Assembly (NCBI RefSeq): GCF_900114355.1
Contig: NZ_FOSS01000006.1
Span: 62,001 to 126,000, forward strand
Source of the DNA: Lysobacter sp. cf310
GTDB taxonomy: Bacteria > Pseudomonadota > Gammaproteobacteria > Xanthomonadales > Xanthomonadaceae
DNA: 64,000 nt
Reading direction: 5' to 3'
Shown: piece after piece, positions 1-64,000 of the stretch
Layout of the letters: every line of letters starts with the position of its first letter
Numbering within the stretch: position 1 is the first letter of the stretch
Program-made: the position numbers and the translations under genes
Notes under the pieces: generated by a model
The model's database searches: none
What the model was told of the DNA's origin: nothing
The model's input: only the letters and a program-made list of their open reading frames with translations

Positions 1-2
1 CG

Positions 3-566
3 CGCGCGCAGATCCTGGTCGGCGTCGCTCTGGCGGCGCTGATGATTGCCACCCGCGGCCAGCACTTCGCCACCATCGACCGCCTGCCCAGCGCGTCGTG
101 GGCGATCTTCTTCCTCGCCGGCGCGCTGTTGCGGCCGATGTGGATGCTGCCGCTGCTGTTCGTGCTGGCCTCGCTGCTGGACATCGTCAGCCTGGCCTCG
201 GGCACGATCGGCGACTGGTGCCTGTCGCCGGCGTACTGGGCGCTGGCGCCGGCCTACGCGACGCTGTGGCTGGCCGGTCATTTCTACGCCCGCATCCACC
301 GCGATCGCTGGACCGCCCTGCCGCGCCTGGCGCTGGTACTGGCGGTGGCCGCGTTCGCGACCTATGTCTTCTCCGGCGGCGGCTTCTACTTCTTCTCCGG
401 CCGCTACCCGGATCCCACGCTGGCCGGCTTCGCCGCGCGCATCGGCCAGTACTATCCGCGTAGCCTCGGCACCCTGGCCGGCTATGTCGGCACCGCGTTC
501 GCGCTGCTGGCGATAGTCCGCGGCATCGGCGCCCTACGTACCGCCCAGCAGGGAGCCCGCGCATGA
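3..566 (+). CDS. BtuM-like membrane protein, probable cobalamin-uptake S component (5' truncated)
   Basis: The frame is open to the left edge of the window, so the true start is missing; 187 codons are visible. The product is hydrophobic, with roughly five or six membrane segments. It ends by overlapping the cobO start (ATGA). Its place at the head of a cobalamin operon and a single cysteine in the motif GDWCLSP fit BtuM, a family of solitary ECF-type S components that bind B12 through a conserved cysteine near residue 80. Here the cysteine is residue 60 from the first visible Met, with at least 13 further codons upstream. Membrane protein is certain; BtuM is my inference from context and the cysteine, not an alignment. 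An unrelated cobalt or corrinoid membrane protein is the alternative. Confidence 0.6.
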   Translation, partial: RAQILVGVALAALMIATRGQHFATIDRLPSASWAIFFLAGALLRPMWMLPLLFVLASLLDIVSLASGTIGDWCLSPAYWALAPAYATLWLAGHFYARIHRDRWTALPRLALVLAVAAFATYVFSGGGFYFFSGRYPDPTLAGFAARIGQYYPRSLGTLAGYVGTAFALLAIVRGIGALRTAQQGARA

Positions 567-1180
567 GCGACACCGTCCCGACCCAGGAAGAACGCCACCG
601 CGAACGCATGCAGCGCAAGAAGGAGCTGGTCGATCGCAAGATCGCCCGCGCCACCATCGAGCGCGGCGTGCTGGTGGTCAACACCGGCAACGGCAAGGGC
701 AAGAGCTCGTCCGGCTTCGGCATGCTCGCGCGCTCGCTGGGCCACGGCTTCCGCTGCGGCGTGGTGCAGTTCATCAAGGGCAGCTTCTCGACCGGCGAGG
801 AAGCCTTCTTCCGCCGCTTCGAGGGCGACCAGCTCGCCTACCACGTGATGGGCGAGGGCTTCACCTGGGAAACCCAGGACAAGGCGCGCGACATCGCGGC
901 CGCGCAGGCGGCCTGGGCCAAGGCCGCGCAGATGCTGGCCGACGAATCCTGCGACTTCGTGCTGTTGGACGAGCTCAACATCGCGCTCGCGCATCGCTAT
1001 GTCGAACTCGACGCCGTGCTGGCCGCGGTCGCCGCGCGCCCGCCCTTGCAGCACGTGGTCATCACCGGCCGCGGCGCGCCCGACCGCCTGATCGAGGTCG
1101 CCGACACGGTGACCGAGATGCGTGTGGTCAAGCACGCGTTCCAGGCCGGCATCAAGGCCCAGAAAGGCATCGAGCTCTAA
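563..1180 (+). CDS. cobO: Cob(I)yrinic acid a,c-diamide adenosyltransferase
   Basis: Transfers the 5'-deoxyadenosyl group of ATP to the cobalt of cob(I)yrinic acid diamide or other corrinoids (BtuR/CobO/CobA family). The 205-residue length is normal. A P-loop GNGKGKSSS lies at about residues 42-50, and VLLDELNIAL further on matches the family's second ATP-site motif. The ATG overlaps the upstream stop by four bases, and cobB follows three bases after the stop, so it is translated as part of the operon. The start is supported by the overlap and by the charged N-terminal helix typical of the family. Confidence 0.95.
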   Translation: MSDTVPTQEERHRERMQRKKELVDRKIARATIERGVLVVNTGNGKGKSSSGFGMLARSLGHGFRCGVVQFIKGSFSTGEEAFFRRFEGDQLAYHVMGEGFTWETQDKARDIAAAQAAWAKAAQMLADESCDFVLLDELNIALAHRYVELDAVLAAVAARPPLQHVVITGRGAPDRLIEVADTVTEMRVVKHAFQAGIKAQKGIEL

Positions 1181-1183
1181 GCC

Positions 1184-2497
1184 ATGACCGCAACGCACGC
1201 AGCGCAGGCCGTACGCCATTGTCCGGCCCTGCTGGTGTCCGCGCCGGCCTCCGGCCAGGGCAAGACCAGCGTCACCGCCGCGCTCGCGCGCTGGCATAGC
1301 CGTCAGGGCCGCCGGGTGCGGGTGTTCAAGACCGGTCCGGATTTTCTCGATCCGATGGTGCACGAGCGCGCCAGCGGCGCGCCCGCCTATCAGCTCGATC
1401 TGTGGATGTGCGGCGAGGACGAGGTGCGCGCGCGGCTGTACGAAGCCGCGGGCGAGGCCGATCTGATCCTGGTCGAAGGCGTGATGGGCCTGTTCGACGG
1501 CAAACCCTCCAGCGCCGACCTCGCGCTGGCGCTGGGCCTGCCGGTGCTGGCGGTGATCGACGGCTCGGCGATGGCGCAGACCTTCGGCGCGCTAGCCGTG
1601 GGGCTGGCGCGCTACCGCGACGGCCTGCAGGTGCATGGCGTGGCCGCGAACCGCATCGGCAGCGCCTACCACGCGCAGTTGCTGCGCGAGAGCCTGCCGG
1701 CGTCGCTGCATTGGCTGGGCGCCTTGCCGCGCGATCCCGCGCTAGCCCTGCCCGAGCGCCATCTGGGCCTGGTGTCCGCGGGCGAGCTCGGCGATCTGGA
1801 CGCGCGCCTGGATGCGCTGGCCGACGCCTGGGCCACGCATGCCGAGGCCACGCTGCCGCCGCCGGTCGCGTTCGCGCCGGTCGAATCCGCCGCCGTGCCG
1901 GCGCTGCCGTCGGGCTGGCGCGTCGCGGTCGCGCGCGACGCCGCGTTCTGCTTCCTGTATCCGGCCAACCTCGATCTGCTGCATGCGGCCGGCGCGGAGC
2001 TGCGTTACTTCTCGCCGCTGGCCGGCGACAGCCTGCCCGACTGCGATGCGGTCTGGTTGCCCGGCGGTTATCCGGAACTGCATCTGGCGGCGCTGTCGGG
2101 CAACCGGGCCCTGCGACGCGACTTGCACGCCCACCGCGATGCCAGCAAACCCCTGCTGGCCGAATGCGGCGGGCTGCTGTACCTGCTCGACGCGCTGACC
2201 GATAAGGACGGCGAGCGCCAGGCCATGGCCGGCCTGCTCGCGGGCAGCGCCGCCCTGCAGCCGCGACTGGCCGGCCTGGGCATGCAATCGGTGAGCCTGC
2301 CGGAAGGCGAGCTGCGCGGTCATACCTTCCACTACGCGCGCGCCGAGATCGCCGCCGAGCCGATCGCGCACGCGGTCAATCCCAATGGCGGGCCCAGCCG
2401 CGAGGCGGTGTACCGCGACCGCCGCATGAGCGCGAGCTTCGTGCATTTCTACTTCCCGTCGAATCCGACGGCGGCGCTGCGCCTGCTGCAGCCGTGA
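1184..2497 (+). CDS. cobB: Cobyrinic acid a,c-diamide synthase
   Basis: ATP-dependent amidation of the a and c side chains of the corrin, using glutamine (CobB/CbiA family). The 437-residue protein has an N-terminal dethiobiotin-synthetase-like ATPase with a P-loop around residues 20-29 (ASGQGKTSV). The C-terminal type-1 glutamine amidotransferase domain has the nucleophile Cys328 in the motif AECGGL and a distal HFYFPSNP motif. Its stop overlaps the GTG start of cobD. Whether the free substrate is cobyrinic acid or its hydrogenobyrinic form cannot be told from the sequence; no aerobic-pathway ring genes are in the window. Confidence 0.95.
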
Positions 2498-3432
2498 GCG
2501 CCGTGCTCGCCGTCGCCGCGATGTGGGCCGCGCTGCTGCTGGATCGCGTGCTGGGCGAACCGCGGCGCGCGCATCCGCTGGTCGGCTACGGGCGCCTCGC
2601 GCAGGCGATCGAACGCGCGCTGTATCGCGACAGCCGCGCGCGCGGCGTCATGGCCTGGCTACTGGCGGTGTTGCCGCTGACCCTGTGCGCCGCGGCGTTG
2701 CAATGGGCGACGCTGCGGGTCTCGCCGTGGCTGGCGGCGCTCTACTCGGCCGGCGTGCTGTACCTGTGCGTGGGGCTGCGCAGCCTGGACGAGCACGCCG
2801 CACCGGTGGCGCGAGCGCTGCGTGCCCAGGACCTGGCGGCCGCGCGCGCCGCGGTCGGACGCATCGTCAGCCGCGATACCCAGGCCCTGGATGCCGAACG
2901 CGTGGCCGCGGCGGCGACCGAGTCGGTGCTGGAAAACGGCAACGACGCAGTGTTCGGCGCACTGTTCTGGTTCGCGTTACTGGGCCCGGCCGGCGCGGTG
3001 CTGTACCGGCTGGCCAATACCCTGGACGCGATGTGGGGCTACCGCACCGCGCGCTACGAACGCTACGGCTGGGCCGCCGCGCGCAGCGACGACGCGCTCA
3101 ACTATCTGCCCGCGCGCCTGACCGCGCTGACCTACGCCGCGCTCGGCAACGCCGGCGCGGCGCTGCGCTGCTGGCGCAGCCAGGCGCCGGCCTGGGACAG
3201 CCCCAACGCCGGCCCGGTGATGGCGGCCGGCGCGGGCGCGCTGCGCGTGCGCCTGGGCGGCGCGGCGCCGTATCACGGCGTCTGGGAGTCGCGCCCGCTG
3301 CTGGGCGAGGGCGACGCGCCCGACGCCGCGGCGATCGTGCGCGCGCAGTCGCTGGTACGGCGCGGCGCGCTGTTGTGGCTGTGCGTACTCACTCTGATCG
3401 CGGCGGTGGCGACGTATGTCTTCAACTACTGA
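2494..3432 (+). CDS. cobD: Adenosylcobinamide-phosphate synthase (cobinamide synthase)
   Basis: Integral membrane enzyme (CobD/CbiB) that attaches (R)-1-aminopropan-2-ol phosphate, or the free amino alcohol, to adenosylcobyric acid. The 312-residue, multi-spanning protein has the family hallmarks [18 protein letters not shown] at the N-terminus, [19 protein letters not shown] in the middle and [11 protein letters not shown]-like residues near 240. It starts with GTG inside the cobB stop (GTGA), so translation is coupled. A 35-base gap with a GGAG ribosome site separates it from cobC. Confidence 0.95.
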
Positions 3433-3467
3433 TCGCGTGCCCGCACCGCCATCCGGAGCCTCCACCC

Positions 3468-4466
3468 ATGCTTGAGCACGGCGGTCGTCTACTGCGCGCC
3501 GCGCAGCGCTACGGCATCGCGCCCGCGGACTGGCTGGACCTGTCCACCGGCATCAACCCCGAGGCTTGGCCGGTGCCGGCGATCCCCGCGCGCGCCTGGC
3601 ATCGCCTGCCCGAGGACGAGGACGGCCTGCACGCGGCCGCGCGCGAATACTACGGCGCGCCGGAGGTGCTGGCCGTGGCCGGTTCGCAGGCCGCGATCCA
3701 GGCCTTGCCGCGCTTGCGCGCGCAGGCCCGAGTCGGCGTGCTCGCACCCGGCTACGCCGAGCACGCGCATGCCTGGCGCCAGGCCGGGCATGCGGTCGAG
3801 CTGTGCGAGTCGGAGCGCTTGCTCGCGCAGAGCGAACGCTACGACGTCGTGGTCCTGATCCATCCCAACAATCCCGGCGGCGAGCGCTACGAGCGCGCGA
3901 CCCTGCTGGACCTGCACGCGCGACTGGCCGCGCGCGGCGGTTGGCTGTTGATCGACGAGGCCTTCATCGACGCCACGCCGGAACGCAGCCTCTGCGCCGA
4001 TAGCGCGCGCAGCGGGCTGATCGTGCTGCGCTCGATCGGCAAGTTCTTCGGCCTGGCCGGCGCGCGCGCCGGCTTCGTCTGCGCCGCACCGCCGCTGCTG
4101 GCCGCGTTGCGCGAACGTTTGGGCCCGTGGACGCTGAGCGGTCCCAGCCGGCATGCGGTGCAGCTGGCGCTGGCCGACCGCGACTGGCAGGCGCGCATGC
4201 GCGGTCGCCTGCTGGCGCAGGGCGAGCGTCTGGGCGCCGTGCTGCGCGCGCGCGGTTTCGCGCCCGACGCCGGTTGCGCCTACTTCCAGTGGCGGCGTTG
4301 CGAGGATGCCGTCGAGCTGCACGAGGCGCTGGCGCGGCGCGGCATCCTCACCCGTTTGTTCGAGACGCCGGCCAGTTTGCGCTTCGGCCTGCCCGGCGAC
4401 GACGCGGCCTACGCGCGCCTGGACGCGGCCCTGGCCGAGATCGCCGCCGCGCGGAGCGCCGCATGA
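3468..4466 (+). CDS. cobC: L-threonine-O-3-phosphate decarboxylase, PLP-dependent
   Basis: Class I/II aminotransferase-fold enzyme that makes (R)-1-aminopropan-2-ol phosphate, the linker that CobD adds. 332 residues. The PLP lysine is expected at Lys192 in [18 protein letters not shown] earlier in the chain is the typical cofactor-phosphate and substrate region, and LDLSTGINP at the N-terminus is characteristic of CobC. The frame is open further upstream through cobD, but I chose the ATG at 3468 because a GGAG site sits 10 bases before it and the N-terminus then matches the family. It ends in an ATGA overlap with cobQ. A histidinol-phosphate aminotransferase is excluded by context. Confidence 0.9.
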
Positions 4467-5953
4467 GCGCGTGCGTGCTGATGGTGCAGGGCTGCACCTC
4501 CGACGCCGGCAAGAGCGCGCTGGTCACCGCGCTTTGTCGCTGGCTGCAACGCCGCGGCGTACGCGTGGCCCCGTTCAAGCCGCAGAACATGGCCCTGAAT
4601 TCGGCGGTGACCGCCGACGGCGGCGAGATCGGCCGCGCCCAGGCGGTGCAGGCGCAGGCCGCCGGACTGCCGCTGCACACCGATTTCAATCCGGTGTTGC
4701 TCAAGCCCAACAGCGACACCGGCGCGCAGGTGATCCTGCACGGGCGCGCGGTCGCCAACATGGACGCGCGCGGCTACCACGACTACAAGCGCGTCGCGAT
4801 GCAGGCGGTGCTGGCCTCGCACGCGCGCCTGGTCGCCGGCTACGACGCGGTGATCGTGGAAGGCGCGGGCAGCCCGGCCGAGATCAACCTGCGCGCGGGC
4901 GATGTCGCCAACATGGGCTATGCCGAGGCGGTCGACTGCCCGGTGCTGCTGATCGCCGACATCGATCGCGGCGGCGTGTTCGCTCATCTGGTCGGCACCC
5001 TGGCTCTGCTGTCCGAGAGCGAACGCGCGCGCGTGGCCGGCTTCGTGATCAACCGCTTCCGCGGCGATATCGCCTTGTTGCAGCCCGGATTGGACTGGTT
5101 GGAGCGCGAGACCGGCAAGCCGGTGTTGGGCGTGCTGCCCTATCTGCAGGGCCTGCACCTGGATGCCGAGGATGCGCTGCCGCGCGCACGCGAGCGCAAG
5201 GCCGGGGCCGCGCTGCGGGTGGCGGTGCCGGCGCTGCCGCGGATCAGCAACCACACCGATTTCGATCCGCTGCGCGCGCATCCGCAGGTCGAGTTGCATT
5301 ACGTCGGACCCGGCGAAACGCCGCCGGCCTGCGACCTGATCGTGCTGCCGGGCTCCAAGTCCACGCGCGCCGATCTGGCCTGGCTGCGCGCGAACGGCTG
5401 GGAGCAGGCGATCGCGCGCCATCTGCGTTACGGCGGCAAGCTGGTCGGCATCTGCGGCGGCCTGCAGATGCTGGGTCGCGCGGTGCACGATCCGCTCGGC
5501 ATCGAGGGCGCGCCCGGCTCCAGCGCCGGCCTGGGCTGGCTGGATCTGGAAACCACGCTGGAGCCCGACAAGCAGCTGCGCAACGTCGTCGGCCGGCTGG
5601 CGCTGGACGATGCACCGGTGCGCGGCTACGAGATCCATTGCGGACTCAGCCAGGGCCCGGCGCTGACGCGCGCCAGCGCGCACCTGGACGACGGCCGCAG
5701 CGACGGCGCCCGCTCCGAGGACGGCCAGGTGTTCGCGACGTATCTGCACGGGCTGTTCGACGAACCCGCCGCATTGACCGCCTTGCTGCGCTGGGCCGGA
5801 CTGGACGAGGTCGAGCGCGTGGACATGCACTCCTTGCGCGAAGCCGGCATCGACAGACTGGCCGATGCGGTCGAAACCCACTTGGATACCGCCCGCTTGG
5901 CCGCGCTGCTCGGCCTGCCGGCCACGACCGGAGCCGCGCCATGCGCACCCTGA
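4463..5953 (+). CDS. cobQ: Cobyric acid synthase (glutamine-hydrolysing)
   Basis: Amidates the b, d, e and g side chains of adenosylcobyrinic acid a,c-diamide (CobQ/CbiP). 496 residues, close to the usual length. The N-terminal P-loop-like ATPase domain starts [13 protein letters not shown], followed by KPQNMALNS. The C-terminal glutamine amidotransferase has Cys331 in GICGGLQ and a late YLHGLFD motif that carries the catalytic histidine. The ATG overlaps the cobC stop by four bases, and its last 13 bases overlap the start of cobU, so translation is coupled on both sides. Confidence 0.95.
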
Positions 5954-6462
5954 TCCTCGGCGGCGCGCGCTCGGGCAAGAGCGCCCTGGCCGAGCGCCTG
6001 GCCGCACGCAGCGCCGACGTGGTCTACATCGCGACCGCGCAGGCGCGCGACGGCGAGATGGCTGCGCGCGTCGCCCATCATCGCCAGCGTCGCCCCGCGC
6101 AATGGTGCACCCTCGAAGAACCGCTGGCGCTGGCCGCCGCGTTGCGCGAGCACGCGCGCGAAGGCCGTTGCGTGCTGGTCGACTGCCTGACCCTGTGGCT
6201 CAGCAATCTGCTGGACGAAGCGCAGGCCGCGGATCGCTACGAACGCGAGCGCGAGGCGCTGCTGCAGAGCCTGCCCAGCCTGCCGGGCGAGATCGTGCTG
6301 GTCAGCAACGAGGTCGGCCTGGGCGTGGTGCCGCTGGGCGAGCTCACGCGCCGCTTCGTCGACGAAGCCGGCCGCCTGCATCAACACCTGGGCACGCGCT
6401 GCGAGCGCGTGCTGTTCGTCGCCGCGGGTCTGCCGCTGGCGCTCAAAGGAGATCTGCCTTGA
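5941..6462 (+). CDS. cobU: Adenosylcobinamide kinase / adenosylcobinamide-phosphate guanylyltransferase
   Basis: Bifunctional CobU/CobP enzyme of the nucleotide-loop pathway: phosphorylates adenosylcobinamide, then transfers GMP to give adenosylcobinamide-GDP. 173 residues. The P-loop GGARSGKS is at residues 7-14. A histidine pair at 46-47 includes the residue expected to carry GMP, and [13 protein letters not shown] is the family's Walker B region. It starts inside the 3' end of cobQ and its stop is overlapped by the TTG start of cobT. Confidence 0.95.
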
Positions 6463-7532
6463 ACGATATCGCTACCCCGTCGCCGTCGCGCGACTGGACC
6501 CTGGACGCCTGCGCCGTCGCCGATCCGGACTGCGCAGCGCAGGCCCTGGCGCGCCAGGCCCAGCTGACCAAGCCGCCGGGTTCGCTGGGCGCGCTGGAAG
6601 CGCTGGCGGTGCGGCTGGCGGCCTTGCAGCATCGCCCGCATCCGCGCGTGGAGCGGGTCTGGATCAGCGTGTTCGCGGCCGACCACGGCGTCGCCGCCGA
6701 GGGCGTGTCGGCGTTTCCGCAGGCGGTGACCGGCGAGATGGTGCGCAACTTCGCCGGCGGCGGCGCCGCCATCAGCGTGCTCGCGCGCGCCCTGGGCGCA
6801 ACCCTGGACGTGGTCAACCTGGGCACGGTCAACGACCCGGGCGAGATCGCCGGGGTGCGGCGCGCGATCGTCGCCGCCAGCAGCGCGAATTTCTGCGAGC
6901 GGGCGGCGATGAGCGAGGCGCAGCTGCAGGCGGCCTTGGACGCGGGCGCCGACAGCCTGCGCCTGGCGCGCGCGGACGGCGCGCAGCTCTACATCGGCGG
7001 CGAGATGGGCATCGCCAACACCACCGCCGCGACCGCGCTGGCCTGCGCCTTGCTCGGGCGCGCGCCCGGCGAACTCGCCGGCGCCGGCACCGGCCTGGAT
7101 GCCGCCGGGATCGCGCACAAGGTCGCGGTGATCGAGCGCGCTTTGGCCCTGCATGCCGGCGCGCACGATGCGCGCGAGCAGGTGCGGCGTCTGGGCGGTT
7201 TCGAGATCGCGGCCCTGAGCGGCGCCTTCATCGCCGCCGCCCAGGCCGGCGTGCCGGTGCTGGTGGACGGCTATATCGCGACCGTGGCCGCGCTGGCCGC
7301 GACCCGGCTCAATCCCGGCGTGCGCGAGTGGCTGCTGTTCGCGCACCGCTCGAACGAGCGCGGACACGGCCTGTTGTTGCAGGCGCTGGACGCGCAGCCG
7401 CTGCTGGACCTGGGCATGCGCCTGGGCGAAGCCAGCGGCGCGGCGGTGGCGGTGCCCTTGCTGCGCCTGGCTTGCGCGCTGCACGAAGGCATGGCCACCT
7501 TCGCCCAGGCCGGCGTGTCGGAACGCGCATGA
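6459..7532 (+). CDS. cobT: Nicotinate-nucleotide--dimethylbenzimidazole phosphoribosyltransferase
   Basis: Makes alpha-ribazole phosphate, the lower-ligand nucleotide, from NaMN and 5,6-dimethylbenzimidazole. 357 residues, as usual. [10 protein letters not shown] near the N-terminus, [13 protein letters not shown], and [10 protein letters not shown] are all diagnostic. The start is an uncommon TTG that overlaps the cobU stop (TTGA); a strong AAAGGAG ribosome site seven to twelve bases before it decides this start over the next in-frame options. Its end overlaps the phosphatase start by four bases. Confidence 0.93.
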
Positions 7533-8098
7533 GCGCGACCGCGATCGAGCTGCTGCGTCACGGCGACACCGGCCAGCGCAGCTACCGCGGGCGGCTCGAC
7601 GATCCGTTGTTGGAGCTGGGCTGGACGCAACTGCGTGCGGCCGTGGTCGGCCGCGACTGGGACGCGATCGTGTCGTCGCCCTTGCGGCGCTGCGCCGAGT
7701 TCGCGCGCGAGCTCGCCCAGGTGCGCGCACTGCCGCTGCGCCTGGACGCGCGCCTGGCCGAGTACGACTTCGGCGATTGGCAGGGCGTGCCCATCGAAAC
7801 CCTGGCGACCGAGCAGGGCGAGGCCCTGGGACGCTTCTGGGCGGACCCGGTCGCGCATCCGCCGCCGGGCGCCGAACCCTTCGCGGCCTTCCAGTCGCGT
7901 CTGGTCGCGGCTCTGGACGAGGCCGCAGCGGCCTGGCCTGCGCGGCGCGTGCTGGTGGTGACCCACGGCGGCGCGATCCGTCTGCTGCGTTGCGTGCACG
8001 AAGGTCGCGGCTTCGGCGACATGGCCGGCATCGACGTCGCGCACGCGTCCTTGCATGCGCTGCAATGGAGCGGCGCGCACCGCGCCGGGTCGGCCTGA
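7529..8098 (+). CDS. Histidine phosphatase, probable alpha-ribazole-5'-phosphate phosphatase
   Basis: 189-residue protein of the histidine-phosphatase (phosphoglycerate-mutase-like) superfamily. The phospho-accepting histidine is His11 in LLRHGDT, and the second catalytic histidine is in VVTHGGAIR near the C-terminus. In this operon position it most likely dephosphorylates alpha-ribazole phosphate or adenosylcobalamin phosphate (the enterobacterial CobC). I leave the symbol empty because the name CobC is also used for the decarboxylase at 3468-4466. The stop TGA shares one base with the cobS start. Confidence 0.85.
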
Positions 8099-8838
8099 TG
8101 CGCGCCTGGCTGCACGCGATCGGTTTCCTGACCCGACTGCCGGTGCCGGCCTCGGTGTTCGAGGATGCGCGTGCGAGTTCGCGTTCGCTGATCTGGTATC
8201 CCTGGGTCGGCGCGATCGTCGGCGGCTTGCAGTGTCTGCTCGCCTGGGCCTTGCAGTCGGCGCCGCCGTTGCTGGCGGCGGCGTTGCTGCTGCTGGTTTG
8301 GGTACTGCTGACCGGCGCGCTGCATCTGGACGGCCTGGCCGACAGCGCCGACGCCTGGATCGGCGGCATGGGCGCGAGCGCGGCCGAACGCCGCGAACGC
8401 ACCCTGACCATCATGAAGGACCCGCGCAGCGGCCCCGCCGGCGTGGTCGCGCTGGTGCTGGTGCTGCTGCTGAAGTTCGCCGCGCTCGCCAGCCTGCCCG
8501 CGCCGGCCTGGGCGGCCCTGTTGCTGGCGCCGGTGCTGGCGCGCGCGGCGCTGACGCTCGCGTTCGTGAGCACGCCGTACGCGCGCAGCGGCGGGATCGG
8601 CAGCGCACTGGTCGATGCGCCGCGCGCCGCGGCGGTCGCCAGTCTGCTGCTCAGCGCCGCGGCCTGCGCGCTGGCGGGTTGGCGCGGCGCGCTGGCGCTG
8701 GCGGTGTCCGCGGCGAGCTTCTGGCTGTGGCGCCGCGCCTGCCTGCGTCGCCTGCAAGGCATGACCGGCGATACCTGCGGCGCCCTGGCCGAAGCCATCG
8801 AGGCCGTGGTGCTGGTGAGCCTGGCGCTGTCGTACTGA
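8098..8838 (+). CDS. cobS: Adenosylcobinamide-GDP ribazoletransferase (cobalamin synthase)
   Basis: Membrane enzyme joining adenosylcobinamide-GDP with alpha-ribazole or its phosphate, the last assembly step. 246 residues, mostly hydrophobic. The conserved metal-binding stretch LHLDGLADSADAW is at about residues 78-90, followed by the family's KDPRSGPAGV. TGATG overlap with the preceding phosphatase. It is the last gene of the operon; the next gene starts about 100 bases on and is unrelated. Confidence 0.95.
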   Translation: MRAWLHAIGFLTRLPVPASVFEDARASSRSLIWYPWVGAIVGGLQCLLAWALQSAPPLLAAALLLLVWVLLTGALHLDGLADSADAWIGGMGASAAERRERTLTIMKDPRSGPAGVVALVLVLLLKFAALASLPAPAWAALLLAPVLARAALTLAFVSTPYARSGGIGSALVDAPRAAAVASLLLSAAACALAGWRGALALAVSAASFWLWRRACLRRLQGMTGDTCGALAEAIEAVVLVSLALSY

Positions 8839-8943
8839 GATCGCCCGACACGAACCGGGCCGCGCGAGAGCGCAAGATAGGAACCGCCGCCGGCGCGGGC
8901 GGCCGCCATGCTGGCGACCGACTCCCGACCCAGGTGCACGCCG

Positions 8944-9897
8944 ATGGCCGCCGACTCCGATGCCCCGCGTTCCGAACCCCAGGCCACGCGCAGGGCCGAT
9001 CCGCAGCGCGTAGACACCCGCGACGGCTATCGGCGCCGCATCGAGCGCGCGGTCGCGCTGATCGAGCACGCGATCGCGCAGGGCGAGGATCCGCCGGAAC
9101 TCGCGCGCCTGGCCGAAGCCGCGGCGTTCTCGCCCTTTCATTTCCATCGCGTCTACCGCGCCATGACCGGCGAGACCAGCGGCCAGACCGTCGCGCGCCT
9201 GCGCCTGCTGCAGAGCCTGCGCCTGCTCGCGGGCGAGGGCCGCAGCATCACCGACACCGCGCTCGCGGTCGGCTACCAGACCCCGCAGGCCTTCAGCCGC
9301 GCGTTCCGCCAGGGCATCGGCGGCACGCCCAGCGAGCTGCGCGCCGAGCCCGAACGCCTGCGTCGCGAGATCGCGCGCCTGGCGCGGCCGCCCGGCGCCG
9401 CGGCCGCGGCCGCGCCGCTGCGGGTCGAAGTGGTCGAGGTCGATCCCTTCCAGGTGCTGGCCTTGCGCGTGACCGGCGGCTATCCGCAGCAACATCATGG
9501 CTATGAGCGCCTGTTCGGCTGGGCCGCCGAGCACGAACGCATGGAACAGCTCTGTGGCCTGTATGGCGTGCCCTGGGACGACCGCCGCGACGTGACCGAA
9601 GCCGATTGCGCGTTTGACTGCATGATCGCCTTGAGCGCGCCGTTCGAGACCGAAGGCGAGGAGTTCCGGCGCGTGTCCCTGGGCGGCGGGCGCTATGCGC
9701 GCCTGCGTCACGTCGGCCCGTTCGACGGCCTGGAAGCGCTGACCGACGCATTGCTCGCGCAGTGGCTGCCCGACAGCGGCGAACGCCTGCGCGATGCGCC
9801 GCTGCACCACGAGTATCTGGACGATCCCGACGAAACGCCGGCGGCGGCGCTACGCACCGATATCTACCTGCCGCTGGCCGCGAATCCTGCAGCCTGA
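8944..9897 (+). CDS. AraC-family transcriptional regulator with GyrI-like effector domain
   Basis: 317 residues from the ATG at 8944. An N-terminal pair of AraC-type helix-turn-helices (about residues 22-120; AAAFSPFHFHRVYRAMTG and VGYQTPQAFSRAFR) is followed by a short linker and a C-terminal GyrI-like/effector-binding domain (VEVVEVDPFQVLALRVTGGY onward). This order, HTH first and ligand domain last, is typical of Rob/SoxS-like regulators. An in-frame ATG at 8908 would add 12 residues; I prefer 8944 because a weak AGGTG site precedes it and the extension is not conserved in character. Target genes and ligand are unknown; it stands alone on its strand before convergent yceH. Confidence 0.85.
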   Translation: MAADSDAPRSEPQATRRADPQRVDTRDGYRRRIERAVALIEHAIAQGEDPPELARLAEAAAFSPFHFHRVYRAMTGETSGQTVARLRLLQSLRLLAGEGRSITDTALAVGYQTPQAFSRAFRQGIGGTPSELRAEPERLRREIARLARPPGAAAAAAPLRVEVVEVDPFQVLALRVTGGYPQQHHGYERLFGWAAEHERMEQLCGLYGVPWDDRRDVTEADCAFDCMIALSAPFETEGEEFRRVSLGGGRYARLRHVGPFDGLEALTDALLAQWLPDSGERLRDAPLHHEYLDDPDETPAAALRTDIYLPLAANPAA

Positions 9898-9904
9898 GTC
9901 GGGC

Positions 9905-10585
9905 TCAGGCGCCGGCCGCGTCCAGTCGCGCTTCCAATTCGGCGATCCGCGCTTCCAGCGCGGCCACGCGTTCGGCCAGCGCCGATCCGCCACCGCCACC
10001 GCCGCGGCTGTCTTCGTCGCCATCGCCGCTGGATGCGTGCCACACCGGTTCGCCGCTGAGCAGGTGGCCGTAGCGGTCCTCGCGCTGGCCGCTCTGGCGG
10101 CCGAGCAGGCGCACCAGCGGCGGCGACTGCTGGGCCAGGCGTTCCAGCGCGTACTGGACATCGCCGACGTTGTCGAACTTGGCCATGCGCTCGCTGCGCG
10201 ACAGCAGTTCGTGCAGGGTCTGCGGGCCGCGCAGCATCAGCAGGGCCAGCAGCGCGGTCTGCGGCCGGGTCAGATCGAGCAGCGTGCCGGCGCGGTGCGA
10301 ATAACGCTCCGAGCGGCCGGTGTGCTGCGACTTCACCCAGCCGCGCGGTTCCAGGCGGCGCAGCACGTTGCCGACTTCGCCCTGTTCCAACTGCATCGTC
10401 GGTTCGCGCGCGGTCTTCTGGTTGCAGGCCACGACGATGGCGTTGAGGGTGAGCGGGTAGACGTCGGGCGTGGTGGCTTCCTTCTCGATCAGGCAGCCGA
10501 TGATGCGCGCCTCGACCGCGTTGAGCCGCGCTTCGGGCGTGCTGTCGGCTTCGCCGGCGGGGGTGGGGCTGTCGGTCTCGCTCAT
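9905..10585 (-). CDS. YceH / UPF0502 (DUF480) family protein
   Basis: 226 residues. The core from LNAVEARIIGCLIEKE through GRSERYSHRAG matches the YceH family, which has two winged-helix-like domains and no settled function. The C-terminus after residue 175 has a glycine-rich spacer and a short coiled coil (VAALEARIAELEARL). It is separated from the antiporter gene by 88 bases and lies in the same direction. Convergent with the AraC gene, with only seven bases between stops. Confidence 0.88.
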   Translation of the reverse strand: MSETDSPTPAGEADSTPEARLNAVEARIIGCLIEKEATTPDVYPLTLNAIVVACNQKTAREPTMQLEQGEVGNVLRRLEPRGWVKSQHTGRSERYSHRAGTLLDLTRPQTALLALLMLRGPQTLHELLSRSERMAKFDNVGDVQYALERLAQQSPPLVRLLGRQSGQREDRYGHLLSGEPVWHASSGDGDEDSRGGGGGGSALAERVAALEARIAELEARLDAAGA

Positions 10586-10673
10586 GATCGCTCGCTGCGG
10601 GTGCTTGGGGGTGTGCTTCGGTATATCGCGCTTTAGTCGCCGATGCGGTCCTGCTCCGATCGTCGCGGATCGC

Positions 10674-12365
10674 TCAGACCAGCGCGGTGGACGGCGGCAG
10701 GTGGCGCTCGCCGCGGTAGATCGGCGCGGCCAGCACCATTTCGGCCAGGCTGTGCGCGAGTTCGCGCTCGGCCATCACCGCGCCGTCGGCGCCGTGCTCG
10801 ATCAGATGGCGGACCTCGTTGTCGCTGTGGGCGCGCGCGACGATGCTCAGGCCGGGGTTGATCGCGCGCAGTTTGGCGATGATCTCGCCGGCTTCCAGCG
10901 CCTGCGGGATCGCCAGCATCACCGTGGTCGCGCGCTCGGGCACGGCCTCGCGCAGCACGCGGTCGTTGACCGCGTTGCCGAGGATCGCCGGCAGGCCGGC
11001 GGCGCGCGCCTTGTCGATCAGGCTGTCCTCGCCGTCGATCACCACCAGCGGCACGCGGCGCTCGGTCAGCAGGCGTGCCAGCTCGCTGCCGACGCGGCCG
11101 TAGCCGATCAGGATCACGTGATTGGCGATATCGGCCGGCACCGGCGGCACCACCGGATCGACCGCGGCCTCCTGCAGGGCGGCCGCTTCGCGCGCCTGCT
11201 TGCGGTCCAGCCAGGCGAACAGCAGCGGATTGACCACGATCGAGAGCAGGGCGCCGGCCAGGATCAGGTCCTGGCCTTCCTGCGGCAGGATCTCCAACTG
11301 CAGGCCGAGGCCGGCGAGGATGAAGGAGAATTCGCCGATCTGGGCCAGGCTGGCCGAGATCATCAGCGCGGTCGGGCCGGGCTTGCCGAACGCGCGCACG
11401 ATCGCGTACGCGGCGATGGATTTGCCGACCACGATGATCGCGAAGGTCGCCAGCACCGGCAGCGGCTTCTCGATCAGGATCATCGGATTGAACAGCATGC
11501 CGACCGAGACGAAGAACAGCACCGCGAAGGCGTCGCGCAGCGGCAGGGTTTCGTTGGCGGCCTGATGGCTGAACTCGGATTCGTTGAGCAGCATGCCGGC
11601 GAAGAACGCGCCCAGCGCGAACGAGACGCCGAACAGTTCGGCCGAACCGAAGGCCACGCCCAGCGCGATCGCGAGCACGCACAGGGTGAACAGTTCGCGC
11701 GAGCCGGTGCCGGCCACGCGCTCCAGGATCCACGGGATCACGCGCCGGCCGACGATCAGCATCACCGCCACGAAGGCGCCGACCTTGGCGAAGGTCTTGA
11801 ACAGCGCCGCCCAGACCTCGCTGGGGTCGCCAGCCTCGCCCTTGATCACGCCGGCCAACGCCGGCAGCAAGACCAGCGCCAGCACCATCGCCAGGTCCTC
11901 GACGATCAGCCAGCCCACCGCGATCCGGCCCTTGACGGTCTCGACCAGGCGGCGCTCTTCCAGCGCGCGCAGCAGCACCACGGTGCTGGCCACCGACAGC
12001 GCCAGGCCGAACACGATGCCGGCGCCGTGCGACCAGCCCAGGAAACGCGCCAGCGCCCAGCCCATGGCGGCGGCGGCGGCGATCTGAACCACCGCGCCGG
12101 GCAGGGCGATCGCCTTCACCGCGAGCAGGTCGCGCATCGAGAAGTGCAGGCCGACGCCGAACATCAGCAGGATCACGCCGATCTCGGCCAGCTGCGGCGC
12201 CAGGGTCTGGTCGCCGACGAAACCCGGGGTGAAGGGGCCGGCGATGATGCCCGCGATCAAATAGCCCACCAGCGGCGACAATCGCAGGCGTTGCGCCAGC
12301 GCGCCGAAGATGAACGCCAGTACGAAGCCGGCGACGAGGATCGCGATCAGGGAGGTGTGATGCAT
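10674..12365 (-). CDS. ybaL: Kef-type cation/proton antiporter, YbaL-like (CPA2 family)
   Basis: 563-residue inner-membrane protein. An N-terminal Na+/H+ exchanger domain of about 12 helices (residues 5-390) shares long stretches with E. coli YbaL, such as FTPGFV, ELFTL and FGVSFALGAFFAG-like motifs. The C-terminal TrkA-N Rossmann domain (VILIGYGRVGSELARLL, about residue 412 onward) would bind nucleotide and gate transport. The start at 12365 is supported by an AGGAGAT ribosome site six bases upstream and by MHH, the same first residues as E. coli YbaL; a longer start at 12392 is unlikely. Likely exports K+ or Na+ in exchange for protons; the cation is not determined. Confidence 0.88.
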   Translation of the reverse strand: MHHTSLIAILVAGFVLAFIFGALAQRLRLSPLVGYLIAGIIAGPFTPGFVGDQTLAPQLAEIGVILLMFGVGLHFSMRDLLAVKAIALPGAVVQIAAAAAMGWALARFLGWSHGAGIVFGLALSVASTVVLLRALEERRLVETVKGRIAVGWLIVEDLAMVLALVLLPALAGVIKGEAGDPSEVWAALFKTFAKVGAFVAVMLIVGRRVIPWILERVAGTGSRELFTLCVLAIALGVAFGSAELFGVSFALGAFFAGMLLNESEFSHQAANETLPLRDAFAVLFFVSVGMLFNPMILIEKPLPVLATFAIIVVGKSIAAYAIVRAFGKPGPTALMISASLAQIGEFSFILAGLGLQLEILPQEGQDLILAGALLSIVVNPLLFAWLDRKQAREAAALQEAAVDPVVPPVPADIANHVILIGYGRVGSELARLLTERRVPLVVIDGEDSLIDKARAAGLPAILGNAVNDRVLREAVPERATTVMLAIPQALEAGEIIAKLRAINPGLSIVARAHSDNEVRHLIEHGADGAVMAERELAHSLAEMVLAAPIYRGERHLPPSTALV

Positions 12366-12640
12366 CGGATCTCCTGTCGTGTCGGCTTCCAAGAATGTGG
12401 GCCGATACCCGCCGATGCAAGCAGCGCGACGAAGTTGGGGCCCGAAATACGGCCGTAACCGCGGTGCGAGCGCCGATTCGGCAAGCGCTGCCGCCCGTTG
12501 TCGAACAGCCTAATCCCTCGCCGCGACGGCTGTGCGAACAGGGGCGAAGACGGCCGATTCGGCCCGGGTCCGGGCCGCAAATCCGCCTCCGCGGCCGGAT
12601 CCGCACGCGATCGTGCGGGCGGCAATGGCCTCGGTCCCGC

Positions 12641-12652
12641 TACACTATGCGC
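12641..12652 (+). promoter_or_regulatory. Candidate -10 element giving a leaderless yheS transcript
   Basis: TACACT, then six bases, then the ATG of yheS. A start site about seven bases after a -10 would fall on the ATG itself. No ribosome binding site lies upstream. The same layout precedes ruvB, queE, recQ and the gene at 61013. I see no convincing -35 box. Confidence 0.45.
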
Positions 12653-14521
12653 ATGATTGCCTTCCGTGATTTCGCCCTTCGGCGCGGCGAACGCCTGCTC
12701 CTGTCCAAAGTCGACCTGACCCTGCAAGCCGGGTGGCGGGTCGGCGTCATCGGCCGTAACGGCACCGGCAAGTCCTCGCTGTTCGCGGCGATCCAGGGCG
12801 AGCTGGAGTCCGATCTGGGCAACCTGGACATGCCCAGCCGCGTGCGCATGGCCAGCGTGGCCCAGGAAACCCCGGCGCTGGACGATCCCGCGCTGGACTT
12901 CGTGCTGTCCGGCGACGCCACCGTGTACGAGGTGCTGATGGCCGAGCGCGCCGCGGTCGAGCGCGAGGACTGGGAGGCTGTGGCCGAGGCCCACCACCGC
13001 CTGGAGGAGCTCAACGGCTACGACGCCACCGCGCGCGCCGGCAAGCTGCTGCACGGCCTGGGCTTCTCGCCCGACACCCACGAGCGCGCGGTCAAGGAAT
13101 TCTCCGGCGGCTGGCGCGTGCGCTTGAACCTGGCGCGCGCGCTGATGACGCCGTCGGACCTGCTGCTGCTGGACGAACCCACCAACCACCTCGACCTCGA
13201 CGCGGTGCTGTGGCTGGAGCAGTGGCTGCTGAAGTACCCGGGCACCTTGATGCTGATCTCGCACGACCGCGAGTTCCTGGACGAGGTCACCACCCACACC
13301 CTGCATCTGCACGACGGCAAGGCCAAGCTCTACACCGGCGACTACACCGCCTTCGAGCGCCAGCGCGCCGAGCACCTGCGCCTGCAGCAGATCACCCACG
13401 AGAAGGCCCAGGCCGAGCGCGCGCACCTGCAGAGCTTCATCGACCGCTTCAGCGCCAGCGCGGCCAAGGCCAAGCAGGCGCAGTCGCGGGTCAAGCGCCT
13501 GGCCAAGATGGCCGGTACCGAGGCGGTGCGCGCCGAGCGCGTGCTGCGCATCGATTTCCCCGAGCCGCTGAAGCTGCCGCACGCGCTGCTGCGCCTGATG
13601 CACGCCGACTGCGGCTACGGCGACCACACCGTGCTCAACCAGGTCGGTTTCATCCTCGAGGCCGGCGACCGCGTGGCCTTGCTGGGCCCCAACGGCGCCG
13701 GCAAGTCGACCCTGGTGAAGTCGCTGGTCGGCGAGCTGGAACTGCTCAGCGGCGAGCGCGGCGGCCATCCGGATCTGCGCATCGGCTACTTCGCCCAGCA
13801 CACGGTGGAATCGCTGCGCGAAGGCACCACCGCGATCGACCACCTGGCCGACATCGCGCCGGGCGTGGCCACTCAGCAGCTGCGCGACTTCCTGGGCAAG
13901 TGGAATTTTCCCGGCGACCGCGCCTTCGAGAAGGTCGATTCCTTCTCCGGCGGCGAGCGCGCGCGTCTGGCCCTGGCCCTGATCGCCTGGCGCCGCCCGA
14001 ACGTGCTGCTGCTGGACGAGCCCACCAACCACCTCGACCTGGACATGCGCGAGGCTCTGGCCGAAGCGCTGAGCAGTTTCGACGGCGCGATCGTGCTGGT
14101 CTCTCACGATCGTCACCTGATCGGCCTGGTCTGCGACACCTTCTGGCGCGTCGCCGACGGCGTCGCTCAGCCCTTCGACGGCGATCTCGACGCCTATGCG
14201 GTGTGGCTGCGCACGCGCGACAGCAGCAACGACGGCAAGGCCGCGGCCAAGGCGATCGCCGCGGCCGCCGCGGCGGTGGTGCCGGAGGCGCCGCCAAGCA
14301 AGCCGCGCGCCAAGGTCAATCCGCACAAGTTGGCGCAGGCCGAGGCGCGCGTGGCCGAGTTGGAATCCAAGTTGCGCACGCTGGACATGGATCTGGCCGA
14401 TCCGACCAAGTACGTCGGCGGCGGCGACAACGCGGCCGAGCTGGCGCGCAAGCGCGAGGCGGTGGCGGCGGAGTTGGCCCAGGCCGAGGCGGAGTGGTTG
14501 GCGCTGTACGACGCGGCTTGA
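12653..14521 (+). CDS. yheS: ABC-F family ATPase, YheS-like
   Basis: 622 residues, soluble, with two ABC ATPase domains and no membrane segments. Walker A motifs are GRNGTGKSS (about 34-42) and GPNGAGKST (second domain); each half has an FSGG signature and LLLDEPTNHLDLD. The linker between them is the charged helical arm seen in ribosome-associated ABC-F proteins, and a C-terminal coiled coil follows (about residues 550-620). It follows E. coli YheS closely along its length (QETPALDDPALDFVLSGD and AKATKAKQAQSR-like parts). Likely acts on the ribosomal E site during translation. A second ATG six bases upstream is possible, but the leaderless-promoter spacing favours 12653. Confidence 0.92.
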   Translation: MIAFRDFALRRGERLLLSKVDLTLQAGWRVGVIGRNGTGKSSLFAAIQGELESDLGNLDMPSRVRMASVAQETPALDDPALDFVLSGDATVYEVLMAERAAVEREDWEAVAEAHHRLEELNGYDATARAGKLLHGLGFSPDTHERAVKEFSGGWRVRLNLARALMTPSDLLLLDEPTNHLDLDAVLWLEQWLLKYPGTLMLISHDREFLDEVTTHTLHLHDGKAKLYTGDYTAFERQRAEHLRLQQITHEKAQAERAHLQSFIDRFSASAAKAKQAQSRVKRLAKMAGTEAVRAERVLRIDFPEPLKLPHALLRLMHADCGYGDHTVLNQVGFILEAGDRVALLGPNGAGKSTLVKSLVGELELLSGERGGHPDLRIGYFAQHTVESLREGTTAIDHLADIAPGVATQQLRDFLGKWNFPGDRAFEKVDSFSGGERARLALALIAWRRPNVLLLDEPTNHLDLDMREALAEALSSFDGAIVLVSHDRHLIGLVCDTFWRVADGVAQPFDGDLDAYAVWLRTRDSSNDGKAAAKAIAAAAAAVVPEAPPSKPRAKVNPHKLAQAEARVAELESKLRTLDMDLADPTKYVGGGDNAAELARKREAVAAELAQAEAEWLALYDAA

Positions 14522-14563
14522 GGTTCGCGGGCGGGTCCCTTTCTTCTGCTCCTGCTCCTAGCT

Positions 14564-14620
14564 CCCTCCTTTGGAAAAGGGTGAAGCCGTGCGGCTTACG
14601 AACCGCAGGTTCGTGCACGG
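14564..14620 (+). repeat. Degenerate CCCTCC unit plus long bulged hairpin
   Basis: A decayed CCCTCCTTT copy is followed at 14587-14620 by a strong hairpin: outer arms CCGTGC/GCACGG, inner arms ACGAACC/GGTTCGT, a GCA loop and a five-base bulge. The same hairpin occurs twice at 62746-62859. It directly follows the yheS stop and could help end its transcript, but has no T-tract. Confidence 0.6.
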
Positions 14621-14640
14621 CTGAACGCCAGCAGGCTCTT

Positions 14641-15000
14641 GCTCTTAGCTCCCTCCTTTATCAAAGGAGGGTTGGGGAGGATTTGCTGTTGCTGTTGCTT
14701 CGTCGGCTCGGTCCGAAGGTCAACGACTTCCGCCTGCTGCGCATGCGGGTCACCTCCTCTTGCTTTTAGCTCCCTCCTTTGAAAAAGGAGGGTTGGGGAG
14801 GATTTGCTTTGCCTTGCTATCGCTTCTTCTGACCGAAGGTCAACGGCTTCCGCCTGCTGCGCATGCGGGTCACCTTCTCTTGCTTTTGGCTCCCTCCTTT
14901 GGAAAAGGAGGGTTGGGGAGGATTTGCTTTTGCTTTGCTGCCGTCTGTTCTGACCGAAGGTCAACGGCTTCCGCCTGCTGCGCATGCGGGTCACTTTCTC
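14641..15000 (+). repeat. Three tandem ~120-base hairpin units
   Basis: Three consecutive copies, period 121 then 120 bases. Each has a perfect nine-base inverted repeat CCCTCCTTT/AAAGGAGGG with a three-base loop (14651-14671, 14772-14792, 14892-14912), then TTGGGGAGGATTTGCT, a T-rich spacer, and a conserved stretch containing CCGCCTGCTGCGCATGCGGG. Loops differ (ATC, GAA, GGA) while stems are identical. The region lies between convergent genes. Confidence 0.85.
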
Positions 15001-15135
15001 TTGCTAGCCCAAGAGAAAGTAACCAAAGAGAAGGGCTAGCGTGACCAAACCTCCCCTGCGGGTTCGGGGCTGGCGCGGGGATTTTTCGATAGGACATCCA
15101 TGTCCTATCGAAAAACGGCGCGCGTCCTGCGCGCC
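14993..15135 (+). repeat. Structured repeat module, copy A (four stacked inverted repeats)
   Basis: In order: ACTTTCTCTTG/CAAGAGAAAGT (14993-15003 with 15010-15020); GCTAGCCC/GGGCTAGC (15003-15010 with 15033-15040); a 16-base perfect palindrome with loop CC (15082-15097 with 15100-15115, core CGATAGGACAT); and GGCGCGC/GCGCGCC (15117-15123 with 15129-15135). The first two are mutually exclusive pairings. A second copy is at 62996-63161. A short open frame runs through it from 15041 but is unlikely to be a real protein (see rejected items). Confidence 0.8.
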
Positions 15136-15187
15136 GCCCTTCGGGTCTACGGCTGGTCGGGTGAGTGCGGGGCTTTTGGATTTCAAT

Positions 15188-15231
15188 GCAACAGCAACGG
15201 CAACAGCAGCGGCAACAGCAGCGGCAACGGC
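15188..15231 (+). repeat. GCAACG/GCAACA hexamer microsatellite
   Basis: About seven imperfect copies of a GCAACR/GCAGCG hexamer. The matching place in copy B (63219-63250) has a purer GGCAAC array of a different length, so the tract is probably length-variable. Confidence 0.75.
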
Positions 15232-15296
15232 TGCGTTCGAAGCAACTTCGAGGTCCGGAGCGGGGGTGACTGTTTTGGTCGTCGCTGTCTATAGCC

Positions 15297-17393
15297 TTAC
15301 TGCAAACGTACTTCCAGATCGCGTTTGGCTCCGGCCATGTTGCCGCTGTAGTCCTTGGCGGTGATGCGCAGCGTGTAATCCCCTGGCGGCAGCTCGGTCG
15401 GTACCCATAGGCCGGTCGCGAGCTTGCCGTCGCGGGCGGTGTTGGTCAGCACGTAGCGGAAGCGGGTGATCGCGTTGCCGTGGACGGTGATGCCGCTGCC
15501 GTCGGCGTAGATCACCTTGGGCGCCTCGTCCTCGGACGGCATGCGGTCGAACTGGATGTTGCTGCGTGGCGTCTCGTAGCCCGGCATCGGCGTGCCCGCC
15601 GCGTCCAGCCACTGGTAGCCCAATGCGTACAGGCCGAGCCGGCGCCGCGCCTGGTTGCCGTCGACCTGGTCCCAGGCGTCGACCACGATCTGCAGGCCGG
15701 GCAGGGCGCGCGACACCACGACGCGCCCTTGCTCGCGCTGTTCCAGCGGCTGGGCCGCGTCGTCCAGCAGGGCCACGCGCTCGATCTGCGGCGCGTAGCG
15801 GTCGGCGAACCCCAGGAAGCCCAGGCTGATCGCGTTGCGCTGGTAGCCGTCGGGGCCGACGATCAGATGCACGTGGGCCATGGGGTTGATCGTGCCCAGC
15901 GCGTCGCCGACGCGGAAGCGGGTGCCGCGCGGGACGCGCACGCGTTCGAGCTTGCCGGCTTCGTCGAATAGCGGCTGGAAACGCGCGGGGTCCAGCGAAT
16001 CACCGCGCGCATCGCGGCCGACGCGCATGTGCACGTAGCCCAGCGTGTCCAGGCCCAGGCCTTCGCCGAGCTGGCCCAGGCCCCAGGTCGCGTGCGGGCT
16101 GCTGACCTTGGCGTCGGCGATCGCGAGCACGCGCTCGCCGACGTCGCCGGCGATGTCGAGGCCGCCGTGCAGGTGGTGACGGCTCTCGCCATCGCCGTCG
16201 CCGCGTACCTCGCCCAGGGTGCCGACCACTTCGTGCCAGGCGGTCTGCGGCGCCAGCGGCCAGCGGCCCTCGCTGCGCGGCAGCGGGTTGAGCGGCGAGG
16301 GGCCGACCGCGTCGGCGATCGCGGCCGCGCCGGGCACGGCCGGCGCCAGGCGGTGCACGCGGTAGCCCAGGGCGTCGGCGACGTAGAGCGTGTCGTCGGG
16401 CGCGATCGCCAGCGCCGACGGACGCGCCAGGCGCTGCGCCGAGACCGCGCCGCTGATAGTGTGCATCACGCCGCCTGCGCCGATCTGCAGCACGCGTCCG
16501 CGCGCCATCTCGCCGATGTAGATCACCCCGTCGTGGCTTACCGCCACGCTCAGCGGCCGGCGCAATGCGTCCGCCGGATCCTCCGGGAAAGTTTGCAGCA
16601 GGGTGCTGACCGCGCCGTCCAGGCCGATGCGCCGGATCGCGTTGTTGCGCAGGTCGGCCACCAGCACGCGCCCGTGACGGTCCACCGCGAGCGCGGTCGG
16701 GGTGTCGAAGCGCGCGACCGCGCCGGGGCCGTCCTGATAGCCCGGCCGCTCGCCGCCGGCCAGCGTGCGCACCTGCCCGTCCAGACCGATCACGCGGATG
16801 CGATCGTTGTAGGTGTCGGCGACGTAGACCTGGCCTTTGGCGTCCACGGCCACGCCGGTGGGGCCGTTGAAGCGCGCGACCGCGCCGGGGCCGTCGAGAT
16901 AACCCGCGCTGCCGTCGCCGGCCACGGTGCTGACCGCGCCTTGCGGGCTGATCTTGCGGATCGCGTGGTTGCCGGTGTCGGCCACATACAGATTGCCGGC
17001 CGCGTCCAGGGCCAGGCCCGAGGGCGTGTCGAACGCCGCGGCGGCGCCGACGCCGTCGCGGAAGCCTTCGTCGGAACCGGCGAAGGTGGCGACGCTGCCG
17101 TCGGCGCGGATGCTGCGGATGCGGTTGTTGTCACCGGCGTCGGCGACGTAGAGCGTGCCGTCGCGGCCCAGCGCCAGCCCGTAGGGATCGGCGAAGCGCG
17201 CCTGCGCGCCCGCGCCGTCGCGCCAGCCCTGCACGCCGTCGCCGGCGCGCAACTGCAGCTGCCCGGTCCAGCCCAGCGGCGTGCGCTTGGGGGCGGCGGG
17301 CTTGAGCAGCGCGCCGGGTTCGAACACATAAGTCGCGGCCAGGGCGGCGGCGGTGAGGCCGATCGCCAGGCCCAGCCAAATATTTCGGGACAT
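15297..17393 (-). CDS. NHL-repeat propeller protein with C-terminal M23-like domain
   Basis: 698 residues. Starts with a membrane anchor or signal (residues 5-25). Residues about 45-370 are at least five NHL repeats (patterns such as FxxPxGLALDxxGxLYVADTGNHAIRKI), forming a beta-propeller. After a proline-rich linker, residues about 395-515 look like a LytM/M23 peptidase: His409 and Asp413 in HGGLD and the HVH motif at 507-509 are the zinc ligands and catalytic histidine expected. The last 170 residues look like a beta-sandwich (YTLRITAKDYSGNMA). The start at 17393 is supported by an AGGAA site; the frame is open further upstream. Likely periplasmic or surface-exposed and possibly acts on peptidoglycan; function unknown. 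Confidence 0.75.
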   Translation of the reverse strand: MSRNIWLGLAIGLTAAALAATYVFEPGALLKPAAPKRTPLGWTGQLQLRAGDGVQGWRDGAGAQARFADPYGLALGRDGTLYVADAGDNNRIRSIRADGSVATFAGSDEGFRDGVGAAAAFDTPSGLALDAAGNLYVADTGNHAIRKISPQGAVSTVAGDGSAGYLDGPGAVARFNGPTGVAVDAKGQVYVADTYNDRIRVIGLDGQVRTLAGGERPGYQDGPGAVARFDTPTALAVDRHGRVLVADLRNNAIRRIGLDGAVSTLLQTFPEDPADALRRPLSVAVSHDGVIYIGEMARGRVLQIGAGGVMHTISGAVSAQRLARPSALAIAPDDTLYVADALGYRVHRLAPAVPGAAAIADAVGPSPLNPLPRSEGRWPLAPQTAWHEVVGTLGEVRGDGDGESRHHLHGGLDIAGDVGERVLAIADAKVSSPHATWGLGQLGEGLGLDTLGYVHMRVGRDARGDSLDPARFQPLFDEAGKLERVRVPRGTRFRVGDALGTINPMAHVHLIVGPDGYQRNAISLGFLGFADRYAPQIERVALLDDAAQPLEQREQGRVVVSRALPGLQIVVDAWDQVDGNQARRRLGLYALGYQWLDAAGTPMPGYETPRSNIQFDRMPSEDEAPKVIYADGSGITVHGNAITRFRYVLTNTARDGKLATGLWVPTELPPGDYTLRITAKDYSGNMAGAKRDLEVRLQ

Positions 17394-17608
17394 GCGGTTC
17401 CTGATGACGACGGCCGCGCGCACGGCGGGCCTGGAGCGAACCGGGATTCTAGCCGCGGGTTCGCGCGGCGAGTGGACCGATCCGGCGCGAGAATTCACCT
17501 CTCAACGCAAAGTGGTCGGTTTCGAGCGCGTGAAGCATCGACCCTGCGCCTGCGCTGGTTTAGATTTCGACGCGGCGCGTCGGGATCGCCCGAGGGCCAC
17601 CACTGGGG

Positions 17609-20077
17609 ATGGGAATGCGTCGAAACAGGAAGTGGCTCGCGGCGACGACCGCGGTCGTGATGGTGGCCGCGTTCGCGGCCCCGGTTTTCCATAACGTCAT
17701 TCAGTCGGCGCTGGCGCGCGCGGCGAGCATGCGCGTGCTGCCGCAAGCGGCGCCCGGCGATCCGGCCGAGCCGATCGAGGTGCGCGGCTCGCAGCCCAAG
17801 CGCCCACCGGTCAGCCTGACCATCGCGGGCGAGATCAGCGGCCTGGCGCCGGGCGCGGCTCCGGATTCGATCCTGGTCCGGGTCGGCAACCGCAGCTTCT
17901 CCGGCCAGATTCAGGGCGGCGGCTATGTGGCCACCATCGACGCCCTGGACCCCGCCGAGATGGTCGACGTCCAAGTGCTGTCGCAGCGCGTGCGTTATCG
18001 CAGCGTGGTCGGCAGCTTCGGCAAGCTGATCGCGCATACCGGCGGCGACCGCCGCGTCGACGCCGTCGAGCTGCCGACGCTGCGGGTATCGCCTTGGAGC
18101 AGCGCGCTGGCGTTTCTGGTGAGCAAGGTGCTGGACGGCCGCGACGCGGCGAGCGACCGCGAGTTCGAGCAGGCCAGCCGCAGTCTGCTCGGAGACGACC
18201 TGTTCGGCGCGCGCTCCCTGCTCGAGGGCGTGTCCTCCGGTACGGTCGCCCTTCCGAACGGTTACGCCGATGGTCAGCAATTGCTGGAGAACGAAGCGGC
18301 CTACAGCGCCTGGCTCAACAGCGACAAGCTCAAGCCCGAGGCCGTGTTCGCCCAGGCGGACTATGCGCCCCTGGCGTTCTTGTCGCAGTTGCCGCCGCAG
18401 ACGCTGATGATGGCGCCGATCCAGCGCGACAACTTTCCGGTGTTCTCCAATGCCCCCCAGTTGCTGCTGAGCAACACCGACGGCAGCTACAGCCTGTACG
18501 AAGGCGATTCCGAGGAAGCCCGCCCTACGTACACTGCCCAGCTGGCGGCTTCCGGCGACGTACTGTTGCTGCCGCGTACGCCGCGCGTATACGAACGCTA
18601 CGAAGGCGTGACGCGCATGCGCCTGAGCTTGGACCGCATCGTCCTGCGGCGCCTGTTCGACGGCGAGCATTACGACCTGTGGGCGACCCGACAGGAGTGG
18701 ACCAAGACCGCCGTCGATCAGCCGGCGCTTCCGCCGCAACCCTACTGGTCGATGCGGCTATGGTCGGTCTCCGATCTGCAGGAGGTCGCGCGAGCCGGGT
18801 CTTGGATATCGGCGCCTACCCGGCGCGCTTTGCCGTGGCCTTGCACGCAGCGCACGAGCCAGATGAGCAGCGGCCTGCGCTTGGAAAACTGCGATTTCGT
18901 CCAGCACCGCTTCGATGCGGGCGGCGGCGGCCTGACCGAGGACCACGGCTTCAAAGTCGGCGCCGACATGCAACCGCAGGCGGCGGAGGCAGGCGTCGCG
19001 TTCGCATGGTACGTGGAGGGCCGCGCGCTGGTGGTGGACACGCCGCTGGCCACGCTGCGCTACTGGAGCGTCGACGGCGACGATGCCGTCGATACGGTGG
19101 TCTACATCGCCAACGGCAAGGGCGCCAACGCCGCGCAGACCTGGAGTGGCGTGAGCGGTTCACTAGCGGTGGATAGCCTGCAGTTCGAGGTCGCGCAGGC
19201 CCAAGGCGTCTGGACCCTGGCCTCGGCCGCCACCTTGGCGACGGCGTACCCGAACCCGCATTACACACTGGAAATCCAGCGCGATGCCGGCGGTGTCGGC
19301 GAGCAGCGCCAAGACGGCTATGGGCTGGGGCCGCGTGCCGTGCCCAACAAGTGGGACATGGTGCAAGGACGCGTCTACGACGTCCTCACCACTGCCGAAT
19401 TCGGTCCGGGCCAGGGTAGGCGCAACGTGCACGATTGCGTCAGCGCGTTCGCGGCCGGGGCGCTGACCTGCGCGCCCGCCCGCATCCGCACATTCCGTCC
19501 GCTGCACCGAGTCGGCGACGGCCTGTACGGGATCGAGGAACTGCACATGCAGTTCGAGCAGAAGCCACCGGGTTACGCCGGCGTCTATGATGTGGTCTCC
19601 AGCGCCCGGCCGAACTTCCAGCGTTGCCTGGCCGGCGCCTGCCTGACCCCGCCGGCGCTGCGGCTGCCCGCGGCCCCGGCCCTACGCCTCCCCGCGAGCC
19701 CGGGCGTGGTTGAATCGCGGCCTGTCACCCCCATCCTTGCTGTCGTCCGTCCCGGAAAAACCCGAACCGCAATGCCTATCTACGCCTTCCAGTGCAGCGC
19801 CTGCGGGCACAGCTTCGACCGTCTGCAGAAGCTGTCCGACGCCGATCCCAGCGTATGCCCGTCCTGCGGGGCGGAAGCCGTGGGCCGTCAGCTCACCGCG
19901 CCGCAGTTCCGCCTGGCCGGCGGCGGCTGGTACGAGACCGACTTCAAGAAGGACGGCGACAAGAAGCGCAATCTGGTCGACGGCGGCAGCGGCGCGCCCA
20001 AGCCGGCCGAAACCAAGGCCGAGCCGGCCAAGAGCGAGCCCAAGCCGGCCGCCAAGCCGGCCGCGTCCTCGGAGTGA
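17609..20077 (+). CDS. Secreted or anchored protein of unknown function, in one open frame with FmdB
   Basis: One uninterrupted frame of 822 codons. The first part begins with a signal-anchor (basic MGMRRNRKW, then hydrophobic residues 10-35). It continues as a large extracytoplasmic region with no family I recognise, with cysteines at CDFVQHRF, NVHDCVSAF, LTCAPAR and CLAGACL. From codon 722 the frame is a complete FmdB zinc ribbon (listed separately at 19772-20077). No stop codon separates them, although the proline-rich stretch before FmdB reads like the end of a protein. Either the two are fused, or FmdB is mainly made from its own ATG, or a frameshift hides the natural stop. A second ATG at 17615 is equally possible as the start. 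Confidence 0.6.
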   Translation: MGMRRNRKWLAATTAVVMVAAFAAPVFHNVIQSALARAASMRVLPQAAPGDPAEPIEVRGSQPKRPPVSLTIAGEISGLAPGAAPDSILVRVGNRSFSGQIQGGGYVATIDALDPAEMVDVQVLSQRVRYRSVVGSFGKLIAHTGGDRRVDAVELPTLRVSPWSSALAFLVSKVLDGRDAASDREFEQASRSLLGDDLFGARSLLEGVSSGTVALPNGYADGQQLLENEAAYSAWLNSDKLKPEAVFAQADYAPLAFLSQLPPQTLMMAPIQRDNFPVFSNAPQLLLSNTDGSYSLYEGDSEEARPTYTAQLAASGDVLLLPRTPRVYERYEGVTRMRLSLDRIVLRRLFDGEHYDLWATRQEWTKTAVDQPALPPQPYWSMRLWSVSDLQEVARAGSWISAPTRRALPWPCTQRTSQMSSGLRLENCDFVQHRFDAGGGGLTEDHGFKVGADMQPQAAEAGVAFAWYVEGRALVVDTPLATLRYWSVDGDDAVDTVVYIANGKGANAAQTWSGVSGSLAVDSLQFEVAQAQGVWTLASAATLATAYPNPHYTLEIQRDAGGVGEQRQDGYGLGPRAVPNKWDMVQGRVYDVLTTAEFGPGQGRRNVHDCVSAFAAGALTCAPARIRTFRPLHRVGDGLYGIEELHMQFEQKPPGYAGVYDVVSSARPNFQRCLAGACLTPPALRLPAAPALRLPASPGVVESRPVTPILAVVRPGKTRTAMPIYAFQCSACGHSFDRLQKLSDADPSVCPSCGAEAVGRQLTAPQFRLAGGGWYETDFKKDGDKKRNLVDGGSGAPKPAETKAEPAKSEPKPAAKPAASSE
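19772..20077 (+). CDS. FmdB-family zinc-ribbon protein
   Basis: 101 residues from an internal ATG. Opens MPIYAFQCSACGHSFDRLQK, the standard start of this family, with a zinc ribbon of Cys8, Cys11, Cys29 and Cys32, then GGGWYETDF. The C-terminal tail is rich in Lys, Pro, Ala and Glu. FmdB proteins are small putative regulators normally encoded next to aspS in these bacteria; here aspS follows after the intervening antisense DUF3011 gene. It lies in frame at the end of the 17609 frame. There is no clear ribosome site before this ATG. Confidence 0.75.
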   Translation: MPIYAFQCSACGHSFDRLQKLSDADPSVCPSCGAEAVGRQLTAPQFRLAGGGWYETDFKKDGDKKRNLVDGGSGAPKPAETKAEPAKSEPKPAAKPAASSE

Positions 20078-20084
20078 GCCCCAG

Positions 20085-20104
20085 GCCCCGGAGCGATCCG
20101 GGGC
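20085..20104 (+). terminator. GC-rich hairpin after fmdB
   Basis: GCCCCGGA/TCCGGGGC with a GCGA tetraloop, seven bases after the fmdB stop. There is no T-tract after it, so it may be a stabilising 3' hairpin rather than an intrinsic terminator. Confidence 0.5.
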
Positions 20105-20145
20105 GGTCGCCGCGAGGGCCGGTGCCTATGAGGCGCGCGCCGGGA

Positions 20146-20179
20146 AGCGGCAAAAGCGACGGGCGCCGTTGCGGCGCCC
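20146..20179 (-). terminator. Probable terminator of the DUF3011 gene
   Basis: Read on the minus strand, GGGCGCC/GGCGCCC with a five-base loop (20161-20179) lies 13 bases after the stop at 20192 and is followed by GTCGCTTTTGCC, a short T run. Confidence 0.5.
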
Positions 20180-20191
20180 GCCATGGGCCTA

Positions 20192-21106
20192 TCAGTTACC
20201 GAATTCGCCGCGGCAGCCGCGGCTGACCCAGATCGCCGTGCGCGAGCTGATGCCCCAGGTATTGCCCTGGATGCAGGGCTGCTTGGAGATCTGCCGCAGC
20301 AGGCGCGGCACGCCGTAGCCGGGCGGCCAGGCGCAGGTGGTGGTGCGGTTGTCGACGCTGGAGCAGGTCACCCGGCGCGCGCCGGGTTGCGGCGGCTGGA
20401 TCTGGGCGCCGGCCACGAAGTCGGCGCGGCAGCCCTGGGTGACCCAGACCTGGCCGTTCTGCGACTGCCAGGTGCGGCCCTCGATGCAGGCCGAGCTGGA
20501 CAGCTGGCGCGACAGCCGGGTCTGCCCGTACCAGGGCACCGAGCAGGTGCGCGGGCGGTTGTCGGTGCTCTCGCAGCGCACGGTCTGGCCGACCGGCGGC
20601 ACCGGCGGGCTCAGGCCGGGGCCGAACTCGCCGCGGCAGCCGCCGCTGACGTAGATGTTGCCGTCGCGCGACTGCCAGGTGCTGCCCTCGGTGCAGGGCG
20701 TCTTGGACAGCTGCCGCAGCAGGCGCGAATAACCGGGCCAGCTGGTGCGGCAGGTGCGCGGACGGCCGTCGCTGCTCTCGCAGCGGATCGTGCCGCCAGG
20801 CTGGGGGCCGATCCCGCCGCCGTCGCCGGTCAGGGACTGCGAGATGTCGGTCTTGATCCGGCTGAAGGTCCAGTTGGAGCGGTTGATCTGATCGATATAG
20901 AAGCGCAGCTGGTCGTCCGGAATGCGCCGGCCGTTGGACTGTTCGGAGTACTCCAGGCTGATCACCCGGACCTGGTCGTTGTAGGACAGGTTGCGCAGGT
21001 TTTCGGGCGCGTAGGCCCGCACCTGGGGCTGGGCCAGGACCTGGACGGGAGCGGCCAGGGCCGCCAGACACAACGCCAGCGACAACGGTTTGAGCAGTTT
21101 CAGCAT
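20192..21106 (-). CDS. Secreted protein with three DUF3011 repeats
   Basis: 304 residues. A signal peptide (residues 1-25, cut after VLA) and an N-terminal region of about 80 residues are followed by three tandem copies of about 60 residues (roughly 107-162, 174-230, 243-302). Each has the pattern CxSxDxRxRTC...RLxRQLSxxxCxxGxTW...WVxxGCRxEF, which is DUF3011, often found in xanthomonad secreted proteins. Paired cysteines suggest one or two disulfides per repeat. Function unknown. It is encoded antisense between fmdB and aspS, splitting a pair that is normally adjacent. Confidence 0.85.
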   Translation of the reverse strand: MLKLLKPLSLALCLAALAAPVQVLAQPQVRAYAPENLRNLSYNDQVRVISLEYSEQSNGRRIPDDQLRFYIDQINRSNWTFSRIKTDISQSLTGDGGGIGPQPGGTIRCESSDGRPRTCRTSWPGYSRLLRQLSKTPCTEGSTWQSRDGNIYVSGGCRGEFGPGLSPPVPPVGQTVRCESTDNRPRTCSVPWYGQTRLSRQLSSSACIEGRTWQSQNGQVWVTQGCRADFVAGAQIQPPQPGARRVTCSSVDNRTTTCAWPPGYGVPRLLRQISKQPCIQGNTWGISSRTAIWVSRGCRGEFGN

Positions 21107-21358
21107 GGCCTATCCCCTAGCCGGATGGAGCACGCGGCGGACCGGGCCGCGGCCGGTGGTGCGGGTGCGTACGGGACGGCCAGTGGGCGGATTCGATGTG
21201 GACGAAATCCAGCCGTGGGCGCCGCTGCGGGACAAGTAACCGGCTGGAGCCGTTAAGATAGCGTGTTCCTGGCCCAGGCCCGGACGCGCGCCGGCTCCGC
21301 CCGGCGCCCCCCACCGTGCCGGCCCCGCGCCGGCCGCCGTTTCGATCCCGGAGTTTCC

Positions 21359-23125
21359 ATGCGTACCCACTTCTGCGGCCTCGTCGACGAGGCGCTGATC
21401 GGCCAGACCGTCACCTTGTGCGGCTGGGTCAACACCAACCGCGTCCAAAGCCACGTGGTGTTCACCGATTTGCGCGATCACGAGGGCGTGGTCCAGATCG
21501 TGGTCGATTCCGACATGGTCGAGCTGTTCAAGATCGCCAGCGACCTGAGCGTGGAGAGCTGCGTGCGCGTGACCGGCACGGTGCGCGCGCGCCAGGCCGC
21601 CAACGACAAGATCCGCAGCGGCAAGGTCGAGATCCTGGCCGCGACCATCGAGGTGCTGAACAAGGCCGAGCCGCTGCCGTTCCATGCCCACGAGAACGCC
21701 GGCGAGGAAACCCGCCTGACCTATCGTTACCTGGACCTGCGCCGTCCCGAGATGCAGAAGATGATGCGCACGCGCATCCGCCTGGTGCAGTCGCTGCGCC
21801 GCTGGCTGGACGCGCGCGGCTTCCAGGACATCGAAACCCCGATCCTGACCAAGGCCACGCCCGAGGGCGCGCGCGACTTCCTGGTGCCGGCGCGCATGCA
21901 CCCGGGCGAGTTCTATGCCCTGCCGCAGTCGCCGCAGCTGTTCAAGCAGATCCTGATGGTGGCCGGCTTCGACCGCTACTACCAGATCGCGCGCTGCTTC
22001 CGCGACGAAGCCCTGCGCGCCGATCGCCAGCTCGAATTCACCCAGCTCGACATGGAGTTCGCCTGGGTCTCCGAGCGCGACGTGCAGGACACCGTCGAGG
22101 ACATGATCCGGGTGGTGTTCAAGGAATCCATCGACGTCGAGCTCGACGCCCAGTTCCCGCGCATGACCTACGCCGAGGCGATGCGCCGCTACGGTTCGGA
22201 CAAGCCGGACCTGCGCATCGAGTTGGAGTTCGTCGACATCGCCGAGCTGGTCAAGAACTGCGAGTTCAAGGTCTTCACCGACTGGGCCAACCACGCCGAC
22301 GGCCGCGTGATCGCGCTGCGCGCGCCGGGCGCCGCGGGCTGGTCGCGCAAGCAGATCGACGACGCCGGCGCGCACGCCGCCAAGCATGGCGCCAAGGGCC
22401 TGGCCTGGATGAAGGTCGAGGACCTGTCCAAGGGCCGCGAGGGCATCAACTCGCCCATCGCCAAGTTCTTCGACGACGCCACCCTGGCCCGAATCGTCGA
22501 AGCCAGCGGCGCCCAGAGCGGCGACGCGATCTTCTTCGGCGCGGCCGACTACAAGACCGCCAGCGACTTCATGGGCGCGCTGCGCCTGAAGCTGGGCAAG
22601 GACCTGGGCCTGGTCGGCGCGGGCTGGAAGCCGCTGTGGGTCACCGACTTCCCGATGTTCGAGTGGGACGAGGAGGCGCAGCGCTACGTCGCCCTGCATC
22701 ACCCCTTCACCGCGCCGGCGGTGGACGACATCGCCGACCTGCGCGCCAACGCCAAGACCGCGGTGTCGCGCGGCTACGACATGGTGCTCAACGGCAACGA
22801 GATCGGCGGCGGTTCGATCCGCATCCACCGTCCGCAGATGCAGTCGGCGGTGTTCGATCTGCTCGGCATCGGCGCGGAAGAGGCCGAAGCCAAGTTCGGC
22901 TTCCTACTCGACGCGCTCAAGTACGGCGCGCCGCCGCACGGCGGCATCGCCTTCGGCATCGACCGCATCGCCGCGCTGATGGCCGGCACCGAGTCGATCC
23001 GCGACGTGATCGCGTTCCCCAAGACCACCACCGCGCAATGCCTGATGACCGGCGCGCCGTCGCCGATTCCGGACGCGCAGCTGGCCGAAGTGCACGTGAT
23101 GGTGCGTCCGAAGGATCCGGCCTAA
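21359..23125 (+). CDS. aspS: Aspartyl-tRNA synthetase
   Basis: 588 residues, class II synthetase. N-terminal OB-fold anticodon-binding domain ([21 protein letters not shown]), then the catalytic core with [39 protein letters not shown] (motif 2) and [15 protein letters not shown] (motif 3). The insertion domain around residues 290-420 is the bacterial GAD type. The ATG at 21359 has a GGAG site seven to ten bases upstream; the frame is open 96 bases further but the added residues are not family-like. A TAAGAT hexamer at about 21254 may be its promoter. Confidence 0.97.
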
Positions 23126-23144
23126 AGCCGTGCACGGCCTTGGG

Positions 23145-23282
23145 GTAGGAGCGGCGTAAGCCGCGACCGCGCCCCATCGGCCGTCGGCGCCGCGACCACC
23201 GCGCCGGCGGCTGCGGCTTCGTGCCGCGATCGTTTTGGGCCGGTGTATGCGATTGCGCGGTCGCGGCTCACGCCGCTCCTAC
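23145..23282. repeat. Inverted pair of GTAG-type REP elements (BIME)
   Basis: GTAGGAGCGGCGTAAGCCGC... at 23145-23171 and its reverse complement at 23256-23282. Each is itself a short imperfect palindrome around GCGGC/GCCGC, and the pair can fold into a long cruciform. It sits between aspS and the GNAT gene, with the second arm ending 16 bases before the GNAT ATG. Confidence 0.85.
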
Positions 23283-23297
23283 ATAAGGCAGACAGCC

Positions 23298-23825
23298 ATG
23301 AGCGACGACTACCGTATCCGCCGCGCCACCCCCGACGACGCGGCGCTGCTGGCCGACCTGGCCGCGCGCACCTTCATCGAGACCTTCGGCCATCTGTATC
23401 CGCCGCAGGATCTGCGCCGCTTCATCGACGAGGCCTACTCGGTCGAGGCGCAGGCGCGCACCTTGGGCGATGCGGACTACGCGGTGTGGTTGCTGGAGCG
23501 CGACGGCGTCGCGGTCGGCCACGCCCTGGCCGGCCCCTGCGGCCTGCCGCATGCCGAGGTCGCGGCCGGCGACGGCGAGCTCAAGCGCCTGTACGTGCTG
23601 CGCGAGGCCCAGAACGGCGGGCAGGGCGGGCGTTTGTTCCAGACCGTGCTGGATTGGTTGCTGCGCGACGGCCCGCGCACCTTGTGGATCGGCGTGTGGT
23701 CGGAGAACCACGGCGCGCAGCGCTTCTACGCGCGTCACGGCTTCGTGCATGTGGGCGACTACGACTTCGTGGTCGGCGACACCCGCGACCACGAATTCAT
23801 TCTGCGGCGCCCGGCGCAGGGCTAA
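23298..23825 (+). CDS. GNAT-family N-acetyltransferase
   Basis: 175 residues. Starts IRRATPDDAALLADLAARTF, the usual first strand and helix of GNAT folds. LYVLREAQNGGQGGRLF is the acetyl-CoA pyrophosphate loop (Q/RxxGxG/A), and ENHGAQRFYARHGFVHVG is motif B. Substrate cannot be told. The start at 23298 has an AAGG site; the REP arm lies immediately upstream, so its transcript begins inside or before the REP pair. Confidence 0.85.
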   Translation: MSDDYRIRRATPDDAALLADLAARTFIETFGHLYPPQDLRRFIDEAYSVEAQARTLGDADYAVWLLERDGVAVGHALAGPCGLPHAEVAAGDGELKRLYVLREAQNGGQGGRLFQTVLDWLLRDGPRTLWIGVWSENHGAQRFYARHGFVHVGDYDFVVGDTRDHEFILRRPAQG

Positions 23826-23853
23826 GCGTCCGGCCGATGCCCGCCTTGCCGGG

Positions 23854-23996
23854 GTAGGAGCGGCGCAAGCCGCGACCGCGAATCCGCGCACGGCGACGAG
23901 CTTTCGATTCCCCGCAGCGACCTGCGATAGCCTGCGCGATGGTCATCGCGCAGGCTATCGAGTCATGGCGGTCGCGGCTTACGCCGCTCCCACCCC
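23854..23996. repeat. Second REP pair with a nested 36-base palindrome
   Basis: REP arm at 23854-23880 (GTAGGAGCGGCGCAAGCC) and its inverse at 23967-23996. Between them, 23925-23960 is a perfect palindrome with 17-base arms (CGATAGCCTGCGCGATG and its complement) and a two-base loop. It lies between the convergent GNAT and DUF4832 genes. Confidence 0.85.
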
Positions 23997-24013
23997 ACAG
24001 CGGTGCGCAAGAC

Positions 24014-25480
24014 TCAGCGCGCCGCCACCACGTCCACCGCACCCAAGCTCAAACGCCCCGCGCTATCGCGGCCCATGTTCTGCGGCGCGATGCCGCGGCG
24101 GCCCGGCCAGCTGTCGGCGAGCGCGAGCTTGAGCGTGTAGCGGCCCGGCGCCAGCGTGGCCGGCACGCTCGCCTGCACGGCCTGGCTGTGCGGGGCGCCC
24201 GGCAGCAGGCCGGTCAGCGGGTAGTCGAGCGCCGACTTCGCGCGCAGCGTGCCGGACGCGTCCAGCCAGTGCAGTTCGGCCTGATAGACCTGATACAGCG
24301 GTGCCACGCCGGTGTTCTCGATGCTCAGCGTGACCGGCAGGGTGGCGCCGGCCACCGTCTGATCGGCCCAGTTCACGCGGCGCACGGTGAACTCGTAGCC
24401 CAGCGCGCGCTTGATGCTGAGCAGCTTGGCGCGGAAGGCCGCGGTGCCCGTGGTCTCGTGCTGCCCGGCCGGGCCCAGCCAGGTGAAGTGGTAGTCGCGG
24501 ACCAGCTTGACGATGTCGGCGGTGCGGTCGGTCCACAGCTTTTTCTGGTCGGCGTAGGGGCTTTCGCCGCCGATCGGATTGAGCCGCCAGTTCTCGCGCG
24601 CGGCCGGCACCTCGTTGCGATAGCCCCATTCCAGGTTCCACCAGCCGGTGTCGTCGCAGCGCTTGAGCTTGGGCGAGTAGGCGTTGCACATGGCGGTGAA
24701 GGACGGGAAGAAATCCTCGCTGAAGCCGAACGCGGCGCCGCCGACGTCGCTGGCGCGCGCGTAGCGGGTGTGCAGCGGCGTCTGCGTGAAGGCGCTGGTA
24801 TAGGCGTCGCGCACCAGCGCGCGCGTGGTCGCGTCGGGCTCGTAGCTGGCGCAGCCGGAGGTGTGCCATTCGCCCCAGAAACCGAGCAGGCCGACGTGGA
24901 CCGCGGTGATGCGCGGGTCGCCGTCGTAGCGGCGCGCGAACGCGCGTACGAACTGCTGCAACTGTTCGCGCATCGCCGGGGTGTTGTAGTCCGGCGCCAC
25001 GCCGGGGCCGTCGCCGCCGCAGCTGGTGTAGACGCGCCCAGGAATGTTCAACGGGGCCTGGCCGAGAAACTTGGGGTAGTCGCGCTCGGGCTGTTCGCTG
25101 TCGTAGTAGTGATGGATGTTGTTGCCGACGCTGTCCGGGTAGTCGGCGACCGGGCGCAGCACGAAGGTGGCGTTGGGGTCCTCGGCCAGGATCGGCGCCA
25201 GGTGGCGTTGTTCGAAGCTGTCCCAGTCGTACTGTTCGTCGGCGGTTTCGACTTCGCGCCAGGGCAGGTAGATCTGGTAGATCGAGGCGCCGTAATAGTT
25301 GTCGGGCAGGCCGCCGTCGGCGCCGACCGTGGTGCCCCAGAGCAGGAAACCGCGGTGCGGGTTGGACAGGTCGTCGTTGCTTTGCGCGGGGGCGATTTCG
25401 CCGGCGTGCGCGGACGACAGGGCGAGCAGGGCGGTCAGCGCGCAGGCCAGGGCGGTGGGTAGTACGGGTCGCAGGTCCAT
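24014..25480 (-). CDS. Secreted DUF4832-type protein, glycoside-hydrolase-like
   Basis: 488 residues with a signal peptide (1-26, ALSSAHA). NPHRGFLLWG followed by IYLPWREVE is typical of the DUF4874/DUF4832 group, which folds like TIM-barrel glycoside hydrolases; LLGFWGEWHTSG would be an active-site strand. The last 120 residues look like a beta-sandwich (LPVTLSIENTGVAPLY). The start at 25480 has a GGAG site; the frame extends to 25600 but those residues are not signal-like. Probably acts on an extracellular polysaccharide; substrate unknown. Confidence 0.7.
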   Translation of the reverse strand: MDLRPVLPTALACALTALLALSSAHAGEIAPAQSNDDLSNPHRGFLLWGTTVGADGGLPDNYYGASIYQIYLPWREVETADEQYDWDSFEQRHLAPILAEDPNATFVLRPVADYPDSVGNNIHHYYDSEQPERDYPKFLGQAPLNIPGRVYTSCGGDGPGVAPDYNTPAMREQLQQFVRAFARRYDGDPRITAVHVGLLGFWGEWHTSGCASYEPDATTRALVRDAYTSAFTQTPLHTRYARASDVGGAAFGFSEDFFPSFTAMCNAYSPKLKRCDDTGWWNLEWGYRNEVPAARENWRLNPIGGESPYADQKKLWTDRTADIVKLVRDYHFTWLGPAGQHETTGTAAFRAKLLSIKRALGYEFTVRRVNWADQTVAGATLPVTLSIENTGVAPLYQVYQAELHWLDASGTLRAKSALDYPLTGLLPGAPHSQAVQASVPATLAPGRYTLKLALADSWPGRRGIAPQNMGRDSAGRLSLGAVDVVAAR

Positions 25481-25653
25481 GTGGACTCCGTGAGTGGGGG
25501 GCGCGGCGATGGTGAGCGCTGCCCGCGGCGCCGGGAGGGGCGCGGCATCACAGTCCCAGGCGTCCCGTGGATGGGACAACCGTTCCGCTAGCCAGGTCAC
25601 GCTTGTTCCACGCGATTCGCGCCGTCGACGCCAGCCATCGCATACGCTTTGGG

Positions 25654-25743
25654 GTAGCAGTGGCGTAAGCCGCGACCGTCATGCTCACGTCCCTGCGCGG
25701 GTCGTCCGCGCGTCGTGGTCGCGACGCGCGCCGCTCCCGCACC
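25654..25743. repeat. Third, more diverged REP pair
   Basis: GTAGCAGTGGCGTAAGCCGC at 25654 and an inverted partner at 25717-25743 (GGTCGCGACGCGCGCCGC). It has more mismatches than the other pairs. It lies between divergent genes 24014-25480 and 25818-26450. Confidence 0.65.
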
Positions 25744-25817
25744 CGACCGGCGCCGCCCGACTTGGTTAGCATCGACGCAGACCCGATATCGTCCGCAAGG
25801 CGAACGACGGAGCGGCG

Positions 25818-26450
25818 ATGGAGCGAGCGACGACGGATACCACGCGCAAGGTGCTGTTGATCCACGGCATCTGGATGCCGGCGCTGTCGATGCGCTGGAT
25901 GGCCGCGCGTCTGGCCGAGGCCGGCTTCGAGCCTGCTCTGCATGCCTATGCCGGCGCCGCCGGCGGTCCGGACGCGGCCCTGCCCGGGCTGGTCGAGCGC
26001 CTGCGTGCCGGCCCCGGCCACGTCCTCGCCCACAGCCTGGGCGGACTGATGACCCTGAGCGCGCTGGCCGCGCAGCCCGAGCTGCCGGTGCGGCGCGTGG
26101 TCTGTCTGGGCTCGCCGTTGTGCGGCAGCGCCGCCGCCGGCGGCCTGGCCCGGCGCGCCTGGACCGCGGCCGCGCTGGGCCGCAGCGCCGATCTGCTGCT
26201 GCGCGGTTGCCCGCCCTGGCGCGGCGGGGCCGAAGTGGCGGTGATCGCCGGCTCCACCCCGCACGGCCTGGGCCGTTACTTCGGCGATCTCGGGCCGGAC
26301 AGCGACGGCACCGTGGCGGTCGCCGAGACCCGCCTGGACGGGCTCAGCGACCACGCCGTGATCCCGGCCAGCCACACCGGCCTGCTGTTCTCGGCCCAGG
26401 CCGCACGGATGGCGGCGGCCTTTTTCCGCCACGGCCGCCTGCGCGCCTGA
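25818..26450 (+). CDS. Alpha/beta-hydrolase, lipase/esterase-like
   Basis: 210 residues. LLIHGIWMP is the oxyanion-strand region; the nucleophile is expected at Ser73 in LAHSLGG, a GxSxG variant with alanine first; Asp in DSDGTV and His in SHTGLL complete a likely triad. The closest character is lipase/PGAP1-like esterases rather than dienelactone hydrolases. GGAG site before the ATG. Cytoplasmic, as no signal peptide is seen. Substrate unknown. Confidence 0.8.
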   Translation: MERATTDTTRKVLLIHGIWMPALSMRWMAARLAEAGFEPALHAYAGAAGGPDAALPGLVERLRAGPGHVLAHSLGGLMTLSALAAQPELPVRRVVCLGSPLCGSAAAGGLARRAWTAAALGRSADLLLRGCPPWRGGAEVAVIAGSTPHGLGRYFGDLGPDSDGTVAVAETRLDGLSDHAVIPASHTGLLFSAQAARMAAAFFRHGRLRA

Positions 26451-26505
26451 GACCCGGCCGGCCCGGCTCGGGCGGGGCGAACCCGGTGGGCGCGCACTTA
26501 TCGAG

Positions 26506-26511
26506 TAAAAT
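26506..26511 (+). promoter_or_regulatory. Candidate -10 box for yebC-ruvC-ruvA
   Basis: TAAAAT about 35 bases before the yebC start, in an AT-richer patch than its surroundings. No clear -35. Inferred only from match and position. Confidence 0.35.
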
Positions 26512-26545
26512 CGCCGGCTTGTTCACAGATTGAGCCGGTAACGCC

Positions 26546-27277
26546 ATGGGTAGAGGTCCGTCGATCGAAGCGCGCAAGAACGCCGAGGACGCGCGGCGCG
26601 GCAAGATCTTCACCAAGATCATCCGCGAGATCAGCGTGGCCGCGCGCCGCGGCGGCGGCGATCCCGGCGGCAATCCCAGCCTGCGCACCGCGATCGACAA
26701 GGGCCTGTCGGCCAACATGTCCAAGGACGTGATCGAACGCGCGGTGAAGAAGGCGACCGGCGCCCTGGAAGGGGTGGAGTACGAGGAAGTGCGCTACGAG
26801 GGCTACGCCCCGGGCGGCGTGGCGGTGATCGTCGACTGCCTGACCGACAACAAGGTCCGCACCGTCGCCGACGTGCGCCATGCCTTCGGCAAGTTCGGCG
26901 GCAACCTGGGCACCGACGGTTCGGTCGCGTTCCTGTTCCAGAAGCGCGGCGTGCTGTGGTTCCCGGCCGGTTCGGACGAGGACCAGATCACCGAAGCGGC
27001 GATCGAGGCCGGTGCCGACGATGTCGTGGTCTATCCGGACGACGGCTCGATCGACGTGCTGACCGCGCCGGACGCGTTCGCGGCGGTGAAGGCGGCGATG
27101 GAGGCGGTCGGGCTGGCGCCGGCGCAGTCCGAGGTCACCTACCGCGCCGAGAACGACATCGCCGTCAGCGGCGAGACCGCGCAGCAGGTGGTCAAGATGC
27201 TGGCCTGGCTCGAGGACCTGGACGACGTCCAGAACGTCTACTCCAACGCCGAACTCGGCGCCGACGCCTACGCGTAG
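26546..27277 (+). CDS. yebC: YebC/PmpR-family protein
   Basis: 243 residues. Starts with the family's basic N-terminus ([19 protein letters not shown]), then [12 protein letters not shown] and [19 protein letters not shown]. YebC proteins have been described as DNA-binding regulators and, more recently, as translation factors that relieve stalling on proline runs. It is followed after nine bases by ruvC, its usual partner. Confidence 0.93.
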
Positions 27278-27286
27278 ACTGCCTGC

Positions 27287-27814
27287 GTGATCCGCATCCT
27301 CGGCATCGACCCCGGTTCGCAGCGTACCGGCCTGGGCGTCATCGACGTCGCGGCCGACGGCCGCTGCAGCTATGTGCACGCGCAGGCGCTGAAGCTGCTC
27401 GACGCCGAGGACTTCCCGTCGCGGCTGGGCCTGCTGTGCGAGGGCCTGGAGGCGGCGCTGGACGAATGGCAGCCGCAACAGGTCGCGATCGAAACGGTGT
27501 TCATGGACAAATCGGCGATGTCGGCGTTGAAGCTGGGCCACGCCCGCGGCGCCGCCCTGGCGACGGTGGTGCGCCGGCGCATCCCGATCAGCGAGTACGC
27601 GCCGCGCGTGATCAAGCAGTCGCTGGTCGGCCGCGGCGCGGCCGACAAGGAGCAGGTCCAGCACATGGTGCGTCTGCTGCTGAACCTGCCGCAAATGAAG
27701 CTGCAGGCCGACGCCGGCGACGCCCTTGCGGTGGCCCTGACGCATGCGCATATGAGTGCTACCGCCGCCCGCACCGGCCTGACCGCGGTGCAACTGCGCA
27801 GGCGCGGCACGTGA
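27287..27814 (+). CDS. ruvC: Crossover junction endodeoxyribonuclease RuvC
   Basis: Resolves Holliday junctions with RuvAB. 175 residues with the RNase-H-like start [20 protein letters not shown] (first catalytic Asp8), ETVFMDKSA, and [14 protein letters not shown] with the last acidic residues. GTG start nine bases after yebC. Confidence 0.96.
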
Positions 27815-27848
27815 GCGCGCCGTACCGTCATCCCTGGGGAGTGTGTCC

Positions 27849-28439
27849 GTGATCGGTCGTCTCAAAGGCATCCTGGTGCACAAGGCGCCCCCTTGGATCG
27901 TCGTGGACGTTAACGGCGTCGGCTACGAGCTGGAAGCGCCGATGAGCACCTTCTACGACCTGCCCGAGCTGGGCCGCGAGGTCGCCTTGTTCACCCATTA
28001 CGCGCAGAAGGAAGACAGCGTTTCGCTGTACGGCTTCCTGCGCGAGACCGAGCGCCGTCTGTTCCGCGACGTGCAGAAGGTCAGCGGCATCGGCGCCAAG
28101 ATCGCGCTGGCCGTGCTGTCGGGCGTGCCGGTGGAGGAGTTCGCGCGCCTGGTCCAGGCCGGCGACGTGACCGCGCTGACCCGCATCCCCGGCATCGGCA
28201 AGAAGACCGCCGAGCGCATGGTGGTCGAGCTGCGCGACCGCGCCGCCGATTTCGTCGGCTCCGGTACCGTCCTGGGCGGCAACGGCGTGCCCGCCGACCC
28301 GCAGAGCGAGGCCACCGTGGCCCTGCAGCAACTGGGCTACAAGCCCGCCGAGGCCGCGCGCATGGCGCGCGATGCCACCGCCGCCGGCGACGACGCCGCC
28401 GCCATCATCCGCAAAGCGCTAAAGTCCGCGCTTCGCTGA
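27849..28439 (+). CDS. ruvA: Holliday junction branch-migration subunit RuvA
   Basis: 196 residues. [12 protein letters not shown] is the family start; two helix-hairpin-helix motifs are seen ([15 protein letters not shown] and [16 protein letters not shown]), and the C-terminal domain III binds RuvB. GTG at 27849 is chosen over GTG at 27843 because of the MIGRL start and a GGGGAG site seven bases upstream. Confidence 0.96.
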
Positions 28440-28475
28440 GCCCACGGCGGACACCCCGCCCGGAGCACACGCACC

Positions 28476-30419
28476 ATGGCTTCCACCGTTCCTTCCGCCA
28501 ATGCGCAGCCGCGCAAGAAGTCCCATGACGCCCAGGGCCACGGTCACGGCCACGGCAACAAGGGCCTGCCCGGACTGGTCGTGGGCGCGATCGGCGTGGT
28601 CTTCGGCGACATCGGCACCAGCCCGCTGTACACCCTGAAAGAGGCGTTCTCGCCGCACTTCGGTCTGGTCGGCAATCACGACACCGTGCTGGGCATCCTG
28701 TCGCTGGTGTTCTGGGCGCTGATGATCGTGGTCACCCTGAAGTACGTGACCATCATCATGCGCGCCGACAACGAGGGCGAGGGCGGCATCATGGCGCTGA
28801 TGACCCTGGCCCAGCGCACCCTGGCCAAGGGCGGTCGTTCGGCGTACATCGTGGGCATCCTGGGCATCTTCGGCGCCTCGCTGTTCTTCGGCGACAGCGT
28901 GATCACCCCGGCGATCTCGGTGCTGGGCGCGGTCGAGGGCCTGGAAGTCGCGGCGCCCGGCCTGCACCGTTTCATCGTGCCGATCACCGTGGTGATCCTG
29001 CTGATGGTGTTCCTGGCCCAGCGCTTCGGCACCGAGAAGGTCGGCCGCGTGTTCGGCCCGATCACCGTGCTGTGGTTCCTGGCCCTGGCCGCGATCGGCA
29101 TCCACAACATCATCGACGCGCCGGAAGTGCTGAAGGCGCTGAACCCGATGTGGGGCGCGCGCTTCTTCATCGAGCACGGCACCCATTCGGTGCTGATCCT
29201 GGGCGTGGTGGTGCTGGCGGTGACCGGCGGCGAAGCGCTGTACGCCGACATGGGCCACTTCGGCGCGCGCCCGATCCGTTACGCCTGGTACATCATGGTG
29301 CTGCCCTGCCTGATGCTGAATTACCTGGGCCAGGGCGCGTTCGTGCTCGGCCATCCCGACGCGGTGCGCAATCCCTTCTTCGAGGCGGTGCCGTCGTGGG
29401 CGCTGTACCCGATGATCGTGCTGGCGACGATGGCGGCGGTGATCGCCTCGCAGGCGGTCATCACCGGCGCTTACTCGGTGGCGCGCCAGGCCATGCAGTT
29501 GGGCTACATCCCGCGCATGCAGATCAAGCACACCTCGCACGACACCATCGGCCAGATCTACGTGCCCTACATCAACTGGATCCTGGCGATCACGGTGATC
29601 GCGGTGGTGCTGGCCTTCCGCAGCTCGACCGCGCTGGCCACCGCCTACGGCATCTCGGTGTCGGCGACGATGCTGATCGACACCTTGCTGCTGGCCCTGG
29701 TCGCGCGTGCGCTGTGGCCGCGCTGGCGTACCTGGGTGCTGCCGCTGTGCGTGGTGTTCTTCATCGTCGACGTCGGCTTCGTGGTCGCCAACGGCGCCAA
29801 GTTCTTCGACGGCGCCTGGTTCCCGGTGGTGCTGGGCCTGACCGTGTTCACGGTGATGCGCACCTGGCGTCGCGGCCGCGAACTGCTGCACGACGAGGTG
29901 CGCAAAGAGGGCATCCAGCTCGACAGCTTCCTGCCCGGCCTGATGCTGGCGCCGCCGATCCGGGTACCCGGCACCGCGGTGTTCATGACCGCCGACAAGG
30001 GCGTGGTCCCGCACGCGCTGCTGCACAACCTCAAGCACAACAAGGTGCTGCACGAGCGCAACGTGTTCCTGACCGTGGAAACCCTGAACGTGCCGCATGC
30101 GCCGCGCGAGAAGCGCCTCAAGATCGAGGCCATCGGCGACGATTTCTACCGCGTGCTGATCCGCTTCGGCTTCATGGAAGTGCCCGACGTGCCGCTGGCG
30201 CTGATGCGCTCCTGCGACGCCGGCGGCATCTACTTCGACCCGATGGACACCACCTATTTCGCCAGCCGCGAGACCGTGGTCGCCAGCCGCCATCGCGGCA
30301 TGCCGATCTGGCGCGACCGCCTGTTCGCCTTCATGCACCGCAACGCGGCGCCGGCGACCGGCTTCTTCCGCATCCCGGGCAACCGCCTGGTCGAGCTGGG
30401 CGCGCAGGTCGAGATCTGA
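28476..30419 (+). CDS. kup: Kup-family low-affinity potassium uptake protein
   Basis: 647 residues. A short His-rich N-terminus (HGHGHGNKG) is followed by about 12 membrane helices; [38 protein letters not shown] and [13 protein letters not shown] are diagnostic Kup motifs. The C-terminal cytoplasmic domain runs from about residue 460. Proton-coupled K+ uptake is the known role of the family. It lies between ruvA and ruvB in the same direction with a GGAG site. Confidence 0.95.
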
Positions 30420-30562
30420 TCCGCGCCGCCGCGCGCCAGCGCAAGCGCCGCCGCGCAACGCAGCGATGCGCGCGGCGACGCGGGAATGAGCGTTCCAGCG
30501 GACGCATTGCCGCATCCGGCGCGGCTGCCTAGCCTCGAGCGCTCCTCTTCCGAGACAGCGCG

Positions 30563-31054
30563 ATGCCGAACGCCGGTGCGATACCCGATCCCGATGCGTC
30601 AGCCCAGCCCAAGACCTACCTGATCCAGGAGCGGTCCGCCGAGACCGTCGCCGGCACCGGCAGCCGCCTGTGGCTGCTCGCCGACGCCAGCGATTGCTGC
30701 GGCGCGCTGGGCGTCAACCGCTTGCGCCTGGGGGCCGGCGCCGCCGGCGCCAAGCCGCATTTCCACGCGCGCTCCAGCGAAGCCTTCTACGTGCTCGAGG
30801 GCGTCCTGCGCATGGTCGTCGACGGCGAACCGGTGAGCGTGGATCGGGGCGGTCTGGTGGTGATCCCGCCCGGCGTCGTGCATTCCTTCGGCGCCGGCCC
30901 CGACGCGGTCGCCGACGTCCTGGTCACCCTGACCCCGGGCGTGGACCGTTTCGACTATTTCCGCCTGCTGCCCAAAATCCTGCGCGGCGAGGCCGACCCG
31001 CGCGCGCTGGCCGAGGCGCCGCAGCGCTACGACGTGCATTTCGTCGACGCCTGA
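30563..31054 (+). CDS. Cupin-domain protein
   Basis: 163 residues with one cupin barrel: [18 protein letters not shown] (motif 1, two His and a Glu as metal ligands) and [10 protein letters not shown] (motif 2, third His). The C-terminal helix [19 protein letters not shown] resembles small cupins of unknown substrate. Situated between kup and ruvB; no functional link to either is evident. Confidence 0.8.
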
Positions 31055-31110
31055 GCCGCCGCATCGCCGGAACGTGCGCCGCGCCGTGGGCGGGCCGCGC
31101 GCGGCCATGC

Positions 31111-31122
31111 GAACATAGGCGC
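31111..31122 (+). promoter_or_regulatory. Candidate -10 element giving a leaderless ruvB transcript
   Basis: GAACAT followed by AGGCGC and the ruvB ATG, the same six-base spacing and almost the same sequence as before queE. The hexamer is a weaker match to TAnnnT. Confidence 0.35.
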
Positions 31123-32151
31123 ATGACCGAAAACCGCATCATCGCCCCCGGCGCGAGCCGCGAGGACGAGGCCCTGGAGGCCTCGATCCGGCCCAAGCGT
31201 CTGGACGAATACCTGGGCCAGCAACCGGTCCGCGAGCAGCTCAAGATCTACATCGAGGCCGCCAAGGGCCGCGGCGAGGCCCTGGACCACGTCCTGATCT
31301 TCGGCCCGCCCGGCCTGGGCAAGACCACCCTCAGCCACGTGATCGCCAACGAGCTGGGCGTGAACCTGCGCCAGACCTCGGGCCCGGTGATCGAGAAGGC
31401 CGGCGACCTAGCCGCGCTGCTGACCAATCTGCAGCCGCACGACGTGCTGTTCGTCGACGAGATCCACCGCCTCTCGCCCGTGGTCGAGGAGGTGCTGTAT
31501 CCGGCGATGGAGGACTACCAGATCGACATCATGATCGGCGAGGGCCCCGCGGCGCGCTCGATCAAGCTCGACCTGCCGCCCTTCACCCTGATCGGCGCCA
31601 CCACCCGCGCCGGCCTGCTGACCGCGCCGCTGCGCGACCGTTTCGGCATCGTCCAGCGCCTGGAGTTCTACAGCGCCGAGGAGCTGACCAAGATCGTGCG
31701 CCGCTCGGCCCAGATCCTGGGCATCGACTGCGTGCCCGAGGGCGCGGCCGAGATCGCCAAGCGCTCGCGCGGCACCCCGCGCATCGCCAACCGCCTGCTG
31801 CGGCGCGTGCGCGATTTCGCCCAGGTGCGCGCCGGCGGCCGCATCGATATGGAGACCGCCGACGCCGCCATGGCCATGCTCAAGGTCGACCCGCAGGGCT
31901 TCGACGAGCTCGACCGGCGCCTGCTGCTGACCATCATCGAGTCCTTCGACGGCGGCCCGGTGGGCGTGGAATCGCTGGCCGCCGCGCTCAGCGAGGAGCG
32001 CGGCACGCTCGAGGACGTGATCGAGCCCTACCTGATCCAGCAGGGCTATCTGGTCCGCAGCGCGCGCGGCCGCATGGCCACGCCCAAGGCCTACCGGCAC
32101 GTCGGCCTGAAGCCGAAAGCCAATATCGTCGGGCTTTTCGAAGAGGATTGA
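31123..32151 (+). CDS. ruvB: Holliday junction branch-migration helicase RuvB
   Basis: 342 residues, AAA+ motor. Walker [10 protein letters not shown] at 61-69, Walker [27 protein letters not shown] sensor region, and a C-terminal winged helix ([16 protein letters not shown]). It is separated from ruvCA by kup and the cupin gene and appears to have its own promoter. The stop is followed within four bases by the ybgC start. Confidence 0.97.
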
Positions 32152-32155
32152 GCGA

Positions 32156-32590
32156 GTGATTGCACCGGCGTTCAGTTGGCCGACACGCGTCTATTGGGAA
32201 GATACCGACGCCGGTGGCGTGGTCTACCACGCGCAATACCTGGCGTTCCTGGAGCGCGCGCGCAGCGAATGGGTGCGCGCGCAGGGTTACGGCCAGGAGC
32301 GGTTGCGGCTGGAATTCGAGCTGGTGTTCGCGGTGCGCGCGATGCAGGTCGACTTCCTCAAGCCCGCGCGCCTGGACGACGCCCTGTCGGTGTCGGCCGA
32401 GCTGCGCGAGTGCCGCCGCGCCAGCCTGGTGTTCGCGCAGGCCATCCACCGCGGCGACGAGCGTCTGTTCACGGCGACGGTGCGCTTGGCCGCACTGGAC
32501 CCGCGGGACTTCCGCCCGCGCCCGATTCCGGCGGCGCTGTACGAGCCGCTGCAAGCGTTGGTCACCCCGGCGCCGCAAGAACCAACGTAA
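32156..32590 (+). CDS. ybgC: Acyl-CoA thioesterase YbgC (Tol-Pal associated)
   Basis: 144 residues, hot-dog fold. RVYWEDTDAGGVVYHAQYLAFLERAR contains the catalytic Asp of the 4-hydroxybenzoyl-CoA thioesterase group. It is the usual first gene of the tol-pal cluster. GTG start four bases after ruvB. Confidence 0.94.
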   Translation: MIAPAFSWPTRVYWEDTDAGGVVYHAQYLAFLERARSEWVRAQGYGQERLRLEFELVFAVRAMQVDFLKPARLDDALSVSAELRECRRASLVFAQAIHRGDERLFTATVRLAALDPRDFRPRPIPAALYEPLQALVTPAPQEPT

Positions 32591-32627
32591 CCATCAGGCC
32601 CGTGTTGCGGGCTACGGAGAAACAAGC

Positions 32628-33413
32628 ATGACGTCATCGTTGATCGCGCTACTGGCCACGACCGTGGAAGCCCTGCCGGAAGAGGCCGCCAGCGCGGTGA
32701 CGCAGGCCGCGACCGCCGCCACCGCCGCGGGCGGCGACTTCAGTCTGCTGGCGCTGCTGCGCGACGCCAGCCTGCCGGTGCAGTTCATCATGGCCCTGCT
32801 GGTGCTGGCCTCGGTCACCTCCTGGATCATCATCTTCCGCAAGTGGAAGGTGATCCGTCGCGCCAAGCACGAGGCCGACCAGTTCGAGGAACGCTTCTGG
32901 TCCGGCGCCGAACTCAGCAAGCTCTACGCCGGCACCACCGAGCGCGGCCGCGGCGTCGGCGGCCTGGAGGCGATCTTCGAAGCCGGTTTCCGCGAATTCA
33001 ACCGCATCCGCCAGCGTCGCGGCGTGGATGCGCGCGCCCAGCTCGAAGGCGCCCAGCGCGCGATGCGCGCGACCGGCTCGCGCGAGCTCGACGGCCTGGA
33101 GCACAATCTGGAACTGTTGGCCAACATCGGCTCGACCTCGCCCTACATCGGCCTGGTCGGCACCGTGTTCGGCATCATGGTCACCATGCATTCGCTGATC
33201 TCGACCACCAAGCAGGTCGGCATCGCCGACGTCGCTCCGGGCATCTCCGAGGCGCTGCTGGCCACCGCGATGGGCCTGTTCGTGGCGATCCCGGCGGTCT
33301 GGGCCTACAACCGCTTCGCCACCGGCGTGGAACGCCTGTCGGTGCGCTACGACGCGTTCTCCGAGGAGTTTTCCTCGATCCTGCAACGGCAGTCCCACCT
33401 CGACGAAGGCTGA
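32628..33413 (+). CDS. tolQ: Tol-Pal system proton-channel subunit TolQ
   Basis: 261 residues, inner membrane, ExbB/MotA family. Three membrane helices: one near residues 45-68 and two late ones (IGLVGTVFGIMVTMHSL and ISEALLATAMGLFVAIPAVWAYN). GGAG-type site before the ATG. Works with TolR to energise TolA. The N-terminus is alanine-rich and longer than in E. coli. Confidence 0.96.
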   Translation: MTSSLIALLATTVEALPEEAASAVTQAATAATAAGGDFSLLALLRDASLPVQFIMALLVLASVTSWIIIFRKWKVIRRAKHEADQFEERFWSGAELSKLYAGTTERGRGVGGLEAIFEAGFREFNRIRQRRGVDARAQLEGAQRAMRATGSRELDGLEHNLELLANIGSTSPYIGLVGTVFGIMVTMHSLISTTKQVGIADVAPGISEALLATAMGLFVAIPAVWAYNRFATGVERLSVRYDAFSEEFSSILQRQSHLDEG

Positions 33414-33461
33414 TGCGGGCCCTCCGCACGCATCCGCATCCGAGCGCGTATTCGCGCCTGC

Positions 33462-33483
33462 GCCTTCCGCCCCCGCGGAAGGC
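33462..33483 (+). other. Perfect hairpin between tolQ and tolR
   Basis: GCCTTCCGC/GCGGAAGGC with loop CCCC in the unusually long 95-base tolQ-tolR gap. No T-tract follows, so it is more likely an RNA-stability or partial attenuation element than a terminator. Confidence 0.55.
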
Positions 33484-33508
33484 CTCGTAAAGAAAGAGAG
33501 GTAAGGCC

Positions 33509-33954
<446 letters not shown>

Positions 33955-33958
<4 letters not shown>

Positions 33959-34899
33959 GGGAAACCAAAGCCGACACCGCGCAAGCCGTCGGTTTGGCCC
34001 TGGCGCTGCACGGGCTGCTGATCGTGGCGCTGTTGCTGAGCGCATTGCAGTGGGGCGGCGCGCCGGAAGGCGGCGGCTCGCCCATGGCCACCGAACTGAC
34101 CGACGCCTCCGACCTGTCGGCGGCGATGCAGCGCACCCTGCGCAGCAAGGTCGCGCCGGTGCAGGACCCGCTGCCGCAGCCCGAGCCCGAGGACGCGCTG
34201 CCGCAGCCGGAGCCCGAGCCCAGCCCGCAGGACGCGCCCACCCCGCAGCAGCAGGCGCCGCAGGACTTCATCCCGGTGCCCGACGACAGCGTCCAGGAGC
34301 AGGTGGTCGACACCCCGACCCCGAACAAGGCCACCGAGCAGACCGTGCAGGAGGCCAAGCGCCAGCAGGACCAGGTCGACCTGACCGAGCAGGAGCGCCA
34401 GTTGGAGATCCAGCGCCAGCAGCGCCTGACCGCGATGGAGCTGGAGCGCCAGAAGCAGCTCGAGGACATCCGGCGCAAGCGCGCTGCCGCCGCGCGCGAG
34501 GCCAGCCTGGCCGAGCAGCGGCTCGCGCAGCTCGCCGACGCCCAGGCCCGCAACGCCTCCTCGGCCCAGGCCGACGCCAGCCAGCCGACCCCCGGCGCGG
34601 GCGGGCAGGGCGATCCGGGCCTGATGGCGGCTTACCAGGCCGCGCTGCAGGCGGCGATCAAGGCCAAGTGGACCCGGCCGGACAGCGTGCCGCTTGGCGC
34701 GAAATGCAAGCTGGTCATCCGCCAGCTCCAAGGCGGCACCGTCATCGACGTGCAGGTATCGTCGCCGTGTTCCTACGACGAGCAGGCCCGGCGCTCGATC
34801 GAGGCTGCCGTGCTCAAGGCCCAGCCCTTGCCGTACGCGGGCTTCGAAAAGGTGTTCAACCGCCAGCTCAACTTCACTTTCACCGCCCAGGACGAGTAA
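33955..34899 (+). CDS. tolA: Cell-envelope integrity protein TolA
   Basis: 314 residues. One N-terminal membrane helix (about 12-34), a Pro/Gln/Glu-rich stretch, a long charged coiled coil (about residues 115-205, RQQDQVDLTEQERQLEIQR style), and a C-terminal globular domain that binds Pal and TolB (LMAAYQAALQAAIKAKW). Bridges inner and outer membrane. The linker is shorter and more proline-rich than in E. coli TolA. Confidence 0.95.
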
Positions 34900-34932
34900 A
34901 TCCGGCCCGATTGGGTGGTTCAGCCTGAATTC

Positions 34933-34986
34933 GTTCAGCTTTGAGGCGGCGTTCACCTCCAAACTGTTAAGAATCCCAAGCTGAAC
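34933..34986 (+). other. Long hairpin in the tolA-tolB gap
   Basis: Nine-base perfect arms GTTCAGCTT/AAGCTGAAC enclose 36 bases with a smaller GAGG/CCTC stem. The loop holds TGTTAAGAAT, AT-rich for this DNA, which could be an internal promoter for tolB-pal-cpoB. Function inferred only. Confidence 0.45.
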
Positions 34987-35023
34987 AAGTGTCCGCGTCC
35001 GAATGACCCGTAATGGAGTGCCG

Positions 35024-36337
35024 ATGAACCGACCCCTGTCCTGGCTGGCCGCGCTGCTCGCGCTGCTGCTTCCGTTCTCCGCCGCCGCCCAGGGGCTGGA
35101 TGTCGATATCGTCGGCGGCAAGGCCGCGGCGCTGCCGATCGTGGTGGTGCCGATGCCGTATCAGGGCGCCGGCACCGCGCCCGGCACCGATATCGCCAAG
35201 GTGATCCGCGACGACCTCAACCGCTCGGGCCAGTTCCGCGGCCTGCCGGTGGAGCGCATGGCCAGCCAGCCCAGCCGCGGCGCCGACATCAACTATCCGG
35301 AATGGCGCGCGATCAACCAGGACTACATCGTGGTCGGGCGCGTGGTCGACGGCGGCGCGGGCGCGTACCGCATCGAGTACGAACTGTTCGACGTGGCCAA
35401 GCAGCAGCGCCTGGCCGGCTTCGCCTACACCGCGCGCGCCAACGTGGTGCGCGATGCCGCCCATCAGATCGCCGACGCGATCTATCAGAAGATCCTCGGC
35501 GTGCGCGGCGCCTTCTACACGCGCATCGCCTACGTCACCGCCAACGGCACCGGCCGCGGCGCCGACTACGTGCTCAAGATCGCCGACTCCGACGGCTTCA
35601 ATCCGCAGCCGGTGGTGCGCTCGCCCGAGCCGCTGCTGTCGCCGGCCTGGAGCCCGGACGGCAACCGCCTGGCCTACGTCAGCTTCGAAGGCGGCAATTC
35701 CTCGATCTACATCCAGAACATCAGCTCCGGCAGCCGCGAGCTGGTGGCCAAGTTCCGCGGCATCAACGGCGCGCCCTCGTTCTCGCCGGACGGCCGCCGC
35801 CTGGCCCTGACCCTGTCGCGCAGCGGCAACCCCGAGATCTACGTGATGGACCTGGGCAGCAAGGCGCTGACCCAGCTGACCAACCATTTCGGCATCGATA
35901 CCGAGCCGACCTGGAGCGCCGACGGCAGCAAGATCTATTTCACCTCCGATCGCGGCGGCAAGCCGCAGATCTACCAGGTCGCCTCCAGCGGCGGCGGCGC
36001 CACCCGCGTCACGTTCCAGGGCAGCTACAACGCCACCCCCAGCGTGTCTTCCGACGGCAAGAAGATCGCGGTCGCGCAGGGCGCGGGAAATACGTATCGG
36101 ATCGCCATGATGGACAGCAGCCTGGGCGCCGCGCGCTGGAGCACGCTGTCGCCGGGCTCGCTGGACGAGTCCCCGACCTTCGCTCCGAACGGCGCCATGA
36201 TCATTTATGCTGCGCGCGAAGGCCGCCGCGGCGTGCTGTATTCGGTCTCCGCCGACGCTCGCGTGCGCGAGCGCGTGGTGCTGGACGACGGCGACGTGCG
36301 CGAACCGTCGTGGGGTCCCTACCGCACGCCGCAGTGA
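35024..36337 (+). CDS. tolB: Tol-Pal system beta-propeller protein TolB
   Basis: 437 residues, periplasmic. Signal peptide 1-22 ([10 protein letters not shown]). The N-terminal domain is followed by a six-bladed propeller with WSPDG/FSPDG repeats ([42 protein letters not shown]). Binds Pal. ATG at 35024 is chosen over 35003 because GGAG lies six to nine bases upstream and the signal peptide then starts normally. Confidence 0.96.
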
Positions 36338-36419
36338 ATCCGCGCCAGCTCCCAATCGATCCCCCGGCACCTGTTGTCCCGCTAATCCTGCCCCCTGTTA
36401 CACCAGACGAGGAAAACCA

Positions 36420-36962
36420 ATGAACAAGATCGCTCCCGCCACCGTCGGCAAGGTCGTGCTCGCCGCGCTGCTTTGCACGCTCGCCGTCGCCTGCTCGAAG
36501 AAGGTCAAGGAAGTTCCGCCGACCGACAGCGGCACCGGCAACACCGGCACCACCCAGCCGTCCGACGGCGGCGGTCCGGTCGCCTCGGGCGCGTACGGCC
36601 CGAACGATCTGGACACCGACGCCTGCCTGCGTCAGCGCGTGGTCTACTTCGATCTGGACCAGGACAGCCTGAAGCCGGAGTTCCAGGCCATCGTGGGCTG
36701 CCACGCCAAGTACCTGCGCGACCGTCCGTCCTCGCGCATGACCCTGGAAGGCAACGCCGACGAGCGCGGCAGCCGCGAGTACAACCTCGGCCTCGGCGAG
36801 CGCCGCGGCAATGCGGTGTCCTCGGCGATCCAGGCCAACGGCGGTTCGGGCAGCCAGATCACCGTGACCTCCTACGGCGAAGAGCGCCCGGTCTGCACCG
36901 ACTCGAACGAGGACTGCTGGGCCAAGAATCGTCGCGTCGAGATCGTGTACACCGCCAAGTAA
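36420..36962 (+). CDS. pal: Peptidoglycan-associated lipoprotein Pal
   Basis: 180 residues, outer-membrane lipoprotein. Lipobox LAVAC with the lipidated cysteine at 25. The OmpA-like domain includes VYFDLDQDSL and LEGNADERGSREYNLGLGERR for meso-diaminopimelate binding. A GAGG site precedes the ATG. Extra cysteines (DACLRQ, VGCHAK, VCTDSNEDCW) may form disulfides; a feature seen in xanthomonad Pal proteins. Confidence 0.96.
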   Translation: MNKIAPATVGKVVLAALLCTLAVACSKKVKEVPPTDSGTGNTGTTQPSDGGGPVASGAYGPNDLDTDACLRQRVVYFDLDQDSLKPEFQAIVGCHAKYLRDRPSSRMTLEGNADERGSREYNLGLGERRGNAVSSAIQANGGSGSQITVTSYGEERPVCTDSNEDCWAKNRRVEIVYTAK

Positions 36963-36977
36963 TCGGACCCACGATCG

Positions 36978-37820
36978 ATGCGCACGTTCGCACAGACCCT
37001 CGCGGCTTCGATCGTCTGCGGAGCGGCGGCCCTCACGGCCGCCGCCCCCGCTTACGCCCAACGCGCCAGCCTGGCCGACCGCGTCGCGGTGCTGGAGCAG
37101 CGCGCGGCCAACAACCAGGCCAACGTCGACCTGTTGAACCAGGTCACCCAGCTCAAGTCCGAACTGCAGGCCCTGCGCTCGCAGGTCGAGGAATTGCAGC
37201 AGCAGAACCAGCAGCTGCAGCAGTCCAGCAAGAACCAGTACCTGGACCTGGACGGCCGCCTCAACCAGCTCGAAGGCGGGGCGCCGCCGGCCCCGGCCGC
37301 CGCGCCGGCCGCCGCCGCGCCCAAGCCCGCCGCGCCCGCCGCCGTCGCAGCGCCGCCGCCGGCCGCGCATGCCGCCGCCCAGGACCGCCCGCCGGCGGTC
37401 TACGGCGACCCCGGCGCGGTGGCCCAGAGCGCCGACGAGCGCAGCGCCTACGACATCGCCTTCAACGCGCTCAAGGCCGGCCTCTACGCCGACTCGGCGC
37501 GCATGTTCCAGGCCTTCATCGAGACCTACCCGAACGGCACCTACACGCCCAACGCCTTGTACTGGCTGGGCGAGAGCTACTACGTGACCCAGAACTACCA
37601 GCTCGCGCTGGTCCAGTTCCAGTCGCTGTACGAGCGCTACCCGACTCACGACAAGGCCCCGGGTGCGCTGCTCAAGCTGGGCCTGTCCCAGCAGGGCCTG
37701 CGCCAGATCGACGCGGCCGAACGCACCCTGGGCGAAGTGGTCGCGCGCTTCCCCGGCACCGACGCCGCGCGTGCGGCCTCCGACCGCCTCAACGCCCTCC
37801 AGCTCGGCCGTCTGCGCTGA
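36978..37820 (+). CDS. cpoB: Cell-division coordinator CpoB (YbgF)
   Basis: 280 residues, periplasmic. Signal peptide 1-27 (TAAAPAYAQ), an N-terminal trimerising coiled coil (ASLADRVAVLEQRA onward to about residue 92), an Ala/Pro-rich linker, and C-terminal TPR repeats (AYDIAFNALKAGLYADSARMFQAFIE). Couples Tol function to peptidoglycan synthesis during division. Last gene of the tol-pal cluster. Confidence 0.93.
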   Translation: MRTFAQTLAASIVCGAAALTAAAPAYAQRASLADRVAVLEQRAANNQANVDLLNQVTQLKSELQALRSQVEELQQQNQQLQQSSKNQYLDLDGRLNQLEGGAPPAPAAAPAAAAPKPAAPAAVAAPPPAAHAAAQDRPPAVYGDPGAVAQSADERSAYDIAFNALKAGLYADSARMFQAFIETYPNGTYTPNALYWLGESYYVTQNYQLALVQFQSLYERYPTHDKAPGALLKLGLSQQGLRQIDAAERTLGEVVARFPGTDAARAASDRLNALQLGRLR

Positions 37821-37938
37821 CGCGACGGCACAGGCTGCGCCTGCCTGGGCGGGCTGGGCCGGCCTCGACGCCCGATCCGGCAAAGCCCCGGCACCGCAGC
37901 ATTCCAGCGCCGTTCGGGCCCGCGGGGTCCGGCTCCGA

Positions 37939-37950
37939 TAAACTAGGCGC
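37939..37950 (+). promoter_or_regulatory. Candidate -10 element giving a leaderless queE transcript
   Basis: TAAACT, then AGGCGC, then the queE ATG. No ribosome site upstream. The spacing matches yheS, ruvB, recQ and 61013. Confidence 0.45.
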
Positions 37951-38628
37951 ATGAACGCCGTATCGACCGACGCGGCCCTGGCGTCGCCCGAGCGCCTGCG
38001 GCTGACCGAAATCTTCCTGTCCCTGCAAGGCGAAGCCCGCAGCATCGGCTGGCCGACCGTGTTCGTGCGCCTGACCGGCTGCCCCTTGCGCTGCCAGTAC
38101 TGCGACACCGCCTATGCCTTCCACGGCGGGCAGTGGTGGCAGATGGACGACGTCCTGGCCGAGGTCGCCCGTCACGGCGCGCGCCACGTCTGCGTGACCG
38201 GCGGCGAGCCGCTGGCGCAGAAGCGCTGCATCGGTCTGCTCAGCCGCTTGTGCGATGCCGGCTACGAGGTCTCGTTGGAAACCTCGGGCGCGATCGACAT
38301 CGCCGAGGTCGACCCGCGCGTGTCGCGCGTGCTCGACATCAAGACCCCGGATTCCAAGGAAGCGCACCGCAACCTGTGGAGCAACCTGGCCCTGTTGACC
38401 GCGCGCGACCAGGTCAAGCTGGTGATCTGCAGCCGCGAGGACTACGACTGGGCCAAGGACGTGGTCGCCCAGCATCGCCTGACCGAGGTCTGCGACGTGC
38501 TGTTCTCGCCCAGCTTCAGCCAGATCAAACCCAGCGACCTGGCCGACTGGATCGTCGCCGACCGCCTGCCGGTGCGTTTCCAGCTGCAGCTGCACAAGAT
38601 TCTTTGGAACGACGAGCCGGGGCGTTGA
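37951..38628 (+). CDS. queE: 7-carboxy-7-deazaguanine synthase QueE
   Basis: 225 residues, radical SAM. The 4Fe-4S motif CPLRCQYC (CX3CX2C) lies within GCPLRCQYCDTAYAF; CVTGGEPL is the SAM-binding glycine motif. Makes CDG from 6-carboxytetrahydropterin in the queuosine pathway. Followed by queC. Confidence 0.95.
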   Translation: MNAVSTDAALASPERLRLTEIFLSLQGEARSIGWPTVFVRLTGCPLRCQYCDTAYAFHGGQWWQMDDVLAEVARHGARHVCVTGGEPLAQKRCIGLLSRLCDAGYEVSLETSGAIDIAEVDPRVSRVLDIKTPDSKEAHRNLWSNLALLTARDQVKLVICSREDYDWAKDVVAQHRLTEVCDVLFSPSFSQIKPSDLADWIVADRLPVRFQLQLHKILWNDEPGR

Positions 38629-38632
38629 CGGC

Positions 38633-38747
38633 CGGGATTGGGGATTGGGGATTCGGGATTCGCAACAGCGGCTTCCGACTCCGCCGGATTCTGCGTTCTT
38701 CCCATCGCTCGCTTCGACCAATCCCTAATCCCCAATCTCGAATCCCG
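38633..38747. repeat. Imperfect inverted repeat of GGGATT units between queE and queC
   Basis: A 28-base arm at 38633-38660 built from CGGGATTGGGGATTGGGG-type units pairs with 38720-38747 with three mismatches around a 59-base loop. The right arm ends two bases before the queC ATG. GGGATTGGGGATTCGG sequences of this kind are common intergenic repeats in xanthomonads. Confidence 0.75.
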
Positions 38748-38749
38748 AA

Positions 38750-39448
38750 ATGAAAAAAGCCGTCGTCCTCGTCTCCGGTGGTATGGACTCCGCCGTCGTC
38801 ATCGCCATCGCGCGCGAGCAGGGCTACGCCGTGCATGCGCTGAGCGTGCGCTACGGCCAGCGCCATACCTCCGAACTCGACGCCGCCGCGCGCGTGGCCC
38901 AGTCCCTGGGCGCGGTCGCGCACAAGACCGTCAACGTCGACCTGCGCAGCATCGGCGGTTCGGCCCTGACCGACGAGGCGATTTCGGTGCCGCTGGACAC
39001 CGATCACCACCCGGTCGGCGTGGACGCCGCCAAGGACGACATCCCGGTCACCTATGTGCCCGCGCGCAACACCATCATGCTGTCGGTGGCGCTGGGCTGG
39101 GCCGAAGTGCTCGGCGCGGCCGACATCTACTGCGGCGTCAACGCGGTCGACTACTCGGGCTACCCCGACTGCCGCCCCGAATTCGTCGAGGCCTTCGAGC
39201 GCCTGGCCAACCTGGCCACCAAGGCCGGCGTCGAGGGCGCGGGCCTGCGCGTGCGCGCGCCGCTGCAGTACCTGAGCAAGGCCGACATCGTGCGCGAGGG
39301 CCTGCGCCTGGGCGTGGATTTCGCCCAGACCGTGTCCTGCTACCAGGCCGACGACGAGGGCCGCGCCTGCGGTCATTGCGACGCCTGCCGCCTGCGCGCC
39401 GAAGGCTTCGCCGCCGCCGGCGTGGCCGATCCCACGCGCTACGTCTGA
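38750..39448 (+). CDS. queC: 7-cyano-7-deazaguanine synthase QueC
   Basis: 232 residues. PP-loop ATPase with VSGGMDSAV at residues 8-16 and a C-terminal four-cysteine zinc site (C in SCYQAD, then CGHCDAC). Converts CDG to preQ0 with ATP and ammonia. The start follows directly on the GGGATT inverted repeat and has no ribosome site, so translation is unusual or the upstream structure matters. The N-terminus [14 protein letters not shown] is normal for the family. Confidence 0.95.
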
Positions 39449-39539
39449 ACCGCCGAGCCGGCCTCGCAGGACTGGGGCCTGACTCCGCGACTAGGGCTTG
39501 TTAGAATGTCCGACTCCGGCGTGCCGCCGGCGTTGCACC

Positions 39540-39615
39540 GGGCCGTTAGCTCAGTCGGTAGAGCAGAAGACTTTTAATCTTTTGGTCGTAGGTTCGAATC
39601 CTACACGGCCCACCA
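39540..39615 (+). tRNA. tRNA-Lys (TTT anticodon)
   Basis: 76 bases with encoded CCA. Acceptor GGGCCGT pairs with ACGGCCC, discriminator A. D arm GCTCAGTCGGTAGAGC, anticodon loop CTTTTAA, T arm GTAGGTTCGAATCCTAC. All stems are intact. Confidence 0.98.
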
Positions 39616-39625
39616 AATACGCAAG

Positions 39626-39660
39626 ACGCCTGGGAGCGATCCCGGGCGTTTCGCTTTTTT
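39626..39660 (+). terminator. Intrinsic terminator after tRNA-Lys
   Basis: Ten-base stem ACGCCTGGGA/TCCCGGGCGT (one G-T wobble), GCGA loop, then TTTCGCTTTTTT. Eleven bases after the tRNA 3' end. Confidence 0.85.
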
Positions 39661-39702
39661 GGCTCTGGCCGAGCGCGCAAGAGGTCTGCGCTGGCGAAGC
39701 CC

Positions 39703-40581
39703 TCACACGCCCATCGCGATCTCCAGCAGCACGCGCCAGGCGTTCATGGGCAGCCAATCCTCGTAGCCGTCCCAGTGCGCGTACTGCGGCAGCTTCACCG
39801 TGTCGGGAATCTTCATGAAGGGCGTGCCCTGTTCGAGCTCGGCGGAAATCGCGGCCCTCAGGTCGCGCAGAAACCGCAGCTGATCCGCCACGCTGGTCCT
39901 GGGGCCCACGGGCGCGTTGTGGGCGTACATCACTTGCTCGAAGTCCAGCGCGTCCAGCTCGGCCAGGGTGCGTTCCCATTCGCGCGGAGAGAAATCGGGC
40001 ATGTAGGTGAAGGCCACCCGATGCGGCACCACCAGGTCGACGGTGTAGATCGTGCGCTCGCGCGGAAACCGGAACACGGTCATGCCTGCGCCGTGGTTCT
40101 CGCCGAAGTACAGCAGCTCGATACGGCTGCCGCCCAGCTTCAATTCCGACCTGGCCCCGGACCAGGTTTGGTCGGGCACGACCACGTCCGGACTGGGATG
40201 GCGCTTGAGCCAGTCCGCCGTGGCCGCGTGGCTGAGGACGGTGGCGCCCGCGGCCTTGAAGACCGCGCCGCCGCCGATGTGGTCGTAGTGGTTGTGCGAA
40301 TAGATGAGATATCGAATGGGCCGGTCGGTGACCTTGCGGATGGCCGCGAGCGAGGCGGCGGCGAAGTCCTGATCGAAGCTGTCCATGACCACCACGCCTT
40401 CGTCGGTGACCATGAAGGCGTTGAAGGCCATGCCCGCGCCGAAGCTGTATAAGCCGGGCGCGACCTCGGTGGTCCGGTAGGCCGGCTTGGCGGCCTGAGC
40501 CGAGCTGACCGGGCTGTAGGCGCCCGCGGCCAGAGCGAGGAGCAGCAACAACCTGGCGAGCGGGTTCGTGAGAGACATCAT
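39703..40581 (-). CDS. Secreted MBL-fold metallo-hydrolase
   Basis: 292 residues with a signal peptide (about 1-29). Zinc motif SHNHYDHIGGGAV; further ligands are expected in HAATAD, GENHGAG and MYAHNAPVG. The late PQYAHWDGYEDWLPMNAWRVL resembles the quinoprotein-relay / SoxH-like MBL group, related in look to alkyl-sulfatase-type enzymes. Substrate unknown. It probably forms an operon with the NTF2-like gene 51 bases upstream. Confidence 0.82.
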   Translation of the reverse strand: MMSLTNPLARLLLLLALAAGAYSPVSSAQAAKPAYRTTEVAPGLYSFGAGMAFNAFMVTDEGVVVMDSFDQDFAAASLAAIRKVTDRPIRYLIYSHNHYDHIGGGAVFKAAGATVLSHAATADWLKRHPSPDVVVPDQTWSGARSELKLGGSRIELLYFGENHGAGMTVFRFPRERTIYTVDLVVPHRVAFTYMPDFSPREWERTLAELDALDFEQVMYAHNAPVGPRTSVADQLRFLRDLRAAISAELEQGTPFMKIPDTVKLPQYAHWDGYEDWLPMNAWRVLLEIAMGV

Positions 40582-40632
40582 GGGCCGACTCCATAGCGCA
40601 GCTGCATAGAGCGGCAGCTCGGCGCCTTGCGT

Positions 40633-41052
40633 TCAAGGGATGCGCGTCACCTGCGCATAGGTGGCCAGCCAACGGCCGTCGCGCTTGGCCCAGACATAGG
40701 CCACGCGCAGGCGGCGCGTGTGCTGCTTGCCGTCCTGGGTCCAGTGCAGGTTCACCAGTCCGCCGATCACCGCGCCGTCGCCCCAGACCTTCCGCACCGG
40801 CTGTTCGATCGTGTACGGCTCGATCTTGAATCCGGGCAGGTGGAAGTCGGCGAGGAACTGCCGCTTGTCCTCCACCGACGCGTTCGAATTCACCAGCAGA
40901 TAGTCCTCGTCGACCAGCCGCGAGAGCGTGGCGACGTCGTTGTCGAATTGCGCGCGGTCGTAGTCCGCCACCGCCTGGGCCAGATCCGGCGGCAGCTCGG
41001 CCGCCAGCGCCGGCGATGCGCTCAGTACGAGCAGAAGCGTGGCTAGTCTCAT
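40633..41052 (-). CDS. Secreted NTF2-like (DUF4440-type) protein
   Basis: 139 residues; signal peptide 1-17 (LLVLSASPALA). The rest, from PDLAQAVADYDRAQFDNDVATLSRLVDEDYLLV to RWLATYAQVTRIP, has the cone-shaped NTF2 pattern of SnoaL/DUF4440 proteins. A GGAGA site supports the start at 41052. Divergent from the MocR regulator, which may control this gene and the MBL gene. Confidence 0.8.
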   Translation of the reverse strand: MRLATLLLVLSASPALAAELPPDLAQAVADYDRAQFDNDVATLSRLVDEDYLLVNSNASVEDKRQFLADFHLPGFKIEPYTIEQPVRKVWGDGAVIGGLVNLHWTQDGKQHTRRLRVAYVWAKRDGRWLATYAQVTRIP

Positions 41053-41186
41053 GACGGTCTCCGCGGATCGGTAGCGAGCTGGGCGGGCGCTGCAGCCGAT
41101 GGCCTGCGGCGATGTCCGGCGTCTGCGCCGTGGCGCCCACGTTGCCGTCGAGGCGGCTATGACACAATGACCACTAAGCCTGTTTC

Positions 41187-42692
41187 GTGGATAACCACTT
41201 GGGCAAGCGGTCCGCACGCGAGACCTTCGTACCCTTCGTCGCCGTCGCGGCGGATGCGCGCCCGCTCTATCGCCAGATCTACGACGGATACCGCGTGGCG
41301 ATACTCGAAGGCCGCTTGCGCGCGGGACAGCGCATCCCCTCGACCCGGGCGCTGGCCCTGGAGCTGGGCATCTCGCGCCTGCCGGTGCTGACCGCGTTCG
41401 AGCAACTGCTGCATGAGGGCTATCTGGAAGGGCGCTCAGGCTCCGGCACTTTCGTGGCGTCGTCCATACACGAGCTGCCGGCCACGGCCGCGTCGGCCGC
41501 GGGAGCGGCGCATCGGCGCGATTCGCGTGACCGCGCCATCGCCACGTCCTCCGCGTCGTCCAAGCCGCCGCAGGCGCGGGAACGCAAGGCCGAGTTCGGC
41601 GCGTTCCGGGTCAGCCTGCCCGCGCTGGATCAGTTTCCGAACCGGCTGTGGGCGCGCCTGGTCACGCGCCACGCGCGCGCCATGTCGGCCGAATCGATGG
41701 CCTACGGCGATCCCGCCGGTTACCTGCCGCTGCGTCACGCCGTGGCCGACTACCTGCGCACGGCGCGCGCCGTGGCCTGCGATGCCAGCCAGGTGCTGAT
41801 CGTGTCCGGGTCGCAGATGGCTCTGCATTTGTGCGCGCGCGTGCTGCTCAAGCCCGGCGACACGCTGTACTTCGAGGATCCCGGCTATCCCGGCGCCCGC
41901 ACGGCGCTGGCCGCGACCGGCGCGACGGTGCGGCCGGTGCCGGTGGATGCGGAAGGACTCGCGGTGCGGGCGATGCGCCCCGCGAAGGGCGGCGCGAGCG
42001 CGATCTACGTGACGCCGTCGCATCAGTACCCGCTGGGCGTGTCGATGAACGTGGCCCGGCGGCTGGCGCTGCTCGAATGGGCGCGGCGCCAGCGCGCCTG
42101 GATCGTCGAGGACGACTACGACAGCGACTATCGGTATTCCAGCCGCCCGCTGGGCGCCTTGCAGGGCATGAACGGCGCGGACCGGGTCATCTACACCGGC
42201 ACCTTCAGCAAGGTGCTGTTCCCGGCGCTGCGCATCGGCTATCTGGTCGCGCCGCCGTCGCTGGTGGGCGCGTTCCTCGCCCAGCGCCTGGCCCTGGATC
42301 TGTTCCCGCAGACCCTGGATCAGCTGGTGCTGACCGACTTTCTGTGCGAAGGCCATTTCGCCCGCCATGTGCGCCGCATGCGCGCGATCTACCAGGGCCG
42401 TCGGGACGCCCTGGTCGCGGAAATCGAACGGCGCCTCGGCGGCCTGTTGAGCATCGTCAACGCCGACGCGGGCATGCACCTGACGGCACGGTTGCCGGCG
42501 GGCTTCGACGACGCCGAAGTCGTGCGCCTTGCCCGCGCCCGAGGCATCAGCGCGATCGCGCTCTCCAGCTGCTATGTCGCCAACACCCGCGATCCCGGCC
42601 TGGTGTTGGGCTTCGGCGGCGTGCCGGAAGCGGACCTCGTCCGCGGCGTGCAGGCGCTGTCCCAGGTGCTGGCGGAGGTCGGTCGCCGCTGA
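41187..42692 (+). CDS. MocR/PdxR-type GntR regulator with aminotransferase domain
   Basis: 501 residues. N-terminal GntR winged helix (PLYRQIYDGYRVAILEGRLRAGQRIPSTRALALELGIS), then a class I aminotransferase domain from about residue 130. Lys342 in GTFSKVLFPALRIGY is the PLP-binding lysine, and VEDDYDSDYRYSSRPL is the classic cofactor region. Such regulators sense PLP or an amine. The GTG start is the longest plausible; the 134-base divergent region upstream would hold its operator. Target is probably the divergent NTF2-MBL pair. Confidence 0.87.
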   Translation: MDNHLGKRSARETFVPFVAVAADARPLYRQIYDGYRVAILEGRLRAGQRIPSTRALALELGISRLPVLTAFEQLLHEGYLEGRSGSGTFVASSIHELPATAASAAGAAHRRDSRDRAIATSSASSKPPQARERKAEFGAFRVSLPALDQFPNRLWARLVTRHARAMSAESMAYGDPAGYLPLRHAVADYLRTARAVACDASQVLIVSGSQMALHLCARVLLKPGDTLYFEDPGYPGARTALAATGATVRPVPVDAEGLAVRAMRPAKGGASAIYVTPSHQYPLGVSMNVARRLALLEWARRQRAWIVEDDYDSDYRYSSRPLGALQGMNGADRVIYTGTFSKVLFPALRIGYLVAPPSLVGAFLAQRLALDLFPQTLDQLVLTDFLCEGHFARHVRRMRAIYQGRRDALVAEIERRLGGLLSIVNADAGMHLTARLPAGFDDAEVVRLARARGISAIALSSCYVANTRDPGLVLGFGGVPEADLVRGVQALSQVLAEVGRR

Positions 42693-42749
42693 AGGTAGCG
42701 GCAGCGCCAGGACGACCCTGGGGCTGCGCCGCGCCGGCGGGCGTGCGGC

Positions 42750-43481
42750 TCAGGCGCAGGCCTCGAGGATCACGACCAGTTCGTCCGGCTTGTCGACCGG
42801 CACGTCGTGGCCGGCGTCGACTTCGTAGGCGCTCCAGCCCGGCGTGGTGCGCGCGTCTTGCAGCGCCTGCGCGAACGGGCCGTCCCAGCCGGTCGCGAGC
42901 ACGAAGGCTTTCTTGGGCAGGTCGCGATAGGCGCCGCCGACGCGCAGCCGTTGGGTGAAGGTGCCGGTGGGTTGCGGCGTGGCTTTGGCGTCGACCCGGG
43001 CGCGGTCCTGCTCGCGCAGGTAGTCGCCGGGCGAGGACGGCGGGACCGGCGTCATCGGCAGCGACGGGTCCAGCCAGGTGGCCAGGTCCGCGAAGCACTG
43101 CCCGTCCTCCGGGATGAAGGCTTCCAGATAGACGATCGAGGCGATGCGCGCGGCGATGCGCTCGGCCACGCCGGTGACCACGAAGCCGGAATAGGAATGG
43201 CCGACCAGCACGATGCCGTCGAGGTCGTTCCACAGGATCTCGTTGACCACGTCGTCGATATGGGTGTCGAGGTCGATCACGTGGCCGGGCAGGTGCGAGC
43301 GCTCGCCCAGGCCGCTGAGGGTGGGCACGTGCACGCGGTGCCCGCGTGCGCGCAGGCGCGCGGCCACGCCCGCCCAGGCCCAGGCGCCGGCCCAGGCGCC
43401 GTGCACGAGCACGAAGGTGGCGCCGGCGGGCGCGGCTGGGGTGGCGGTGTGCGGATCGGCGTTGCGCGGCTGGCTGGACAT
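42750..43481 (-). CDS. Alpha/beta-hydrolase, EstC / pyrethroid-hydrolase-like
   Basis: 243 residues. TFVLVHGAWAGAWAW at the N-terminus, nucleophile in LVGHSYSGFV, and C-terminal DAGHDVPVDKPDELV with the catalytic histidine. This pattern matches salicylate-esterase/EstC-type hydrolases. AGGAAG site before the ATG at 43481. Divergent from a LysR gene with 96 bases between starts, so probably its target. Confidence 0.85.
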   Translation of the reverse strand: MSSQPRNADPHTATPAAPAGATFVLVHGAWAGAWAWAGVAARLRARGHRVHVPTLSGLGERSHLPGHVIDLDTHIDDVVNEILWNDLDGIVLVGHSYSGFVVTGVAERIAARIASIVYLEAFIPEDGQCFADLATWLDPSLPMTPVPPSSPGDYLREQDRARVDAKATPQPTGTFTQRLRVGGAYRDLPKKAFVLATGWDGPFAQALQDARTTPGWSAYEVDAGHDVPVDKPDELVVILEACA

Positions 43482-43577
43482 GAGAGCTTCCTGTGGAGGT
43501 TGATGTCTTGCGACGCTATCGCCGCGGCCCCATCCTGGACCAGCCAATTTTCTTGCTGGCGCCCATTAGGAAACCGA

Positions 43578-44450
43578 ATGGCGACAGGCGTACGCGATAT
43601 CGACATAGCCCTGCTGCGCGCCTTCGTGGCGGTGGTGAGCACGGGCAGTATGACCGCCGCCGCGCGCGTGGTGCATTTGAGCCAGGGCGCGGTGAGCCAG
43701 CAGATCAAGCGTCTGGAAGGCCTGCTCGACGCCATCCTGTTCGATCGCGGCGGCGACAGCCTCAAGCCCACGCCCGCCGGCCAACGTCTGCTCGCGCATG
43801 CGCAGCGTTTGATCTCGCTCAACGACGAAGTGGTGCGCGCGATGCGCGGCGCCGACGAACCCGGCGAGATCCGCCTGGGCGTGGCCCACGACGTCGCCGA
43901 ACTGATGGCGCCGACGGTGTTCCAGGAGTTCCGCCGCCGCCATCCGGAGGTGCAGCTGACCTTGCTCAGCGACAACAACCAGAGCATGCGCGAGCTGTTG
44001 CGCGGCGGGCAGGTCGATCTGGCCCTGTTGGCCGAACGCGAGCCGGGGCAGGGCGAGGAACTGCTGCTCAGCGACGATCTGGTGTGGGTGGGCGCGCGCG
44101 GCGGCGAGGCGCCGCGACGCCGGCCGTTGCCGGTCGCGGTCTGCCACGAAGAGCGTTGCGGTGTGCGCGCGGCGACCATCGAGGCGCTGGGCCATGCGGG
44201 CATACCCTGGCGTCCGATCGGCCACCTCGGCCATCTGGAATCGGTGACCGGCACGATCGAGGCCGACATGGCGGTGTCGACCTTCCTCGCCAACAGCGTG
44301 CCCGATGGTCTGGACGTGCTGCGCGAGCACGGTCTACCGGCCTTGCCGCACTACTACGTCAATCTGCGTCGCCTGCCCGGCGCGAACGGCGACGCGCTGC
44401 GCACGCTCGAAGACTGCATACGCGAGGGCTTCGCGCGCGGCGAGGCTTGA
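43578..44450 (+). CDS. LysR-family transcriptional regulator
   Basis: 290 residues. N-terminal winged HTH (ALLRAFVAVVSTGSMTAAARVVHLSQGAVSQQIKRLE), then a periplasmic-binding-protein-like effector domain from about residue 92 (EIRLGVAHDVAELMAP). AGGAAA site. Likely controls the divergent hydrolase; ligand unknown. Confidence 0.9.
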   Translation: MATGVRDIDIALLRAFVAVVSTGSMTAAARVVHLSQGAVSQQIKRLEGLLDAILFDRGGDSLKPTPAGQRLLAHAQRLISLNDEVVRAMRGADEPGEIRLGVAHDVAELMAPTVFQEFRRRHPEVQLTLLSDNNQSMRELLRGGQVDLALLAEREPGQGEELLLSDDLVWVGARGGEAPRRRPLPVAVCHEERCGVRAATIEALGHAGIPWRPIGHLGHLESVTGTIEADMAVSTFLANSVPDGLDVLREHGLPALPHYYVNLRRLPGANGDALRTLEDCIREGFARGEA

Positions 44451-44733
44451 GCGATTGCTCGGCGGTAGCTGGCGGCTGCGAGGCTGCCGGCGCGCGGGAC
44501 CCAGGACGGTCTGCCGTGAGATCGGCCCATGCGACGCGTCTGTTACCGGCAAGCCGCGCGGGCGACGTTGGATGCGCAGTTGTCTTGCGCGATTTGGCAT
44601 CGCCCATCAACGACTGTCCCCCTGAAAGGAGGTTTGCGCCGAAGCGCGCGCGGTTTGCGCTGAAACGCGCGCTAGCTCCCTGGACTTCGATGCCCGCATG
44701 GCGGAGAGTTTTTCGCTGGCTTCGGAGCCCGAA

Positions 44734-45837
44734 ATGAAGACATCCCGCATGGCCGTGGCCATCCTCGCCGCGATGATGACGACGCCCGCGATGGCGGGCG
44801 AATGGTGGCTGGTGTTCATGGGCGGCGAGAAGCCCGGGCGCCTGATCGTGGCGGTCGACGAGGCCTTTCTCGACCCGGTGCCCTTCGCCAAGAACACCTA
44901 CAAGCTGGAAACCTTCTCGCTGATGGAGCATCCGAAGTCGCCCGATTCGGTCACCTCCAACATCTTCATCGATTGCGACCGGAAGACGTTGGAGGAAAAG
45001 CTGATTCAGGTCTCGCCGCGCGACGATTTCATCCAGACCGTGCCCGACCAGCCCGCGCATCCGCCCAAGGATGCGGTCGGCCACAAGCTGGTCGAGTTCG
45101 CCTGCGAGATGGGGCCGAAGAATCAGGCCGAGCGGAAGGCCATGCGCGCGCTCAACAACAGCGAGCGCGGCTTGCTGTTCATGGGGCCGCTTACGACGTC
45201 CGACATCCGCGAGTTCGCCTGGAAGAACTTCTGGAACGACGGCAAGCGCCCGGTGGTCGCCAGCAAGCGGTCCAAGCAGGAGATCGACGCGAAGATGGCC
45301 GAGCTCGCGACGCGCAGGACCGCGGCGCTCGCGCAAGCCAACGCCATCGCCGGTCAGGTTGTGGAGGCCGACAAGCGCGACCAACAGCGCACCGCGGACG
45401 TGATGGAACTGACCGCCGCCAACGCGGCCATCGTCAAGGCGCGCAAAAGGCGCGAGCCCAGCGCGGTGCGTGGCGCGCTCGACCCCTGGATCGGGCGCGG
45501 AGAAACCGAACTGGTCGGCGCCTGGGGCCGGCCGACCCACTTCGAGGACCAGGGCGCCCGGCGCTTCCTGCATTACTACCGGACCGGCGTCCTGCTGGGC
45601 CCCGATCCGTCGCAGGGCTGCGGGGCGGGCAACATGTATGTGCCCGATCCGAATTCCAGGAACGGCGGCATGATGTGCGTGGGCGGCGCACCGCCGCGAT
45701 CGGAAACCCAGGTCGACTGCACCGCCATCTTCGAGATCCGGGACGGTGCCATCATCGATTTCGTCACCAAAGGCCAGAGTCTGCAAAGCCTGAGCTACAG
45801 CAACAGCTGCAGCGCGGTGTTCGGTCAATCGAACTGA
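44734..45837 (+). CDS. Secreted protein of unknown function
   Basis: 367 residues with a signal peptide (1-21, cut after PAMA). Residues about 25-150 look like a compact domain with CEMGPK and IDCDRK cysteines; about 185-250 is charged and helical (KQEIDAKMAELATRRTAALAQANAIAG); the last 110 residues contain LVGAWGRPTHFEDQGARRFLHYYR and several Cys. The C-terminal part resembles small outer-membrane-assembly-type lipoprotein folds, but I do not recognise a family. Its last 13 bases overlap the convergent next gene. Confidence 0.7.
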   Translation: MKTSRMAVAILAAMMTTPAMAGEWWLVFMGGEKPGRLIVAVDEAFLDPVPFAKNTYKLETFSLMEHPKSPDSVTSNIFIDCDRKTLEEKLIQVSPRDDFIQTVPDQPAHPPKDAVGHKLVEFACEMGPKNQAERKAMRALNNSERGLLFMGPLTTSDIREFAWKNFWNDGKRPVVASKRSKQEIDAKMAELATRRTAALAQANAIAGQVVEADKRDQQRTADVMELTAANAAIVKARKRREPSAVRGALDPWIGRGETELVGAWGRPTHFEDQGARRFLHYYRTGVLLGPDPSQGCGAGNMYVPDPNSRNGGMMCVGGAPPRSETQVDCTAIFEIRDGAIIDFVTKGQSLQSLSYSNSCSAVFGQSN

Positions 45838-46643
45838 GGGCGGTGGCGGCGATTGGCCCGATCCGCGCGGTCTGGCCGACGCGCGCCCGCCTGGTGTGCG
45901 CGTTCCAAGCTGGCATACCTCGCGGCCTCGCGCGCGTCGGAACGCTCGTGGGCGAAGCGCTCGTCCAGGTCGCCGCGGGTGCCCATGAAGCGGCTGACCG
46001 CATCCCCCACCAGGGCCACGCCGGCGATCGCCACGATCCACAGCAGGGTTTCGCGCGCGCCGCGTTGCAGGGACAGCCGCCAGCGTTCGAAGCGGCCCTG
46101 CAGGCGGCGCCCGGCGAACACATACAGGGCCAGCAACAGCAGCGGCGGCGCGACGAAGATCGCGTTGTAGATCAGCAGCAGCGGTAGCCACTGCCAGAAC
46201 GCGAGCGGGGCCGATGTCATCAGGGCGATCGCGGCGAAGTAGGGCAAGGCGGTGACCATCTCGATCGCGGTCACCGTCATCCCCAGCAGGACCATGCCGA
46301 TCAGGCCGCCGACGCGCGGCTGCGGCTGTTCGGGCGCGTGCTTGCCCTGCTTGGGCGCGAAGATGCCGTAGCCCAGCATGCCCAGCCCTAGCGCGAGCTG
46401 CAGCGCCAGCACCAGCGGATGATCGAAGGCGGCGTCGTAGCGCTCGACCGTGGCGCCCAGGCCCAGCATCAGGGCGATGCCCAGCGCGGTGTAGGCGACG
46501 GCGATGCCCGCGATGTAGGCCAACAGACGCGGCGCCGCGCCGGGGCGCGCCATCCACCACAGCGCGACGGCCAGGGCGGACGGATTGACGCTGTCGATGA
46601 CGGCCAGCCCCAGTACCGGCAGTGCGATATCGGTCATGCGCAT
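45825..46643 (-). CDS. GAP-family (Sap/SfLAP-like) membrane protein
   Basis: 272 residues, about six membrane helices. VIDSVNPSALAVALWWM near the N-terminus is typical of this transporter-like family, first seen in mycobacterial glycopeptidolipid export. The last 45 residues are hydrophilic and Arg/Ala-rich, likely extra-membrane. Substrate unknown. 3' ends overlap with the preceding secreted-protein gene. Confidence 0.7.
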   Translation of the reverse strand: MRMTDIALPVLGLAVIDSVNPSALAVALWWMARPGAAPRLLAYIAGIAVAYTALGIALMLGLGATVERYDAAFDHPLVLALQLALGLGMLGYGIFAPKQGKHAPEQPQPRVGGLIGMVLLGMTVTAIEMVTALPYFAAIALMTSAPLAFWQWLPLLLIYNAIFVAPPLLLLALYVFAGRRLQGRFERWRLSLQRGARETLLWIVAIAGVALVGDAVSRFMGTRGDLDERFAHERSDAREAARYASLERAHQAGARRPDRADRANRRHRPQFD

Positions 46644-46703
46644 CCGATCGCGACGAGTGGACGTGGATTGTGCCGGAAGCCGGCGGGCATCGGTGCCTAC
46701 GGG

Positions 46704-46740
46704 TTGCGCGACCGCAGCAGCGAAACGACGGGTCGCGCAA
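46704..46740. other. Inverted repeat in a divergent promoter region
   Basis: TTGCGCGACC and its complement GGTCGCGCAA, 17 bases apart, in the 206-base gap between divergent genes. Could be an operator or a leader hairpin. TATCGT at about 46801 is a possible -10 for the rightward gene. Confidence 0.4.
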
Positions 46741-46849
46741 AGCCCGCGGCCTGGCTGCCCGCGCGTCGCGCTCGCGATTGTCGAAGACCTGGACAGCGTC
46801 TATCGTGACCGACGCCCCCGCGGCATCCATCCCCCTCGAAAGGACTCCC

Positions 46850-47443
46850 ATGCTTCGTTCCTCGTTTTGTCTGTTGCTGGCGTTCGCCGCCGCGACGCCC
46901 GTGCGCGCCGAAAAGATCGCGACGCCCGCCATCGCGGCACCCGATGTCGCGCACGCCAAGAAGTACGCCCAGGACGGCATCAGCGTCTCGCTGCCGGGCA
47001 ACTGGACGGTGACCGAGAACACCGCCATGGACGAGGGCGGCGGACGCGCGCTGGGCATCGAAGCCGACAAGCCGGACTTCGAGACCCTGGGCCTGGACAT
47101 CACCCTGCAGGTCTATCCCGAAGACAGCGCGCCCTCGCTGGAAGGCGCGGCGGAGTTCCTGGTCGCGCGTCAGATCGACGGCTCCAAGAACTACAGCGAG
47201 CCCAAGCACAGCGACTACCAGCTGGGCGGGCGCTTTCCGGCCCTGGTCTCGCGTTACACGCACACCGTGTTCGATGCCGATTCGGCGTACGCCAAGCGCG
47301 TCGATCTGTATGCGCTCAAGCCCTGCGGCGAGGGCTGGGTCTGCCTGCTCTACACCCAGACCCTGGCCGCGAACGAAAGCGCCGCCAGCGCCGGCATGGC
47401 CAAGCTGTACGAAACCATGAAGTTCGCGCCTGCGCGCAAGTGA
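46850..47443 (+). CDS. Small secreted protein of unknown function
   Basis: 197 residues; signal peptide 1-20 (AAATPVRAE). The body (YAQDGISVSLPGNWTVTENTA ... KLYETMKF) reads like the PsbP/MOG1-type fold often annotated as lipoproteins of unknown role. Two cysteines (LKPCGEGWVCL) are close enough for a disulfide. The frame is open upstream, but the start at 46850 gives the signal peptide and follows an AAGGA site. Confidence 0.7.
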   Translation: MLRSSFCLLLAFAAATPVRAEKIATPAIAAPDVAHAKKYAQDGISVSLPGNWTVTENTAMDEGGGRALGIEADKPDFETLGLDITLQVYPEDSAPSLEGAAEFLVARQIDGSKNYSEPKHSDYQLGGRFPALVSRYTHTVFDADSAYAKRVDLYALKPCGEGWVCLLYTQTLAANESAASAGMAKLYETMKFAPARK

Positions 47444-47534
47444 GCGCACCCGCCGCGACGCGCGATACGCGTGTCGCGGCCTTTCGCTCGCCGCGCCGCG
47501 TAGGCGGCGTCGGCCGCGGGCGCCGGCGCCCGCC

Positions 47535-48050
47535 TCACCAGATCTTCCAGAACGGCTTCTTCTTCGGCGGCAGCGCCTCGGCCTCGCCCTCGGGCGGCGT
47601 GTAGTCGAGATAGGGAATGGGCTGGCCGCTGAAGCCGTCGATGCCCAGCGGCAACGGCTCGAAGTGCTGGCTCAGCCAATCGGCGTGCTGCCGCCGCGCC
47701 GCCTCGGCCTCCGCATTATTCAGCACCAGAAATCCGTGGGTGTCGGAGCCGCGGTAGGAATCGCTGTGCACGAACACGCTGTAGCGGTCTTTCAGGATTC
47801 GCGCGACGGAGGAGATCATCACGTAACGGTCGCGTCCGCTTTCGGTCAGCGGGATCGCATAGGTCGCGCCGCGATGGACCAGCTCCCGGGGCTCGTCCTC
47901 GTCCAGCATGCCGATCGCGTCGTCTTCGGCCAGTTCATCGGAAAAGCCGGTGACCACCTCGGACTCGAACGAGCGCCAGTCGATCCAGATCAGCGCGTCG
48001 GACAGCTCGTCCTCGTCGAGGGCGACCAGAGTGGCTAGCGGGGTGCGCAT
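47535..48050 (-). CDS. Hypothetical acidic protein
   Basis: 171 residues, very acidic N-terminal half (ALDEDELSDALIWIDW, ELAEDDAIGMLDEDEP), no signal peptide, basic end (PPKKKPFWKIW). No family recognised. AGGAG site supports 48050. It is followed downstream by none of its strand; the gene for a zinc-binding protein lies just upstream in the same direction, so the two may be co-transcribed. Confidence 0.65.
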   Translation of the reverse strand: MRTPLATLVALDEDELSDALIWIDWRSFESEVVTGFSDELAEDDAIGMLDEDEPRELVHRGATYAIPLTESGRDRYVMISSVARILKDRYSVFVHSDSYRGSDTHGFLVLNNAEAEAARRQHADWLSQHFEPLPLGIDGFSGQPIPYLDYTPPEGEAEALPPKKKPFWKIW

Positions 48051-48097
48051 GAAGTGCTCCTGTAACGCCAAGGGCCGTGAGCGAACGTTTGGAAAGC

Positions 48098-48520
48098 CTA
48101 GGACATCCGATCGCAACTTAGCGCCATCTGCTTGCAGCGCGGGCAGGCGTCGCCGGCATGGAGTTCGACTTTAAGCACGCCCTGTTCGCAACAGGCCGGG
48201 CAGGCGGTGGTGGCCAGCGTGAAGAGGTCGGACCAGGTCGCGGCGTCGGCGAGCTCGTAGAACTCCAGGTACTCGCCGCTGCCTTGCAGGCGGACCTGGC
48301 CCTGCTCGGTGGACATGGCGCACAGCTCCATGCGCTCGCCGTCGGCGGGGCCGCGCGCGCCGCGGGTCGGCACCATGTGCTCCGTCGCGCAGTGGGCGCA
48401 CACCACGTAGAAATATCCGCCCATCGGCGGGTCGGCGCGATAGCTGCCGTGCGAATGATGGCTTGAGAACCAGAACTCGCAGTTCCGGCACTCGCAGGTG
48501 CTGCCCCAGAGCGATCCCAT
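48098..48520 (-). CDS. Hypothetical zinc-ribbon-like protein
   Basis: 140 residues. Several CxxC pairs: CECRNC near residues 9-14, CAHC, CPACC and CPRC. This suggests two zinc ribbons, one at each end, around a central YLEFYELADAATWSDLFTLAT stretch. No signal peptide. Family not recognised. The start has no strong ribosome site. Confidence 0.6.
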   Translation of the reverse strand: MGSLWGSTCECRNCEFWFSSHHSHGSYRADPPMGGYFYVVCAHCATEHMVPTRGARGPADGERMELCAMSTEQGQVRLQGSGEYLEFYELADAATWSDLFTLATTACPACCEQGVLKVELHAGDACPRCKQMALSCDRMS

Positions 48521-48562
48521 GATTCCTATGAGTTCCTTCGGTGCGACCGGCCAGGTGGCCGA

Positions 48563-49516
48563 CTACGCGAAGCGATCGGCCAGGGCATCGGTCGCGCCGA
48601 CCAGCACGTCCACGATCGCCGGATCCGCCGCGCTGTGCCCGGCCAGCACCACTCGGAACTCGGCCTCGGGCCAGGCCTGGGCGAGGTCGTAGGCGCTCTT
48701 CACCGGACAGATGACGTCATAGCGACCCTGCACGATGGTCGCCGGAATATGGCGGATGCGGCCGACGTCGCGCAGCAGCTGATCCGGTTCCAGGAACACG
48801 TCGTGGCGGAAGTAATGCGCTTCGGCGCGCGCCACGCTGATCGCCAGGTGCGGTTCCTCGAAGTTGCCGGCCTCGTCGGGGTCGTGGATCAGGGTGGTGC
48901 TGCCGCCTTCCCAATAGCCCCAGGCTTGCGCAGCGGCCAGGCGCACGGCCGGGTCTGCGCTGTCGAGCCGGCGCCAGTAGGCCTCGGTCAGGTTGTCGCG
49001 TTCGGCGGCGGGGATGTGCGCGACATAGCGCTCCCAGCGCTCCGGGAAGATCCAGCGCGCGCCGCCGTCGAGTTCGTTGAACCAGCGCAGTTCCCCGGGA
49101 CGGCCCAGGAAGATGCCGCGCAGCACCAGTCCCAGGCAGCGCTCGGGATGGGACTGGGCGTAGGCCAGAGCCAGGGTGGAACCCCAAGAGCCGCCGAACA
49201 CCACCCAGCGTTGGATGCCGAAGTGTTCGCGGATGCGTTCGATGTCGGCGACCAGATGCCAGGTGGTGTTGTCGCGCAGTTCGGCGTGCGGCGTGGATTT
49301 GCCGGCGCCGCGCTGGTCGAACAGGACGATGCGGTAGCGCGCGGGATCGAAAAAGCGGCGGTGGTAGGGCGAGACCCCGGCGCCCGGGCCGCCGTGCAGG
49401 AAGATCACCGGCAGCCCGTCGGGATTGCCGCATTCCTCGATGTGCAGTTCGTGCAGATCGTCGACCGCCAGGCGGTGCGTGCGGTAGGGCTCGATCTCGG
49501 GGTACAGCTCGCGCAT
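48563..49516 (-). CDS. pip: Proline iminopeptidase
   Basis: 317 residues, alpha/beta-hydrolase of family S33. HGGPGAGVSPYHRRFFDP (HGGPG oxyanion motif), DQRGAGKSTPH, nucleophile Ser110 in GGSWGSTLALAYAQ, Asp in GRYDVICP, and His in LAGHSAADP. Removes N-terminal proline from peptides. AAGGAG site seven bases before ATG 49516. The frame extends further, into REP sequence, but that is not family-like. Confidence 0.93.
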   Translation of the reverse strand: MRELYPEIEPYRTHRLAVDDLHELHIEECGNPDGLPVIFLHGGPGAGVSPYHRRFFDPARYRIVLFDQRGAGKSTPHAELRDNTTWHLVADIERIREHFGIQRWVVFGGSWGSTLALAYAQSHPERCLGLVLRGIFLGRPGELRWFNELDGGARWIFPERWERYVAHIPAAERDNLTEAYWRRLDSADPAVRLAAAQAWGYWEGGSTTLIHDPDEAGNFEEPHLAISVARAEAHYFRHDVFLEPDQLLRDVGRIRHIPATIVQGRYDVICPVKSAYDLAQAWPEAEFRVVLAGHSAADPAIVDVLVGATDALADRFA

Positions 49517-49750
49517 GGCGCCGCTCCTTGGGTGTTGCGCCAAGCATACGGCGAGGCGGTGGTGCGGACGATGGTGGGGCGGGGGTAGCGGTGGATCGGT
49601 AGGGGCAGCGGCGTGGGCGATCGGGAGCGAGGGTCCGTCCCTGTGGCAGCGGCGTCGCACCGGGATGTTCTGCGGTCATAAGCCGCGATCGCGTTGCGGC
49701 GTGTGGCCGCGTCGTTACCCGTCTGGCTATCGATGCGTCGACTGCGGACT

Positions 49751-50085
49751 GGCTTGCGTCGGCGGATGGAGGTCGTGGTCGCGGCTTGCGCCGCTCCTAC
49801 AGGGGGCGGGGCGGGATGTTGCGGAGCGTGGCTGGCGTCGGCGGATGGAGGTCGCGGTCGCGGCTTGCGCCGCTCCTACAGGGGGGCGGAGCGGGATGTT
49901 GCGGAGCGTGGCTTGCGTTGGCGGATGGAGGTCGCGATCGCGGCTTACGCCGCTCCCACAGGGGGCGGGGAGAGGGTGCGCGATGCTTGGCTTGCGCTGG
50001 AGGGTGGGGGTCGTGGTCGCGGCTTGCGCCGCTCCTACAGGGAGCGGGGAGAGGGGCGCGGTGCTTGGCTTGCGCCGCTCCTACA
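49751..50085. repeat. Tandem array of five REP-bearing ~80-base units
   Basis: GTAG-type REPs all in the minus orientation end at about 49799, 49878, 49958, 50036 and 50083. The first four units repeat with a period of 78-80 bases and share GGCGGATGGAGGTCG spacers; the fifth is shortened to 47 bases. The array fills most of the 626-base pip-recQ gap; the rest of the gap (49517-49750, 50086-50142) holds nothing I recognise. Confidence 0.85.
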
Positions 50086-50142
50086 GAGGGGCGGGGCAGG
50101 TTGGTTGCGATGAGTGGTTTGCGCAGGCGGTGGTGGTGCGGC

Positions 50143-51954
<1,812 letters not shown>

Positions 51955-51966
51955 GGCGCTAGTGTA
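51955..51966 (-). promoter_or_regulatory. Candidate -10 element giving a leaderless recQ transcript
   Basis: On the minus strand TACACT (51961-51966), then AGCGCC, then the recQ ATG. Same layout as yheS, ruvB, queE and 61013. Confidence 0.45.
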
Positions 51967-52107
51967 ACGAGCGCCGCCCTTATGGCCGCTAAGCGGATGC
52001 CGTGGCCCGCTGTAGGAATTCGCCGCGAGCGGTCCGGGGCGCGTTATCCGGGCCTGCGTCCGCTACCGGCCGACAGGGGCGACGAGGTCGGCCGCCATCG
52101 GTAGCTG

Positions 52108-52197
52108 CCCCTGTGGGAGCGGCGTGAGCCGCGATTCGGAGCGTCCGCGCAGCGGCGGTCCCGACCCGATCGCGGCTCACGCCGCTCCCACAAGGGG
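52108..52197. repeat. REP inverted pair between dps and recQ
   Basis: A 25-base perfect match between CTGTGGGAGCGGCGTGAGCC... at 52111-52135 and its complement at 52169-52193, extended by CCCC/GGGG. Both transcripts on this strand (dps then recQ) cross it; it could end the dps transcript. Confidence 0.85.
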
Positions 52198-52210
52198 CTA
52201 GGCTAATCGC

Positions 52211-52786
52211 TTACTGCAGCAGCGAGCGCAGCATCCAGGCGTACTTCTCGTGGGTCTGCAGGCGCTGGGTCAGCAGGTCCTCGGTCGGGGCGTCGTCGAC
52301 GTCGTCGGCCTGGTCGAGTACCTTGCGCGCGGTACGGCACACGGCTTCGTTGCCGACCACCAACTGGCGGACCATCTCGCGCCAATCGGCGGCGTCGCTC
52401 AGGCCCGGCTCCTCCGGGATCGAGCTCAGGCGCACGAACTCGGCATAGGAGCCCGGCGCGTTGAAGCCCAGGGCGCGGATGCGCTCGGCGATCTCGTCCA
52501 GCGCGGTCCACTGCTCGGTGTACTGGGTTTCGAACATCACGTGCAGGGCGTTGAACATCGGGCCCGTCACGTTCCAATGGAAGTTGTGGGTCTTCAGGTA
52601 CAGGGTGTAGCTGTCGGCCAGGAAGCGCGACAGGCCCTCGGCGATCTTCTTGCGATCGGCCGGCGAGATCCCGATATCGATGGACGGCGCGCTGCTGCCC
52701 GGCGCGGGCGAGGCGGCCTGCGCCAGCGGCTTGGCGGCTTTGGTCTTGCTGGTCTTGCTCTTGTCGGGCTTGGTCGACTTGGCCAT
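52211..52786 (-). CDS. dps: Dps-family DNA-protecting ferritin-like protein
   Basis: 191 residues from 52786. A Lys/Ala-rich N-terminal tail (about residues 1-38), useful for DNA binding, precedes the four-helix bundle. The ferroxidase ligands are in [25 protein letters not shown] and [13 protein letters not shown]. Binds DNA and oxidises Fe2+ under starvation or peroxide stress. An in-frame ATG at 52855 with a TATTGT hexamer seven bases before it would add 23 residues and could be a leaderless start; I prefer 52786 for its normal N-terminus. Confidence 0.9.
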
Positions 52787-52930
52787 GGGGGGCTCTGTCC
52801 TTGTGTGGGGATGCGGATGGGTGGGAAAGGGCGCCGGATAGGGTTTTTCCGGCATTGCGACGACAATAGGCGCTGTCGCCGCCGATGTGAAATGGTTTGT
52901 GCCTAGCGCTGCGATGCAGACGATCTATCG

Positions 52931-55900
52931 ATGAAGAACGAGTCCTCCAAACAATCACCTGCCGACGATGCTAGCGCCACGAACGCTAGCGCCGCGTTAC
53001 GCCAGGCCCGGCGCGCCATCGATGGCGCGATGAGCCGCGACCGCGGCCGTCTGCACGGGCTGTGGTCGCGCTGGAGCGGCAAGCCCGCCGACGCGGCCGC
53101 GCGCGACGCGTTCGCGCAGGCCCTGGCGGTGTCGGTGGCGCAGCGCGAGGCGCGCGCCGCGGCCCTGCCCAGCGCGCCGGTCGAGGCCTCGCTGCCGATC
53201 GCGGCCGAGGCCGAGCGGATCGTGGCGCTGATTCGCGCGCACCCGGTGGTGGTGATCGCCGGCGAGACCGGTTCCGGCAAGACCACCCAGTTGCCCAAGC
53301 TATGCCTGGCGGCCGGGCGCGGCGCGGCCGGCATGATCGGCTGCACCCAGCCGCGCCGGATCGCCGCGCGCGCGGTGGCGCGGCGCGTGGCCGAGGAGCT
53401 GAACACTCCGGTCGGCGGCGCGGTCGGCTACCAGGTGCGCTTCAACGAGAACGTCGGCGAGCGCACCGCGATCAAATTCATGACCGACGGCATCCTGCTG
53501 GCGGAGATCCAGTCCGACCGCTGGCTGTCGGCCTACGACACCATCCTGATCGACGAGGCCCACGAGCGCAGCCTCAACATCGACTTCCTGCTCGGCTATC
53601 TGAAGCAACTGCTGAAGAAGCGCCCCGACCTCAAGCTGATCGTGACCTCGGCGACCATCGATACCGAGCGTTTCGCCGCCCATTTCGACAATGCGCCCGT
53701 GGTCAGCGTGGAAGGCCGCGGCTATCCGGTGTCGGTGCGCTATCGGCCGCTGGAAGGCGAAGGCGAGAGCGAGACGGCCGACGGGCGCGTGCGCGAGGCG
53801 CGCCAGGGCGAGCGCAGCGTCAACGACGGCATCGTCGCCGCCTGCGACGAGATCACCCGCGAGGACCCGCGCGGCGACGTGCTGATCTTCCTGTCCGGCG
53901 AACGCGAGATCCGCGACGCCCACCAGGCCCTGGAACGGCGCAAATACCGCGAGACCGAAGTGCTGCCGCTGTACGCGCGGCTGTCGGTGCGCGACCAGGA
54001 CCGGGTGTTCAATCCCGGTCCGAAGCGCCGCATCGTGCTGGCCACCAACGTCGCCGAGACCTCGCTGACGGTGCCGCGCATCCGCTACGTGGTCGACCCC
54101 GGCCTGGCGCGGGTGAAGCGCTACAGCCCGCGCGGCAAGCTCGACCGTCTGCATATCGAGCCGGTCTCGCAGGCCAGCGCCGACCAGCGCAAGGGCCGCT
54201 GCGGCCGCATCAGCGAAGGCACCTGTTACCGGCTCTACAGCGAGGCCGATTTCGAATCGCGGCCGCGCTACACCGATCCCGAAATCCGCCGCGCCGCCCT
54301 GGCCGGGGTGATCCTGCGCATGCTCTCGCTGGGCCTGGGCAGCATCGACGGCCGCGCCGGCAAGCGCGCGGGCGAGGCCGACGCCGGCGGCGCGGCACGC
54401 ATCATCGAGGACTTCCCGTTCCTGGAGCCGCCCGACAGCCGCGCGATCGCCGACGGCTGGCAGCAGCTGACCGAACTGGGCGCGGTCGACGAGCAGCGCC
54501 GCCTGACCGCGGTCGGCCGCAGCATGGCGCGCCTGCCGGTGGACGTGAAACTGGCGCGCATGCTGGTGGCCGCGCAGGCCCACGGCTGCCTGCGCGAGAT
54601 GATCGCGATCGCCGCCTTCCTCGGCATCCAGGACCCGCGCGAACGCCCGGCCGATCAGCGTGGCGCGGCCGACGCCGCGCACGCCGAGTTCGCCGATCCG
54701 CGCTCGGAATTCGTCGGCATCCTCAAACTGTGGGAGGCCTACCAGAGCGCGCACGAGGAGCTGACCCAGTCCAAGCTGCGCAGCTGGTGCGAGAAGCACT
54801 TCCTGGGTTTCCTGCGCATGCGCGAATGGCGCGAGCTGCATCGTCAGCTCAAGCTGCTGTGCGAGGAGCTGGGGTGGGCGAGCGACCGCGCTCATGAGCC
54901 GCAGGCTGCGGCCGCGAGCGCCCGGCCACGGGCGAGCGGGCAGGACGATCCGCGAGCGCGCCTGTCGCGCCAGGGTGGGCAAGCGCGCAAGCCCGGCGAA
55001 GACGAGGCCGTCAGCTACGACGCCTCCGCCTACGCCACCTTGCACCGCGCGCTGCTGGCCGGTCTGCCCAGCCAGATCGGCCAGCGTGGCGACAAAGGCT
55101 TTTACGACGGCCCGCGCGGCCGCAAGTTCCAGCTGTTCCCCGGCTCGCCGCTGGCCAAGAAGCCGCCGCCGTGGGTGCTGGCCGCGACCCTGCTCGACAC
55201 CGAGCGAGTGTGGTCGATGACCAACGCCGGGATCGAGCCGGATTGGGCGATCCAGGAGCTGCCGCATCTGCTCGCGCGCCGTTATCACGACCCGCGCTGG
55301 GCGCGTTCGCAGGGCCGCGTGGTCGGCAGCGAGCAGATCAGCCTGTTCGGCCTGGTGCTGGCGCCGAAGCGGCCGGTGCACTACGGCGCGCTGTTCCCGG
55401 AGGAGAGCCGCGCGATCTTCGCCCGCGATGCCCTGGTCACCGGCGAGATCAACACCCGCGCCGCCTTCCTGCAGCGCAACCTGGCCACGCTTGCGAAGGC
55501 GCTGGACGAAGAGGCCAAGCAGCGTCGCGCCGGCCTGGTGGTCGACGAGGAGTGGATGGCGCAGTGGTACCTGGACCGGTTGCCCGCGCAGATCCATAAC
55601 GCGCAGGCCCTGGACGCCTGGTACGCCAAGTTGTCGGCTGCCGAGAAAGCGGCGCTGGAATGGTCCAATGCGGACCTGATGGTCGGCGGCGAGAGCGAGG
55701 CTGCGCGGTTTCCGCCTTATCTGCAGCTCGGCAACGCGCGCCTGGCGGTGCGCTATCGCTTCGAGCCCGGCGCGCCCGACGACGGCATGACCCTGGCGGT
55801 GCCGCTGCATCTGCTCAACGCGCTGGATCCGGCCCAGCTGTCGTGGCTGGCGCCGGGCTTCGTCGCCGACAAGGCGGCGGCGCTGATCAAGTCGCTGCCC

Positions 55901-57121
55901 AAGACCCTGCGCCGCAACTTCGTGCCCGCGCCGGACTTCGCCAAGGCCTTTCAGCAAGCGCACACCCAGCCCGAGGCCGACGATCTGGCCGGCGCGCTCG
56001 CGCGCTTCCTGCGCAAACTGACCGGCACCGAGGTCGCGGCCACCGATTTCGATCCGAGCGCGATCGAAGCGCATCTGCGCATGAACCTGCGTCTGCTCGA
56101 TGCCGGCGACGACAAGAGCGGTGGACGCAAGAGCGAACCGCTGGTGCTGGCCGAGTCGCGCGATCTGGACGAGTTGCGCGCGCGCTTCGGCGAGCGCGCG
56201 GCGCGCGCGTTCGCGGCGCGGGCCGCCGACGGCCTGGGCCAGCGCGGCTTGCTGACTTTCCCCGAGCCACCGATCCCGGTCTCGGTGCCCGGCGCGGCTG
56301 GCGTGCCGGCGTTCCCGGCTCTGCACGACGACGGCGACAGCGTGTCCCTGCGCGTGCACGCCGAGCGCGAGGCCGCGCTGCGCGCGCATCCGGACGGGGT
56401 GCGCCGGCTGCTGGCGATCGCGCTGGCCGACAAGCTCAAGCAGGCGCGCAAGCAACTGCCGGTGTCGCCCAAGACCGGCCTGCTGTACGCGGCGATCGAA
56501 TCGGCCGCGCCGCGCGCCGACGGTCCGCGCGACAGCGATCGTTTGCGCGACGACCTGGCCGGCGGCGCGCTGCGCTCGCTGCTGGGCGACGACGACGAAT
56601 TGCAGCAGGTGCGCGATGCGGCCGCGTTCGAGGCGCGCCGCGAGGCCGTCGCGCGCAAGCTGTTCCCGGAAGCGATGGAGCGCTTGCGTCAGGCCGAAGT
56701 CATCCTGGGCGCGGTCGCCGAGGCGCGCGCCAAGCTGGAATCGCCGTTGATGGGCTGGGCCAGCGGCAACCTCGACGACATGCGCAAGCAACTGGCGACG
56801 CTGACCCCGCCGGGCTTCCTGCGCGAGGTGCCGGCCGAAGCGTTGCGCGAGTACCCGCGCTACCTCAAGGCGCTGGCGCTGCGCGGCGAACGCGCCCTGC
56901 GCGACCCGGTGCGCGACCAGGCGCGGATGCTGGAACTCAAGCCGTTCGCCGACGCGCTGGCGGCCGCGAACGCCGCCGGCCACGCCGGTTCGGCGGGCTG
57001 GCAGGCGCTGCGCTGGGACCTGGAGGAGCTGCGGGTGTCGCTGTTCGCGCAGGAGCTGGGCGTGCGCGGCGGGGTGTCGCCGAAGAAGCTGGCGAATCGG
57101 TTGGCGCAGTTGCGGGGGTGA
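52931..57121 (+). CDS. hrpA: ATP-dependent RNA helicase HrpA
   Basis: 1396 residues, DEAH-box helicase. Walker A GETGSGKT at 111-118, DEAHERSLNIDFLLGYLK, SATIDTERF, and QRKGRCGR; then a winged-helix/ratchet region, OB fold and a long C-terminal half typical of HrpA. A low-complexity charged linker (about 655-700, HEPQAAAASARPRASG) is extra compared with the E. coli form (1300 residues). Probably processes mRNA or rescues collided ribosomes, as reported for the family. Divergent from dps. Confidence 0.94.
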   Translation: MKNESSKQSPADDASATNASAALRQARRAIDGAMSRDRGRLHGLWSRWSGKPADAAARDAFAQALAVSVAQREARAAALPSAPVEASLPIAAEAERIVALIRAHPVVVIAGETGSGKTTQLPKLCLAAGRGAAGMIGCTQPRRIAARAVARRVAEELNTPVGGAVGYQVRFNENVGERTAIKFMTDGILLAEIQSDRWLSAYDTILIDEAHERSLNIDFLLGYLKQLLKKRPDLKLIVTSATIDTERFAAHFDNAPVVSVEGRGYPVSVRYRPLEGEGESETADGRVREARQGERSVNDGIVAACDEITREDPRGDVLIFLSGEREIRDAHQALERRKYRETEVLPLYARLSVRDQDRVFNPGPKRRIVLATNVAETSLTVPRIRYVVDPGLARVKRYSPRGKLDRLHIEPVSQASADQRKGRCGRISEGTCYRLYSEADFESRPRYTDPEIRRAALAGVILRMLSLGLGSIDGRAGKRAGEADAGGAARIIEDFPFLEPPDSRAIADGWQQLTELGAVDEQRRLTAVGRSMARLPVDVKLARMLVAAQAHGCLREMIAIAAFLGIQDPRERPADQRGAADAAHAEFADPRSEFVGILKLWEAYQSAHEELTQSKLRSWCEKHFLGFLRMREWRELHRQLKLLCEELGWASDRAHEPQAAAASARPRASGQDDPRARLSRQGGQARKPGEDEAVSYDASAYATLHRALLAGLPSQIGQRGDKGFYDGPRGRKFQLFPGSPLAKKPPPWVLAATLLDTERVWSMTNAGIEPDWAIQELPHLLARRYHDPRWARSQGRVVGSEQISLFGLVLAPKRPVHYGALFPEESRAIFARDALVTGEINTRAAFLQRNLATLAKALDEEAKQRRAGLVVDEEWMAQWYLDRLPAQIHNAQALDAWYAKLSAAEKAALEWSNADLMVGGESEAARFPPYLQLGNARLAVRYRFEPGAPDDGMTLAVPLHLLNALDPAQLSWLAPGFVADKAAALIKSLPKTLRRNFVPAPDFAKAFQQAHTQPEADDLAGALARFLRKLTGTEVAATDFDPSAIEAHLRMNLRLLDAGDDKSGGRKSEPLVLAESRDLDELRARFGERAARAFAARAADGLGQRGLLTFPEPPIPVSVPGAAGVPAFPALHDDGDSVSLRVHAEREAALRAHPDGVRRLLAIALADKLKQARKQLPVSPKTGLLYAAIESAAPRADGPRDSDRLRDDLAGGALRSLLGDDDELQQVRDAAAFEARREAVARKLFPEAMERLRQAEVILGAVAEARAKLESPLMGWASGNLDDMRKQLATLTPPGFLREVPAEALREYPRYLKALALRGERALRDPVRDQARMLELKPFADALAAANAAGHAGSAGWQALRWDLEELRVSLFAQELGVRGGVSPKKLANRLAQLRG

Positions 57122-57186
57122 CGTTTCGGCGAAGCCTCGTGCGTCGCACCTACTCTCGCACCGGCGGCACAACGCCTAGTCGCTGG

Positions 57187-57206
57187 ATCCCCGCTTCCGC
57201 GGGGAT
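57187..57206 (+). repeat. Short inverted repeat after hrpA
   Basis: ATCCCCGC/GCGGGGAT with loop TTCC, 66 bases after the hrpA stop. GGATCCCCGCTT hairpins of this kind are frequent xanthomonad intergenic repeats; there is no T-tract. Confidence 0.6.
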
Positions 57207-57221
57207 GGAGCACTGGCAAAG

Positions 57222-57240
57222 CCGCACGCTGCGCGTGCGG
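57222..57240 (-). terminator. Terminator-like hairpin after the 57250 gene
   Basis: On the minus strand CCGCACGC/GCGTGCGG then CTTTGCC, ten bases after the stop. It has the same layout as the hairpin after its paralog at 58154-58174, with different stem bases. Confidence 0.55.
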
Positions 57241-57249
57241 GTCATTGCC

Positions 57250-57756
57250 TCACTTGATCCGCTGCACCCTCGCCTTGGGCAGATCCTCATCCACCTGCAG
57301 GAACCAGCGCCCGCTCACGCCCGGCACCACCACGATCGCCGGCGCCTGCATCGGCTTGGGCAGCTTCAGGCTGCCCTTGAGCACGCGCCACTGCTGGCCG
57401 TTCTCCAGCGCGAACACGGTGCCCGGCGCCCACTGCGCGATTTCGCCGACCAGACGGCTGCGGATCGGGCCATCGCCGGCGCCTTCGAGCAGGCCGGCAT
57501 CGTCGCGGCTGGGCGCGACGCTTGCGAACGCCGGAGCGGGAGCCGGCGGCGCGGCCGCGGCCTCGCGTTCGGCGTCCTCGCGCAGCAGGCGGTTGAGCAG
57601 GGCCAGCTGGGCGGGCGTGAGCGCGTCCAGGCCGGTCTCGCGCAATTGTTCGGGGCTGAGGCGGCGTTCGACGTTGCGGTAAGCGGTCTGCGCGCCGGCC
57701 AGGGCGGGCAGCAGGGCGAGCGCGAGCAGGAGGGCGGTGCGGTGGAATCGAGGCAT
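57250..57756 (-). CDS. Small secreted protein of unknown function (paralog 1)
   Basis: 168 residues; signal peptide 1-22 (LLPALAGAQ). A helix-forming segment (LSPEQLRETGLDALTPAQLALLNRLL) resembles that of the next gene, and both end in similar basic Arg/Lys residues (KARVQRIK). Between them: VGEIAQWAPGTVFALENGQQWRVL. No family named; the two genes are clearly related. The ATG at 57756 is chosen because a candidate promoter lies between it and an upstream ATG at 57903. Confidence 0.7.
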   Translation of the reverse strand: MPRFHRTALLLALALLPALAGAQTAYRNVERRLSPEQLRETGLDALTPAQLALLNRLLREDAEREAAAAPPAPAPAFASVAPSRDDAGLLEGAGDGPIRSRLVGEIAQWAPGTVFALENGQQWRVLKGSLKLPKPMQAPAIVVVPGVSGRWFLQVDEDLPKARVQRIK

Positions 57757-57844
57757 GGATTCGGGCCTGGCGACAGCGGAGTCGGGTACAGGCGCGGTCG
57801 CCAGCCGGAGTAAGGCGGCAGCAGGCGGCGCGCTCAGGCCGCCC

Positions 57845-57878
57845 ACACTATTGCGGTGGCGTGACAGTTTCTTGACAC
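57845..57878 (-). promoter_or_regulatory. Candidate PhoB box and -10 element
   Basis: On the minus strand TGTCA repeats 11 bases apart (TGTCAAGAAACTGTCA, 57862-57877), the spacing of a Pho box, followed 11 bases later by TAGTGT as a -10 (57845-57850). No TTGACA-type -35 is needed by such promoters. It would drive the 57250-57756 gene with an 80-base leader. Recognised by pattern only. Confidence 0.4.
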
Positions 57879-58153
57879 GGGTAACGGTGGCGGTGGCCAC
57901 CACAGTCGGGATTGGAGCGCGCGGCCGTCGCGTTGCCGTTTGCTCGTCGTCTTCGCGAAGGCGGGGGAGGGCGCTCGCTGCGAGCCGCTGGTTCGCGCTC
58001 GGCCTGCAAGGAGTTACTTCAGCGCCATCCGGATACGGCGCGACTTGCCGCCCCGGCCCGAGCGCGTGGCGCTCGGGCGTTCGCGAATGCGCGAGCCCAT
58101 GGCTGGCAAGCGCATCCGCTCACTCCGCCTGCGAGGGGCGAGGCAATGGCAAA

Positions 58154-58174
58154 GCCGTGCGCCGCGCGCACGGC
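58154..58174 (-). terminator. Terminator-like hairpin after the 58182 gene
   Basis: GCCGTGCGC/GCGCACGGC with a three-base loop, then CTTTGCC on the minus strand, seven bases after the stop. Stem bases differ from the partner at 57222 while pairing is kept. Confidence 0.55.
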
Positions 58175-58181
58175 CATGGCG

Positions 58182-58676
58182 TCACTTGGTGCGCTGGACC
58201 TTGGCGCGGGCGTTGTAGCCCTGCACCGACAGATACCAGACGTTGCCGATCAGGCCCGGATTGATCTTCACTTCCGGATTGCTGAGCTTCACGCCGGCCA
58301 GCGTGGCGTCGTCGGACTGCTGCCAGACCTGGCCGTTGTCGAGCGTGTACTGGCGGCCGCGGCCGAAACCGCGGAACTCGCCGCTGATGCGCGAGACGAT
58401 CGGTTCGCTGGAGCCGCCGAAGTTGAAGAAACCGCGGTGTTCGGTCTCGATCACTTCCTTGGCGCTCTTGGCGGCTTTGGCGCTCTCGTCGCCGATCTTG
58501 CGGTTGAGCCAGTCGTTGAGGCGGGCCAGCTCCTCCGCGCTGAGCTTGTCCAGGCCCGCGGCCTTGAACTGCTCGGGCGTCATCTCCTGTTGGATCGGCG
58601 GCAGCGATTGGGCGAAAACGGCCAGCGGTGCCAGCGCGAGCAGGGTGGCGACGATCAGCGGACGGGTGCGGAGCAT
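58182..58676 (-). CDS. Small secreted protein of unknown function (paralog 2)
   Basis: 164 residues; signal peptide 1-22 (LAPLAVFAQ). MTPEQFKAAGLDKLSAEELARLNDWL matches the helix of paralog 1; the C-terminus ends RAKVQRTK. The middle (ISGEFRGFGRGRQYTLDNGQVWQQSDD) suggests a beta-rich domain. A TACACT hexamer at 58705-58710 and a GAGGAA site fit the start. Confidence 0.72.
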   Translation of the reverse strand: MLRTRPLIVATLLALAPLAVFAQSLPPIQQEMTPEQFKAAGLDKLSAEELARLNDWLNRKIGDESAKAAKSAKEVIETEHRGFFNFGGSSEPIVSRISGEFRGFGRGRQYTLDNGQVWQQSDDATLAGVKLSNPEVKINPGLIGNVWYLSVQGYNARAKVQRTK

Positions 58677-58704
58677 GTGCTGTTCCTCGGGTCGGTTGGC
58701 GGCT

Positions 58705-58710
58705 AGTGTA
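58705..58710 (-). promoter_or_regulatory. Candidate -10 box of the 58182 gene
   Basis: TACACT on the minus strand, 28 bases before the ATG, with a GAGGAA ribosome site in between. Confidence 0.4.
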
Positions 58711-58752
58711 GACGCTCCCCCAAACCGCTTCGATCCCGATACGCAATCCGCG

Positions 58753-60933
58753 ATGAACGCATCGCCTTCCGCCCCCACTCCGGTCCAGACCGCGCTCGCG
58801 CACGCCTCGGCGGCGGCGATCGCCGGTCCGCTGCGGCAGCGCCTGGAGCAGGCCGCGCAGGACCCGGCCGCCACGCGCGACGCGCTGGACGCGCCGCCGG
58901 TGGTGGCGGCCACCCTGGACGCACTGGGCCTGCTCGGCGCCGACGGCGACACCGTCGCGGCCGCGCTGCTGCATGCCTATCCGGGCTTGGCGGCGGCGTT
59001 GGGCGCGGCCTTGGACAAGCAATTCCCGGCAGTGGCCGCGTTGCTGGACGGCCAGCGCGCCGCCGCCCAGGTCTGGACCCTGCACGCCGAGCACGGCGCG
59101 CGCTCCGGCCACGAAGGCCTGCGCCGCTTGCTGCTGGCGATCGTGCGCGACCTGCGGGTGGTACCGATCCTGCTGGCGCGCCAGCTCGCGCGCATGCGCA
59201 ACGCCGACGCCCTGGCGCCGGACGCGCGCCGCGAACTGGCCGCGCTGACCCGCGACATCCACGCCCCGCTCGCCAACCGGCTCGGCATCTGGCAGCTGAA
59301 ATGGGAACTGGAGGACCTGGCGTTCCGTTACCTGGAACCGCAGACCTACCAGAAGATCGCGCGCCTGCTCGACGAGAAGCGCGGCGACCGCGAGCGCTAC
59401 ATCGAACAGGTCAAGCGCACCCTGCGCGGGGCCTTGGCCGCGGCCGGCCTGCAGGGCGCGGAGGTCGCCGGCCGGCCCAAGCACATCTACAGCATCTGGA
59501 AGAAGATGCAGCGCAAGGACGTGCCGATCGGCGAGCTCTACGACCTGCGCGCGGTGCGGGTGATGGTCGAGGATCTGGCCGCCTGCTACGCCGCGCTGGG
59601 CGTGGTCCACGCGCAATGGACGCCGATCCCCAGCGAGTTCGACGACTACATCGCCCGGCCCAAGCGCAACGATTACCGCTCGCTGCACACCGCCGTGGTC
59701 GGGCCGGAAGGCAAGACCCTGGAGGTGCAGATCCGCACCCACGACATGCACCGCCAGGCCGAGCTCGGCGTGGCCGCGCACTGGAAGTACAAGGAGGTCG
59801 GCAGCCAGGCCGCCGACGCCTCGTTCGACCGCAAGATCGCCTGGATGCGCAAGCTGCTCGACGCCCACGGCGAGGGCGGCCGCGACGGCGGCGACGCGAC
59901 CCTGGCCGGCGAACTCGACACCGAGCTGGTCGAGGATCGGGTTTATGTGCTCACGCCCAAGGGCGAGGTGATCGACCTGCCGACCGGGGCGACGCCGCTG
60001 GACTTCGCCTACCACGTCCACACCGAGGTCGGGCATCGCTGCCGCGGCGCCAAGGTCGACGGCCGCATCGTGCCGCTGGACCACAAGCTGCGCAGCGGCG
60101 ACCGCGTCGAGATCCTCACCGCCAAGACCGGCGAACCGCGCCGCGACTGGCTGGTCGCGGCCAACGGTTTTCTCGCCAGCGGACGTTCGCGCGACAAGGT
60201 CCGGGCCTGGTTCCACAAACTCGACCGCGCGCGCAACGAACAGGCCGGGCGCGAGCTGCTGGACAAGGAACTGCGCCGGCTCGGCCTGCTCGGCGCCGAC
60301 CTGGCACCCGCGCGCGAACGCTTCAATCTGAGCAACGACGCCGAGCTCTACGTGCAGGTGGCGCTGGGCGATCTCGGCCCGCATCAGGTCGGGCGCGCCC
60401 TGCACGAGCACGAACGCGCCGCCGCCGCGCCGCCGCCGGCGAGCGGAGTCACCACCCTGGCGCCGGCCCCGCGCCGGCGCCCCAGCAAGAGCACCGACTT
60501 CACCGTCGAAGGCGTCGGCAACCTGCTGGTGCAGCTGGCGCGCTGCTGCCAGCCGCTGCCGGGCGAGCCCATCGTCGGCTACCTCACCCGCGGCCGCGGC
60601 GTCAGCGTGCACCGACCCGGCTGCGCCGCGTTCGAGCGCCTGGCCGCGGGCCAGCCGCAGCGCGTGCTGCCGGTGGAGTGGGGGCGCAAGGGCAGCGGCT
60701 ACGAGACCGACATCGAAGTACTGGCGCTGGATCGCAAGTGGCTGCTCAAGGAAGTCACCAACCTGATCGCGCAAGGCAACGCCCATGTGGTCAGCATCCG
60801 CAGCGACGTCGAACGCAGCGGCGCGCGCGTGCGCCTGCGTCTGCGCCTGCGGGTGGCCGACTACGGCCAGCTCTCGACCCTGCTGGGCAAGCTGTCCTCG
60901 CTGCCCGGCGTGGAGCAGGCGCAGCGCTGCTGA
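58753..60933 (+). CDS. relA: GTP pyrophosphokinase RelA, synthetase-type
   Basis: 726 residues. N-terminal HD domain lacks the HDxxED hydrolase motif, so it is probably inactive, as in E. coli RelA. The synthetase domain has RPKHIYSIWKKMQRK, YDLRAVRVMV, EFDDYIARPKRNDYRSLHT and HWKYKE; then TGS (DRVYVLTPKGEVIDLP), a zinc-finger-like region with CCQPLPGEPIVGYLTRGRG, and a C-terminal ACT. Makes (p)ppGpp on amino-acid starvation. Divergent from paralog 2. Confidence 0.95.
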   Translation: MNASPSAPTPVQTALAHASAAAIAGPLRQRLEQAAQDPAATRDALDAPPVVAATLDALGLLGADGDTVAAALLHAYPGLAAALGAALDKQFPAVAALLDGQRAAAQVWTLHAEHGARSGHEGLRRLLLAIVRDLRVVPILLARQLARMRNADALAPDARRELAALTRDIHAPLANRLGIWQLKWELEDLAFRYLEPQTYQKIARLLDEKRGDRERYIEQVKRTLRGALAAAGLQGAEVAGRPKHIYSIWKKMQRKDVPIGELYDLRAVRVMVEDLAACYAALGVVHAQWTPIPSEFDDYIARPKRNDYRSLHTAVVGPEGKTLEVQIRTHDMHRQAELGVAAHWKYKEVGSQAADASFDRKIAWMRKLLDAHGEGGRDGGDATLAGELDTELVEDRVYVLTPKGEVIDLPTGATPLDFAYHVHTEVGHRCRGAKVDGRIVPLDHKLRSGDRVEILTAKTGEPRRDWLVAANGFLASGRSRDKVRAWFHKLDRARNEQAGRELLDKELRRLGLLGADLAPARERFNLSNDAELYVQVALGDLGPHQVGRALHEHERAAAAPPPASGVTTLAPAPRRRPSKSTDFTVEGVGNLLVQLARCCQPLPGEPIVGYLTRGRGVSVHRPGCAAFERLAAGQPQRVLPVEWGRKGSGYETDIEVLALDRKWLLKEVTNLIAQGNAHVVSIRSDVERSGARVRLRLRLRVADYGQLSTLLGKLSSLPGVEQAQRC

Positions 60934-61000
60934 GGCGTCTTCGGCGCCGCGCCATCCCGCGCCCGTCGCCACCGTCACTCAGACGCAGCCACGACGGGGC

Positions 61001-61012
61001 TATGCTTCGGCC
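61001..61012 (+). promoter_or_regulatory. Candidate -10 element giving a leaderless transcript
   Basis: TATGCT, then TCGGCC, then the GTG at 61013. Same layout as yheS, ruvB, queE and recQ. Confidence 0.4.
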
Positions 61013-62629
61013 GTGACGTCAGAACGCCCGCCCCGCAACGACCGCAACCCGCCCGCCGGCGCGCACGCGCCGGGTCCCGCGCCGACGCGGATCGAGCCCG
61101 AATTCGGGCGTTGGAACGAGCTGCGTTTCGATCGCCGCGAGCGCCCGCAGCGGCCGCCGGGCCCGCAGCCCTGGTTCGGCTGGGGCGCCGCCGGCGCGGT
61201 GATGCTGGTCCTGCTCGCGCTGGTGCTGCTGCGCCAGCCGCTGTCGGACCGGTTATGGCCGAATTCGCGCCTGCAGCAATTGCGCAGCGATGCCGCGCAG
61301 GCCCTGCGCGAAGGCCGATTGAGTTCCGCCGACGGCCGCGGCGCGCGCCAACTCTACGAGGCCGCGCTGGCCCTGGATCCGGACCGCGACGAAGCGCGCG
61401 CCGGCCTGACCCAGGTCGGCCAGGCCGCGCTGGCGCAGGCCGAACGCGCGATCGCGCAGCGCCGCTACGCCGACGCCCACGCCGCCCTCACCCTGGCCGC
61501 CGAGCTGGCGGTGCCGCGCGCCCAGGCCGAAGCGCTGGAGCGACGCCTGCGCGCGCGCGAAGCCGCCGACGCCGGCCTCGATCAGTTGCTGGCGCAGGCC
61601 GCCAGCGCGCGCGCGGCCGGCCACCTCGACGACGGCGAAAGCGCCGCGCTGCCGCTGTACCAGCGCGTGCTGGCGCTGCAGCCCGAGCGCGTCGAAGCCC
61701 TGGAGGGCCGCGAGGACACCCTGGCCGATCTGCTGCAGCAGGCGCGTCAGGCTCTGGCCCACGGCGATCTGCTGGCCGGCGCGGCGCGCATCCGCCGCGT
61801 CCAGGCCGCCGATCCCGGCCATAGCGAACTGCCCGACGCGCTGACCGACCTCGCGCGTCGCGCCGATGCCGGCCGCGGCGAGGCCGAGCGCGCGCTGCGC
61901 CGCGGTCGCCTGCCCGAAGCCGCCGCAGGCTATCGCGACCTGCTGACGGCGCTGCCCGAAGACGCCGCGGCCCAGCGCGGCCTGAGCGCGGTCGCGACGG
62001 CGTATGCGCAACGTAGCGAACGCCTGGCCGCGGATTTCCGCTTCGACGAAGCCGCTGCCGCCCTGCGCGAGGCCGACGCGATCGCGCCGGGGACGGCGGC
62101 GGTGAGCGAGGCGCGTCAGCACCTGGAACGCGCGCGCCAGTCGCGCAAGCGCCTGGGCGGCGAGCTGCCGGTCGCGCAGCGCCAGCAGCGTCTGCGCCGC
62201 CTGCTCGAGGAGGCCGCGGCCGCCGAGGCGCGCGGCGAACTGCTGGCGCCGCCCGGCGACAGCGCCTACGACAAGCTGCGCGCGGCGCAGGCGATCGCGC
62301 CGCAGGACCCCAAGGTGCGCGCCGCCGCGGGCCGTCTGCTGCCGGCGGCGCGCCGCTGTTTCGAGGACGAGCTGCGCGGCAACCGCCTCAGCCGCGCCGG
62401 AGAATGCCTGGACGCGCGCCGCGCGCTGGAAGGCGAGGGGGCGGCGCTGGGCGATGCGCGCCGGCGCTTGGCCCAGCGCTGGATCGCGGTCGGCGACGAG
62501 CGTCTGGGCGCGGGCGAGCTGCGCGCGGCGCAATCGGCGCTGGACGCGGCGCGCCGCTTGGACCCGGGGGCGCCGGGTCTGGACGACTTCGCCAGGCGCG
62601 TGCGCGCGGCTGCGCCTGGGGCGAACTGA
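61013..62629 (+). CDS. Alanine-rich single-span membrane protein with TPR-like repeats
   Basis: 538 residues. A hydrophilic, proline-rich start, one membrane helix (about 55-74), then about 430 residues of helical, Ala/Arg/Glu-rich repeats with TPR character (ARQLYEAALALDPDRDEARAGL, ALPLYQRVLALQPERVEALEG). Probably inner-membrane with a large domain outside or inside; partner unknown. The GTG start is inferred from the promoter spacing; no ATG or ribosome site supports another start, and a later start at 61201 would remove the membrane anchor. Confidence 0.6.
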   Translation: MTSERPPRNDRNPPAGAHAPGPAPTRIEPEFGRWNELRFDRRERPQRPPGPQPWFGWGAAGAVMLVLLALVLLRQPLSDRLWPNSRLQQLRSDAAQALREGRLSSADGRGARQLYEAALALDPDRDEARAGLTQVGQAALAQAERAIAQRRYADAHAALTLAAELAVPRAQAEALERRLRAREAADAGLDQLLAQAASARAAGHLDDGESAALPLYQRVLALQPERVEALEGREDTLADLLQQARQALAHGDLLAGAARIRRVQAADPGHSELPDALTDLARRADAGRGEAERALRRGRLPEAAAGYRDLLTALPEDAAAQRGLSAVATAYAQRSERLAADFRFDEAAAALREADAIAPGTAAVSEARQHLERARQSRKRLGGELPVAQRQQRLRRLLEEAAAAEARGELLAPPGDSAYDKLRAAQAIAPQDPKVRAAAGRLLPAARRCFEDELRGNRLSRAGECLDARRALEGEGAALGDARRRLAQRWIAVGDERLGAGELRAAQSALDAARRLDPGAPGLDDFARRVRAAAPGAN

Positions 62630-62718
62630 GGGCGGCGCGGCTTTGCTTTCGTCGGCTTGTCACGAAAGTCAAAGATTCCGCCTGCTGCGCACCCGGGCTA
62701 CCTTTTCTTGCTTCTGGC

Positions 62719-62915
62719 TCCCTCCTTTGAAAAAGGGTGAAACCGTGCGGCTTACGAACCGCAAGTTCGTGCACGGCTGAGCGCCGGCAGGCTCTTGCTC
62801 CTAGCTCCTCCTTTGGAAAAGGGTGAAGTCGCGCGGCTTACGAACCGCAGGTTCGTGCACGGCTGAACGCCAGCAGGCTCTTGCTCCTAGAGCTCCCTCC
62901 TTTGAAAAAGGAGGG
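62719..62915 (+). repeat. Copies of the CCCTCC hairpin and bulged hairpin, locus B
   Basis: Two tandem copies of the 14587-14620 type hairpin (62746-62779 and 62826-62859, the second with changes that break the outer stem), then a perfect CCCTCCTTT/AAAGGAGGG unit (62895-62915). Confidence 0.75.
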
Positions 62916-62995
62916 TTGGGGAGGATTTGCTTTTGCTTTGCTTTCGTCTTTTCTGACCGAAGGTCAAAGGCTTCCGCCTGCTGCGCATGCGGGTC

Positions 62996-63161
62996 ACTTT
63001 CTCTTGCTAGCCCAAGAGTCCGTCTGGATTCCCTTCGGTCAAAAGTAACCAAAGAGAAGGGCTAGCGTGACCAAACCTCCCCTGCGGGTTCGGGGCTGGC
63101 GCCGGGATTTTTCGAATGGACATCCTTGTCCATTCGAAAAACGGCGCGCGTCCTGCGCGCC
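62996..63161 (+). repeat. Structured repeat module, copy B
   Basis: Same order as copy A. GCTAGCCC/GGGCTAGC at 63006-63013 with 63059-63066; a 15-base palindrome with loop TCCT (63108-63122 with 63127-63141, core CGAATGGACA); GGCGCGC/GCGCGCC at 63143-63149 with 63155-63161. A 26-base insertion breaks the first inverted repeat. Two stem pairs of the palindrome differ from copy A in compensating fashion. Confidence 0.8.
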
Positions 63162-63217
63162 GCCCTTCGGGTCTACGGTTGGTCGGATGAGTGCGGGGCT
63201 TTTGGGCTTCAATGCCG

Positions 63218-63251
<34 letters not shown>

Positions 63252-63267
63252 GCGCGCTATGCCGGTC

Positions 63268-63300
63268 GTAGGATGTGGTGAGCCGTAGGCGAACCGCATC
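63268..63300. repeat. Short GTAGGATG-type inverted repeat
   Basis: GTAGGATGTGGT ... ACCGCATC; arms GATGTGGT and ACCGCATC pair with one G-T. It begins with GTAG like the REPs but has a different core. The following 140 bases (63301-63444) show nothing I recognise. Confidence 0.5.
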
Positions 63301-63444
63301 GTTCGCGCGGTGTGGCAGGGCGTCGGGAAATCGGCTTGCGATCTGGCCACGATCGCCGCAACGCGGCGGTGCGTGCGAGGCCGAGGCGTGTGTTCGGCTG
63401 TGCCCGGAGGAGAACGCTGTCGCTCGCTCCTCACTGCTCCAAAC

Positions 63445-64000
63445 TCACTCCTGCCTCAATAGCACCCTGCGCACCACGTCGCGCGCGGCGTCGAGCGAGA
63501 AATGCGTTTCGACGTTGCGCAGGCCGTTCTCCGACAGCCGCTGCCACAGCGCCGGGTCTCGGTACAGGCGCAGCACCGCTTGCGCGTAGCCGGCGGCGTC
63601 GTCGGCGACCAGGGCGTCTTCGCCGTCGCGCAGGTGCATGCCTTCGACCGCGCAGCGCGTGGCCACCACCGGCTGGCCATGGGCCATGCTCAGGTTGACC
63701 TTGCCCTTGACGCCGGCGCCGTAGCGCAGCGGCGCCACCGCGATGCGCGCGCCGTCCATGTACGGGTCCAGGTCGGGCACATGGCCGTGGATCTCGATGC
63801 CGGGCTGTGCCGCGAGCGCGGCGATCTCCGGCGGCGCGTCGGCGCCGATGCAGTGGAAGCGCAGCTCCGGCAGCTCGGCGCGGATCAGCGGGAACACCTC
63901 GGTCGCGAACCAGCGCACCGCGTCCACGTTCGGCGGATGGCGGAAGCCGCCGACGAAGACCAGATCGCGGCGCTGTTCGAACGGGCGGCCGGCGCCGGCG
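63445..64000 (-). CDS. Glycosyltransferase, group 1 family (5' truncated)
   Basis: C-terminal 185 codons; the start lies beyond the right edge, so the 63927 ATG is internal. Upstream residues (DLVFVGGFRHPPNVDAVRWF) are a classic GT-B C-domain entry, followed by VGADAP-like LRFHCIGADAPPEI, and VAPLRYGAGVKGKVNLSMAHGQPVVAT, a donor-nucleotide-binding region. Likely transfers a sugar in surface-polysaccharide or glycan synthesis. Substrate unknown. Confidence 0.88.
   Translation of the reverse strand, partial: AGAGRPFEQRRDLVFVGGFRHPPNVDAVRWFATEVFPLIRAELPELRFHCIGADAPPEIAALAAQPGIEIHGHVPDLDPYMDGARIAVAPLRYGAGVKGKVNLSMAHGQPVVATRCAVEGMHLRDGEDALVADDAAGYAQAVLRLYRDPALWQRLSENGLRNVETHFSLDAARDVVRRVLLRQE

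Follow-up and report, generated by a model that had tools for sequence, protein, structure and literature searches.

Within the 64,000-nucleotide window of the Lysobacter sp. cf310 genome (contig NZ_FOSS01000006.1, positions 62,001 to 126,000), the whole stretch of DNA analysed here, two copies of a hairpin-rich module are found at positions 14993–15135 and 62996–63161. Their positions, their lengths (143 and 166 bases) and their identical orientation are as originally predicted. When aligned, the two copies agree at 137 positions and differ at 6, and copy 2 has one insertion of 23 bases. Also in line with the prediction, the main palindrome, H3, contains ATAGG/CCTAT in one copy and AATGG/CCATT in the other, with pairing kept, and the small open frame that runs through it from 15041 and 63067 changes Ile to Asn and Ile to Phe. 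Both copies had been placed between convergent genes; this is correct for copy 1 and probable for copy 2, whose left-hand frame is assigned to the minus strand by one crude gene caller and to the plus strand by the other. That frame has no Pfam match on either strand and an indecisive codon composition; in G014, a close relative whose chromosome is complete, the plus-strand version keeps its stop codon in frame at the corresponding position. At the cut-off, an Rfam scan of the window returned a tRNA as its sole match and neither module copy.

The components of each copy are listed in Table 1. Copy 1 is preceded by a tandem array of ~120-base units that includes the first hairpin of the table. 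The sequence GGGTTGGGGAGG, allowing up to one mismatch, has 12 matches in the examined stretches, all on the same strand as the module; the match at C4:43,015 belongs to the host flank and is found at the empty site too.

Table 1. Components of the two module copies, in window coordinates
Feature	Position	Strand	Remarks
Upstream hairpin CTCCCTCCTTTG..AAAGGAGGG + TTGGGGAGG, copy 1, extra tandem unit	14770..14801	+	within tandem array
Upstream hairpin, copy 1	14890..14921	+	travels with module
H1, copy 1	14967..14990	+	two-sided changes in 5/8 pairs
H2, copy 1 (TCACTTTCTCTTG..CAAGAGAAAGTAACC)	14991..15024	+	two-sided changes in 3/10 pairs
H2b, copy 1, GC-rich hairpin with variable loop	15050..15080	+	by eye from alignment, uncounted
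H3, copy 1, main palindrome	15082..15115	-	minus-strand loop ACA-UGGA-UGU; two-sided changes in 10/14 pairs
H4, copy 1	15116..15136	-	minus-strand loop CAGGACG, then TTTTT; two-sided changes in 5/9 pairs
CCCTTCGGG mini-hairpin, copy 1	15137..15145	.	CCC..GGG pairs invariant in A1, middle bases variable
Hexanucleotide tail (AGCAAC/GGCAAC)n, copy 1	15193..15228	+	
Upstream hairpin, copy 2	62893..62924	+	
H1, copy 2	62970..62993	+	
H2, copy 2	62994..63050	+	split by insert
23-base insert, copy 2	63019..63041	+	same site in copies from several species
H2b, copy 2	63076..63106	+	
H3, copy 2	63108..63141	-	minus-strand loop ACA-AGGA-UGU
H4, copy 2	63142..63162	-	minus-strand loop CAGGACG
CCCTTCGGG mini-hairpin, copy 2	63163..63171	.	
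Tail (GGCAAC)5, copy 2	63219..63248	+	

Both stretches are members of an old family of dispersed intergenic repeats that shows concerted evolution. The window genome (G000) contains 30 module copies, a duplication far beyond chance, and three relatives contain 39, 32 and 26; a covariance-model search of 151 genomes from the order detected the module in 36. The conserved aligned module spans ~180 bases and begins with GCTTYCG. Orthologous copies are 83.8% identical and non-orthologous copies from different genomes 84.3%, as opposed to 92.3% and 91.1% within genomes (8 orthologous pairs recognised by their flanks, the 30 copies of G000 and 15 of the 39 copies of G014). A literature search, at the level of result lists, found nothing on this hairpin repeat.

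For the analysis of pairing, near-identical copies were thinned out at a similarity above about 93%, which reduced 102 copies to 40, and one 192-base copy (L052) was excluded; three over-long and two truncated matches in the resulting 39-row alignment were re-cut. Paired cells are complementary in 95.7% of cases, compared with 37.4–47.5% in slid controls. Double changes occur at 23 of the 41 pairs, a value as high in none of 500 shuffles, and two-sided changes affect 192 cells as against 50.6 in the shuffles. One of the five covariation measures, further pair types, shows no excess (35 versus 38.4). Up to four Watson-Crick pair types are seen per position among 121 model matches. These data show that H1, H2, H3 and H4 are ordered hairpins maintained by paired changes. 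Because H3 occurs in essentially two versions within the window genome, the comparison of the two window copies amounts to about one evolutionary event, and it is the wider family that carries the weight. The claim that a nucleic-acid structure and not a protein is conserved is thus borne out, by the strong covariation and by the length of the H3–H4 segment, which differs modulo three in 11 of the 39 copies. A coding role for the small frame, although it is open in both copies, was rejected as barely conceivable in view of these length shifts and of the radical residue changes that leave pairing intact. Wobble pairs are found in 115 cells when the minus strand is read and in 15 when the plus strand is read, with 82 of the 115 coming from a single H2 position; in H3 and H4 together there are 9 minus-strand and 6 plus-strand wobbles in 1956 cells, versus 9 in 156 in seven tRNAs from the retrieved sequence. 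The near-absence of wobble in H3 and H4 looks more like pairing at the DNA level.

Read on the minus strand, the loops of the two 3' hairpins, H3 and H4, keep the form C-A-(N)-G-G-A-N-G. Their variation is confined to positions that the CsrA/RsmA consensus leaves free, and all four bases are found at both free positions. Such CA(N)GGANG loops are present in 162 of 378 module hairpins on the minus strand and in 1 on the plus strand; the corresponding numbers for 916 control hairpins from loci of at least 4 kb are 7 and 1. The stems differ among Lysobacter, Dyella, Dokdonella and Pseudomonas, yet the loop letters on one strand are constant. H3 has the full (A)CA-N-GGA-N-G(U) and H4 the CsrB-like CAGGA(C/U)G, so both present GGA in a hairpin loop, as expected of a CsrA/RsmA-type site, and a csrA gene is present in all 9 genomes tested. 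The available part of one report gives a SELEX consensus for CsrA of RUACARGGAUGU, mostly in six-base loops closed by AC/GU, and a CsrB repeat of CAGGA(U/A/C)G (PMC7652899).

Module sites lie between convergent genes in 30 of 42 cases, compared with 51 of 202 (crude gene calls), so the count proposed with the original prediction does reveal an enrichment. Divergent pairs are few, and tandem contexts, in module orientation, were called ++ in 7 cases and -- in 1 by the same crude calls. This placement would suit a bidirectional terminator in which H4 with TTTTT stops the minus transcript and H2b with ATTTTT the plus transcript, and copy 1 does have a terminator-like match (15134–15120, minus strand). 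As a general account of the family, we consider this unlikely. The T-tract after H4 is present in 26 of the 39 non-redundant copies and missing from 13, most of which pair GC-rich bases there; a scan of 2 kb gave 3 sites where 2.1 were expected; and the conservation of the loops is left unaccounted for. The original suggestion of a terminator fits some copies.

Module orientation follows replication in one Lysobacter-type clade. All 39 copies in G014 follow the direction of replication, with a switch at dnaA and across dif; the arms were placed by these two landmarks because the GC skew of the sampled stretches was too weak. No contig of G000, G012 or G013 has copies on mixed strands, the one exception being a switch near dnaA in G000. 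Lineage-specific copies beside orthologous module-free sites all share the same polarity. An all-one-way orientation in G014 was unexpected, and our leading guess is insertion into the lagging strand. Gene direction was rejected as the cause: convergent pairs are symmetric, and it cannot account for the polarity of copies that lie between them. GTAG REPs in the examined stretches are not polar (15 plus and 15 minus in the right arm, where the module is polar). Three features go beyond the original prediction: GGA loops that are specific to one strand, evolution in concert and the replication polarity.

Other genomes do not share this polarity. Type-A copies in G001 number 24 minus and 10 plus in the left arm and 15 minus and 13 plus in the right arm, a count based on the 62 pattern matches, out of 198, that have no more than one mismatch and on a terminus set half-way, as no dif match was found in that genome. 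In G003 the strands are nearly equal, with at least 60 forward and at least 59 reverse copies, and pairs in both orientations are among the matches listed. By eye, and with a loose pattern, orientations look mixed in Dyella jiangningensis and G160 as well. Outside the genus, neighbouring arms mostly face each other (18 plus-then-minus clusters versus 1 minus-plus). One module pair, at locus L172, encloses a 271-codon frame.

The polarity, together with the inverted pairs of G001 and G003, raises the possibility that the module is a non-autonomous DNA element of the IS200/IS605 or REPIN kind that moves single-stranded at replication forks, its folded hairpins being recognised by an enzyme encoded elsewhere and its likeness to CsrA sites being incidental or secondary. 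We regard this as a serious although doubtful alternative, one that could also be combined with a CsrA/RsmA function. It would be consistent with the 39 of 39 polar copies of G014 and the unmixed contigs of its relatives, with the shared polarity of the copies beside empty sites and with the almost wobble-free H3 and H4, and IS200/IS605 orientation is itself reported to follow host replication (PMC5371812, in the part available). However, the module lies beside none of 10 loci of Y1_Tnp, the transposase family examined; no sharp ends, target duplications or exact insertion ends can be read at the empty sites; the G001 and G003 forms are not polar; and a DNA enzyme would not predict a CsrA-type loop. 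The same Y1_Tnp loci (~1.5 kb on each side, 4 genomes) also bear on the idea of a classical REP mobilised by a resident RAYT (TnpA-REP). The module is dispersed, palindromic and intergenic, and Y1_Tnp genes are present, but GTAG-type REPs occur in 4 of the 10 loci and the module in 0, a loose regex match in L153 being judged a chance one because the module motif is absent; moreover, it is the module and not the GTAG REPs that is polar. We therefore treat the RAYT explanation as largely refuted and very improbable. Finally, a palindromic repeat might have no selected function, with template switching keeping its arms complementary and gene conversion keeping its copies alike, which would fit the concerted evolution and the small number of one-sided changes. 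This seems quite improbable, and is already strained by the one-strand loop letters fixed across four genera, the scarcity of divergent gene pairs and the strict polarity in one clade. On the whole, the original prediction is supported in part: a nucleic-acid structure is conserved and the module is a dispersed intergenic repeat, but it gives no sign of being the REP of resident RAYT-type transposases.

The reading that we favour, with a probability of roughly one half, is that a dispersed, probably mobile element puts CsrA/RsmA-type hairpins at the 3' ends of genes, its transcription, binding and mobility being inferred. Run-on transcription from the neighbouring gene would read the minus strand of the module, so that the 3' untranslated RNA would end in the two adjacent hairpins H4–H3, which a CsrA/RsmA dimer could grip; H4 with the T-tract after it could also terminate the transcript. 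At convergent sites of this Lysobacter-type clade, the reading gene would be the lagging-strand, head-on gene. Sites of this kind, numbering dozens to hundreds, would together act as a distributed sink for CsrA/RsmA or as a set of handles in 3' UTRs. More tentatively, the element may be non-autonomous and multiply by inserting into a fixed strand when the fork passes. In favour of the CsrA/RsmA reading are the covariation, the CsrA-type loops of the minus strand, the RF01731 matches in Pseudomonas, the presence of csrA, the convergent context and the excess of minus-strand wobble. Several observations count against it. The H3 and H4 stems are long, and CsrA may be hindered from binding where a stem is very stable (PMC7652899, in the part available). 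Both are nearly wobble-free on either strand. Where arms face each other outside the genus, transcription from a neighbouring gene would reach the strand without GGA first. CsrA/RsmA function offers no reason for strict replication polarity.

In its furthest form, which we consider speculative and rather unlikely, the hairpins at gene 3' ends bind CsrA/RsmA and were spread over Lysobacter-type chromosomes, in dozens to hundreds of places, by a mobile element whose orientation follows replication. New copies would enter only one strand at the fork and head-on genes would read them at convergent pairs in the single-arm genomes, so that replication would set the layout of a distributed RNA-protein sponge. 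If the repeats are transcribed, models of CsrA/RsmA titration in these bacteria would change. A ~180-base repeat that obeys replication beside non-polar GTAG REPs is in any event a clear-cut test case for either fork-coupled insertion or selection on chromosome polarity.

REPs are defined by a GTAG/GTCG-type tetranucleotide and a short hairpin. The module resembles REPs and REPINs as a dispersed intergenic palindrome that forms inverted pairs in G001 and G003, but it begins with GCTTYCG, is much longer, was not found beside the Y1_Tnp genes examined and is polar in one clade. With IS200/IS605-type transposons it shares hairpins and, in G014 but not in G001, an orientation tied to replication; in contrast to them, no encoded transposase was seen in it and no defined ends or target site were found. 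Bacillaceae-1 RNA (RF01690) matches above the cut-off at one Dokdonella locus, on the opposite strand; the strand of that family is itself uncertain and its reverse complement bears a CsrA motif (PMC4333381, in the part available), but the match involves only 1 of 18 loci and the lineage and context differ. The loops CAGGA(U/C)G and ACANGGAUGU are those of CsrB repeats and SELEX ligands as far as the available sources describe them, although CsrB, RsmY and RsmZ are single sRNA genes while the module is scattered over many intergenic sites and the one copy scanned has no sigma-70-like promoter.

In architecture the module also resembles TwoAYGGAY (RF01731), an orphan Rfam motif for which, as for the reverse complement of Bacillaceae-1, CsrA binding was predicted in 2014 (PMC4333381, in the part available): two adjacent GGA-loop hairpins, H4 followed by H3, share one strand, the minus strand. 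RF01731 scores above its gathering cut-off of 43 bits at 6 places (43.4–45.9 bits) in 5 of the 18 loci scanned, and these 5 are among the 14 Pseudomonas loci of the set. Four of the matches coincide with a listed model match, on its minus strand, and the other 2 are beside one. A G003 copy scores 33 bits, neither window copy matches at the cut-off, and the region of copy 1 (14700–15300) gives none even at E ≤10, which also speaks against the CsrA/RsmA reading. Two AYGGAY loops are not present in the window copies, whose minus strands have AUGGAU and AGGAC in copy 1 and AAGGAU and AGGAC in copy 2; in Pseudomonas sediminis only H4 has an AYGGAY loop. The module is larger, with H1, H2, H2b and the tail, and occurs in dozens of dispersed polar copies, whereas TwoAYGGAY is not described as a repeat in the parts of the literature examined. 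The comparison ties this orphan motif to an abundant dispersed repeat and thereby supplies many natural copies for testing it.

Direct reading of both stretches showed the two copies as originally predicted: they are 143 and 166 bases long, share 137 identical positions with 6 mismatches and differ by a 23-base insertion in copy 2, and the main palindrome (hairpin H3) shows the paired exchange that was described. By DNA search, the window's genome (G000) has 30 copies that are 120 bases or longer. A 20-base motif, allowing up to 3 mismatches, matched 30 times in this genome (6 plus, 24 minus) and 39, 32 and 26 times in the close relatives G014, G012 and G013, respectively; the reversed control pattern gave 0 matches. 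A covariance search, as proposed with the original prediction, detected it across the order in 36 of 151 genomes (the window's own counted) and 23 of 65 genera. A set of 100 loci from Lysobacter, Dyella, Dokdonella, Luteimonas, Pseudomonas and others contains 121 matches to the covariance model.

Parts of the module in plus-strand order, and genes beside the two window copies
Feature	Location	Remarks
Upstream hairpin	first part, plus strand	CTCCCTCC..GGAGGG with TTGGGGAGG; tandem at times
H1	3' of upstream hairpin, plus strand	
H2	after H1, plus strand	contains conserved GTAACCAAAGA
H2b	after H2	GC-rich hairpin, loop variable
H3	after H2b	palindrome of the original prediction
H4	immediately 3' of H3	
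Mini-hairpin	after H4	CCC..GGG
Tail	3' end of module	hexanucleotide repeat, e.g. (GGCAAC)n
Copy 1 neighbours	14993-15135	ABC-type ATPase gene (plus) / NHL-repeat gene (minus); convergent
Copy 2 neighbours	62996-63161	frame without Pfam match, probably plus / glycosyltransferase-type frame (minus)

Copy 1 is preceded at 14770-14990 by a tandem array of roughly 120-base units (CTCCCTCC hairpin, GAAGGTCAA and H1) that share its orientation, as though the element's 5' portion had been amplified. The insert TCCGTCTGGATTCCCTTCGGTCA (63019-63041) occupies the identical point of H2 in copies of several species. In locus L116 a GTAG-type REP, another palindromic repeat, is broken by a comparable piece of 23 bases; the insert resembles a very small insertion unit in its own right. 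The H2b loop (alignment columns about 129-143) is a small hypervariable patch with doublet or triplet variation among otherwise near-identical copies. The tails (15193-15228, 63219-63248 and in other copies: CAACGG, CAACCG, CAACTG, CAACAG and so on) are often uniform inside one copy and differ from copy to copy; at one empty site the junction lies near a GCAAC of the target. Among the loci printed, modules of the genomes G001 and G003 mostly form inverted pairs, in G001 with the tails outermost. In locus L172 (1696-2853) a 271-codon open frame lies between the modules of an inverted pair, which is possibly a composite element.

A hand-written structure of 41 pairs was evaluated on an alignment of 39 non-redundant copies (1588 paired cells). 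Standard pairs fill 95.7% of the cells (83.9% in shuffles), two-sided changes occur in 23 of the 41 pairs (15.3 in shuffles), and none of 500 shuffles was as high in either measure or in the number of cells with a two-sided change. The latter, 192 against 50.6 in shuffles, is the covariation expected under the predicted selection on structure. Moving the partner by 1-3 columns left 37.4-47.5% pairing, and further pair types, a fifth measure, numbered 35 and were not above the 38.4 of the shuffles. RNAalifold recovered mostly the same helices from the alignment alone. Single positions with up to four Watson-Crick pair types occur among the 121 matches, whose alignment was fitted to the covariance model and is hence biased towards its structure. 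Folded as minus-strand RNA, both window copies outperform shuffled sequences by 4.5-5 standard deviations and leave their two GGA loops open.

H3 and H4 differ in their stems and share a minus-strand loop, C-A-(N)-G-G-A-N-G, with all four letters at each of the two free positions. Of 378 perfect module hairpins with at least 6 pairs, 162 have this loop on the minus strand and 1 has it on the plus strand. Control hairpins, taken from the remainder of loci 4 kb or longer and over 700 bases away from any match, give 7 and 1 of 916. The H3 loop has the form of the SELEX ligand of the RNA regulator CsrA (RUACARGGAUGU, mostly a six-base loop with AC paired to GU), and the H4 loop has that of the CsrB repeat, CAGGA(U/A/C)G (both as given in PMC7652899). 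All 9 genomes tested have a csrA gene.

Excluding the two loop-closing pairs, wobble pairs number 115 if the minus strand is folded versus 15 for the plus strand (4027 cells), with a single H2 position supplying 82 of the 115. In H3 and H4 wobble is very rare (9 minus and 6 plus of 1956 cells); seven tRNAs, for comparison, have 9 in 156. This scarcity speaks for pairing that may be kept at the DNA level, or for recent homogenisation. Eight orthologous copy pairs of G000 and G014 average 83.8% identity, no closer than non-orthologous pairs between the genomes (84.3%), and within-genome identity is 92.3% and 91.1% (30 and 15 copies, respectively). Judged from these identities, copies are homogenised or replaced inside each genome.

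The predicted location between convergent genes holds for copy 1 and is probable for copy 2, where two gene callers place the left frame on opposite strands; its codon composition is symmetric between strands, and it is probably plus because its stop is kept in G014. Convergent gaps are likewise enriched at copies in G000 and G014 when genes are called crudely: they hold 30 of the 42 copies with both neighbours called (from 45 loci, of which 3 lacked one called neighbour; 15 of the 39 G014 copies are included) against 51 of 202 background gaps of at least 150 bases in sampled stretches, some holding copies (p about 3e-8). Divergent pairs were called at 4 of the 42, and divergent calls are similarly few in the rest of the family.

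In the single contig of G014, dnaA lies at 343,557 and a dif-like site, located by pattern match, at 2,718,447. All 29 right-arm copies are plus and all 10 left-arm copies minus. Strand is uniform within each G000 contig apart from C7, where the switch falls between 292,250 and 587,617 (dnaA at 296,289), and no G012 or G013 contig is mixed; in these three genomes uniformity was scored per contig, and the replication arm was placed independently for a minority of contigs. The copies are partly non-independent, as 8 of 28 G000 copies with usable flanks share flanks with the G014 copies compared. In one syntenic block G000 and G014 each have two copies where the other has no module, and all obey the polarity; at one such module-free site the G013 flanks are 97-98% identical. 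GTAG-type REPs from the same stretches are non-polar, with 15 on either strand in the right arm. GGGNAGGG is strongly biased to the leading strand there (right arm 61 plus and 14 minus, left arm 15 minus and 0 plus), as expected of KOPS-type signals. Polarity is absent from G001 (left 24 minus and 10 plus, right 15 minus and 13 plus), from G003 (60 forward, 59 reverse, paired) and, by eye, from G160 and Dyella jiangningensis; we take it to be a trait of the single-arm clade.

The most economical function, to which we give a probability of about one half, is that of a putative pair of CsrA/RsmA-binding hairpins in 3' RNA that run-on transcription would produce. We prefer it because the strand-specific loop is conserved on covarying stems and agrees with the CsrA/RsmA site, and because two sites lie side by side at a 3'-end location. 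It does not account for the polarity. Strand-specific, fork-coupled entry into the chromosome would, and IS200/IS605 elements offer a precedent (PMC5371812), but neither a responsible enzyme nor clean element ends were found in the loci and empty sites examined. Alternatively, polarity could stem from selection for chromosome polarity, or from loss of copies through inversion-causing recombination between opposed copies.

CsrA binding has been proposed from motif matches for two Rfam families, TwoAYGGAY (RF01731) and the reverse complement of Bacillaceae-1 (PMC4333381). TwoAYGGAY scores above its cut-off 6 times, in 5 of the 18 loci given, and these five belong to the 14 from Pseudomonas. For 4 of the hits the position is on the minus strand of a model match in the list; the other 2 adjoin such a match, where the opposite arm is expected. 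Pseudomonas sediminis scores 42.5 and 39.8, slightly under the cut-off of 43, and G003 falls further below. Bacillaceae-1 matches the opposite strand in one Dokdonella locus. The two families recognise one type of hairpin pair from opposite strands (L204, 7012-7074), which fits the doubt over the Bacillaceae-1 strand noted in PMC4333381. Because neither window copy matches TwoAYGGAY at cut-off, and copy 1 does not even at E up to 10, we describe the element as a relative in design rather than a member. The open-access literature, in partial view, yielded no published account of a dispersed, concertedly evolving intergenic repeat of this kind or of its replication polarity; the hairpin pair itself is a variant of an already known type.
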